37,140 nt of DNA from Mycobacterium sp. (GTDB lineage Bacteria > Actinomycetota > Actinomycetes > Mycobacteriales > Mycobacteriaceae), in NCBI GenBank assembly GCA_020438865.1, contig JAGQTU010000036.1, positions 1 to 37,140 of the forward strand, given 5' to 3'. Made by a program: the position numbers and the translations under genes. Position 1 is the first letter of the stretch. Every line of letters starts with the position of its first letter. The notes beneath the pieces were generated by a model. It was given only the letters and a program-made list of their open reading frames with translations, was not told the DNA's origin and did not search any database. This document shows, in pieces, positions 1 to 37,140 of the stretch.

Positions 1-132
1 CACGAACTCGTAGACGGCGCCGATCCGTTCGTGCTCGGGCACTGTTTCCCAGTTGTGGCGCGCCAAGATCTCCCGCAGCCGGGGATTGTCGAAGTTCAAC
101 AGCGCCGTCGGTCTCAGATAACGGCTATCCAC
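1..132 (-). CDS. Transglutaminase-like protein, N-terminal fragment (cut by window edge)
   Basis: Only the first 44 codons are inside the window and they stay open to base 1. The translation begins VDSRYLRPTALLNFDNP and continues with RLREILARHNW and a stretch ending in ERIGAVYEFV. This resembles the start of bacterial transglutaminase-like (cysteine protease fold) proteins, in which the next segment usually reads like 'RDEIRFGYN'. The catalytic Cys-His-Asp lies outside the window, so family membership is an inference from this short piece. The GTG start at 132 is supported by a TAAGAT box (140-145 on the minus strand) that would place transcription start one base before the GTG. The gene diverges from the permease/ACP/ligase cluster. 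Confidence 0.55.
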   Translation of the reverse strand, partial: MDSRYLRPTALLNFDNPRLREILARHNWETVPEHERIGAVYEFV

Positions 133-139
133 GGCGGGG

Positions 140-145
140 ATCTTA
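140..145 (-). promoter_or_regulatory. -10 box TAAGAT for the transglutaminase-like gene (leaderless)
   Basis: Read on the minus strand the hexamer is TAAGAT, a good match to the mycobacterial TANNNT -10 element. Its last base is 8 nt upstream of the GTG at 132, so the predicted transcript starts about one base before the start codon. No Shine-Dalgarno sequence is visible. Confidence 0.5.
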
Positions 146-244
146 CCCGCGAATCTCCGCGATAAGTGCGGAACTTTTTGATCGGCCGACCCGACTCTTG
201 TTGTGGCGGCGGGAATCTCCGTGGCCGATACGGCATGCGGGTGC

Positions 245-250
245 AGGAGG
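245..250 (+). promoter_or_regulatory. Shine-Dalgarno AGGAGG selecting GTG 256
   Basis: A perfect AGGAGG lies 5 nt upstream of GTG 256. The alternative in-frame starts at 166 and 235 have no comparable site, and the ATG at 235 lies upstream of the site. This decides the start of the permease. Confidence 0.5.
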
Positions 251-255
251 TTCAG

Positions 256-1410
256 GTGGACGCGGTGAGCGTGGTGAAGGCACCCGGCGAGGTGCCCCGT
301 ACACCCGGTGTCGCGGTGCGCAACCTCGTCGGCGAGCGCACCCGTTTCGCGCTGTCGGTTGCCGGGGTCGGTTTCGCGGTGCTGCTGGTGTTAGTGATGG
401 CTGGAATCTTCGTGGGGACGATCAATCAGGTCACCACCTACATCGACCATTCCCGCAACGCGGTGTGGGTAACCCAACCCGGGGTGTCGCAGATGTTCCG
501 CGCCGTGTCGTGGCTGCCGGCCGATGACAGGCAGCGTCTGCTGTCGCTACCCGAGGTCGCCTCCGCCGATCCGATCCTGGGTCAGCCGTCGGACTTCGTC
601 CACGACGGCGAGCAGACGGCCTACTTCGTGCTCGGCTACGACACCGCCACCGGAGTTGGCGGACCGTGGGCGATGGCCGAGGGCCGTGCCGTCGCCGGGC
701 CCGGCGAGGTCGTGCTCGACCGGATTCTGGCCCGCAAGAACGGATTACGCGTGGGCGACTCCGTCGAGATCGTCGACGGCACATTCACCGTCGTCGGACT
801 GTCCGACCAGACCGCGGCCCTCGGCAACTTCTACGCATTCGTCTCGTTGCCCGATGCGACGCGACTTCTGCGTGCGGGTAACCGGTTCTCCTACTTCCTC
901 GTTCAGCCCAGGCCCGGCTACACCCCGGAACAGGCGGCAGCGGCCATTCGCCAGTCATTGCCCGGCATGGACGCCATGACCTCGACGGAATTTGCCCACA
1001 ACAGCCGCGACATCATCATTTCGATGGTCGGAAGGCCGCTCAAGACGATGATCGCCATCTCCACGCTGGTGGGCGTGGTGTTGGTAGGCCTCGTCGTGTG
1101 GACACTCACAGTCGAGCAGTCGGCCGATTTCGGGGTGTTGCGGGCCCTCGGAGTGCGACCGATCCAATTGTGTCGCATCGTATTAGCCCAGGCCGCTCTG
1201 GTCGGCGCGGCGGGCTTCGTGCTCGGCGCCGCGATCGCCTACGGCGCGCAATTTCTCATCAGTGAGCGGATGGGCGACGTCACGGTGGCGATCACGCCGG
1301 CGATGCTGGCCGCGATGGCCGCCGCCACCGCCGTGATGGCCGCTCTGGGCTCACTGCTGCCGTTGCGGCGGGTTGTCCGTATCGATCCCGCCGTTGCTTT
1401 CCGGCACTGA
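256..1410 (+). CDS. FtsX/MacB-type ABC transporter permease, DevC-like
   Basis: A 384-residue inner-membrane permease. Layout: a short cytoplasmic N-terminus with the motif VAVRNLVGERTRFALSVAG, a first membrane segment at about residues 31-54, a roughly 200-residue extracytoplasmic domain, then three C-terminal membrane segments containing the FtsX-like 'VLRALGV' loop. The N-terminal motif and length are closest to DevC-type permeases, which work with a DevA ATPase and DevB adaptor to export glycolipids. No ATPase or adaptor gene is in the window, so the permease looks orphaned or its partners lie elsewhere. The frame is open from GTG 166 and also has ATG 235. GTG 256 is chosen because AGGAGG (245-250) sits 5 nt before it. 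It is followed after 10 nt by an acyl carrier protein gene, which suggests a lipid cargo. Export function is inference. Confidence 0.75.
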   Translation: MDAVSVVKAPGEVPRTPGVAVRNLVGERTRFALSVAGVGFAVLLVLVMAGIFVGTINQVTTYIDHSRNAVWVTQPGVSQMFRAVSWLPADDRQRLLSLPEVASADPILGQPSDFVHDGEQTAYFVLGYDTATGVGGPWAMAEGRAVAGPGEVVLDRILARKNGLRVGDSVEIVDGTFTVVGLSDQTAALGNFYAFVSLPDATRLLRAGNRFSYFLVQPRPGYTPEQAAAAIRQSLPGMDAMTSTEFAHNSRDIIISMVGRPLKTMIAISTLVGVVLVGLVVWTLTVEQSADFGVLRALGVRPIQLCRIVLAQAALVGAAGFVLGAAIAYGAQFLISERMGDVTVAITPAMLAAMAAATAVMAALGSLLPLRRVVRIDPAVAFRH

Positions 1411-1420
1411 GGACGTTTCG

Positions 1421-1717
1421 ATGACCGAGATCCCCGAGTCCGCAGACGTCGTGACGGCCATCCGTGACGGGCTGACCAGACTCCTGCCGCCCGAAGATCT
1501 CGCACAGGCGGATCTGTCGTGCCTCGACGAGCGCACCGCGATGCTGAGTCTGCCGGTGGACTCAGCGGTCCTGATGGCACTGATGAACGAGCTCGAGGAG
1601 ACCTTCAACGTCTACATCGACGAGGAGGTGGCCTTCTCATTCGAATCGGTCGGTAATGTCGCCGATTACATCCGGCAACGCCTGACTGCGAAAGCACATC
1701 GTCTGGACGGCCCGTGA
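1421..1717 (+). CDS. Acyl carrier protein
   Basis: A 98-residue acidic protein of acyl-carrier-protein size and pattern. The attachment site is Ser48 in LPVDSAVLMAL, a variant of the usual GxDSL, followed by a helix II-like NELEETFNVYIDEE and a C-terminal SVGNVADYI that matches the ACP helix IV region. The Ser would carry 4'-phosphopantetheine. The ATG at 1421 follows a weak GAGGAC sequence; a longer in-frame GTG at 1373 would overlap the permease and is less likely. The stop codon overlaps the GTG of the adenylating enzyme (GTGA), so the two are translationally coupled and the ligase probably loads this carrier. No polyketide synthase or other acyl-processing enzyme is visible nearby. Confidence 0.82.
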   Translation: MTEIPESADVVTAIRDGLTRLLPPEDLAQADLSCLDERTAMLSLPVDSAVLMALMNELEETFNVYIDEEVAFSFESVGNVADYIRQRLTAKAHRLDGP

Positions 1718-3393
1718 GCGTCTTCTCGCCAGCTGTCCGGCGGCACGTCGAAGCGAATGCCCCGGCCCTCCTAAGCGGCGCGGTCGACTATCCGACCATG
1801 CTCGGACGGGGTCTTCCGCAAATCGACTTCTACGACAGCCGTCGGCACCTCGGCACGTTGCCGGGCGCTGCTTTGGCCGCAAACGTGGCCAGCCGGGCGG
1901 GTGCACTTGCTACCCGCGGGCTGGTTTATGGCGACCGGATCGTGTTGGTGGCCAGCAACACCGAGGAATACCTCGCAACGCTGTTGGCGGCATTGGCTGT
2001 CGGCGCTGTCCCGTGCGCGGTCGCTCCGCCGTCGACACCGTCTCGCGAGGAATCGGCGGGTGTGCGACATCTTCGGGCAGCGATCCACGTCATCGCACCG
2101 AAAATGGTGCTCGCCCCCGCGCGGAGCGCGGTGCCGCACTGTGCCATGGTGTGCTACGAGGAACTCCAAGACGCGCCCGAGCTTCCGATTCCGCAAGGGC
2201 CAGCCCCGAAGCCGGCGGAGGCCCATCATATTCAACTCACCTCGGGTTCGACGTCCGCACCCAAGGCGGTCCTCCTTTCCCATGGCAACGTGGCACACAA
2301 CATTGCTACGGTCAGTCACGGGATGGCGACGGCTCGCGGTGGCGACCGACTGTTCAGCTGGCTGCCGATGTACCACGACATGGGCTTCATCCAAGTACTG
2401 GGCGCGCTGATCTACGGCGCTCGCATCGGACTGATGACCCCGTTGGGCTTTCTGCGCGATCCACTCTCGTGGGTTCGCAACATGACGCACCACCGGTCCA
2501 GCGTTACCGCCGGGCCTACCTTCGCCTACCGCGCTACGGCCGATTCCCTGGAGCGGTCGAGTGGCGCTCGCGGTGCGATCGATCTTTCCGATTTGCGATG
2601 TGCATACATCGGAGCGGAGCCGATCGCATATTCAACGCTTCGCAGTTTCACCGACAGCTTTACACCATGGGGGCTTCGTTCCGATGTGCTGGTTCCCTCC
2701 TACGGAATGGCCGAGTCGGTGCTGGCCACGACCGTCGCCATCCGAGCGGCGCCGGAAGGGCCGGGAAACTTCGGCCGCGTGAAGACTCTGCGCACTACCG
2801 GTACCGGCTCGCAAATGGTCTCGTGCGGACCACCGATCGACGGGACGCGCCTTCGTGTAGTCGACTCCAGCGGCCACGAGGTGGATGCCGGTCTGGTTGG
2901 CGAGATCCAGATCAGCGGCGCATCAGTGATGGCCGGCTACCTCTCGGCCGAGGGTGGGGTCATCGCCCCGGCCGGTGGCTGGCACGACACCGGTGATCGC
3001 GGACTCATCTGCGGTGGAGAACTTTTTGTGGTGGGCAGGAGCAAGGAGATGCTGATCGTGCGGGGTCGTAACCTGCCGCCGTACGACGTGGAGCGGTCGA
3101 TTGAGGGCGTGGCAGGCGTCGGTCCCGGCCAAGCTGTCGTATTCGCGGCCCCAGACGAGGGCCGCGGTCGGGAATCGATCGTCGCAGTCGTAGCCACGGC
3201 ATCGGTTGATGCCGATCGTCGCCGGCAGCTCCGAGTGGACGTAGCCGCGCGGGTCCGCGCCGATTTCGGGTTCTCCCTCGACGGCGTGGTGCTCGTGCCG
3301 AAGGCCGCGATACCCCGTACCACGAGTGGAAAGATTCAGCGCCTCAAGACCCGCGACCGGTATATGGCAGGTCAGTTGGCGGCGCTGAACTGA
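1714..3393 (+). CDS. Fatty acyl-AMP ligase (FAAL-type adenylating enzyme)
   Basis: A 559-residue member of the ANL superfamily that activates a fatty acid as acyl-adenylate. Visible motifs are the phosphate-binding loop TSGSTSAPKAV, the FAAL-typical SWLPMYHDMGF, the adenine-binding SYGMAES, the ribose-binding HDTGDRG, GRNLPPYDVE (similar to the FAAL 'GRNxYPxDIE') and the C-terminal lysine motif TTSGKIQR. These favour acyl-AMP ligase over CoA ligase. The GTG start overlaps the stop of the ACP gene by 4 nt, which suggests the acyl chain is passed to that carrier. In mycobacteria FAALs normally feed polyketide synthases, but none is present here; the neighbouring permease suggests a small lipid-building and export unit. 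The acyl substrate cannot be read from the sequence. Confidence 0.85.
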   Translation: MSVFSPAVRRHVEANAPALLSGAVDYPTMLGRGLPQIDFYDSRRHLGTLPGAALAANVASRAGALATRGLVYGDRIVLVASNTEEYLATLLAALAVGAVPCAVAPPSTPSREESAGVRHLRAAIHVIAPKMVLAPARSAVPHCAMVCYEELQDAPELPIPQGPAPKPAEAHHIQLTSGSTSAPKAVLLSHGNVAHNIATVSHGMATARGGDRLFSWLPMYHDMGFIQVLGALIYGARIGLMTPLGFLRDPLSWVRNMTHHRSSVTAGPTFAYRATADSLERSSGARGAIDLSDLRCAYIGAEPIAYSTLRSFTDSFTPWGLRSDVLVPSYGMAESVLATTVAIRAAPEGPGNFGRVKTLRTTGTGSQMVSCGPPIDGTRLRVVDSSGHEVDAGLVGEIQISGASVMAGYLSAEGGVIAPAGGWHDTGDRGLICGGELFVVGRSKEMLIVRGRNLPPYDVERSIEGVAGVGPGQAVVFAAPDEGRGRESIVAVVATASVDADRRRQLRVDVAARVRADFGFSLDGVVLVPKAAIPRTTSGKIQRLKTRDRYMAGQLAALN

Positions 3394-3413
3394 GCCCGGG
3401 AGGGAATATCAAG

Positions 3414-3488
3414 ATGGGCATCCGGGAGCAAGAGCTGCTTGCTCGGGGTGGTAGCCCGACCCGGCGCAGGGACCTCGAGAGCCGCTGA
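3414..3488 (+). CDS. Possible 24-residue ORF after the acyl-AMP ligase
   Basis: An ATG preceded by a strong purine run (CGGGAGGGA, 3397-3405, 8 nt spacing) opens a 24-codon frame encoding MGIREQELLARGGSPTRRR and a short tail. It begins 20 nt after the ligase stop, on the same strand, so it could be co-transcribed. No family is recognised. It may be a real small protein, an attenuation-type leader or the eroded start of a lost gene; the ribosome-binding site is the only support. Confidence 0.25.
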   Translation: MGIREQELLARGGSPTRRRDLESR

Positions 3489-3533
3489 GGACTGCCTCGC
3501 TTGGATATTTCTCTGGGGCGTCTGATCAGCGAG

Positions 3534-3782
3534 TCAGCGCGACAGCACGAACTTCCGAACCGGCGCCGGCCAATTCCAGGCGATTTCCGGCTGGGACTTC
3601 CGCATCGGGCCGATCGGGGTCTCCCACCTGGTGCCGATCGGGCCCAGCGGGCAGGCGGTCTGCAGGAGTAGTCGGGTCGTCGCCCGGCGCAGGACGTCGT
3701 CCCCGGCCGCCGTCTTCAGGCGCGTCCTGTTCTCCTCGGAGAGCCGATCCCACCAGGCCTGAAACTCGGCATCGAATGTCAT
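3534..3782 (-). CDS. Conserved-looking small hypothetical protein
   Basis: An 82-residue protein beginning MTFDAEFQAWWDRLSEE, with a Trp- and charge-rich helical N-terminus and a conserved-looking end WNWPAPVRKFVLSR. No domain is recognised. The start at 3782 is preferred because GGGAAG lies 7 nt upstream; an ATG five codons earlier (3797) is possible but has no site. A second minus-strand frame covers the same DNA (3526-3909), but its Arg/Pro-rich translation looks like a shadow. The gene is on the opposite strand to the acyl-AMP ligase and ends about 45 nt from the 3414-3488 ORF. Confidence 0.6.
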   Translation of the reverse strand: MTFDAEFQAWWDRLSEENRTRLKTAAGDDVLRRATTRLLLQTACPLGPIGTRWETPIGPMRKSQPEIAWNWPAPVRKFVLSR

Positions 3783-3818
3783 GCGTGCGCTTCCCATCAG
3801 TCGTTGGCGTTTGACGAA

Positions 3819-3836
3819 ACCCCGACCACTCGGGGT
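3819..3836. terminator. GC-rich hairpin, possible terminator after the DUF4188 gene
   Basis: ACCCCGA / TCGGGGT form a perfect 7-bp stem around a 4-nt CCAC loop. It lies between two minus-strand genes, about 100 nt past the stop at 3935 and just upstream of the start near 3782-3797. There is no T-tract, so termination is only a suggestion. The rest of this roughly 140-nt gap holds nothing else convincing. Confidence 0.35.
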
Positions 3837-3934
3837 GCGTCATTACCGCGCTGGGACGCTGCGAAACTGCCTGGGAGTGTTTGCCGCGAGAATGTGAGCG
3901 GTATCTCACCCCCGATCAGGTGGAGGCGCTCTAG

Positions 3935-4444
3935 CTAGTAGCCGGGCAGCGCGGGGTTGTCGTCATCGGTGACACCGATGCGGGCCGCCGCCGAATCCTT
4001 GCCCCGGCGCACCGGCACCATGCCGGCGGCCACGCCGAGCCCCTGCGCCGGCATGTTGCCGTAGATGCTCTCGATATCGGCCGTCTTCACCCGGTAGGTC
4101 TCGTGCCAGATGCCGACGTCACCGGAGTTGCCGATCTTCCGATTGAACCGCCGCCACGGCTCGAGGTGCGGGTCGTCGGCATTGCGGGCGAACCGCTCCA
4201 GGTCCTCGAAGGATCGCCAGTACTGCACCAGGAGAGGCGGGAACATCGACGCCCGGTAGGCGAGCATTCCCTTCTCCGGCCGCTCGGTCAGGTACTTCAA
4301 CATCGCACCCATGCTCTTGAACACGGGAAGCCACAAGCCGAGCTTGAGCGGCTTGTTGATCCGCATGCCGATGATGAACACCACGACCTCGTCGCCGAGC
4401 CGACTCACGTCGGCCGTATAGCGACCCTTCAGGATCTCGGCCAT
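3935..4444 (-). CDS. DUF4188 domain-containing protein
   Basis: A 169-residue protein starting MAEILKGRYTAD, with VVVFIIGMRINKPLKLGLWLPVF and LLVQYWRSFEDLERFARN. These segments are typical of the DUF4188 family, small alpha/beta-barrel (monooxygenase-fold) proteins of unknown reaction. The repeated pattern 'YWRSFEDLERFA...H...W..F' resembles antibiotic-biosynthesis monooxygenase-like dimers. No signal peptide is seen, so it is probably cytoplasmic. The ATG at 4444 is supported by a TAGGGT box that would give a leader of about one base. It is transcribed separately from the secreted protein upstream, which has its own box. Confidence 0.75.
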   Translation of the reverse strand: MAEILKGRYTADVSRLGDEVVVFIIGMRINKPLKLGLWLPVFKSMGAMLKYLTERPEKGMLAYRASMFPPLLVQYWRSFEDLERFARNADDPHLEPWRRFNRKIGNSGDVGIWHETYRVKTADIESIYGNMPAQGLGVAAGMVPVRRGKDSAAARIGVTDDDNPALPGY

Positions 4445-4451
4445 GGGTCGA

Positions 4452-4457
4452 ACCCTA
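4452..4457 (-). promoter_or_regulatory. -10 box TAGGGT for the DUF4188 gene (leaderless)
   Basis: On the minus strand TAGGGT ends 8 nt before ATG 4444, predicting a start of transcription one base upstream of the codon. No Shine-Dalgarno is present. Confidence 0.5.
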
Positions 4458-4467
4458 GGCGCGTGCC

Positions 4468-4758
4468 CTACACCGCGCCGGCGTCTTCACCCAGGTTGGT
4501 GTACTCCGGCGCATCGGGTTGCGCCCCGGGTCCGGTGCTGCCGGCGTCCTGACCGGTCTTCCAGTACAGATCGTCGGTGGGCAGCGGGGCGGGTCCGGTG
4601 CTGCCGGGGTTCTCGTTGGCGTCCCAGTAGTACGGCTCGGTGGGGTCTGGCCAGACCAGTCCGCCGGTGTCGGCGGATGCCGTCGGTGCCGCGGTGAAGG
4701 TGATCGCGGCGACGGCCAGCGGCGCCAGCGCCGCCAACGCCGGCTTGGTGAGCTTCAT
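4468..4758 (-). CDS. Small secreted protein with a 21-residue imperfect repeat
   Basis: A 96-residue protein with a Sec signal peptide (MKLTKPALAALAPLAVAA, cleavage likely after TASA-D near residue 30). The mature part is acidic, Pro/Gly-rich and built from an imperfect repeat of about 21 residues: YYWDANENPGSTGP, LYWKTGQDAGSTGP and a degenerate YTNLGEDAGAV. There are no cysteines. No family is recognised. It is exported and probably stays in the cell envelope or medium. The ATG at 4758 follows a TAGGTT box (4768-4773) with a predicted 3-nt leader. Confidence 0.7.
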   Translation of the reverse strand: MKLTKPALAALAPLAVAAITFTAAPTASADTGGLVWPDPTEPYYWDANENPGSTGPAPLPTDDLYWKTGQDAGSTGPGAQPDAPEYTNLGEDAGAV

Positions 4759-4767
4759 GAAATCGAA

Positions 4768-4773
4768 AACCTA
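4768..4773 (-). promoter_or_regulatory. -10 box TAGGTT for the secreted repeat protein
   Basis: The minus-strand hexamer TAGGTT would start transcription about 3 nt before ATG 4758. No ribosome-binding site is seen in the short leader. Confidence 0.4.
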
Positions 4774-4881
4774 GGGCAGGCGGGTGACGTCAACGGGTAC
4801 GGATGATGATCGGCACATTGTCGGCAGGTATCGGTCCGGTACCCCATGTCAACGGCAACGGTGGGGTGGCGCGGGACCGGC

Positions 4882-5643
4882 TCAGGTGATGGTCAGCCCG
4901 CCGTCGACGACGATCGTCTGGCCGGTGACGTAGCCGGCCGCCGGCGAGGACAGCCACACCGCCGTGGCCGCCAGCTCGGCGGGATCGCCGATGCGGCCCA
5001 GCACGATTCGCGGCAGCTGGCTGTCGAGATAGCCCGGCTTGTACTCGTCGGTCATCTCGCTCTTGAAGAAGCCCGGCGCCAGCGCGTTGACCCGAATTCC
5101 CTTGCGGGCCCCCCACTGCTGGGCCAGGTCGCGGGTCAGGCCCAGCACACCGGCCTTGGAGGCGCTGTAGGCGGCCTGCGGCAGGCCGCCGGTGGTCAGC
5201 CCGAGGATGCTGGAGACGTTGACGATCGCACTGCCCGGCTGCATCACCCGCGCGCAGGCCTGCGCCATCCAGTACGAGCCGTGCAGGTTGACGTCGACGA
5301 CCGCGCGGAACTGCTCGGGGGTCTCCCGGGTCGCCGGCACCGCGGTGCCCACCCCGGCGTTGTTGATCAACACGTCCACCCGGCCGAACGTCTCGATCGC
5401 CGAATCCACCAGCGCCTGACACTGCTCGGGGTCGGCCACGTCGGTCATCCGGGTGTAGACCCGGCGCCCGGCGGCCTCCACCAGCGCCGCGGTCTGCGCC
5501 ATCCGCTCCACCCGCCGCGCACCGAGCACCAGGTCGGCCCCGGCTTCGGCGAAGGCCTGCGCGAAGGAGACGCCCAGCCCGGAGGACGCGCCGGTGACGA
5601 CGACGACCTTGTCGGTCAACCGGAACAAGTCGACGACTGTCAT
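4882..5643 (-). CDS. Short-chain dehydrogenase/reductase, module A
   Basis: A 253-residue classical SDR. It shows the nucleotide-binding TGASSGLG (residues 17-24), NNAG (94-97), the catalytic Ser144/Ser145 with YSASK (Tyr159, Lys163), and the C-terminal TGQTIVVDGG typical of FabG-like enzymes. It probably oxidises or reduces a hydroxyl/keto group on an acyl-CoA or similar substrate with NAD(P). It is the last gene of a minus-strand run phosphotransferase - acyl-CoA dehydrogenase - SDR; the 55-nt gap upstream carries a GAGGAATCCC site before the ATG. In an lva-like reading it would interconvert 4-keto and 4-hydroxyacyl-CoA or act on the 3-hydroxy product. Substrate is inference. Confidence 0.88.
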   Translation of the reverse strand: MTVVDLFRLTDKVVVVTGASSGLGVSFAQAFAEAGADLVLGARRVERMAQTAALVEAAGRRVYTRMTDVADPEQCQALVDSAIETFGRVDVLINNAGVGTAVPATRETPEQFRAVVDVNLHGSYWMAQACARVMQPGSAIVNVSSILGLTTGGLPQAAYSASKAGVLGLTRDLAQQWGARKGIRVNALAPGFFKSEMTDEYKPGYLDSQLPRIVLGRIGDPAELAATAVWLSSPAAGYVTGQTIVVDGGLTIT

Positions 5644-5698
5644 GGGATTCCTCGCTCCTCCTCGGGGCTCGTGCCTCGCCCCGCATCGTCGACTCGGG

Positions 5699-6877
5699 TC
5701 ATCGCGGGCTCCTCAGCACCTGGCGGGCGATCGCGTACTTGTGCACCTCGGTCGGCCCGTCGTAGAGCCGGAAGGCGCGCATGTCGGAGAAGATCATGCC
5801 GACCGGTGTCTCGTCGGAGATGCCCATCCCGCCCAGGATCTGGACGCAGCGGTCGGCCACCTTGAACAACTCCTCGGACACGTAGGCCTTGACCATCGAG
5901 CTTTCGTGGCGGCCCTTGGCGCCGGTGTCCAGCGCCCAGCACGCCCACCAGATCGCGAGTCGGCACTGCTGCAGCGCAATCTCGTTGTCGGCCAACATGA
6001 ATCCGACGCCCTGGTGCTCGCCGAGCGGCTTGCCGAACGCGGTGCGGGTGCGGGCGTAGTCGACGGCGATCGAATGGGCGCGCGATGCCGCGCCGAGCCA
6101 GCGCATGCAGTGCGTCAACCGGGCCGGGGTCAGCCGCAGCTGGGCGTAGCGCAACGCCTGGCCCACCTCGCCGAGCACCGCATCGGCCGGCAGCCGCAGG
6201 TCGCGGAACTCGACCACGCCGTGACCCTGGACATAGTTGCGGTCCATCGTGTTCATCACCCGCTCGAGGTGAATCCCGGGGGTCTGCCCGTCGCAGAGGA
6301 ACAGCGTCGGCCCGTCGGCCCCGTACGGGTTGGGCGCGAGGCGGGCCATGATGATCCAGGTCCGCGCGCCGTCGGCGCCGGTGATCAGCCACTTGCGGCC
6401 GTTGATCACATACTCGCTGCCGTCGAACACCGCCCCGGTGGCCAACTGGCCCGGGTCCGACCCGGCGCCGCCGGGTTCGGTCATCGCGAACACCGAGCGC
6501 TGGCGGCCGTCGATGACCGGCACCAGGAAGCGTTCCACCTGCTCGTCATTGGCGATCTTGCCCAGCACGAACATGTTGCCCTCGTCGGGGGCGGCGCAGT
6601 TCAGCGCGACCGGCCCCAGCGTCGACCAGCCGGCGGCCTCGAACAGCACCGCCTGCTCGCGGTGCGAGGGCTCCCGGCCGCCGAACCGGCGCGGCGCCTG
6701 GAAGGTCAGCAGACCGGCGTCCCGGGCCAGCCCCACCAATTCGGTTCGCAGGTCCTCGTCGGGGCCGTGCCGGGTCAGCCGCGAATCACGCTCGTACGGC
6801 ACGATCTTGTCGACGACGAAGGCGCGGATCTCGTCGCGCAACGCCGCCAGGTCGGCCGGGATCTCGAAGTCGATCAT
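5699..6877 (-). CDS. Acyl-CoA dehydrogenase of the ACAD10/11 (LvaC)-like type, module A
   Basis: A 392-residue flavoprotein with the full acyl-CoA dehydrogenase fold. Motifs are FAMTEPGGAGSDP in the FAD/substrate-binding middle domain, GRKWLITGA, RTRTAFGKPLGEHQ and ILGGMGI. At the position of the usual catalytic Glu (MCAD 'YEGT') it has YDGPTEVHK, with Asp373. The family with this motif includes ACAD10/ACAD11, which act on 4-phosphoacyl-CoA rather than making a simple double bond. The ATG overlaps the stop of the phosphotransferase gene (ATGA), so the pair is translationally coupled, mirroring the kinase-dehydrogenase fusion in human ACAD10/11. Assignment to 4-hydroxyacyl-CoA metabolism is inference. 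Confidence 0.88.
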   Translation of the reverse strand: MIDFEIPADLAALRDEIRAFVVDKIVPYERDSRLTRHGPDEDLRTELVGLARDAGLLTFQAPRRFGGREPSHREQAVLFEAAGWSTLGPVALNCAAPDEGNMFVLGKIANDEQVERFLVPVIDGRQRSVFAMTEPGGAGSDPGQLATGAVFDGSEYVINGRKWLITGADGARTWIIMARLAPNPYGADGPTLFLCDGQTPGIHLERVMNTMDRNYVQGHGVVEFRDLRLPADAVLGEVGQALRYAQLRLTPARLTHCMRWLGAASRAHSIAVDYARTRTAFGKPLGEHQGVGFMLADNEIALQQCRLAIWWACWALDTGAKGRHESSMVKAYVSEELFKVADRCVQILGGMGISDETPVGMIFSDMRAFRLYDGPTEVHKYAIARQVLRSPR

Positions 6878-7902
6878 CGCTCTCCGTCCATAATCGCCAG
6901 TGCCCGCTCGAACAGTCGCACCGTCGCGATGTGCAACCGATCGCCAATCTCCTTGGGCGCCAGGCCCGCAGCGGCCCGCGCGTTCGAGCCCTCCAGGATG
7001 ATGCCCAGCTTGAAGCAGGCCAACACCGTGTACCAGTCGATGTGGGTCAGGTCGCGGGTGGTGTTCTGCGCGTACCGGGCCACCAACTCGTCCGGGGTGG
7101 CCAGGTTCCCCGCGTCCATCAGCACGTTGGTCAGCACCGAGTCGTGGCCGGGGTCATACCAGGTGGCCAGCATCCAGCCCAGGTCCAGCAACGGGTCACC
7201 GATGGTGCACATCTCCCAGTCGACGATCGCCACCACCTCGGGGCCGGTGGGGGAGAACATCACGTTCGCGGCGTGGTAGTCGCCGTGCATGATCCCCGGC
7301 GTCCACGTTGCGGGCTGGTTCCGCTGCAGCCACGTCGCCACCGCCGCCACGTCCCCGATGTCGGGTCCCGGGTAGGCCTCGATACCGTTGTAGGACTCCA
7401 ACTCCGAAAGCCAGCGCGGCACTTGGCGATCCAGGAACCCCTCGGCCTTGCCGAAGTCGGCGAGGCCGACCGCGACGTGGTCGACGGCGCCCAGCCGGGC
7501 CACCGCGTCGGCCATCGACAGGCCCATCTCGTGACGGATGCCGGCATCGCCGGCGTGCAGCGCCGGCAGCCCGGAACCGGCGTTGAAGCCGTCGACCGGC
7601 TCCATCAAATAGAAGACCGCGTCGCCGAGCACCGACGTGTCCTCGCACACCGCGATCAGCCGCGGATGCGGAACGTCGGTGCCGGCCAGCGCGTGCAGCA
7701 CCTTGGTCTCGCGCAGGATCACCTTGTTGCTGACCGGACGCAGATGCTCGGGCCCGCGCCGGAAGACGTACTCGCGGCCGGACCGGGTGAACCGCAACAT
7801 GATGTTCTGGGTGCCGCCGACGATCGCGGAGACGTTCGCCACCGGGCCCTCACCCAGACCCTGCTCCGACATCCAGGCGGCCACCGAGGTCAGGTACTCC
7901 AC
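6874..7902 (-). CDS. APH-fold phosphotransferase (LvaA/ACAD11-kinase-like), module A
   Basis: A 342-residue protein of the aminoglycoside phosphotransferase superfamily. The catalytic loop is HGDYHAAN (His206-Asn213) and the metal-binding Asp is in VDWE (Asp228); the N-lobe has IVGGTQN in place of a glycine-rich loop. True drug kinases are rarely coupled to acyl-CoA dehydrogenases, whereas LvaA and the ACAD10/11 N-terminal domains phosphorylate the 4-hydroxyl of 4-hydroxyacyl-CoA. The gene overlaps the acyl-CoA dehydrogenase by 4 nt and begins with GTG 10 nt after the ThrE-like gene. A TACGGT hexamer at 7916-7921 could give an internal start with a leader of about 7 nt. Often annotated as 'FadE36-like' or 'phosphotransferase family protein'. 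Substrate inferred. Confidence 0.85.
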   Translation of the reverse strand: MEYLTSVAAWMSEQGLGEGPVANVSAIVGGTQNIMLRFTRSGREYVFRRGPEHLRPVSNKVILRETKVLHALAGTDVPHPRLIAVCEDTSVLGDAVFYLMEPVDGFNAGSGLPALHAGDAGIRHEMGLSMADAVARLGAVDHVAVGLADFGKAEGFLDRQVPRWLSELESYNGIEAYPGPDIGDVAAVATWLQRNQPATWTPGIMHGDYHAANVMFSPTGPEVVAIVDWEMCTIGDPLLDLGWMLATWYDPGHDSVLTNVLMDAGNLATPDELVARYAQNTTRDLTHIDWYTVLACFKLGIILEGSNARAAAGLAPKEIGDRLHIATVRLFERALAIMDGER

Positions 7903-7912
7903 GCCGGTGAAG

Positions 7913-9229
7913 CTACCGTACGGTTGGTTGGGCCAGTCCCTTCGGCCACGGCAACCGGGCGTCGATGGTGTGGAAGACGCTCCACCCGACCACCGTGCCC
8001 AGCGCGATCGACAGGATCGCCGCCCCGGTGGCGCCCAGGCTGGACACCCCGATGTTGCCCCCGGACGCCGCCTGGCTCACCGATTCGAAACTCAGCGCGC
8101 CCGGCACCAGCGACCAGAACGCCGAGAGCATCATCACGATGGCCGACGGCGCGGTCTTCACCCGCGCAGCCACCATAGAGAAGGGCACCACCAGGATGGC
8201 GCCGACGAATCCGGAGTGCGCCGCCGACATCGCCGTCCCGGCGAGGCTCTGCCCGACCAGGGCGACCGCGATCGCCGCGATGATCCACGGCAGTGACCGC
8301 CGGGGTGCGGACAGATAGATGTTGAGCCCGATGGCGACCACGACGATCGCGACGTACAGCGACCAGGCGCCCATCTGCGCCGACGGGCTCTGTGGGTAGA
8401 CCTCACCGGCGATCTCCACCCCCAGGGCGACCCCGAACACCAACAGCGCCAGCTGCGCCAGCCCGTAGACCAGCCGACTGGCGCCCGAAATGATCTGGGA
8501 CGCCGCCAGTTCCATGGCGCCGATGGTCAGCGCCATCCCGGGAAGGGTGGCCACCAGCGGGGGAGCGATCACCCGCAGCAGCCCGTCGTGGGCGGTGTCG
8601 GCGACGAACCAGGTGGCCAGCGCGGTGACGATGGTCGCCGACAGCGTCGGCAGCATCGGGTTCAGGCCGGGGAATGGCCGGCCCAGCTGCACGATGCCGC
8701 CGACCACCAGCCCGAGGAACAGATAGCCGGGCAACGACGCCCAGGTCGGATTGATCACCATGCCGAATCCCACTGTCGTGACGGCATATCCGATGGTGGT
8801 GAGGACCGGCCCGAACCGGGGCCGCAGGGTGCGGGCCGCCTCGATGGCGGCGATGGCGTCGGCGGGCGTGATGGCGCCCACGGCGGCCAGGCTGGCGATG
8901 TCGTCGATGCGACCGGCCATGTCGAGTTGCAGCGACGCGTGGGTCGACCCGTCGACCTCGTAACCGACGCTACCCACCTGGATCATCAACATCGTCGGCA
9001 GCACCACCACCCGAACCGGTTCGGTGGTGTACTGCGCGGCGATCTGCAACAGCCGGCCTTCCACCAACTGGGTCGGCTGCTCCACCTCCACCAGCGCGAT
9101 GCCGATCTCCCGCAGCATCGCGGCGACGTCGGCCTGGTCGTGGGTGTCCGGCGGGGCGAGCGGTTCGGGTGGTGTCTTGCGGATCGCATTGAAGACCCGC
9201 AGCCGGCGCGCGCGTCGTTTCTCGTTCAT
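7913..9229 (-). CDS. ThrE-family threonine/serine exporter-like membrane protein
   Basis: A 438-residue protein. The N-terminal soluble part (about residues 30-130) contains the ThrE-1 features VEVEQPTQLVEGRLLQIA and VVVLPTMLMIQVG. It is followed by about ten hydrophobic segments including GYAVTTVGFGMVINP and a second half with the ThrE-2-like FVGAILVVPFSMVAARVKTAPSA. The family exports threonine and serine in Corynebacterium; substrate here is unproven. It sits upstream of the kinase/dehydrogenase/SDR genes with a 10-nt gap, so it may be co-transcribed, though its role in that pathway is unclear. Upstream of the ATG a CATGAT hexamer lies at the right distance for a leaderless start but lacks the first T. 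Confidence 0.82.
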   Translation of the reverse strand: MNEKRRARRLRVFNAIRKTPPEPLAPPDTHDQADVAAMLREIGIALVEVEQPTQLVEGRLLQIAAQYTTEPVRVVVLPTMLMIQVGSVGYEVDGSTHASLQLDMAGRIDDIASLAAVGAITPADAIAAIEAARTLRPRFGPVLTTIGYAVTTVGFGMVINPTWASLPGYLFLGLVVGGIVQLGRPFPGLNPMLPTLSATIVTALATWFVADTAHDGLLRVIAPPLVATLPGMALTIGAMELAASQIISGASRLVYGLAQLALLVFGVALGVEIAGEVYPQSPSAQMGAWSLYVAIVVVAIGLNIYLSAPRRSLPWIIAAIAVALVGQSLAGTAMSAAHSGFVGAILVVPFSMVAARVKTAPSAIVMMLSAFWSLVPGALSFESVSQAASGGNIGVSSLGATGAAILSIALGTVVGWSVFHTIDARLPWPKGLAQPTVR

Positions 9230-9283
9230 ACCGGCATCATGGCGCAGCGCCGGGGTCAGGTGTCGACAGCTACGCCGGCTTTT

Positions 9284-9676
9284 TCACCCCGTGGGTCGGG
9301 CCGGCGGCGCGGCCGCGGGCTGCCGCTGGCGGGCCCCCTGCCGGGTCGCCTGCCACGGCCAGTAGCCGGTCACCTCGAGTTGCAGCGACCAGCTCAGGAA
9401 CGTTCGGATCAGGACGATGCCGCCCAGTACCGCGACGCTACGGGCGTCCGGGGTCACCGCGACGGTCCGGATGATGTCGGCGGCGACCAGGAACTCGAGG
9501 CCGAGCAGGATCGAGCGGCCGAGGCGTTCCCGGAACGCCCGGTACGGGTCGCCGATCCGCCGGCGCAGCAGCGGCACCACGCTGGCGGCGGAGATCAGCG
9601 CGCCGATGGCGATCACCGCGACGCCGATGATGTCGATCGACTTGCCGGTCGTCTCGATGACCTCGAAGAAGCTCAC
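9284..9676 (-). CDS. DUF1622 membrane protein
   Basis: A 130-residue protein with three likely membrane segments: IDIIGVAVIAIGALISAASVV near the N-terminus, LGRSILLGLEFLVAADIIRTV in the middle, and ARSVAVLGGIVLIRTFLSWSL. The pattern FRERLGRSILLGLEFLVAADII with a later VLIRTFLSWSLQLE is typical of DUF1622, small membrane proteins of unknown function. The C-terminus is a basic Pro/Ala-rich tail. The frame is open much further upstream (to 9850), but GTG 9676 is favoured: a TACAAT box places transcription start exactly on this codon, and the upstream extension is not family-like. It diverges from tcrX across 124 bp. Confidence 0.75.
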   Translation of the reverse strand: MSFFEVIETTGKSIDIIGVAVIAIGALISAASVVPLLRRRIGDPYRAFRERLGRSILLGLEFLVAADIIRTVAVTPDARSVAVLGGIVLIRTFLSWSLQLEVTGYWPWQATRQGARQRQPAAAPPARPTG

Positions 9677-9682
9677 CGCCGA

Positions 9683-9688
9683 ATTGTA
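9683..9688 (-). promoter_or_regulatory. -10 box TACAAT for the DUF1622 gene (leaderless)
   Basis: TACAAT on the minus strand ends 7 nt from GTG 9676, predicting that the transcript starts with the G of the start codon. It decides the short start over the long open frame. Confidence 0.55.
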
Positions 9689-9788
9689 GGAATGCCCGCC
9701 GCCGGTGCGCGGGTATTGGCCGGGTTGGCGCCGGGGACTTTCACAGCCGGCACATAGGAAAGGCACAGGTTCGCCCCATCGGCACTCC

Positions 9789-9794
9789 CATACT
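9789..9794 (+). promoter_or_regulatory. Possible -10 box CATACT for tcrX
   Basis: CATACT ends 7 nt from ATG 9801, the leaderless distance, but the first T of TANNNT is C. Just upstream, GGCAC recurs at 9749, 9762 and 9781; such direct repeats could bind an OmpR-type regulator. A weak GGAG also lies before the ATG, so a leadered transcript is possible. Confidence 0.3.
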
Positions 9795-9800
9795 GGAGCC

Positions 9801-10535
9801 ATGAGCCCCTCAGCGGCCGAGCGCGTCGTCATGCGCCGGGCCGACGGCAACCCGATCAGCGTGCTCGTCGTCGACGACGAGTCGGTGCTCGCCGAGATGG
9901 TGTCGATGGCCCTGCGCTACGAGGGCTGGAACATCGCCACCGCCGCCGACGGCGCCGCGGCGATCGCGGCCGCCCGCGCCGAGCGCCCCGACGTGGTGGT
10001 GCTCGACGTCATGCTGCCCGACATGAGCGGGCTGGACGTGCTGCGCAGGCTGCGCGAGCAGCATCCGCACCTGCCGGTGCTGCTGCTCACCGCCAAGGAC
10101 GCCGTCGAGGACCGGATCGCCGGGTTGACCGCGGGCGGTGACGACTACGTCACCAAGCCGTTCTCCATCGAGGAGGTGGTGCTGCGGCTGCGGGCGCTGT
10201 TGCGTCGCACCGGAGTGACCACCGTGGACAGCGGAGCCCAGATCGTGGTGGGCGACCTGGTGCTCGACGAGGACAGCCACGAGGTGACCCGCGCCGGCGA
10301 GCCGGTCGTGCTGACCTCCACCGAGTTCGAGCTGTTGCGGTTCATGATGCGCAACCCCAAGCGGGTGCTGTCCAAGGCCCAGATCCTGGACCGGGTCTGG
10401 AGCTACGACTTCGGCGGCCGGTCCAACATCGTCGAGCTCTACATCTCGTATCTGCGCAAGAAGATCGACAGCGGGCACGAACCGATGATCCACACGTTGC
10501 GCGGTGCCGGGTATGTCCTCAAACCTGCGAGCTAG
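9801..10535 (+). CDS. tcrX: OmpR/PhoB-type response regulator, TcrX-like
   Basis: A 244-residue two-domain regulator. The receiver domain has Asp25-Asp26, the phosphoacceptor Asp69 in VVVLDVMLPD, Thr97 and Lys119 in VTKPFS. The C-terminal winged-helix domain has LTSTEFELLRFMM, the recognition helix region RSNIVELYISYLRKKID and a terminal IHTLRGAGYVLKPA. It resembles M. tuberculosis TcrX (Rv3765c) from memory, and the wider gene order agrees. It overlaps the sensor kinase gene by 23 nt, so the two form an operon. ATG 9801 is preferred over the open upstream frame and over ATG 9831. The two glycosyltransferase genes downstream may be targets or part of the same transcription unit. Confidence 0.88.
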   Translation: MSPSAAERVVMRRADGNPISVLVVDDESVLAEMVSMALRYEGWNIATAADGAAAIAAARAERPDVVVLDVMLPDMSGLDVLRRLREQHPHLPVLLLTAKDAVEDRIAGLTAGGDDYVTKPFSIEEVVLRLRALLRRTGVTTVDSGAQIVVGDLVLDEDSHEVTRAGEPVVLTSTEFELLRFMMRNPKRVLSKAQILDRVWSYDFGGRSNIVELYISYLRKKIDSGHEPMIHTLRGAGYVLKPAS

Positions 10536-12051
10536 CACCTGGTCGCTGCGGGCGCGACTGCTCATCGGTCAGGTGCTGCTGTTGGCGGCGGTATGCGTGG
10601 GCATCGCGGCGATCACCGAACTCGCACTGCACCAATACCTTTACGGCCAGCTCGACGACCAACTGCGGGAGAGCGCGCACCGCGCGGCGATGATGTACGG
10701 CGACCTCCCGCCGCCACCGCCGCCACCCTGGCGGGACAACCGACCGCCGATGCTCACGCCGCTTCCAAGGCCCGGCCCCGGCCCGGCCTTCCTGGACGCA
10801 CCCGGCCAGCCGATCGGGCTGGTCGCCGCCGTCGTCGACCACGGTCGCACCATCAACGCCGGTGTGCTGACCGCCGGCGGGGTGCGCACCGCGGTATCGC
10901 CAACGGCGGCAGGGCAATTGGCGGCGGTCATCGGTAAGGGTCATCCGGTGACGCGGCGGCTCGACGGGCTCGGCCGCTACCGGCTGCTGGCCCTGCAGAG
11001 CAGGCGCACCGGCCACACCCTGGTGATCGGGTTGAGCACCGGCGACGTCGACGAGACGTTGCTTCGGGTGGCGCTGATCTTCGCGGTGGTCACCGCGGCC
11101 GCGCTGGCGGTGGCCACCACGGTCGGTGTGCTGATCATCCGGCGGGCGCTGGCACCGCTGAACCGGGTCGCGGCCACCGCGGGTGAGGTGGCCAACCTGC
11201 CACTGGACCGTGGCGAGGTGGCGCTGCCGGTGCGGGTCGCCGAACCGGACGCCAACCCGCACACTGAGGTGGGGCGCCTGGGTCTGGCGCTCAACCGGAT
11301 GCTCGACCACATCGCGGCCGCGCTGTCCACCCGGCAGGCCAGCGAGATCCGGGTGCGGCAATTCGTCGCCGACGCCAGCCACGAGCTTCGCACCCCGCTG
11401 GCCGCCATTCGCGGCTACACCGAACTCGCCCAACGGAAACGGGCCGAAGTGCCCGACGACGTGGCTCATGCGGTGGGGCGGGTCGAGTCGGAGGCCGAGC
11501 GGATGACCCACCTGGTGGAGGACCTGCTGCTGCTGGCGCGCTTGGACTCCGGGCGGCCGCTGGAACGGCAGCCGGTGGATCTGTCCCGGCTGTGCGCCGA
11601 CGTCGTCAGCGACGCCCACGCCGCCGGACCGGATCACCAGTGGAACCTCGACGTGCCCGCCGACCCGCTGTACGTGACGGGCGATGACGCCCGCCTGCAC
11701 CAGGTGGTCGCCAACCTGCTGGGCAACGCGCGCACGCACACCCCGCCCGGCACCGCCGTTACGCTCTCGCTCACCGCCGAGGACGGCACCGCAGTCCTGC
11801 GGGTGGTCGACAACGGGCCGGGCATCCCCGCCGAGCTCCAGTCGGAGGTCTTCGAACGGTTCGTGCGTGGGGACAGCTCCCGTTCGCGCCACGCCGGCTC
11901 CACCGGTCTGGGGCTGGCCATCGTCTCGGCGGTGGTCCGGGCCCACGACGGCACGATCGGGTTGCGCAGCGTGCCGGGGCACACGGAGTTCACCGTGCGG
12001 CTGCCCAGCGCACGCACCGCGTCATCGGCCGCACTCACAGCCGGGGCATAG
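10513..12051 (+). CDS. tcrY: Sensor histidine kinase, TcrY-like
   Basis: A 512-residue membrane kinase. The N-terminus has a first membrane helix (LLIGQVLLLAAVCVGIAAI), an extracytoplasmic sensor region with a proline-rich stretch (PPPPPPPW, then several PxP motifs), and a second helix (VALIFAVVTAAALAVATTVGV) followed by a HAMP domain. The HisKA motif is FVADASHELRTPLAAIRGY with His290. The ATPase domain shows an N-box NLLGNARTHT, VVDNGPGIP and GSTGLGLAIV. It would phosphorylate the partner regulator encoded upstream, with which it overlaps. M. tuberculosis TcrY is about 475 residues from memory; the polyproline sensor insert here may account for the extra length. The signal is unknown. Confidence 0.88.
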   Translation: MSSNLRASTWSLRARLLIGQVLLLAAVCVGIAAITELALHQYLYGQLDDQLRESAHRAAMMYGDLPPPPPPPWRDNRPPMLTPLPRPGPGPAFLDAPGQPIGLVAAVVDHGRTINAGVLTAGGVRTAVSPTAAGQLAAVIGKGHPVTRRLDGLGRYRLLALQSRRTGHTLVIGLSTGDVDETLLRVALIFAVVTAAALAVATTVGVLIIRRALAPLNRVAATAGEVANLPLDRGEVALPVRVAEPDANPHTEVGRLGLALNRMLDHIAAALSTRQASEIRVRQFVADASHELRTPLAAIRGYTELAQRKRAEVPDDVAHAVGRVESEAERMTHLVEDLLLLARLDSGRPLERQPVDLSRLCADVVSDAHAAGPDHQWNLDVPADPLYVTGDDARLHQVVANLLGNARTHTPPGTAVTLSLTAEDGTAVLRVVDNGPGIPAELQSEVFERFVRGDSSRSRHAGSTGLGLAIVSAVVRAHDGTIGLRSVPGHTEFTVRLPSARTASSAALTAGA

Positions 12052-12095
12052 CAAGCACCCATACCGGCCACACCCAGGTCATCGACCATCGAGTC

Positions 12096-13334
12096 ATGAC
12101 CATCACCGACCTACCCGCGGTGCGATTCCGCAACGCCGCCCGCGTCGCCGCCAAGCACGGGGTTCCGGTGCTCGACGTCGTGGTGCCGGTGTACAACGAG
12201 GAGGCCGTGCTGGCCGGTTCGGTGCATCGGCTGCACCGCTATCTGCGGGACAACTTCACCGTCTCGTTCCGGATCACCATCGCCGACAACGCCAGCGCGG
12301 ACGCCACCCCGGTGATCGCCGCCGGCCTGGCCGACGAGCTGCCCGAGGTTTGCGTGGTGCGCCTCGAGGAGCGGGGACGGGGCCGGGCGCTGCACGCGGT
12401 GTGGACCGCCTCCGACTCCCCGGTGCTGGCCTACATGGACGTCGACCTGTCCACCGATCTGGCGGCGCTGGCGCCGTTGGTGGCGCCGCTGGTGTCCGGG
12501 CACTCCGACCTCGCGATCGGCACCCGGCTGGGCCGCGGCTCGCGGGTGGTGCGGGGAACCAGGCGGGAGGTGATCTCCCGCTGCTACAACCTGATCCTGC
12601 GCTCGACGCTGGCGGCCAGGTTCAGCGACGCCCAGTGCGGATTCAAGGCGATCCGCGCCGACGTCGCCCGGCGGCTGTTGCCGCACGTCACCGATACCGG
12701 CTGGTTCTTCGACACCGAACTGCTGGTGCTGGCCCAGCGCAGTGGGTTGCGCATCCACGAGGTGCCCGTCGACTGGGTCGACGACCCCGACAGCCGGGTC
12801 GACATCGTCGCCACCGCCATCGCCGATCTGAAGGGAATTGCGCGCTTGCTCAAGGGATTCGGCACCGGTGCGATTCCGGCACAGGCGATCGGGGCACAGT
12901 TCGGCGACCGGGCGGGCGCACCGCGCTCGCTGCTCAACCAGAGTGTGCGGTTCGCCGCCATCGGCATCGCCAGCACGCTGGCCTACCTCGCGCTGTTCCT
13001 GTTGCTGCGCCCGATCGGCGCGCAGGGCGCCAATCTGGCCGCCCTGCTACTGACGGCGATCGCCAACACCGCGGCCAACCGGCGGTTCACCTTCGGTGTG
13101 CGGGGGCGGGCCGGGGTGGCGCGCCACCAGTTCGAGGGCCTGATCGTATTCGGCATCGGTCTGGCGCTGACCAGTGGCGCGCTGGCCGTGCTGCACCACA
13201 TCGCCGAACCGTCGCGCCTGGTCGAACTGCTGGGCCTGACGCTGGCCAACCTGATGGCCACCGCCGTCCGTTTCGTCCTCCTGCGCGGCTGGGTGTTCCA
13301 CCCCCGTCGCACGATCACCGAAGGTGGGAAATGA
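12096..13334 (+). CDS. GT2 glycosyltransferase fused to a GtrA membrane domain
   Basis: A 412-residue bifunctional protein. Residues about 25-260 form a family 2 glycosyltransferase: VVVPVYNEEAVL at the nucleotide-sugar site, Asp115-x-Asp117 in AYMDVDLSTD for metal, and DAQCGFKA plus GWFFDTELL typical of dolichyl-phosphate mannose synthase-like enzymes. Residues about 270-405 form a GtrA domain with four hydrophobic helices (starting LLNQSVRFAAIGIAS, with ANRRFTF). Such proteins make and flip a polyprenyl-phosphate sugar. The stop overlaps the ATG of the ArnT-like gene, so the lipid-linked sugar made here is probably the donor for that enzyme. It lies 44 nt after tcrY on the same strand. Confidence 0.88.
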   Translation: MTITDLPAVRFRNAARVAAKHGVPVLDVVVPVYNEEAVLAGSVHRLHRYLRDNFTVSFRITIADNASADATPVIAAGLADELPEVCVVRLEERGRGRALHAVWTASDSPVLAYMDVDLSTDLAALAPLVAPLVSGHSDLAIGTRLGRGSRVVRGTRREVISRCYNLILRSTLAARFSDAQCGFKAIRADVARRLLPHVTDTGWFFDTELLVLAQRSGLRIHEVPVDWVDDPDSRVDIVATAIADLKGIARLLKGFGTGAIPAQAIGAQFGDRAGAPRSLLNQSVRFAAIGIASTLAYLALFLLLRPIGAQGANLAALLLTAIANTAANRRFTFGVRGRAGVARHQFEGLIVFGIGLALTSGALAVLHHIAEPSRLVELLGLTLANLMATAVRFVLLRGWVFHPRRTITEGGK

Positions 13335-15235
13335 CCGTCCTCGAAGAACGCCCCGCCCCGGTCGCGCGGACCGGCGCCGAACCGACCGACCCGGTCCGGC
13401 CCCGCTGGGCCCGGCCCGCCCTGTGGGCGCTGCTCGCCGCGACGACGGTGCTGTACCTGTGGGGTCTGGGCTCGGCCGGGTGGGCCAACGAGTTCTACGC
13501 CGCCGCAGTGCAGGCCGGCACCCAGAACTGGACGGCGCTGCTGTTCGGCTCACTGGACCCCGGTAACGCGATCACCGTCGACAAACCGCCGGCGGCGATG
13601 TGGGTGATGGGGCTGTCGGGCCGGATCTTCGGTTTCAACTCCTGGTCCATGCTGGCGCCGCAGGCGCTGATGGGGGTGGCGGCGGTGGCATTGCTCTACG
13701 GCGGGGTGCGCCGGGTCGGCGGCTACGGGGCCGGGCTACTCGCCGGGGCGGTGCTGGCGCTGACCCCCGTGGCGGCCTTGATGTTTCGGTTCAACAACCC
13801 CGACGCGCTGCTGGTGCTGCTGCTGGTGGCCGCCGGCTACTGTGTGGTGCGGGCGCTGGACGGCGCCTCGACGCGCTGGATCGCGCTGGCTGGTGTGGCG
13901 CTCGGATTCGCGTTCCTGGCGAAGCTGATGCAGGCTATGGTCGTCGCCCCCGCGTTTGCACTGGTCGTCCTGGTAGCGGTCAGCGGAACGTTGCGGCAGC
14001 GGTTGCGCGATCTGCTGGTCGGCCTGCTCGCCATGGTGCTCACCGCCGGCTGGTACCTGGCGCTGGTGAGCCTGTGGCCCAGCACATCTCGGCCCTATAT
14101 CGGCGGTTCGACCGACAACAGCCTGCTGCAATTGGCGCTGGGATACAACGGGCTGGGGCGGGTGTTCGGCGGCGAGGGCAACCATCACGGGCCCGGCGGT
14201 GCGATGCACGGACCGGCCGGCGGCCCCCCGATGGGTGGCTCGCCGATGTTCGGCGGATCGGCCGGCATCACCCGGATGTTCGGCGCGGCGGTGGGCACCG
14301 AGATCTCCTGGCTGCTGCCCGCCGCCCTGATCGGTTTGGCCGCCGCGCTGTGGCTGACCCGACGCGGCCCGCGCACCGACCGGACCCGCGCCGCGCTGCT
14401 GCTCTGGGGCGGCTGGCTGGTCGTCACGGCGCTGGTGTTCAGCTTCATGAGGGGCATCTTCCATCCCTACTACACCGTGGCGCTGGCGCCCGCCGTCGCC
14501 GCAGTGGTCGCGATGAGTACCCGAGAGCTGTGGCGCGACGGGGGGATTGCCGCCCGCGGTGTGCTCGCCGCCATGCTCGCGGTCACCGGGGTGTGGAACT
14601 TCGCCCTGCTGGGCCGGACACCGGAGTGGTTGCCGTGGCTGCGCTGGGTGCTGTTGGTGGGTGCGGTGATCGGCGCCGCGGCCCTGCTCGGCTTCGCGCA
14701 TCGCCCCGGCCGGGTCGCCGTGGCCGTGGCGGCGGCCGGCCTGGTGATCGGACTGGGTGGCAGCGCCGCCTACACCATCGACACCGTGGTGTCCGGACAC
14801 AGCGGGCCGATGCCGACCTCCGGGCCGCACCGAGCCGACATGATGCCGTTCGGGCCTGGCTGGACCGCAGCACCCAAGACCAACCCGTCGGACAACGGGG
14901 GTTTGCAGGACCTGCTGAAGCAGGCCGACAACCGTTGGGCGGCAGCCACGGTCGGCTCCCACACCGCGGGCAGCCTCGAGTTGAGCACCGGGGCGTCGGT
15001 GATGGCGATCGGCGGGTTCAGCGGCGGCGACAACTCACCCACGCTGGTGCAGTTCCAGCAGTACGTCGCCGAGGGGCAGGTCCACTATTTCGTCGTCGGC
15101 GCCGGCCCCGGCGGCCACCGCGGGCCGGCCGAGGATTCCGGGAGTGCCTCCGCGATCACCCGGTGGGTCCAGCGGCATTTCACCGCTCGGAACATCGGCG
15201 GCACCGACGTCTACGACCTGACCGGGGACCGGTGA
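13331..15235 (+). CDS. ArnT/GT39-like membrane glycosyltransferase
   Basis: A 634-residue integral membrane enzyme. After a first helix (ALWALLAATTVLYLWGL) comes the PMT/ArnT signature region WANEFYAAAVQAG and DPGNAITVDKPPAAMWVMGL, in which acidic residues bind metal and the polyprenyl-phosphate donor, followed by about ten more helices. The large C-terminal extracytoplasmic domain has the conserved VGSHTAGSLELSTGASVMAIGGFSG. A loop near 14170-14275 is rich in Gly, His and Met, and a second His/Met-rich loop follows near 14810-14860. It would transfer a sugar from a lipid carrier to an envelope acceptor. ATG 13331 overlaps the previous stop. The same reading frame is open back to 11684, but that part is a shadow of tcrY and the GT2 gene. 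Confidence 0.85.
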   Translation: MTVLEERPAPVARTGAEPTDPVRPRWARPALWALLAATTVLYLWGLGSAGWANEFYAAAVQAGTQNWTALLFGSLDPGNAITVDKPPAAMWVMGLSGRIFGFNSWSMLAPQALMGVAAVALLYGGVRRVGGYGAGLLAGAVLALTPVAALMFRFNNPDALLVLLLVAAGYCVVRALDGASTRWIALAGVALGFAFLAKLMQAMVVAPAFALVVLVAVSGTLRQRLRDLLVGLLAMVLTAGWYLALVSLWPSTSRPYIGGSTDNSLLQLALGYNGLGRVFGGEGNHHGPGGAMHGPAGGPPMGGSPMFGGSAGITRMFGAAVGTEISWLLPAALIGLAAALWLTRRGPRTDRTRAALLLWGGWLVVTALVFSFMRGIFHPYYTVALAPAVAAVVAMSTRELWRDGGIAARGVLAAMLAVTGVWNFALLGRTPEWLPWLRWVLLVGAVIGAAALLGFAHRPGRVAVAVAAAGLVIGLGGSAAYTIDTVVSGHSGPMPTSGPHRADMMPFGPGWTAAPKTNPSDNGGLQDLLKQADNRWAAATVGSHTAGSLELSTGASVMAIGGFSGGDNSPTLVQFQQYVAEGQVHYFVVGAGPGGHRGPAEDSGSASAITRWVQRHFTARNIGGTDVYDLTGDR

Positions 15236-15238
15236 GCT

Positions 15239-16885
15239 TCAGGTCCGCAGCGCCGCCACCGCGGCGCGGTTGGTCTCGAAGACGTGGTGTCCCTGCAGCA
15301 GGTGCATCCGTTCCAGATTGGCCAGCAGTTCCGGCCGCACCCGCGAGTAGCCGAACGTGATGGACCTGCCCTGCAGCCACTGCAGTTCCTTGGCCAGTGC
15401 CTCCGCGCCGGTGACGTCGACGTTGGTGACGCCCTCCATGTCGAGGATGAAGGCGTGCACCGGGTTCGGGGCGTCCTGAACGGCCCGCCTGATCGCGGTG
15501 CTGAGCGTCTGCGCATTACCGAAGAAGATCGGGGCGGCGAACCGCATGGCGATCAAGCCGGGCACCGTCTCGCGCACGTCATCGTGACCGAAGGTCAGGG
15601 AGATGTGCGGATCGTCGGAGCCTTGCAGCACGTCGACGGCCGGGCGCGCCGCCCGGGTCAGCAGGTTGATCAACGACAGGATGAACGCCAACACGATCCC
15701 CGCGAGCGGGCCGATCAACAGCACGCCAGCGAAACATGTTGCACCGACCGCGAACTCGAACCGGGACAGCTGCCACAGGTGCCGGAACTCGGCGACGTTG
15801 ATCAACTTGAGCACCGCGACCGCGACGATCGCCCCGATCGCCGGGGACGGGATGTCCGACAGCAGGCCGGTGCCGAACAGCAGCAACAGCAGGGTGCCAG
15901 CCGCCATCACCAGCAACGGCAGCTGGCTGCGGGTGCCTGCCTGGTCCATCGCCGCCGCCCGTGACGTCGACGATCCCATGGTGAACGACGAGGACAGTCC
16001 GGAGGTGAGGTTCGCGAAGCCGAACGCGGCCAGGTCGCGGTCCGGGGAGGTCTGGTAGCCGTACCTGTCGGCGAAGGAGCGGGCGAGCAACAGGCCCTCG
16101 CCCATCGTGACGACGGTCAGGGCCAGGGCGGGCAGGATCAGCCGTACCCACTCGGCGAGGCTCAACTGCGGGAACGCGAACACGGGCGGTCCGCTCGGAA
16201 CGCTACCCAGCACGCCGACACCCTTGCCGGACAGGTGCAACGCCAGGGACACCGCGGTGGCGGCCACCAGGACGATCAGCGCCCACGGCACCCGCGGCCA
16301 GTGCCGTCGGCCGGGGATCAGGATCGCCAGCGAGAACACACTCACCGCCACCGACCACCAGTGCACCGCACCCAGTCGCGTCACCAGGGTGGCCAGCTTC
16401 TCGAAGAACTCCGCGCTGGAAGCCACCCGGATCCCCAGCATCCGGGCGATCTGGCTGACCAGGATGTCGGTGGCGAGCCCGGCGATGAAGCCGACCAGGA
16501 TCGGCTTGGACAGGAAGTTGGCCAGGAAGCCTAACCGGAAGACGCTGAAGAGCAGGAACAGCAGGCCGCCGATGATGGCCATCCCCGCCGCCATCGCCGC
16601 GTAGTGCGGGCTGCCCGCCGCGGCCAGGCCCAGCAGCGCCGAGCCGACCAGCGCCGAGGCGGCCGCGTCGGGCGCGGCGACCAGTTGACGCGACGACGCC
16701 AGCAGCGCGAAAACCACCGACGGCACGACGAGCGCGTACAGCCCCGCGATGGGCGGCAACCCGGCGATCTGGGCGTAGCCGATGTTCAGTGGCAACGCGA
16801 TCGCGAGCAGCGTGATCCCGCCCAGCACCTCGGTGCCGACGTTCTTCCGGGTCAACCCCGGCAGCAGTTTCATCGGCGCAATCAT
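15239..16885 (-). CDS. SulP-family sulfate/anion transporter with STAS domain
   Basis: A 548-residue transporter. The N-terminal membrane part has the SulP signature ALPLNIGYAQIAGLPPIAGLYALVVP and SSRQLVAAPDAAASALVG, then ten or more helices, including the conserved LTSGLSSSFTMGSSTSRAA. The C-terminal cytoplasmic STAS domain spans about residues 440-545 with FILDMEGVTNVDVTGAEAL. The family moves sulfate, bicarbonate or other anions; the adjacent divergent alkyl sulfatase favours sulfate or a sulfur-related role. ATG 16885 is chosen (ATG 16873 is an alternative). The frame is open further upstream, but that would run into the divergent gene. It converges on the ArnT-like gene with only 3 bp between the stops. 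Confidence 0.87.
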   Translation of the reverse strand: MIAPMKLLPGLTRKNVGTEVLGGITLLAIALPLNIGYAQIAGLPPIAGLYALVVPSVVFALLASSRQLVAAPDAAASALVGSALLGLAAAGSPHYAAMAAGMAIIGGLLFLLFSVFRLGFLANFLSKPILVGFIAGLATDILVSQIARMLGIRVASSAEFFEKLATLVTRLGAVHWWSVAVSVFSLAILIPGRRHWPRVPWALIVLVAATAVSLALHLSGKGVGVLGSVPSGPPVFAFPQLSLAEWVRLILPALALTVVTMGEGLLLARSFADRYGYQTSPDRDLAAFGFANLTSGLSSSFTMGSSTSRAAAMDQAGTRSQLPLLVMAAGTLLLLLFGTGLLSDIPSPAIGAIVAVAVLKLINVAEFRHLWQLSRFEFAVGATCFAGVLLIGPLAGIVLAFILSLINLLTRAARPAVDVLQGSDDPHISLTFGHDDVRETVPGLIAMRFAAPIFFGNAQTLSTAIRRAVQDAPNPVHAFILDMEGVTNVDVTGAEALAKELQWLQGRSITFGYSRVRPELLANLERMHLLQGHHVFETNRAAVAALRT

Positions 16886-16922
16886 GCGACCGGCACCGTC
16901 GCCCTGGGGGAGGATTCGCAAC

Positions 16923-18800
16923 ATGGAGCACAAACCCCCCGCACCGGTCATCGAGGCCGCCCACGCCGAGCACCTGACCACACTGCCGTTCGACGACACC
17001 GCCGACTTCGACGACACCGACCGCGGCTTCATCGCCGCCCTGCAGCCGTGCGTGGTCACCGCCGCCGACGGCCGGGTGGTGTGGGACAACGACGTCTACG
17101 AGTTCCTGGCCGGTGACGCACCCACCTCGGTGCATCCCAGCCTGTGGCGGCAGTCCATCCTGGCCGCGAAGCAGGGCCTCTATGAGGTGGTCGAAGGCAT
17201 CTACCAGGTGCGCGGACTGGACCTGTCCAACATCAGTTTCATCGAGGGCGACACCGGCGTCATCGTGATCGACCCGTTGATCTGCACCGAGACCGCCGCG
17301 GCCGCGCTGGCGCTGTATCGCGCCCACCGCGGGGACCGTGCGGTCAGCGCCGTGATCTATACCCACAGCCACGTCGATCACTTCGGCGGCGTACTCGGCG
17401 TGACCACGCAGGCCGACGTGGACGCCGGCAAGGTCGCGGTGATCGCCCCCGAGGGGTTCGTCCAGCACGCGGTGCAGGAGAACGTGTACGCCGGCACCGC
17501 GATGACCCGCCGCGCCACCTACATGTACGGCACGCTGCTGGACCGCGGCCCGCGCGGGCAGGTCGGCTGCGGGCTGGGCCAGAACACGTCCACCGGCGAG
17601 ATCGCCATCATCGTGCCGACCATCGACATCACCACCACCGGGGAGACGCACACCATCGACGGCGTCGAGATCGAGTTCCAGATGGCGCCGGGCACCGAGG
17701 CGCCCGCCGAAATGCACTTCTACTTCCCGCAGTTCCGGGCGCTGTGCATGGCCGAGAACGCCACCCACAACCTGCACAACCTGCTGACCCTGCGCGGCGC
17801 GCTGGTGCGCGACCCGCACGCCTGGTCGGGCTATCTGACCGAGGCCATCGACACCTTCGCCGATCGCACCGACGTGGTGTTCGCCTCCCATCACTGGCCG
17901 ACCTGGGGCCGGGACAACATCGTGAAGTTCCTTTCGCTGCAACGTGATCTGTATGCCTACCTGCACGACCAGACGCTGCGGCAGCTCAACCAGGGTTATA
18001 CCGGCATCGAGATCGCCGAGACCTTCCAGATGCCGCCCGCGTTGCACAACGCCTGGCACGCGCACGGCTACTACGGCTCGGTGAGCCACAACGTCAAGGC
18101 CGTCTACCAGCGCTACATGGGTTGGTTCGACGGCAATCCGGGCCGGCTGTGGGCGCATCCCCCGGAGGCGATCGGTCCGCGCTACGTCGCGGCCATGGGC
18201 GGAATCGACCGAGTGGTAGAGCTCGCCCGCGCGGCCTTCGAATCCGGCGACTATCGCTGGGCCGCAACCCTTCTCGACCATGCGATCTTCACCGACGAGA
18301 ACCACACCGGAGCCCGCGAACTGTACGCGGACACCCTCGAGCAGCTCGGGTACGGGGCCGAGTGCGCCACTTGGCGCAACTTCTTCCTGTCCGGTGCCAC
18401 TGAACTGCGCGACGGCAACTTCGGAACGCCGGTGAACACCACCTCGACGACGATGCTGAGCCAGCTGACGCCGGAGCAGATGTTCGACACCCTGGCGATC
18501 AGCGTGAACGGCCCGCGGGCCTGGGATCTCGACATCGCGGTGGACCTGACGTTCACCGATCTCGCCACCAACTACCGGCTGACCCTGCGCAACGGTGTGC
18601 TGGTCTACCGCAAGTGTCCCGCGGACGCGTCGAGCGCGAATGTCACCGTCACACTGGCCACCAAGATGCGGCTGCTGGCCGCCGCTGCAGGCGATTTCAG
18701 CTCACCGGGCCTGGAGACGAGTGGGGACGCGACGGCGCTGCAGGCGCTGCTCGGTGCATTGGACCGACGCAACCCGGACTTCAACATCATCACGCCCTGA
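16923..18800 (+). CDS. Type III alkyl sulfatase, metallo-beta-lactamase fold (Rv3762c-like)
   Basis: A 625-residue enzyme that cleaves alkyl sulfate esters to alcohol and sulfate. The metal site THSHVDHFGG is at residues 147-156, preceded by VIVIDPLICTETAAAAL and followed by AENATHNLHNLLTLRGA and FASHHWPTWG. A helical dimerisation domain (about 390-500) and a C-terminal SCP2-like lipid-binding domain complete the SdsA-like layout. No signal peptide is seen, unlike secreted SdsA1, so it is probably intracellular. Length matches Rv3762c from memory. A GGGGGAGGA ribosome site lies 8 nt before the ATG. Only 37 bp separate it from the divergent SulP gene, so shared control is likely. Confidence 0.9.
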   Translation: MEHKPPAPVIEAAHAEHLTTLPFDDTADFDDTDRGFIAALQPCVVTAADGRVVWDNDVYEFLAGDAPTSVHPSLWRQSILAAKQGLYEVVEGIYQVRGLDLSNISFIEGDTGVIVIDPLICTETAAAALALYRAHRGDRAVSAVIYTHSHVDHFGGVLGVTTQADVDAGKVAVIAPEGFVQHAVQENVYAGTAMTRRATYMYGTLLDRGPRGQVGCGLGQNTSTGEIAIIVPTIDITTTGETHTIDGVEIEFQMAPGTEAPAEMHFYFPQFRALCMAENATHNLHNLLTLRGALVRDPHAWSGYLTEAIDTFADRTDVVFASHHWPTWGRDNIVKFLSLQRDLYAYLHDQTLRQLNQGYTGIEIAETFQMPPALHNAWHAHGYYGSVSHNVKAVYQRYMGWFDGNPGRLWAHPPEAIGPRYVAAMGGIDRVVELARAAFESGDYRWAATLLDHAIFTDENHTGARELYADTLEQLGYGAECATWRNFFLSGATELRDGNFGTPVNTTSTTMLSQLTPEQMFDTLAISVNGPRAWDLDIAVDLTFTDLATNYRLTLRNGVLVYRKCPADASSANVTVTLATKMRLLAAAAGDFSSPGLETSGDATALQALLGALDRRNPDFNIITP

Positions 18801-18808
18801 AGCCGGGG

Positions 18809-18865
18809 CGAGCAGACGCAAACAGCCCCAAACCCGCGGCGTGTCGCGGATATTGTGTCTGCTCG
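18809..18865. terminator. Long nested inverted repeat between convergent genes, probable bidirectional terminator
   Basis: CGAGCAGACGCAA (18809-18821) pairs with TTGTGTCTGCTCG (18853-18865) over 13 positions with one G/T mispair. Inside it CCGCG (18834-18838) pairs with CGCGG (18845-18849). It fills the gap between the alkyl sulfatase stop and the convergent quinone oxidoreductase stop. The CGAGCAGACGCAA motif reminds me of a recurrent mycobacterial intergenic motif, but this was not checked. Confidence 0.6.
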
Positions 18866-18871
18866 GCAGGT

Positions 18872-19846
18872 CTAGGCGACGTCGATGACGACCTTGCCCA
18901 CCGCCTTGCGGTCGGCCACGTAGCGCAGCGCGGCGGACGCCTGTTCGAGGGGGAAGCGGGCTCCGATGTACGGACGCAGCTTGCCCTCGGCGAACAGCTG
19001 CCGAAGCTCGGCGTCGTCCCGCTCGATGGCGTCCGGGTAGTCGGTGGCGAAGGTCCGGATCTCCATGCCGACCACGGTGATGCCCTTGAGCATCACCAGG
19101 TTGAGCGGGATCCTGGGGATCTCGCGGGAAGCGTAGCCCAGTGTGACGAAGCGGCCGCCCCGGCCCAGGCCGCGCAGGGCCGGCTCGGAGTAGCGGCCAC
19201 CGACCGGGTCGAGCACGACCTGTGCGCCGGCCTCCCCGGTGATCTCCTTGAGACGGGCCTTCAGATCCTCGCGGTCGTAGTCGACGCATGCCTCGGCGCC
19301 GCGCTGCCGGCACACCCCCAGCTTGTCCTCGCCCGACGCAGCGGCAATGACCCTGGCGCCCATCAGAACCGCGATGTCGACAGCGGCCAGGCCCACCCCG
19401 CCGGCGGCCCCGAGTACCACCACCCAGTCACCGGGCTTGACCGGTGCCACCGTTCGCAGCGTGTAGTAGGCGGTGCGATTGGTCACCCCGAAGGCCGCGG
19501 CGTCGGCGTAGTCGACACCGTCCGGGATCCGGGTCAGCCCGCGGGCGTCGACCAGGATCTGTTCGGCGAAGCCGCCGACGAACGCCGTCGCGGACACCCT
19601 GTCGCCGGGCCGTAGGTCGACCCCGTCGCCCACCGCCAGCACGTCGCCGGCCATCTCGCTGCCCGGACTGAACGGCGGGGGCACCTTGATCTGGTACTTG
19701 CCCGCGATCAGCAACACGTCCGGATAGTTGACCGCCGCCGCCCGCACCTTCACCACCGCTTGGCCGGGACCGGCTGTCGGGTCGGGCAATTCGTCGAGGA
19801 CGAGATCCTCCGGCGTGCCGTACTCGCGGCAGACCAACGCTCGCAT
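18872..19846 (-). CDS. Zinc-independent NADPH:quinone oxidoreductase-like protein (MDR family)
   Basis: A 324-residue medium-chain reductase. The N-terminal GroES-like domain has MRALVCREYGTPEDLVLDE and PGSEMAGDVLAVG; the Rossmann domain has GAAGGVG at residues 146-152. The zinc-binding cysteines and histidines of alcohol dehydrogenases are absent, so it fits the quinone oxidoreductase (QOR) group. It probably reduces enones, quinones or enoyl-CoA-type compounds with NADPH. It is the last gene of the five-gene operon that starts at 23588. Its ATG overlaps the TetR stop by 1 nt (TGATG); a GTG one codon earlier is also open. In the proposed pathway it could reduce an unsaturated intermediate. 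Confidence 0.85.
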   Translation of the reverse strand: MRALVCREYGTPEDLVLDELPDPTAGPGQAVVKVRAAAVNYPDVLLIAGKYQIKVPPPFSPGSEMAGDVLAVGDGVDLRPGDRVSATAFVGGFAEQILVDARGLTRIPDGVDYADAAAFGVTNRTAYYTLRTVAPVKPGDWVVVLGAAGGVGLAAVDIAVLMGARVIAAASGEDKLGVCRQRGAEACVDYDREDLKARLKEITGEAGAQVVLDPVGGRYSEPALRGLGRGGRFVTLGYASREIPRIPLNLVMLKGITVVGMEIRTFATDYPDAIERDDAELRQLFAEGKLRPYIGARFPLEQASAALRYVADRKAVGKVVIDVA

Positions 19847-20469
19847 CACCGTCCTCCATCCGTCAAGCCCAAGCCGGCCAGGCAGAAGCCCACCACGTGG
19901 TCGATGTCCCTGCGTCCCGGCTGCCTGCTGGAGTCAAGGTAGCCGCGCATCGCGCCCAGTGTGCAATTGAACACCGCATCGGCATCGCGCTGGGGGTCGG
20001 GACGGCCGAGCTCGCGGATCGGTTCGAGAAGCAGGTTCCGCAGCGTGCCCACGATCTCCTCCTGAGCAAGCCGACCATTGTCGGTGCTGGTCAGCTGGAT
20101 CACCAGGGCGCGGCTGGTGTTGGTCAGCTCCGGATCCACCACCTGGGCCAGGGCGCCCCGGATCCACCGCGCGATCTTGTCCTGCGGGCGCCTCTCCTTG
20201 GCCATCTGGTGCTCAAGATACGAAACCACCAGTGCGACACCGCGTTCCATGGCGGCCAGCATAAGGTCGTCCTTACCGGCGAAGTACCGGTAGAACGCCT
20301 TGTTCGACACCCCGGCCTCGGCGATGATCTCGCTGACTCGTGGCGCCTCCGGGGACACCCGCTGCATCACCCGCACGGCGGCGGCCAGGATGCGTTCCAC
20401 CTCCTCGGTGGCCTCGCGCTGACGGTCGTCGAGGGCGCGCACCACGGCGGCGGCGGCTCGATCCGTCAT
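19846..20469 (-). CDS. TetR-family transcriptional regulator
   Basis: A 207-residue regulator with the TetR helix-turn-helix RVSEIIAEAGVSNKAFYRYFAGKDDLM at about residues 44-70 and a helical ligand-binding C-terminal domain. It is encoded inside the operon, overlapping the acyl-CoA dehydrogenase by 4 nt (ATGA) and the quinone oxidoreductase by 1 nt. This placement suggests autoregulation through the inverted repeat at 23610-23626 in front of the operon. Its ligand is probably an acyl-CoA or related intermediate of the module; that is inference. Confidence 0.88.
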   Translation of the reverse strand: MTDRAAAAVVRALDDRQREATEEVERILAAAVRVMQRVSPEAPRVSEIIAEAGVSNKAFYRYFAGKDDLMLAAMERGVALVVSYLEHQMAKERRPQDKIARWIRGALAQVVDPELTNTSRALVIQLTSTDNGRLAQEEIVGTLRNLLLEPIRELGRPDPQRDADAVFNCTLGAMRGYLDSSRQPGRRDIDHVVGFCLAGLGLTDGGR

Positions 20470-21773
20470 GGCGAAACGGGCAGCGCGGGAATGTGATCCA
20501 CGAGGTGGCCGTACTTCTCCCGCGCGCGCTCGATGCGGTTGGTCATGAACTCGCTGGGCCAGACCGGGTCCTCGGGTTCGTAACCCTTGAGCACCATCCG
20601 GGCCAGGTTCACCTTGTGCGCCTCGGTCGGCCCGTCGGCCAGCCCGAGCGCGATGCCACCGAACAGCACACTGCTCAGCGGCATCTGGTCGGTCAGCCCG
20701 AGGCCGCCGTGCACCTGGATGGCCCGCAGGCCGATCGACTTGAGCACATTGGCGGTCTGGATCTTGCAGGCGGCGATGGCCTCCCGCGCGGCGTGCTCGC
20801 CCCGGGTGTCGACCAGCCAGGCGGCGTGCAGCACCAGCAGGCGGAACTGGGCAAGCTCGACGTAGGAGTCGGCGACGAACTCCTGGATCAGCTGCTTGTC
20901 GGCCAGCAGGCTGCCCTGGGTGAAGCGGCTCTTCGCGCGCCGGCCCATCATGTCGATCGCCCGCTGCGCCACGCCGATGGAGCGCATCGCGTGGTGCAGC
21001 CGGCCCCCGGCCAGCCGGGACTGTGCGACGCCGAAGCCGCCGCCCTCCTCGCCGAGCATGGCCGAGGCCGGCACCCGCACATTGTCATAGCGAACCAGCG
21101 AATGCCCGGGATCGTGCTTGTGCGAGCCGACGAGGTGGTGGGTGGCCTCGACGACGACCCCCGGGGTGTCCTTGGGAACCAGGAAGGTCGACGCGCCCTT
21201 GTGCACCGCGACGTCCGGGTTGGTGATCGCCACGACGATGAAGAACGAGGCCACCGAGGCATTGGACGACCAGTACTTGCGGCCGTTGATGATCCAGTCG
21301 TCCCCGTCGCGCGCCGCCCGGGTGGTGAACACCCGCGGGTCCGAGCCACCCTGCGGCTCGGTCATGGAGAACGTCGAGAAGATCTCCCCGGACAGCAGCC
21401 CGGCCAGATAGGTGTCCTTCTGCTCCTGGGTGCCGAAGCGCGCGATGATCTCCGCGTTGCCGGTGTCGGGGGCCTGGGCGCCGAAGATGATCGACGACCA
21501 GGTGGCCCGGCCCAGGATCTCGTTGATCAGGGTCAGCTTCACCGCACCGAAACCTTGGCCGCCGAGCTCCGGTCCCAGGTGCGGCGCCCACAGGCCCTGT
21601 TCGCGGACTTTCTGCTTGAGCGGGTCGACGATGCGCCGGCGCTCGTCGTTCAGCGGCAGGAACTCACAGCTCGGGAAGAGCACCTCGAGGGGCTCGACCT
21701 CCTCGCGGACGAACTCGCGAATCCACTCGAGCTTCTTCTCGAACTCCGGCTCCACGGAGAAATCGAATGCCAT
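20466..21773 (-). CDS. Acyl-CoA dehydrogenase of the ACAD10/11 (LvaC)-like type, module B
   Basis: A 435-residue enzyme. It shows FSMTEPQGGSDPRVF, GRKYWSSNAS, a RLAGGRLHHAMRSIG helix, IQVHGGLGLTDQMPLS and ADGPTEAHK. As in the module A enzyme, the residue aligned with the MCAD catalytic Glu is Asp (Asp380). The C-terminal extension of about 40 residues resembles mycobacterial acyl-CoA dehydrogenases of the ACAD11 group. The frame is open to 21938, but ATG 21773 (MAFDFSVEPEF) is preceded by AAGGAG and is the natural start. It lies between the SDR and TetR genes. Proposed substrate: a 4-phosphoacyl-CoA made by the phosphotransferase of the same operon (inference). Confidence 0.88.
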   Translation of the reverse strand: MAFDFSVEPEFEKKLEWIREFVREEVEPLEVLFPSCEFLPLNDERRRIVDPLKQKVREQGLWAPHLGPELGGQGFGAVKLTLINEILGRATWSSIIFGAQAPDTGNAEIIARFGTQEQKDTYLAGLLSGEIFSTFSMTEPQGGSDPRVFTTRAARDGDDWIINGRKYWSSNASVASFFIVVAITNPDVAVHKGASTFLVPKDTPGVVVEATHHLVGSHKHDPGHSLVRYDNVRVPASAMLGEEGGGFGVAQSRLAGGRLHHAMRSIGVAQRAIDMMGRRAKSRFTQGSLLADKQLIQEFVADSYVELAQFRLLVLHAAWLVDTRGEHAAREAIAACKIQTANVLKSIGLRAIQVHGGLGLTDQMPLSSVLFGGIALGLADGPTEAHKVNLARMVLKGYEPEDPVWPSEFMTNRIERAREKYGHLVDHIPALPVSP

Positions 21774-21784
21774 GTCACTACTCC

Positions 21785-22543
21785 TTAGGGGATGCCGCCG
21801 TCGGCGCGCAGGATCGAGCCGGTGGTGAAACTGGATGCGTCGGACATCAAGAACAGTGCCGCGCCGATGATCTCGTCCGGCTGACCGGCGCGCTGCAGCG
21901 CGTGGCGGCCGAACGGGTTCTGCACGCCGAAATCCCACGCCTTGCTGATGTCGGTCAGGAACGGCCCGGGCATCAGCGTGTTGACCCGGACGGTCGGCCC
22001 GAACGCCAGCGCCAGGCCCTCGGTCATCGCGTTGAGCCCGGCCTTCGAGGCCGCGTAGGGGATGAACGACGGGTGCGGGCGCAGCGAGCCGTGGGTGCTG
22101 ACGTTGATGATCACCCCGCCACCGCCGGCCACCATCCGCTCACCCACCAGCGCGGACAACCGGAAGGGGCCCTTGAGGTTCAGGTTGACCACCGAATCGA
22201 ACAGCTTCTCGCTGACGTCGGTGAGCTTGTCGTAGGTGGGCGACATGCCCGCGTTGTTCACCAGCACGTCGATCTTGCCGAACCGGTCGTACACCGCCTC
22301 GACCAGACCGTCGAGCTCTTCCCAGCGGCCGACGTGGACGGCGTACGGCATTGCGGTCCGGCCGGTTTCGTCCTCGATCTGCTTGGCGGTCTCCACACAG
22401 GTGTCGTACTTGCGGCTGGCCACGATCACGTCGGCGCCGCAGCGTGCGGCCGCGAACGCCATCTCCCGGCCCAGGCCGCGGCTGCCGCCGGTGATCAGCA
22501 CGACTCGGTCGGTCAGGTCGAAAAGGTCGTCGGCGTAACCCAT
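21785..22543 (-). CDS. Short-chain dehydrogenase/reductase, module B
   Basis: A 252-residue SDR with ITGGSRGLG (residues 17-25), NNAG (96-99), Ser149, YAASK (Tyr163, Lys167) and a C-terminal TGSILRADGG. It starts one base after the phosphotransferase stop, with GGAGG 6 nt before the ATG, so the genes are translated as one unit. Likely NAD(P)-dependent interconversion of a hydroxyl and a ketone on the substrate acyl chain. It is a different subfamily from the module A SDR (different cofactor-loop and active-site surroundings), so this is not a simple recent duplication. Confidence 0.87.
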   Translation of the reverse strand: MGYADDLFDLTDRVVLITGGSRGLGREMAFAAARCGADVIVASRKYDTCVETAKQIEDETGRTAMPYAVHVGRWEELDGLVEAVYDRFGKIDVLVNNAGMSPTYDKLTDVSEKLFDSVVNLNLKGPFRLSALVGERMVAGGGGVIINVSTHGSLRPHPSFIPYAASKAGLNAMTEGLALAFGPTVRVNTLMPGPFLTDISKAWDFGVQNPFGRHALQRAGQPDEIIGAALFLMSDASSFTTGSILRADGGIP

Positions 22544-22544
22544 C

Positions 22545-23588
22545 TCAGGCCTCCGCGCCGGACTGGGCCAACCGTGCGGCGGTGCCGATCAGGTCGGGCG
22601 CCATCTTGCCGAACGCCTCCTTGACCTGAGGGTCGGCCTTGCCGCCGGTGACGGCGGCGGCATAGGTCTTCTCCAGCACGATGCCCAGCTTCCAGTTCGC
22701 CAGCACCAGGTAGTAGTGGATGTTCTCGGTGGAGATGCCGGTCAGCTTCTCGTAGTGCGCCAGCAGTTCGGTGCGGGTCGGCATGCCTTCCATCGGCAGG
22801 TAGAAGCCCTGGGTCTTGGGTTCTTCGCCGTCATAGCCCAGCAGCGCCCAGGCGACGTCGAGAAGCGGATCACCGATCGTCGTCATCTCCCAGTCCACGA
22901 TCGCCGCCAGCCGCGCCGGCGCCCCGTGGGCGTACATGACGTTGGCGAACTGGTAGTCGCCGTGCATGATGCCCGGCGTGAAGTGGGCGGGGCGGTTGCG
23001 CCGCAACCAGTCCGAGGCCACGTCCAGTCCCGGCAGCTCGCGCACCTTGAACGAGTCCAGGAAGGACAACCAGCGGTCGACCTGGCGGTCGTGGAAGCCG
23101 TCCGGCTTGCCGAAGCCCGCCAACCCCTGGGCCTTCCAGTCCAGCCGGCCCAGCTTCGCCGCGCCCTCGATGAGTTGGAACGCCAAACCGCGGCGGGCCT
23201 GGAGGTCGGTGTCGAACGGGGCCGCCCAGCCGCCGTCCATCGGGCTCCAGCCGTCGATCTCCTTCATCAGGTAGAACGGCTTGCCCAGCACCTCGCCGCT
23301 CTCGTCGGCGGCGACCAGTTCGGCATGCGGGACGTCGGTGCCCTTCAACGCGCGCTCGAGGCGGATCTCGCGCAGCAGCTCGCTCAGCCGCCGCTCGTCG
23401 GCGCGCGGGCCGGGCATCCGCAACACCATGCCCTGGCCGCCGCGGCTGACCTTGTACAGCATGTTCTGTGATCCGCCCTTGAGCACGTCGGCCACCGGCT
23501 CCTCGCCGTGGCCCGGGGCGTCCTGGCTGTCCAGCCACCGGCCCAGGGTGACGGTGTCCAGGTCGACCGGACTGTCGGTTCTCGTCAT
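22545..23588 (-). CDS. APH-fold phosphotransferase (LvaA/ACAD11-kinase-like), module B
   Basis: A 347-residue member of the aminoglycoside phosphotransferase superfamily with an N-lobe KGGSQNMLY motif, the catalytic loop HGDYQFAN (His209-Asn216), and Asp232 in VDWEMTTIGDPLLDVAW. As the first gene of an operon with an SDR, an acyl-CoA dehydrogenase, a TetR regulator and a quinone oxidoreductase, it is much more likely to act on acyl-CoA than on drugs. ATG 23588 follows GGGAG, and the promoter just upstream overlaps a palindromic operator. The kinase reaction (4-hydroxyacyl-CoA to 4-phosphoacyl-CoA) is inferred from LvaA and ACAD10/11. Confidence 0.86.
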   Translation of the reverse strand: MTRTDSPVDLDTVTLGRWLDSQDAPGHGEEPVADVLKGGSQNMLYKVSRGGQGMVLRMPGPRADERRLSELLREIRLERALKGTDVPHAELVAADESGEVLGKPFYLMKEIDGWSPMDGGWAAPFDTDLQARRGLAFQLIEGAAKLGRLDWKAQGLAGFGKPDGFHDRQVDRWLSFLDSFKVRELPGLDVASDWLRRNRPAHFTPGIMHGDYQFANVMYAHGAPARLAAIVDWEMTTIGDPLLDVAWALLGYDGEEPKTQGFYLPMEGMPTRTELLAHYEKLTGISTENIHYYLVLANWKLGIVLEKTYAAAVTGGKADPQVKEAFGKMAPDLIGTAARLAQSGAEA

Positions 23589-23609
23589 CGCACTCCCTAC
23601 TCTCTATTT

Positions 23610-23626
23610 GGAGAATAGCATTCTCC
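23610..23626. promoter_or_regulatory. TetR-type operator, perfect 7-3-7 inverted repeat
   Basis: GGAGAAT-AGC-ATTCTCC is a perfect 7-bp inverted repeat in the 65-bp gap between the divergent module B operon and the CaiB gene. It covers the TATTCT -10 box of the minus-strand operon (23612-23617) and the expected -35 region of the plus-strand gene. The size and symmetry fit a TetR dimer, and the operon encodes one. Assignment to that regulator is inference. Confidence 0.7.
23612..23617 (-). promoter_or_regulatory. -10 box TATTCT of the module B operon
   Basis: TATTCT on the minus strand would start transcription near 23605, giving a leader of about 17 nt that contains the GGGAG ribosome site. 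It lies inside the operator. Confidence 0.45.
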
Positions 23627-23640
23627 GTAGCCGGCGGAAG

Positions 23641-23646
23641 TAGTGT
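23641..23646 (+). promoter_or_regulatory. -10 box TAGTGT for the CaiB gene (leaderless)
   Basis: TAGTGT ends 8 nt before ATG 23654, predicting a one-base leader. No ribosome-binding site is seen. Its -35 region overlaps the operator. Confidence 0.5.
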
Positions 23647-23653
23647 TTTCGGA

Positions 23654-24814
23654 ATGACAGGACCTCTGGAGGGCATCCGGGTCGTCGAACTCGGGGTGTG
23701 GGTGGCCGGACCGGCGGCCGGCGGAATTCTGGCCGACTGGGGTGCCGACGTCGTCAAGATCGAACCGCCCACCGGCGACCCGGGCCGGCTTTTCGGCGCG
23801 ATGATGGGCCTCGACGACGGGTCCAGCCCGCCGTTCGACATGGACAACCGCTCCAAACGCAGCATCGTGCTCGACCTCACCACCGACGGCGGGCAGGCCA
23901 CCGCGCGCCAACTGGTAGCCGGCGCAGACGTTTTCATCACCAACGTGCGGCCGGACGCGCTGCGCCGGCTCGCCCTGGATTATCCGTCGGTGGCCGAACT
24001 GAACCCGCGCCTGGTGTACGGGTTGATCACCGGCTATGGCGAGAAGGGCCCGGACGCGAACCGCCCGGCCTACGACATCGCGGCGTTCTGGGCCCGCTCC
24101 GGGGTGGCCGACCTGCTGACCCGGCCCGGTGACACCCCGCCGTTCCAGCGGGGCGGCATGGGGGACCACCTGACCGGTATGACGCTGGCGGCGGCGGTCA
24201 ACGCCGCCCTGGTGGCCCGCGCCCGCACCGGTGAGGGGCAACTGGTCAGCACCTCGCTGTACCGCCAGGGCGCCTACACCGTCAGCTTCGACCTGAACAC
24301 GTTCCTGTTGACCGGGCGGCCGATCGCGATCGGCCAGCGCGAGTCGATGGGCAACCCGTGCATGAACAACTACACGGCGGCGGACGGCAGGCGGTTCTGG
24401 ATCGTCGGGCTGGAGGCCGATCGGCACTGGCCACCGCTGTGCCGCGCGGTCGGGCACCCGGAATGGTTGGCCGACAGTCGGTTTGCCACCGCACGGGACC
24501 GGGCCCGCAACTCCCGCGAGCTGATCGCCGTGCTCGACGAGATCTTCGCCGCCCGGACGCTGGCCGAATGGGCCGAGATCTTCGACGGTGAGCCAGAATT
24601 GTTCTGGGCGCCGGTGAACTCGATGGAGGACGTGCTGGGCGACGAGCAGTTCCACGCCGCCGGCGGTCTGGTCGACGTACCGGACGGCGACGGTTCACTG
24701 CCGATGGTCGCCACCCCGGCCGACTTCCACGGCACACCGTGGGCGCCGCGGTCACCGGCACCGAAGCTCGGCGAGCACACCGAACAGATCCTGGCCGAAC
24801 TGGGTCGAAGCTGA
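23654..24814 (+). CDS. CaiB/BaiF-family CoA transferase-like protein with altered catalytic position
   Basis: A 386-residue class III CoA-transferase fold protein. It has the N-terminal VVELGVWVAGPAAGGILADWGADVVKIE, the DMDNRSKRSIVLDL strand, GYGEKGPDANRPAYD and GDHLTGM. In this family the catalytic Asp (Asp169 of formyl-CoA transferase, in the SMQD motif) follows the GxGQxV segment; here the segment reads GEGQLVSTSLYRQGAYT, with Arg204 at that place and no Asp in VST either. It may use another acid, be a CoA-binding non-transferase, or act as a racemase variant. It diverges from the module B operon and shares its operator region, so it probably acts on the same substrates, for example in CoA loading. 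Confidence 0.8.
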   Translation: MTGPLEGIRVVELGVWVAGPAAGGILADWGADVVKIEPPTGDPGRLFGAMMGLDDGSSPPFDMDNRSKRSIVLDLTTDGGQATARQLVAGADVFITNVRPDALRRLALDYPSVAELNPRLVYGLITGYGEKGPDANRPAYDIAAFWARSGVADLLTRPGDTPPFQRGGMGDHLTGMTLAAAVNAALVARARTGEGQLVSTSLYRQGAYTVSFDLNTFLLTGRPIAIGQRESMGNPCMNNYTAADGRRFWIVGLEADRHWPPLCRAVGHPEWLADSRFATARDRARNSRELIAVLDEIFAARTLAEWAEIFDGEPELFWAPVNSMEDVLGDEQFHAAGGLVDVPDGDGSLPMVATPADFHGTPWAPRSPAPKLGEHTEQILAELGRS

Positions 24815-24833
24815 GGAGCATCGCCGGGGCGCA

Positions 24834-24850
24834 CCGATGACACTCATCGG
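24834..24850. terminator. Hairpin downstream of the CaiB gene, possible terminator
   Basis: CCGATG and CATCGG form a 6-bp stem with a 5-nt loop, 20 nt after the CaiB stop. No T-tract follows. It overlaps the first ATG of the broken rhodanese frame, which weakens that ATG as a genuine start. Confidence 0.35.
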
Positions 24851-25277
24851 CGACTCATCCGATCAGATCCTCGGGGCAGGATCGATAGTCCTACGGGCTC
24901 GGCGGCTTGTGACATCGCCGACTTCGAGTCCGGCACTCCGTTGCGGTCATACCGGGTCGGCGATCTCGCGGATCGCGCCGCGATCGTTCCCGGTCGCCGG
25001 GCGCACCGATCTCGACGTCCGGCAGCGGAGCGAATGCGAAGGCGGACACCATCCGCGATGCCCCAAGAATCCGCACTGCATGGAACGGCTCGACCGGATC
25101 GGGGAGATCCCGCACGACGAGGTGTGGGTGCACTGTTCCTGGGGCTACCGTGCGGGCTTCGCCGCATCGATCGTAGACCGGTCGGGTCGCCCAGTGATGC
25201 TCGTCGACGATGAGTTCGATCGTGCGCGGGCGGAACAACTGGTCGTCACGCTCGAGTCGAAACCCAACGACGGATGA
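24837..25277 (+). pseudogene. Frameshifted remnant of a rhodanese-domain protein
   Basis: The open frame encodes 146 residues whose second half is clearly a rhodanese domain end: LDVRQRSECEGGH, ERLDRIGEIPHDEVWVHCSWGYRAGFAAS (active-site Cys in VHC) and MLVDDEFDRA. The segment that should precede it, PLRSYRVGDLADRAAIV, is found in another frame (about 24935-24990), as in proteins pairing a metallo-beta-lactamase with a rhodanese. The joining part GGHHPRCPKNPHC is also unlike the expected 'GHIPGAxNIPLH'. I read this as a decayed gene with at least one frameshift and no lactamase domain left. It overlaps the 3' end of the convergent DsbD-like gene by 32 nt. Confidence 0.55.
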
Positions 25278-26580
25278 CGCGGTCGGCGGTGAACACCGAC
25301 AGGGTTGCCCCGGCGGCCGCGGCGAACACGATGAGCGATGTTCCGATCTCGTTCATGAGTGAGGGCTTGAACAGCATCACCACAGCAAGACTCAACATCA
25401 GCATTCCGCCGATCAACTTGAGCAGGCGGCCCTGGCTCTCCTGAACTCGGCTGGAGTGCAGGGTGACGAGGGCTACGCCGAAGATCGCGAGTTCGTCGAT
25501 TTGATATATCAACATGTAGAGCGCCAGCAGAAGGATGAACAGCGTCAGGCTGACTTCGTCGGCGGCCATGATGTTCGTCCACAGGATCGGGAATCCCGCG
25601 GTGCACGCCAGCTCCACGAAGGACACCCCCGCCGCCAGGACCACGGTGGCTGCGATCATCGCCGGCATCGAGTCGGCCACCGACAGGACTCCGCGAATAC
25701 GTTGGTAGATAACAGGTTTCCCAGATTCCGGGATGGTAAGTGAGACACCCTTCCTGAACCAGAAGAAGTCCTTGATATTGATCACGGCGAACCCGGTGGC
25801 GAACAGCGCTACCACCACCCGGACCCACGGGGTGACCGTCACGATGGAGAACACCGAGAACAATCCGCCGATGAACAGCGCGTAGACGAGCGCGGTGACG
25901 AAGATGTACACCAACCCGATCACCGCGATGGTGCGCCTCGATCCGGTGCGTAACGTGAGGGCGAGCAGTATCGAGAGCACCCACAGCGAGCACGGGTTGA
26001 ACCCGTCGACGGCGGCGATGAGCGCGGTCGTCACAGCCAGGGAGTGCGTGCCCACGTCGACGTCTCCGATGAGCGGCAGTGAGATCACGTCAGTCGGCGT
26101 CGGCGGGAGTGCGGGCAGTGGCGCGCCCGACGGACCGGGTTCTAATACACCCGCCCCCGCATCAGGGCATCCGGTGGAGAGGCAGCGAACGATCGCCATG
26201 TCGAGTTGACCCGGCGTCGTGGATTCGGTGTACCCCACCCAATACCGGTCCCCCAGGAAGAACGTCGGGACCGCGGGAAGCCGGATGCCGAACTTGGCCG
26301 CCATCTCAGAGAACAGCTGCCGGTTCTCCGCGCTGCCGGTCACCTCGAACGCCCGTACCGTCAGCCTGTGGTGTCGCTTCTCAAAGTCGGCCAGGGTGGG
26401 CTTAGCGGCCGCGCAATGCGGGCATCCCTCGGCCCAGAAGAAGTAGAGCGTGACATCGTGGTTCTCGTCGTCCGGAATTGCATGGGCCGCGCCCGAGAAG
26501 AGTGCCGCTGCCGCCACCACGATCGCCGCGAGAAGCAGGGCGATGAGCCCACCTCGCCGTGACGGATTCCCGCGTGCCAT
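25246..26580 (-). CDS. Thioredoxin-DsbD/CcdA-type fusion, membrane thiol-disulfide carrier
   Basis: A 444-residue protein. It has an N-terminal signal or anchor helix (residues 11-34), then a thioredoxin-like domain with Cys53-Pro-His-Cys56 and the cis-Pro in AVPTFF. A second cysteine pair is at 133 and 138. A membrane part of about seven helices carries Cys197 in GFNPCSLW and Cys326 in ELACTAGF, the positions of the DsbD/CcdA transmembrane cysteines. It probably moves reducing power across the membrane to exported proteins. The order thioredoxin-then-membrane domain in one chain is unusual compared with DsbD, where the thioredoxin domain is C-terminal. The gene follows the zinc peptidase after 23 nt on the same strand. 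Base composition looks somewhat less GC-rich than its surroundings. Confidence 0.8.
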   Translation of the reverse strand: MARGNPSRRGGLIALLLAAIVVAAAALFSGAAHAIPDDENHDVTLYFFWAEGCPHCAAAKPTLADFEKRHHRLTVRAFEVTGSAENRQLFSEMAAKFGIRLPAVPTFFLGDRYWVGYTESTTPGQLDMAIVRCLSTGCPDAGAGVLEPGPSGAPLPALPPTPTDVISLPLIGDVDVGTHSLAVTTALIAAVDGFNPCSLWVLSILLALTLRTGSRRTIAVIGLVYIFVTALVYALFIGGLFSVFSIVTVTPWVRVVVALFATGFAVINIKDFFWFRKGVSLTIPESGKPVIYQRIRGVLSVADSMPAMIAATVVLAAGVSFVELACTAGFPILWTNIMAADEVSLTLFILLLALYMLIYQIDELAIFGVALVTLHSSRVQESQGRLLKLIGGMLMLSLAVVMLFKPSLMNEIGTSLIVFAAAAGATLSVFTADRVIRRWVSTRA

Positions 26581-26603
26581 GCGCTGCCTGCCTCAGGCGG
26601 TTT

Positions 26604-27662
26604 TCATGCCGCTGATTCCCGCACGACCTGATGCACGAAACCGAGCTTGTCCGCGACCGGCTTGCCGATCTCGAAGGGGTACAACGGGTTCTTGCCCATC
26701 GCGGTGTTCACCCGATTGAAGAACAGCGACATCCACTTCCAGTCGAACAGCAACCGGTCGATCGGGACGTCGGCGTAGGACTCCAGCGGAACGATGTCCC
26801 GCGGGCCGGTGAACCGGACCCGGTCGACGTGCAACACCATGCCCGCCTCCCGGGCGGTGTCGATGGTGTCGGTGATGTGCAGGTAGTGGGCGAAGCATTC
26901 GGCGAAGTCCTCCCACGGGTGCATGGTCGCGTACTCCGAGATGAACGATTCCTGCCAGTCCGGCGGCGCCCCGAACTCGTAGTGCCGCGCCAGCGCATCG
27001 GCGTAACTGGCCCGCTCGTCGCCGAACAGGTCGCGGCAACGAGCGAGGTAGCGCTGCGCGCCCGCGCCGGTCTCGACCAGGATGTTCTGGTAGTAGTGGC
27101 CGGCCTCGTGCCGGAAGTGGCCGAGCATGGTCCGGTACGGCTCACCGAGGCGCACCCGCAACGTCTCCCGGTATGCGTCAAGGGATTCCACCAGATCGAT
27201 GGTGATCACGCCGTCGGCGTGACCGATGGTGATCCGCTCCCCGGTGCTGTAGCTGGACAGCAGGTCGAATGCCAGCCCGCCGTCGCGGCGCCAGTACGGG
27301 TCGATCGGCAGCCCGAGCCAGTCCAGTTGGTAGACCAGCCTGCGCAGGGCCACCGCCGTCGGCGCCAGCTTCTCCCGGGCGATGGTGTCGTCGGGATCGG
27401 GCTCGCGGCGGATCAGCGAGTCGGCCAGGCACCTGCCGCGCGCCGCCGGGTCCTGGCTCTCCGGCACCAGCCAGTTGCAGCCCAGCGGGTCGGACTGCGT
27501 GCAGCGCACCCAGGCTTCGCCGTCGATCGTAGTGCCGCCGTCCTGCAGAGCCACCATCGACCAGCTCGGCAGGTGCAGGCCCAGCGCCGCGCCGCAGGAC
27601 CCGCAGCGGTCCCGTTCGAACGAAGCGAAGTTCTGGCACACCGGGCAGGCGAAGGCGCGCAT
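26604..27662 (-). CDS. Putative zinc-dependent peptidase with N-terminal zinc ribbon
   Basis: A 352-residue protein. The N-terminus has CPVC (Cys6, Cys9) and CGSC (Cys20, Cys23), a zinc ribbon; further cysteines follow at 54, 62 and 78. The C-terminal metalloprotease domain has HFRHEAGHYY with the HExxH ligands His185-Glu186-His189, and EDFAECFAHYLHITDT that can supply the third ligand. The pattern matches the 'putative zinc-binding metallopeptidase' family of unknown substrate. No signal peptide is present, so it is cytoplasmic. ATG 27662 is preferred over ATG 27671 because GATGAGG precedes it. The frame is open to 28877, but that part is antisense to the WS/DGAT gene. Confidence 0.82.
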   Translation of the reverse strand: MRAFACPVCQNFASFERDRCGSCGAALGLHLPSWSMVALQDGGTTIDGEAWVRCTQSDPLGCNWLVPESQDPAARGRCLADSLIRREPDPDDTIAREKLAPTAVALRRLVYQLDWLGLPIDPYWRRDGGLAFDLLSSYSTGERITIGHADGVITIDLVESLDAYRETLRVRLGEPYRTMLGHFRHEAGHYYQNILVETGAGAQRYLARCRDLFGDERASYADALARHYEFGAPPDWQESFISEYATMHPWEDFAECFAHYLHITDTIDTAREAGMVLHVDRVRFTGPRDIVPLESYADVPIDRLLFDWKWMSLFFNRVNTAMGKNPLYPFEIGKPVADKLGFVHQVVRESAA

Positions 27663-27715
27663 GGGCCTCATCGTTACACGGGCGCAAGGCCGGTGTGCTC
27701 TTCGACGTCGAGCCG

Positions 27716-27721
27716 TACGCT
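27716..27721 (+). promoter_or_regulatory. -10 box TACGCT for the WS/DGAT gene (leaderless)
   Basis: TACGCT ends 8 nt before GTG 27729, predicting a one-base leader. No Shine-Dalgarno is visible. It lies in the 66-bp gap between the divergent peptidase and acyltransferase genes. Confidence 0.5.
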
Positions 27722-27728
27722 GTGGCAC

Positions 27729-29021
27729 GTGCCGCCGAGTGACGATCCCGACCGACTCTCCGAGGATGACGGCCGCATCCTGAAGCTGGAGTCGGCGTCG
27801 ATCGCCGGGCACACCCTCAAACTCCTGATCCTGGAACCGGGCGGCGGCGCGCTGGACGTCGAGGCGCTGCGGGCCGCCGTGGCCGAGCGGCTCGACTCCG
27901 TGCCACGCGCGACCCACCGGGTGGACACCTCCGGCCCGGAGCCACGGTGGGTGCCGGCCGAGGCCTTCGACATCCGCCGGCACGTCCGGCGCCACAGCGA
28001 CCCGCCCTGCGTGTCGAAGGCCGACCTGTGGCGCATCGTCGGTGGATTGATGTCCGAACATCTCGACCGCGGTCGGCCGCTGTGGACGTTCGACGTGATC
28101 GGCCCGTTGGCCGACGGGCGGGAGGCGATCGCGGCGCGCATCCATCATGCGATGGCCGACGGGATCGCCGGGGTGCAATTCCTCGACAGCGTGCTCTTCG
28201 ATGCCCGCGCCGCCGCCCGCGACCGTGCCGCGGAGGCCGCACCCGGCCTGCACGAGGCACCCCGGCTGACCCCCCTTGCCGAAGCGCTTCGGCTGCCCGG
28301 CGCCGTGCTGCGCGAACTCGGCCATGCCGGCGGTCGATCGCCCTTCGACCGGCCGATCACGATCGCCCGCGAACTGGCGTTCGTCGTCGCTCCGCTGGCG
28401 CGGTTCAAGGCGGTCGGCGCCGCACGGCCCAACCCGGCGACCGTCAACGACGTTCTGCTCGCCACCATCGCGGGAGGGCTGCGGACGTGGGCCGGCGGTT
28501 CGGCGGCCCACCGGCTGCGCGCGCAGATCCCGGTGAGCCTGCACCATCGTGACGAGTCCGCGGCAGGCGCCGGCAACCGCGATTCGTTCCTCAACATCGA
28601 TCTGCCCATCGACGAGCCGAACCCGCTGATCCGTCTGGACCGCATCAGCGCCGAGACCCGCCGCCGCAAGCGCCTCGACGACGCCGACGAGATGTACGAC
28701 CTGTTCCACGCGCTGGGGCGGGTCGGCCACCTCGGCTCCGCCGTGCAGCGGCTGGCCGGCAGCCCGCGCGAGTTCAGCCTGTCGATATCGAACGTCCCCG
28801 GACCGCGCGAGCCGGTGAGCGTTTCCGGGCGACGGGTGCAGAACCTCTTCTCGTCTTCGGAGCCGGGGGCGCACCATGCCCTTCGGATCTCGGCGATCTC
28901 CTGCGCCGGCGACATGGGCATCGGCCTGTGCACCGATCCCACCGCGCTGCCCGACATCGCCCGGCTGGCCGAAGCGATCGAGGCATCCTTTGCCGAATTA
29001 GCCTCTGCGACAGCGCCTTAA
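27729..29021 (+). CDS. WS/DGAT-family wax ester synthase / diacylglycerol acyltransferase
   Basis: A 430-residue acyltransferase that joins an acyl-CoA to a fatty alcohol or diacylglycerol. The catalytic motif HHAMADG is at residues 139-145, preceded by RPLWTFDVI (the PLW motif). The NDVLLA motif and the C-terminal SISNVPGPREPVSVSG are also typical. Mycobacteria have many paralogues that make storage triacylglycerol. The GTG start is supported by the leaderless promoter; the long open frame upstream (to 26631) is antisense to the peptidase. At about 430 residues it is slightly shorter than the 450-470 of many family members. Confidence 0.88.
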   Translation: MPPSDDPDRLSEDDGRILKLESASIAGHTLKLLILEPGGGALDVEALRAAVAERLDSVPRATHRVDTSGPEPRWVPAEAFDIRRHVRRHSDPPCVSKADLWRIVGGLMSEHLDRGRPLWTFDVIGPLADGREAIAARIHHAMADGIAGVQFLDSVLFDARAAARDRAAEAAPGLHEAPRLTPLAEALRLPGAVLRELGHAGGRSPFDRPITIARELAFVVAPLARFKAVGAARPNPATVNDVLLATIAGGLRTWAGGSAAHRLRAQIPVSLHHRDESAAGAGNRDSFLNIDLPIDEPNPLIRLDRISAETRRRKRLDDADEMYDLFHALGRVGHLGSAVQRLAGSPREFSLSISNVPGPREPVSVSGRRVQNLFSSSEPGAHHALRISAISCAGDMGIGLCTDPTALPDIARLAEAIEASFAELASATAP

Positions 29022-29024
29022 CGT
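29019..29024 (+). promoter_or_regulatory. Possible -10 box TAACGT for the histidine phosphatase
   Basis: TAACGT overlaps the WS/DGAT stop codon and would give a leader of about 29 nt with a GAAAGGA ribosome site before ATG 29060. Co-transcription from the upstream gene is an alternative. Confidence 0.25.
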
Positions 29025-29059
29025 AGGAACGGGCCCGAACCGAAAGGACCACCGCAGCC

Positions 29060-29665
29060 ATGCAACTGCTGCTCGTCAGGCATGCCCTGCCGTTGCGGAC
29101 CGCGGCTGGCGAGGGCGCCGACCCCCAACTCTCCGAGGCGGGCTGGCAGCAGGCGCGGCGGCTGCCCGACGCGTTGGCCCGGTTCCCGATCACCCGGCTG
29201 GTCAGCAGTCCGCAGCGCCGGGCGTTCCAGACCGCCGAACCCGTCGCCGACGCACTGGGCATGGGCGTCGACATCGACGATCGGCTGGCCGAGTACGACC
29301 GCGGGCTGTCCCACTACGTCCCCATCGAGCAGGTGCGCACCGAACACCCCGAGGAGTGGGCGCGGATGGCCGCAGGGCACCTGCCCGGCACCGTCGACGA
29401 GGACGCGTTCCGCGGCCGGGTCTCGGCGGCATTGGCCGATATCGTCGGCGCCGCCGAGCACGACGACACCGTGGCGGTGTTCAGCCACGGCGGCGTGATC
29501 AACGTTGTCCTGCATGAGCTTCTGGGCACCGCACGGCTGCTGTCGTTTCCCATCGACTACGTCTCGGTGACCCGGTTGCTGTACGCCCGCAGCGGGCAGG
29601 GCACGGTGGCGGCGGTCAACAGCACCGAGCATGTCTGGGATCTGCTTCCGCGCAACCGCCGCTGA
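29060..29665 (+). CDS. Histidine phosphatase (phosphoglycerate mutase-like) family protein
   Basis: A 201-residue enzyme with the LVRHAL motif (Arg7, phospho-acceptor His8), Arg54 in SSPQRRAFQTAE, Glu78 and the second catalytic His143 in FSHGGVIN. These form the complete active site of histidine acid phosphatases and cofactor-dependent mutases. The substrate is unknown; lack of the longer mutase insert favours a phosphatase. It lies 38 nt after the WS/DGAT gene and 16 nt before a third APH-fold phosphotransferase on the same strand. Confidence 0.85.
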   Translation: MQLLLVRHALPLRTAAGEGADPQLSEAGWQQARRLPDALARFPITRLVSSPQRRAFQTAEPVADALGMGVDIDDRLAEYDRGLSHYVPIEQVRTEHPEEWARMAAGHLPGTVDEDAFRGRVSAALADIVGAAEHDDTVAVFSHGGVINVVLHELLGTARLLSFPIDYVSVTRLLYARSGQGTVAAVNSTEHVWDLLPRNRR

Positions 29666-29669
29666 GGCA

Positions 29670-29676
29670 TATACAT
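29670..29676 (+). promoter_or_regulatory. -10-like TATACAT before the Rv3761c-like gene
   Basis: TATACAT lies 5-6 nt before GTG 29682, close to the leaderless distance, and is notably AT-rich for this DNA. No ribosome-binding site precedes the GTG. Confidence 0.4.
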
Positions 29677-29681
29677 AGCGG

Positions 29682-30713
29682 GTGACTTCACTCGAGGGGC
29701 TCGACCTGACGGCCTTGGACCGGCACCTGCGCGACGTCGGCGTCCCGCGCGAGGGAGAACTGCGGGCGGAGCTGATCTCCGGTGGCCGGTCCAACCTCAC
29801 CTTCCTGGTCTATGACGACGCGTCGAAGTGGGTGCTGCGCCGCCCACCACTGCACGGCCTCACTCCCTCCGCGCACGACATGGCCCGGGAATACCGGGTG
29901 GTCGCCGCGCTGGCGGACACCCCGGTGCCGGTGGCGCCCGCGGTTACCATGCGCGACGACGACTTGGTCTCGGGTGCGCCGTTCCAGATGGTCGAGTACG
30001 TACCAGGCCAGGTCGTGCGCACCCGTGCCGAACTGGAGGCGCTCGGCGGACCGGAGGTGGTCAGCGACTGTGTGGACAGCCTGATCAAGGTCCTGGTGGA
30101 CCTGCACCAGGTTGACCCGGCCGCCGTCGGGCTCGGTGACTTCGGAAGGCCGGCCGGTTATCTCGAGCGCCAGGTACGGCGCTGGGGTTCGCAGTGGGAT
30201 TACGTGCGGTTGCCCGAGGATCCGCGCGACGCCGATGTGCGGCGGTTGCACGCCAGGCTCGCGGAATCGGTGCCCGCGGAGAGCCGGGTCTCGATCGTGC
30301 ACGGCGACTACCGGATCGATAACACCATGCTCGACGCCGACGACCCGAGAATCCTTCGCGCCGTGCTGGATTGGGAGATGTCGACGCTCGGCGACCCGCT
30401 GTCGGACGTCGCGGTGATGGCCGTCCAGCGCAACCCGGCGCTGAACACGATTCTCGGCATGCAGGCGGCGTGGTCGGCCCCGACGATGCCGTCGCAGGAC
30501 GAGTTGGCGCACCGGTACTCGGTCGCATCCGGGCAACCGCTGGCGCATTGGGACTTCCAGATGGCCCTGGGCTATTTCAAGCTGGGGATCATCGTCGCCG
30601 GTATCGAACACCGCGGCCGCGCGGCCGCCGGCGATGCCGCGGGCGCGGCGGACGAACCGCTCGGTGCGGCCGTCGGCATCCTGATCAGCGCGGGGCTGGC
30701 CGCCCTGAAATAG
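29682..30713 (+). CDS. APH-fold phosphotransferase, Rv3761c ('FadE36')-like
   Basis: A 343-residue aminoglycoside-phosphotransferase-superfamily protein: N-lobe SGGRSNLTFLV, catalytic loop HGDYRIDN (His208-Asn215), metal Asp230 in LDWEMSTLGDPLSDVAV. The M. tuberculosis counterpart in this gene neighbourhood is named FadE36, as if an acyl-CoA dehydrogenase; nothing in this sequence supports a dehydrogenase fold. It is the third such kinase in the window and the only one without a dehydrogenase gene beside it. It may work with one of the two acyl-CoA dehydrogenases here or with another in the genome. Confidence 0.85.
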   Translation: MTSLEGLDLTALDRHLRDVGVPREGELRAELISGGRSNLTFLVYDDASKWVLRRPPLHGLTPSAHDMAREYRVVAALADTPVPVAPAVTMRDDDLVSGAPFQMVEYVPGQVVRTRAELEALGGPEVVSDCVDSLIKVLVDLHQVDPAAVGLGDFGRPAGYLERQVRRWGSQWDYVRLPEDPRDADVRRLHARLAESVPAESRVSIVHGDYRIDNTMLDADDPRILRAVLDWEMSTLGDPLSDVAVMAVQRNPALNTILGMQAAWSAPTMPSQDELAHRYSVASGQPLAHWDFQMALGYFKLGIIVAGIEHRGRAAAGDAAGAADEPLGAAVGILISAGLAALK

Positions 30714-30722
30714 GTCGGTTGG

Positions 30723-31064
30723 CTATCCGCCGACGTTGAGGCAGCCCACGCCGGGGATGCATCCGCTGGCCCCGCCGGGACCGGCCGTGCCGCTGGGGCC
30801 GCCCGGGATCGCACCGGTCGCGCCACCGGGGCCGGCCGCGCCGCCGGGACCACCCGGGATCACGCCGCTGGCACCACCGGGTCCGGCTTCACCGCCGGGC
30901 CCGCCGGGAACGCCGCCGCTGGCGCCGCCGGGACCGATCACCGCACACGCGGTGCCGTCGGGATTCACACATGGGTCGGCAAGGGCGACCGGCGCTGCCG
31001 CGATGACAGCTGCCGCAGCGCCCGCGAACAGCACGGGAGTCATCTTCGTCAGTTGTTTCAACAT
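30723..31064 (-). CDS. Secreted collagen-like Gly/Pro repeat protein
   Basis: A 113-residue protein with a Sec signal peptide (hydrophobic core VLFAGAAAAVIAAAPVA, cleavage likely after ALA near residue 29). The mature part has a cysteine pair (Cys32, Cys40), then 3.6 copies of a 17-residue unit of the form GPGGASGxxPGGPGGxA (residues 44-105), then a second cysteine pair (Cys102, Cys108). The Gly-rich pattern is collagen-like or elastic but not a strict Gly-X-Y triplet. No family function is known. ATG 31064 has TATACC at the leaderless distance; a second ATG at 31043 is also possible. It is convergent with the Rv3761c-like gene, 9 nt apart. Confidence 0.75.
   Translation of the reverse strand: MLKQLTKMTPVLFAGAAAAVIAAAPVALADPCVNPDGTACAVIGPGGASGGVPGGPGGEAGPGGASGVIPGGPGGAAGPGGATGAIPGGPSGTAGPGGASGCIPGVGCLNVGG
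30750..30935 (-). repeat. 51-nt tandem repeat (17 codons, 3.6 copies)
   Basis: Each 51-nt unit encodes GPGGASGxxPGGPGGxA. Units cover residues 44-60, 61-77, 78-94 and a partial 95-105. They differ at a few codons, so the array is old enough to have diverged, but it could still change copy number. Confidence 0.75.
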
Positions 31065-31103
31065 TGGCCGGGTATACCACCGGCCGGGCCCACCGAAACC
31101 CGG

Positions 31104-31466
31104 CTAGCCGTGCAGCGCTGCCTTGAGATTCTTCTTCGCCGCCCGGCGCAACTGGAATATCCGGGCCGCACCGACGAGCACGGTGATCGCCGACCCGCAC
31201 ACCGCCGCCAGCAGGATCGCCACCCCCAATGGCAGGGTCCAATGCCACCCGAGGAAGGCGAATGAGGTCGAGTCGGTGTTCTGGGTGATGAACACCAGCA
31301 GGATGGTCAGGATCAGCAGCCCGAAGATCAGCGACGACCACAGCGCACCCGCCTTCGTGAGTTTGACCTCGGCCACCTCAAGGGGGGTCGATGTCACCGG
31401 AGGCGCCGGGGGCGGCGGCGCCGCGGGGGTCGGTTCGCCGGTGGGCGGTGACGGTTCGGTGCTCAT
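31104..31466 (-). CDS. LapA-domain (DUF1049) membrane protein, Rv3760-like
   Basis: A 120-residue protein. The first 30 residues are Pro/Ala/Thr-rich and cytoplasmic or disordered. Two membrane helices follow (LWSSLIFGLLILTILLVFITQN and LPLGVAILLAAVCGSAITVLVG), then a basic tail. This is the layout of lipopolysaccharide-assembly-A/DUF1049 proteins, whose role in mycobacteria is unknown. It diverges from proX across 135 bp and occupies the Rv3760 position. A CAAGAT hexamer lies at the leaderless distance from the ATG but lacks the first T. Confidence 0.78.
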   Translation of the reverse strand: MSTEPSPPTGEPTPAAPPPPAPPVTSTPLEVAEVKLTKAGALWSSLIFGLLILTILLVFITQNTDSTSFAFLGWHWTLPLGVAILLAAVCGSAITVLVGAARIFQLRRAAKKNLKAALHG

Positions 31467-31568
31467 GATTCCATCTTGCCCCTATCCGTGCGGAAAGCGA
31501 CAACAACGCCCGCAACCGGGTGTCGCGTCGCCCTCGGCCAAAGCGCGCCAGGGCGTTGGCCGGGTCGA

Positions 31569-31574
31569 TAGGGT
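31569..31574 (+). promoter_or_regulatory. Possible -10 box TAGGGT of the proXVWZ operon
   Basis: TAGGGT would start transcription near 31581, giving a leader of about 21 nt with a GGAAAGGAC ribosome site before ATG 31602. No clear -35 box is seen. The rest of the 135-bp gap shows nothing else convincing. Confidence 0.35.
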
Positions 31575-31601
31575 TTCAGCTACGACCGGGAAAGGACATA
31601 C

Positions 31602-32555
31602 ATGAACCCGTCGCGACACCGGAAGCGGCTGCGACTGGCGGCAATTGTCCTTGCGTTGGTGCTGCCCGCCGCGGTCGGCTGTGGCAGCTCCAATCCGCTC
31701 GGCGGTGGCTCGGCCTCCGGTGACCTCAAGAGCGTCGTGGTCGGCTCCGCGGACTTCCCCGAGTCGAAGATCATCGCCGAGATCTACGCGCAGGCTCTGG
31801 AGGCCAACGGCTTCAACGTCGGACGGCAGTTCGGCATCGGCAGCCGGGAAACCTACATCCCCGCCGTGCGCGATCACTCGATCGACCTGGTGCCCGAGTA
31901 CACCGGAAACCTGTTGCAGTACTTCGACCCGAAGACGGCGGTCACCACCCCGGATGCTGTGGAACTGGCCCTTTTCCGGGTGCTTCCCGGTGACCTGTCG
32001 ATCCTCACGCCGTCACCGGCCAACGACACCGACACCGTCGCCGTCACCGAAGCCACCGCACAGAAGTGGAACCTCAAGACCATCGGGGATCTCGCCGAAC
32101 ACTCCGCGGAGGTGAAGTTCGGCGCCCCTTCGGAATTCCAGACCCGCACCGAGGGGCTGCCGGGGCTCAAGGCCAAGTACGGCCTGGACATCAAGCCGGA
32201 CAATTTCGTGTCGATCAGCGACGGCGGCGGACCGGCGACGGTGCGGGCACTCACCGACGGAACCGTCACCGCGGCAGACATCTTCAGCACCTCCCCGGCG
32301 ATCCCGCAGAACAAACTCGTGGTGCTCGAGGACCCGAAGAACAACTTCCTGGCCGCCAACGTCGTTCCGCTGGTGAGCTCGCAGAAGAAGTCCGACGAGC
32401 TGAAGACCATCCTGGATGCGGTCTCGGCGAAACTGACCACCCAGGGCCTGATCGACCTGAACACCGCCGTATCGGGCAACGCGGGTGTGGACCCCGACGA
32501 AGCCGCCCGGAAATGGGTGCGCGACAACGGCTTCGACCAGCCGATCGGAAAGTAG
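31602..32555 (+). CDS. proX: Osmoprotectant ABC transporter substrate-binding lipoprotein
   Basis: A 317-residue OpuAC-type binding protein. The signal peptide ends in a lipobox (AVGC, Cys27), so it is membrane-anchored. The mature part has VVGSADFPESKIIAEIYAQALEANGF, RETYIPAVRDHSIDLVPEYTGN and SDGGGPATVRALTDG, typical of the glycine betaine/choline (ProX/OpuC) family. It captures compatible solutes and delivers them to the ProW/ProZ permeases. It begins a four-gene operon; the proV ATG follows directly after its stop. Confidence 0.92.
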   Translation: MNPSRHRKRLRLAAIVLALVLPAAVGCGSSNPLGGGSASGDLKSVVVGSADFPESKIIAEIYAQALEANGFNVGRQFGIGSRETYIPAVRDHSIDLVPEYTGNLLQYFDPKTAVTTPDAVELALFRVLPGDLSILTPSPANDTDTVAVTEATAQKWNLKTIGDLAEHSAEVKFGAPSEFQTRTEGLPGLKAKYGLDIKPDNFVSISDGGGPATVRALTDGTVTAADIFSTSPAIPQNKLVVLEDPKNNFLAANVVPLVSSQKKSDELKTILDAVSAKLTTQGLIDLNTAVSGNAGVDPDEAARKWVRDNGFDQPIGK

Positions 32556-33698
32556 ATGATCACCTTCGAGGGCGTGACCAAACGTTACCCCGACGGCACG
32601 GTCGCGGTGGACGACCTCACCCTGGAGGTGCCGACCGGCACGCTCACGGTGTTCGTCGGACCGTCCGGCTGCGGCAAGACCACCTCGATGCGGATGATCA
32701 ACCGGATGATCGAGCCGACGTCCGGAACCCTGACGGTCGACGGCCGCGACGTCTCGACCGTCAACCCGGTCAAGCTGCGACTCGGTATCGGCTACGTCAT
32801 CCAGAGCGGTGGCCTGATGCCGCACCAGCGGGTGGTCGACAACGTCGCCACCGTGCCGGTGCTGACCGGTCAGTCCCGCCGCGAGGCGCGGAAAGCCGCG
32901 TACGCCGTTCTCGAACGGGTCGGCCTGGACCCCAAACTCGGCGACCGCTATCCCGCCCAACTGTCCGGCGGGCAGCAGCAGCGGGTCGGAGTCGCCCGCG
33001 CGCTCGCCGCCGACCCCCCGATCCTGCTGATGGACGAGCCCTTCTCGGCCGTCGACCCGGTGGTGCGCGACGAGTTGCAGGCCGAGATGCTGCGCCTGCA
33101 AGACGAACTGCATAAAACCATCGTCTTCGTCACCCACGACATCGACGAGGCGATCAAACTCGGCGACCGGGTGGCCGTGTTCGGACCGGGCGGCGCGCTG
33201 CAGCAGTACGACAAGCCGGCGCGGCTGTTGTCGAATCCCGCCAACGATTTCGTCGCCGGCTTCATCGGCGCCGACCGCGGCTACCGGGGCCTGCAGTTCT
33301 ATCACGCGACCGGCATCCCCCTGCACGACGTCCGCGCCGTGACCGAACCGGAGATCGACGCGCTGGCACTCGGTCCGGGCGAGTGGGTGCTGGTCACCCG
33401 AGCCGACGGGTCGCCGTATGCCTGGATCAACGCGGAAGGCGTTGCGCTGCACCGCAAGGGCAGTTCGCTCTATGACAGCACCATCGCCGGCGGCTCGCTG
33501 TTCCCCCCCGACGGCACGCTGCGGCAGGCACTGGACGCAGCGCTGTCCGCCCCGTCGGCGCTGGGGGTCGCGGTCGACGCGGGTGGTCGGGTGGCCGGCG
33601 GCGTGAAGGCCGAAGACGTGCTGGCGGCGCTTGAGTTGCAGCGCGGGCAGGGCAACCCGGCGGGGCAGGAGCGCAGCGACTCGGGGGAGGTCACCTGA
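32556..33698 (+). CDS. proV: Osmoprotectant ABC transporter ATP-binding protein
   Basis: A 380-residue ATPase. Walker A is GPSGCGKTT (35-43), the signature is LSGGQQQRVGVARAL (136-150), Walker B is ILLMDEP with Asp160-Glu161, and the switch His is His194. The region after about residue 240 is a regulatory domain in the place of the CBS pair of OpuA-type ATPases, but the CBS pattern is not obvious. It energises uptake through ProW and ProZ. The start abuts the proX stop. Confidence 0.92.
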   Translation: MITFEGVTKRYPDGTVAVDDLTLEVPTGTLTVFVGPSGCGKTTSMRMINRMIEPTSGTLTVDGRDVSTVNPVKLRLGIGYVIQSGGLMPHQRVVDNVATVPVLTGQSRREARKAAYAVLERVGLDPKLGDRYPAQLSGGQQQRVGVARALAADPPILLMDEPFSAVDPVVRDELQAEMLRLQDELHKTIVFVTHDIDEAIKLGDRVAVFGPGGALQQYDKPARLLSNPANDFVAGFIGADRGYRGLQFYHATGIPLHDVRAVTEPEIDALALGPGEWVLVTRADGSPYAWINAEGVALHRKGSSLYDSTIAGGSLFPPDGTLRQALDAALSAPSALGVAVDAGGRVAGGVKAEDVLAALELQRGQGNPAGQERSDSGEVT

Positions 33699-33701
33699 GC
33701 C

Positions 33702-34346
33702 GTGCGATACCTGCTCACGCACCTCGACAAGGCGTGGATGCTGACGGTGATCCACCTGCGGCTGTCGCTGATCCCGGTCGTGCTCGGACTGCTGATCGCC
33801 GTTCCCCTCGGCGCCTACGTGTGGCGCACCACCGCGCTGCGGCGGTTGACCACCGTGACGGCCAGCATCATCTTCACCATCCCGTCGCTGGCGTTGTTCG
33901 TAGTGCTGCCCCTGATCATCCCCACCCGCATCCTCGACGAGGCCAACGTGATCGTCGCGCTGACCCTCTACACCACCGCCCTGCTGGTGCGCGCGGTGCC
34001 CGAGGCGCTGGACGCCGTGCCCGCCCAGGTCCGTGACGCGGCCACCGCCGTCGGCTACACCGGGCTGGTCCGGATGCTGAAAGTCGAACTCCCGCTGTCG
34101 ATCCCGGTGCTGATCGCCGGCCTGAGGGTGGTCGCGGTGACCAACATCTCGATGGTCTCCGTCGGCTCCGTCATCGGCATCGGCGGACTGGGCACCTGGT
34201 TCACCGAGGGCTATCAGGCCGACAAGAGCGACCAGATCGTCGCCGGCATCATCGCGATCTTCCTGCTGGCCATCGTCGTCGACATCCTGATCATGCTGAC
34301 CGGTCGCCTCATCACCCCCTGGGCCCGGGCGAAGGCGGCAGCGTGA
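33702..34346 (+). CDS. proW: Osmoprotectant ABC transporter permease
   Basis: A 214-residue permease with five or six helices and the inner-membrane coupling motif region AATAVGYTGLVRMLKVELPLSIPVLIAGLR. GTG 33702 is preceded by GGGGGAGG, 3 nt after the proV stop. It pairs with the next gene to form the membrane channel. Order and length match proW of the M. tuberculosis proXVWZ cluster from memory. Confidence 0.9.
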   Translation: MRYLLTHLDKAWMLTVIHLRLSLIPVVLGLLIAVPLGAYVWRTTALRRLTTVTASIIFTIPSLALFVVLPLIIPTRILDEANVIVALTLYTTALLVRAVPEALDAVPAQVRDAATAVGYTGLVRMLKVELPLSIPVLIAGLRVVAVTNISMVSVGSVIGIGGLGTWFTEGYQADKSDQIVAGIIAIFLLAIVVDILIMLTGRLITPWARAKAAA

Positions 34347-35101
34347 ACTTTCTGCACCAGGCGCTGGCCTACATCTTCACGGCGGACCACTGGGGCGGCC
34401 GCTCCGGCATCGGCGCCCGCATCCTCGAGCACCTGCAGTACACCGCCGTCGCGGTCGTCATCTCGGCGCTGATCGCGATCCCGATCGGGATGATCATCGG
34501 CCATACCGGCCGCGGCACCTTCCTGGTGGTGACCGGGGTCAACGCGCTGCGGGCGCTGCCGACCCTGGGCGTGCTGCTGCTCGGCGTCCTGCTGTGGGGG
34601 CTGGGCATGCTGCCCCCGACGGTCGCGCTGATGCTGCTCGGCATCCCGCCGCTGCTGGCGGGTACCTACGCCGGGATCGCCAACGTCGACCCGGCGGTGG
34701 TGGACGCCGCCCGCTCGATGGGGATGACCGAGGCGCGGGTGCTGACCCGCGTCGAGCTGCCCAACGCCATGCCGCTGATCCTGGGCGGCCTGCGCACCGC
34801 GACACTGCAGGTGGTCGCCACCGCCACGGTGGCCGCCTACGCCAGCCTGGGCGGGCTGGGCCGCTACCTGATCGACGGCATCAAGGTGCGCCAGTTCCAC
34901 ATCGCCCTGGTCGGGGCGCTGCTGGTGACGGTGCTGGCGCTGATTCTGGACGGCCTGCTGGCCCTGGCGGTGTGGGCCTCGCTGCCGGGATCGGGCCGGC
35001 TGCGTCCCGGCCGGCTGCCCCAGCCTTTGCTGGACGATGAGGTGAGCTTCGAATCCCGTCCCCCGGAGCCCAGGACGGGCCGCACCGCCCGACCCGGCTA
35101 G
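34343..35101 (+). CDS. proZ: Osmoprotectant ABC transporter permease
   Basis: A 252-residue permease. The coupling region is DAARSMGMTEARVLTRVELPNAMPLILGGLR, and an N-terminal extension contains a partly hydrophilic HQALAYIFTADHW segment. Its start overlaps the proW stop by 4 nt. The C-terminal 40 residues after the last helix are hydrophilic and Pro/Arg-rich. It completes the ProXVWZ transporter. Confidence 0.9.
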   Translation: MNFLHQALAYIFTADHWGGRSGIGARILEHLQYTAVAVVISALIAIPIGMIIGHTGRGTFLVVTGVNALRALPTLGVLLLGVLLWGLGMLPPTVALMLLGIPPLLAGTYAGIANVDPAVVDAARSMGMTEARVLTRVELPNAMPLILGGLRTATLQVVATATVAAYASLGGLGRYLIDGIKVRQFHIALVGALLVTVLALILDGLLALAVWASLPGSGRLRPGRLPQPLLDDEVSFESRPPEPRTGRTARPG

Positions 35102-35121
35102 GGCCGAGATGGGCCGTCGCT

Positions 35122-35127
35122 TACGGT
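35122..35127 (+). promoter_or_regulatory. -10 box TACGGT for the Rv3755c-like gene (leaderless)
   Basis: TACGGT ends exactly 7 nt before GTG 35134, so the transcript is predicted to start on the G of the start codon. This suggests the gene has its own promoter and is not only read through from proZ. Confidence 0.55.
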
Positions 35128-35133
35128 AGACGG

Positions 35134-35721
35134 GTGAGTGATGCGACAGATAGCGCCTGGCCGGCGATCCTGACCTGGCGCGCCCACGACGGTTCGCGGA
35201 TGGAGTCCGCCCGGGTCCAGTTGTCCGGCAACCGAATCAAGGCCTACGGGCGCATCGTCGCCGCGGCCTCCCTCACCCATCCGGCGTTCAGCGCCTCCTA
35301 TGACCTGGTGACCGACGAGACCGGGGCCACCAAGCGGCTCTCGCTGTCCATCACCCTCGCCGAACGCGACCGGCAACTCTCGATCGCGCGGGACGAGGAG
35401 AACATGTGGCTGATCACCGACCACCAGGGCCAGTCCCGGGAGGCCTACGACGGCGCCCTGGACGTCGACGTCGTCTTCAGCCCGTTCTTCAACGCGCTGC
35501 CGATCCGGCGCACCGGCCTCTACCAGCGGGCCGAGTCGGTGACCCTGCCGGTGGTGTACGTGAACCTGCCCGACCTGACGGTCAAGCCGGCGACGATCGG
35601 CTATATCAGTGCCGGGCCGGGCACCGGCATCGAACTGGACTCCCCGGTGGCCAAGACCACGATCACCGTTGACGACGAGGGGTTCATCGTGGATTACCCG
35701 GGCCTGGCAGAGCGGATCTGA
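35134..35721 (+). CDS. Putative glycolipid-binding domain protein, Rv3755c-like
   Basis: A 195-residue all-beta-looking protein with [46 protein letters not shown] and a C-terminal [13 protein letters not shown]. This fits the putative glycolipid-binding family (PA1994-like). No signal peptide is visible. The GTG start is supported by the TACGGT box. Its last 38 nt overlap the convergent tyrA gene. Function is unknown beyond the family name. Confidence 0.82.
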
Positions 35722-36643
35722 TCACCGCGCCGGAGCGCCCGGCGGCGGCGAGTTCCTCGCGCCAGTTCTCCTCGCCGATCGCGATCGTGACGATCTGGGG
35801 CCGGGAGAAGCCGTCATAGCGGGCCCGGGCGGCGTGCCCGGCCTCGACCAGTTCGGCCACTGAATCGCGCTCCGCCAGCGACTGCCGGGTGTGCTTGAGC
35901 AGTTCCAGCGCACGGTCCAGGGCCGGCAGCAACTGCTCGGCGTTCGCCTCGCACATCGCCCGCACCAGGTCCGGTGCGGTCGCGGCCACCCGGGTGCCGT
36001 CCCGGAAGGAGCCGGCCGCCAGCGCGAATGCGAGCGGAACCTCGCCGGCGGTGACGGCGAGCGCCTCGGCCAGCAGGTGGGGCAGATGCGAGATGCTGGC
36101 GGCGGCGGCGTCGTGCTCGTCGGACTTGGCGGGCACCACCACGGCGCCGCAGTCCAGCGCCAGGTGCATTACCTGGGACCACACCCGCGCGTCGACGTGC
36201 TCGTCCACGCTGAGCACCCACGGCGCGCCGGCGACCAGTCGGGCGTTACCCGCGGCCCAGCCGGAGTGCGCGGTACCGGCCATCGGGTGCCCGCCGACGT
36301 AGCGGTCCAGCAGGCCCGCGGCCCGCACCTCGGCCAGGACGGCGCCCTTGACGCTGATCACATCGGTCAACGGGCAGTCCGGGGCGACGTCCTTGATGTG
36401 ACCGAGCAGCAGCGACACCGCGGGCATCGGCACGGCCAGCACGATCAGCGCATTGCGGTCGGCGGCCCACATCAGGGCCTCCGTGAGATCGGTGGTGGCC
36501 TCGAACCCGTCCGTGCGGGCCGCCTGGGCGCCCTCGACGGACCGGTTGTAGCCGAATCCGTCCCGTCCGGCCGCCACCGCTGCGCGCAAGACCGACCCGC
36601 CGATCAGCCCCAGCCCGAGCACGCACACGGGTGTCTTCGTCAC
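35684..36643 (-). CDS. tyrA: Prephenate dehydrogenase
   Basis: A 319-residue NAD(P)-dependent enzyme that converts prephenate to 4-hydroxyphenylpyruvate in tyrosine synthesis. The Rossmann motif GLGLIGGS is at residues 9-16. The substrate region has [13 protein letters not shown] and [22 protein letters not shown], with the conserved His in the SHLPH motif. The GTG start is taken at 36643; a nearby ATG is in another frame. A C-terminal regulatory (ACT) domain is not evident. The position next to the deaminase-associated gene matches Rv3754. Confidence 0.9.
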
Positions 36644-36709
36644 GCATTCCAGGTTGGCACACGCACCCGGACGGCCCGCGTCCGGCCGGTGTGCGGCGAC
36701 GGCGGCCGA

Positions 36710-36720
36710 TTACCTGGTAA
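36710..36720. promoter_or_regulatory. Palindrome TTACCTGGTAA upstream of the deaminase-associated gene
   Basis: A perfect 5-1-5 inverted repeat in the tyrA / deaminase-partner divergent gap, 17 bp before the TACCGT box. It could be an operator or part of the -35 region. No regulator can be named. Confidence 0.3.
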
Positions 36721-36737
36721 CGGGCCTGATCAGCGAC

Positions 36738-36743
36738 TACCGT
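36738..36743 (+). promoter_or_regulatory. -10 box TACCGT for the deaminase-associated gene (leaderless)
   Basis: TACCGT predicts a transcription start near 36750, two bases before ATG 36752. No Shine-Dalgarno sequence is present. Confidence 0.5.
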
Positions 36744-36751
36744 AAGCGCCC

Positions 36752-37140
36752 ATGGAAGCATCGCGGGCCGGGAAGGGGGCGGGGCCACAGGATTCGGCCG
36801 ACACCCCCGACGGCTTCGGCGTGGCCGTGGTCCGCGAAGACGGCAAGTGGCGGTGCGCCCCGATGAGCGCCAAGGTGTTGACCAGCCTGTCCGCGGCGGA
36901 AACCGAACTGCGGGAATTACGCAGCGCCGGAGCGGTGTTCGGGCTGCTGGACATCGACGACGAGTTCTTCCTGATCGTGCGGCCGGCCCCGGCGGGCACC
37001 CGGCTGCTGCTGTCGGATGCGACCGCCGCGTTGGACTACGACATCGCCGCCGAGGCGCTGGAGACCCTCGACGCCGACATCTCCGCGGAGGATCTTGAGG
37101 AGTCCGACCCCTTCGAGGAGGGCGATCTCGGCGTGCTGTC
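36752..37140 (+). CDS. tRNA adenosine deaminase-associated protein, partial (cut by window edge)
   Basis: 129 codons are inside the window and remain open at the edge. After a variable Gly/Ala-rich start the sequence reads GFGVAVVREDGKWRCAPM, ELRELRSAGAVFGLLDIDDEFFLIVRP and DYDIAAEALETLDAD, followed by an acidic tail. This is the actinobacterial family encoded next to the tRNA-specific adenosine deaminase gene tadA (Rv3753c in M. tuberculosis). Its biochemical role is not established. tadA is expected just beyond the right edge. Confidence 0.82.
   Translation, partial: MEASRAGKGAGPQDSADTPDGFGVAVVREDGKWRCAPMSAKVLTSLSAAETELRELRSAGAVFGLLDIDDEFFLIVRPAPAGTRLLLSDATAALDYDIAAEALETLDADISAEDLEESDPFEEGDLGVL

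What the first reader, a model, noticed from the sequence alone, without database searches (positions are those of the whole stretch)
4882..24814. Two kinase / acyl-CoA dehydrogenase / SDR modules: candidate 4-hydroxyacyl-CoA pathways
An APH-fold phosphotransferase, an acyl-CoA dehydrogenase and an SDR occur together twice (4882-7902 and 20466-23588), with overlapping or near-adjacent genes. In Pseudomonas levulinate catabolism (lvaABCDE) and in human ACAD10/ACAD11, this pairing phosphorylates 4-hydroxyacyl-CoA and then converts the 4-phosphate to a normal beta-oxidation intermediate. The two SDRs are from different subfamilies, so the modules probably serve different substrates rather than being a recent duplication. 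Module B adds a TetR regulator, a quinone oxidoreductase and a CaiB protein. A third kinase stands alone at 29682.
Basis: partly seen in the sequence, partly recalled or inferred. Interest (0 to 1): 0.8.

Follow-up and report, generated by a model that had tools for sequence, protein, structure and literature searches.

The report
Mycobacterial 4-hydroxyacyl-CoA kinase–dehydrogenase modules
Two neighbouring gene clusters in an environmental mycobacterium each pair a kinase with an unusual acyl-CoA dehydrogenase, probably to phosphorylate 4-hydroxy fatty-acid CoAs and then remove the phosphate so the chain can be burned by normal beta-oxidation, a route known from human ACAD10/ACAD11 and a Pseudomonas operon.

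Summary
In detail: two operons, A (kinase–ACAD–SDR, 7902→4882) and B (kinase–SDR–ACAD–TetR–QOR, 23588→18872), plus a third kinase, K3, at 29682. Both ACADs carry the residues that mark the 4-phosphoacyl-CoA enzymes ACAD10/11 and LvaC: catalytic Asp instead of Glu, and phosphate-binding Arg626, His634 and Arg637 (mouse ACAD11 numbering). In this genome 4 of 69 ACAD ORFs have them. In 80 related loci, 64 of 81 ACADs with these residues have a kinase within 300 bp, against 0 of 16 ordinary ACADs. The kinases score far below resistance-kinase cut-offs. A and B are old, separate subfamilies, not a recent duplication, and neither lies in the ACAD11 clade. The ACAD11/LvaC-type enzyme (59% identical to mouse ACAD11) is elsewhere in the genome, beside a tyrosine phosphatase. 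K3 is probably its partner in trans: K3-like kinases sit within 1.1 kb of an ACAD of that type in 5 of 11 genomes from other families of the order. K3 looks like the gene annotated 'acyl-CoA dehydrogenase FadE36' (orthology from recalled synteny), which would be misannotated. Substrates are unknown; no activity was tested.

The parts
6874..7902 (-). Module A kinase (APH fold, 342 aa, GTG start)
5699..6877 (-). Module A acyl-CoA dehydrogenase of the 4-phosphoacyl-CoA type (392 aa), overlaps the kinase end by 4 bp
   Evidence: R248, R253, H256, M258, R259, D373 = mouse R626, R631, H634, M636, R637, D753; 36% to mouse ACAD11 over 328 residues
4882..5643 (-). Module A SDR (253 aa), putative 4-oxo/4-hydroxyacyl-CoA oxidoreductase
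   Evidence: Pfam adh_short_C2; follows the A pair in 10 of 11 loci, and at 72-73% identity follows a different ACAD/kinase pair in L195 and L259
22545..23588 (-). Module B kinase (347 aa)
   Evidence: Pfam APH; PDB best 9o56, 3dxp, then ACAD11; catalytic motif met
21785..22543 (-). Module B SDR (252 aa)
   Evidence: Pfam adh_short; 35% to SDR A
20466..21773 (-). Module B acyl-CoA dehydrogenase of the 4-phosphoacyl-CoA type (ATG start at 21773)
   Evidence: RLAGGRLHHAMR and ADGPTEAH; Ser at the ACAD10/11 Pro463 position; start site
19846..20469 (-). TetR regulator of operon B
   Evidence: Pfam TetR_N; 4-bp overlap with ACAD B; found in 6 of 7 B loci
18872..19849 (-).
   Evidence: Pfam ADH_zinc_N; found in 7 of 7 B loci
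29682..30713 (+). Third kinase K3, likely the orthologue of the gene named FadE36 (synteny recalled); probable trans partner of the ACAD11-type ACAD at G000:C22:65027-66325
   Evidence: Pfam APH; highest ACAD11 score of the three kinases; 64% or more identical in 19 of 24 same-genus genomes
29060..29665 (+). Histidine-phosphatase-family gene 16 bp upstream of K3
   Evidence: Pfam His_Phos_1; beside K3 in 5 of 5 relatives' loci that hold a K3 at 65% or more
23654..24814 (+). CaiB-type CoA transferase, divergent neighbour of B; possible CoA supplier, not a fixed part
   Evidence: Pfam CoA_transf_3; beside B in 3 of 7 B loci

Best explanation
Modules A and B are two independent catabolic routes for 4-hydroxy (gamma-hydroxy) acyl-CoAs. 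Inferred chemistry: the SDR sets the 4-position to the alcohol (4-oxo to 4-hydroxyacyl-CoA, or the reverse); the APH-fold kinase phosphorylates the 4-hydroxyl of the CoA ester with ATP, using the Asp of its HGD motif; the ACAD, with Asp instead of Glu as catalytic base and an Arg/His/Arg cluster to hold the phosphate, expels phosphate with internal flavin redox and no external electron acceptor, giving a 2-enoyl-CoA that enters beta-oxidation. B is probably controlled by its own TetR. K3 does the kinase step in trans for the genome's ACAD11-type ACAD. Shown by computation: gene content, families, active-site residues, operon structure, conservation. Inferred: the reaction, the direction of the SDR, the regulation, the K3 partner. 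Unknown: chain length and source of the substrate.
For: Active-site set R626/R631/H634/M/R637/D753 is complete in A and B; 4 of 69 ACAD ORFs of the genome have it, the other 65 do not. In mouse ACAD11 changes at R626, H634 and R637 ablated the ACAD step, and D753 is the catalytic residue (PMC12440821, passages read). The set is invariant in 28 aligned ACADs: A, B and 26 loci chosen from the 80. In the 80 loci, 81 of 97 ACAD ORFs have it (80 strictly, one with Glu for the Met) and 64 of 81 have a kinase within 300 bp on either strand, against 0 of 16 ordinary ACADs (Fisher p 1.5e-9; the loci are related, so p overstates). Kinase motif HGDxxxxN plus the RQ pair at ACAD11 R176. Neighbour clusters within 6 kb in 70 of the 80 loci, named by one representative each: SDR in 22 loci, AMP-binding acyl-CoA synthetase in 17, TetR in 15, enoyl-CoA hydratase in 8, CaiB in 6, two thiolase clusters in 6 and 5, the parts list of a hydroxyacyl-CoA degradation route. 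At the B locus of G009 kinase and ACAD are both gone (with TetR and CaiB) while SDR and QOR remain, and G009 has no kinase near B's identity elsewhere.
Against: No enzyme was assayed. ACAD B has Ser where ACAD10/11 have the cavity-opening Pro463. A and B are only 36-37% identical to mouse ACAD11, so the phosphorylated position or substrate class could have shifted. 17 of 81 signature ACADs have no kinase within 300 bp, among them 6 Nocardia loci whose ACAD is 75-76% identical to A. The A kinase occurs without its ACAD in three relatives' loci (L189, L191, L196). No CoA ligase lies inside either operon. Own-genome adjacency alone is weak (2 of 4 against 1 of 65, p 0.0075).
Confidence: 0.8

Rival explanations
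1. The pair works by phosphorylation and phosphate elimination but on another hydroxyl: a tertiary or side-chain alcohol of a steroid, terpenoid or other bulky CoA ester, like the 25-hydroxysteroid kinase (25-HSK) of Sterolibacterium, with the ACAD as the C-O lyase.
Confidence: 0.12
2. The kinases are antibiotic-modifying (aminoglycoside/macrolide) phosphotransferases that happen to lie beside beta-oxidation genes.
For: Pfam family APH; NCBIfam APH(3'), capreomycin and (for B) viomycin phosphotransferase models match weakly, as does thiamine kinase for A and K3; same fold.
Confidence: 0.03
3. The ACADs are ordinary electron-transferring acyl-CoA dehydrogenases and the kinase only regulates or does an unrelated job.
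Against: Catalytic Glu replaced by Asp and polar phosphate-binding residues conserved in the aligned relatives; sequence scores put 4hr3 and ACAD11 first.
Confidence: 0.05

Closest known systems
Mammalian ACAD10 / ACAD11 (kinase domain + ACAD domain)
   Same: Kinase and ACAD of the same two families; catalytic Asp, R626/H634/R637 set and kinase Asp220/Asn225/Arg176 conserved
   Different: Separate genes, not fused; ACADs only 36-37% identical and outside the ACAD11 clade; SDR in the operon; no HAD domain
Pseudomonas putida lva operon (LvaA kinase, LvaC ACAD, LvaE CoA synthetase; LvaB and LvaD roles recalled)
   Same: Kinase + ACAD + short-chain reductase side by side
   Different: No LvaE-like ligase inside either operon; a TetR in B where the lva operon has LvaR; no small gene between the operon genes, but LvaB was not compared. 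LvaC is reported 62%/56% identical to human ACAD10/11 (PMC11342911, passages), so it should fall in the ACAD11 clade, unlike A and B; its sequence was not in hand
Mycobacterial FadE2 (likely the own-genome ACAD at G000:C22:65027-66325) and 'FadE36' (likely K3); orthology recalled from gene order
   Same: The C22 ACAD is 59% identical to mouse ACAD11 with the full signature; K3 is the matching kinase type
   Different: Unlinked to each other; FadE36 is annotated as an acyl-CoA dehydrogenase (PMC11278869, passages) although K3 is a kinase
PDB 4hr3 (Mycobacterium abscessus ACAD) and 3dxp (Ralstonia kinase)
   Same: 4hr3 is the best solved sequence match of both ACADs; 3dxp and 9o56 are the best of the three kinases
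   Different: Deposited as putative proteins; no function known to me

Membership tests
4-phosphoacyl-CoA ACAD (ACAD10/11, LvaC) | Catalytic Asp at ACAD11 D753 instead of Glu | tested here: met
   A D373, B ADGPTEAH
4-phosphoacyl-CoA ACAD (ACAD10/11, LvaC) | Phosphate-binding R626, H634, R637 (HCMR motif) | tested here: met
   A HCMR, B HAMR, upstream Arg in both
4-phosphoacyl-CoA ACAD (ACAD10/11, LvaC) | Helix-breaking Pro (human ACAD11 P463), module A | tested here: met
4-phosphoacyl-CoA ACAD (ACAD10/11, LvaC) | Helix-breaking Pro (human ACAD11 P463), module B | tested here: not met
   Ser in window B and in 3 of 5 close B orthologues aligned; Pro in the other 2
ACAD11/LvaC orthologue clade | Groups with mouse ACAD11 inside one supported clade | tested here: not met
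   The own C22 ACAD does (99*); B with C313 form a sister clade (100*), A lies further out (quick tree, 62 rows, 9 ordinary own ACADs as outgroup)
4-phosphoacyl-CoA ACAD (ACAD10/11, LvaC) | Phosphate elimination without electron acceptor | not testable with these tools
   needs an enzyme assay
LvaA / ACAD10-11 kinase | Catalytic Asp220, Asn225, CoA-side Arg176 | tested here: met
   A, B, K3 and own C316. The paper's R86 could not be placed: the conserved Arg beside the alpha-C Glu counts as 84 here
LvaA / ACAD10-11 kinase | 4-hydroxyacyl-CoA kinase activity | not testable with these tools
   needs an enzyme assay
lva operon | Kinase + ACAD + short-chain reductase in one operon | tested here: met
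   (reductase as an lva part is recalled)
lva operon | CoA synthetase (LvaE) in the operon | tested here: not met
   None inside A or B; the AMP-binding gene at 1714-3393(+) matches fatty-acid CoA/AMP ligase models below their cut-offs
lva operon | LvaB, small protein (role with LvaA recalled) | not tested
   No LvaB sequence in hand
Aminoglycoside phosphotransferase (resistance) | Score above the NCBIfam APH(3') cut-off | tested here: not met
   24.5-26.5 bits against 205
25-hydroxysteroid kinase | Closest structural and sequence relative | tested here: inconclusive
   Second by fold, far behind by sequence

The most novel reading that the evidence does not exclude
Mycobacteria carry a multi-paralogue phosphorylation/phosphate-elimination system for gamma-hydroxyacyl-CoAs: a core pair in which the gene called FadE36 is really a kinase acting in trans with the ACAD11 orthologue FadE2 (itself beside a tyrosine phosphatase), plus operon modules A and B built by mixing kinases, ACADs and SDRs from different subfamilies to serve different 4-hydroxy substrates, possibly including lipid-peroxidation products.
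Probability: 0.5. Interest if true: 0.7.

Novelty: new variant of a known kind. Interest (0 to 1): 0.52.

Why it matters
It gives a testable function to two operons that family models name only as generic kinase, dehydrogenase and reductase genes. It also makes FadE36, cited as an acyl-CoA dehydrogenase, a predicted kinase, and FadE2 a predicted ACAD11-type enzyme. If correct, mycobacteria share with mammals a dedicated route for 4-hydroxy fatty acids such as peroxidation products, with several versions in one genome. A search of the held open-access library for '4-hydroxyacyl-CoA' together with 'mycobacteri' found 0 papers; papers outside that library were not seen.

Tried and rejected
Antibiotic-kinase reading: rejected on NCBIfam scores. 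Recent duplication of A and B: rejected on identities and tree. Fold search to tell the ACADs apart: uninformative, ACAD11 and SCAD are close. ACAD11 itself and 9o56 are not in the 50 rows listed for the kinase model; that says nothing against them, since the sequence search finds both. R86 of ACAD11 could not be matched by my count. Kinase-less signature ACADs: 10 neighbouring ORFs from five of the 17 such loci (L207, L222, L232, L240, L250) were scanned for a replacement kinase and none was one; an enoyl-CoA hydratase follows the ACAD in Nocardia L207. The other 12 loci were not scanned this way. CaiB as a fixed module part: rejected. A further kinase-ACAD pair in the genome (C110:96514-98746) has an ordinary Glu active site and a kinase without the RQ pair, so it counts as an ordinary ACAD beside a kinase (the 1 of 65). 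Substrate identity from context: not resolved. Paper searches for lva/LvaA/levulinyl-CoA terms (30 of 64 listed), kinase + ACAD + operon + 4-hydroxy (6 of 6 listed) and gamma-lactone/levulinate/Mycobacterium terms (10 of 86 listed) showed no title on a mycobacterial version; only listings and abstract starts were seen for these.

Limits: both trees are quick searches with SH-aLRT only. In the kinase tree the two outgroup rows do not form one side of a branch and long branches meet. Outgroup ACADs come from this genome only. 2 of 18 APH places of the genome were not fetched. The alignment of the most divergent of the 69 ACADs is rough, but motif search agrees. The neighbour tally dropped 10 of 80 loci as near-duplicates (L201, L202, L203, L208, L209, L210, L213, L214, L219, L220), and its gene caller found the kinase cluster in only 35 of 70 loci, so its counts are minima. 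Mycobacterium as host genus rests on the best named hits. Rv numbers and gene order of M. tuberculosis are recalled, apart from Rv3761c = FadE36, Rv0154c = fadE2 = MSMEG_0102 and Rv0153c = PtpB.
Full report
WHAT IS THERE. The window is one whole contig (C299) of a 4.96-Mb draft genome. The best named matches to ACAD A are Mycobacterium species (95% in Mycobacterium sp. M26, 89% in M. rhodesiae), so I take it for an environmental mycobacterium. Module A reads kinase (7902-6874), ACAD (6877-5699), SDR (5643-4882), all on the minus strand; kinase and ACAD share ATGA. A ThrE-family gene lies 10 bp upstream. Module B reads kinase (23588-22545), SDR (22543-21785), ACAD (start at 21773, behind AAGGAG), TetR (20469-19846), QOR (19849-18872), with 4-bp overlaps at both TetR ends. 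CaiB (23654) is divergent.

ARE THEY 4-PHOSPHOACYL-COA ENZYMES? For mouse ACAD11 the published determinants are the catalytic Asp753, where other ACADs have Glu, and Arg626, His634 and Arg637 on one active-site helix; disrupting that helix ablates the ACAD step and lets the phospho-intermediate build up (PMC12440821, passages). ACAD10 phosphorylates 4-hydroxyacyl-CoA and yields 2-enoyl-CoA without needing an electron acceptor, and a bacterial orthologue pair was run in the same assay (PMC11342911, passages). In the HMMER alignments ACAD A has RLTPARLTHCMR and DGPTEVH, ACAD B has RLAGGRLHHAMR and DGPTEAH, aligned to the ACAD11 residues. The best PDB sequence matches of both ACADs are 4hr3, then the three ACAD11 chains, above every ordinary ACAD listed.

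CENSUS. The genome has 73 PF00441 places, which fall in 69 distinct ORFs. Four of 69 carry the signature: A, B, C313:22007-23308 and C22:65027-66325; the other 65 do not have the set. Of 18 APH places 16 were examined. Kinases with the ACAD11-like RQ pair and DWE motif are A, B, K3 and C316, with C110:119176 partly alike. A and B are adjacent pairs; the C313 and C22 ACADs and the K3 and C316 kinases are unlinked.

RELATIVES. In 28 aligned ACADs (A, B and 26 of the 80 loci) the six positions are invariant. Of 97 ACAD ORFs in the 80 loci, 81 have the set (80 strictly; L237 has Glu for the Met) and 16 are ordinary. A kinase lies within 300 bp of 64 of the 81 and of 0 of the 16. The 17 without one include six Nocardia loci at 75-76% identity to A, and some lie near contig ends. 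Recurrent nearby families are SDR, acyl-CoA synthetase, TetR, enoyl-CoA hydratase, CaiB and thiolase. This association is the strongest evidence that kinase and signature ACAD work together.

HISTORY. The quick tree separates the signature ACADs from nine ordinary ones of this genome (96*). Inside, mouse ACAD11, 4hr3 and the own C22 ACAD fall in one clade (99*); B and C313 fall in another (100*), sister to it (99*); A belongs to a third set with relatives in Frankia, Nocardia, sphingomonads and Burkholderiales. C22 is 59% identical to mouse ACAD11; A and B are 36% and 37%. So this genome holds an ACAD11-type enzyme and two older side branches. C313-type ACADs lie beside B-like kinases in seven relatives' loci (L163-L168, L179), so here the C313 ACAD seems to have lost or moved its kinase. 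The kinase tree (long branches flagged) does not match the ACAD tree: kinase A groups with C316 and is sister to the B kinases, while relatives of ACAD A in Frankia, Polymorphobacter, a Streptomyces bin, a Sphingomonadales bin, an Alcaligenaceae strain and another Mycobacterium have kinases of a different clade (100*). In L195 and L259 a 72-73% SDR-A orthologue follows a different ACAD and a K3-like kinase. Kinases thus seem exchangeable between modules, as expected if they act on a diffusible acyl-CoA.

SYNTENY. Among 30 loci searched the A order is kept in 10 of 11 that hold both A kinase and A ACAD, and all five B genes in order in 6 of 7 B loci; in G012 and G016 the B block sits away from the AlkSulf/HisP locus, as a unit. 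Seven of the 12 relatives with a B kinase at 71% or more were looked at. At the B locus of G009 the kinase, ACAD, TetR and CaiB are missing while SDR and QOR stay. In G006, G016 and G017 the A kinase stands at this locus without its ACAD, a point against strict coupling.

THE THIRD KINASE. K3 has the best ACAD11 score of the three kinases (115.5 bits against 91.5 and 91.9). It is 64% or more identical in 19 of 24 same-genus genomes, and no signature ACAD was seen in the flanks fetched with those 19 (1.5 kb or less). In genomes of other families of the order, K3-like kinases (42-47% identical) lie within 1.1 kb of a signature ACAD in 5 of the 11 that have one at E 1e-60 (G027, G029, G035, G038, G040). 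All five of these ACADs have RLGPGRIHHCMR, exactly the motif of the own C22 ACAD. In Nocardia stercoris a K3-like kinase (47%) lies directly beside such an ACAD. K3-like kinases also pair with another ACAD type (RLGPARMTHVMR) in G016, G022, L251, L258 and L259, so the partner is not fixed by kinase type alone. I infer that K3 serves the unlinked C22 ACAD. That ACAD is followed by a tyrosine-phosphatase gene, with an AlaDh/PNT gene on its other side beyond a two-component pair, which recalls fadE2-ptpB-pntA of M. tuberculosis; K3 near a betaine-type ABC transporter recalls Rv3756c-Rv3761c. If so, FadE36, reported as an acyl-CoA dehydrogenase (PMC11278869, passages), is a kinase.

VERDICT. The finding is a new variant of a known kind, of interest mainly for mycobacterial lipid metabolism and for the FadE36/FadE2 prediction.

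Noticed in passing
window 29060-29665 and 29682-30713: A histidine-phosphatase-family gene precedes K3 here and in 5 of 5 relatives' loci that hold K3; in L192 and L196 it remains without K3. ACAD10 carries a HAD domain that restrains its kinase, so a phosphatase paired with this kinase type may be regulatory.
   Followed up: partly
L070:9803-11833 (G000:C22): The ACAD11-type ACAD of this genome is followed by a tyrosine-phosphatase (Y_phosphatase3) gene, the family to which I recall mycobacterial PtpB belonging; why a 4-phosphoacyl-CoA-type ACAD neighbours this phosphatase is unexplained.
   Followed up: partly
window 16782-18800: An alkyl sulfatase lies beside operon B and next to or within 3 kb of the B-type QOR gene in L181, L182, L185, L186, L188, L191 and L205. 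Whether it feeds hydroxy compounds into B is open.
   Followed up: no
G000:C110:96514-98746 (L072): A further kinase-ACAD pair whose ACAD has an ordinary Glu active site and whose kinase lacks the RQ pair: a different kind of kinase/ACAD partnership.
   Followed up: partly
L204 (JAKIXW010000015.1): A contig titled Acidobacteria carries module A at about 84% ACAD identity in the mycobacterial gene order; probably a misbinned mycobacterial contig.
   Followed up: no
window 26631-29021: The wax ester synthase/DGAT ORF is 796 aa as listed, and the Pfam catalytic domain starts only at residue 376: either the true start is far downstream or there is an N-terminal part without a Pfam match.
   Followed up: no
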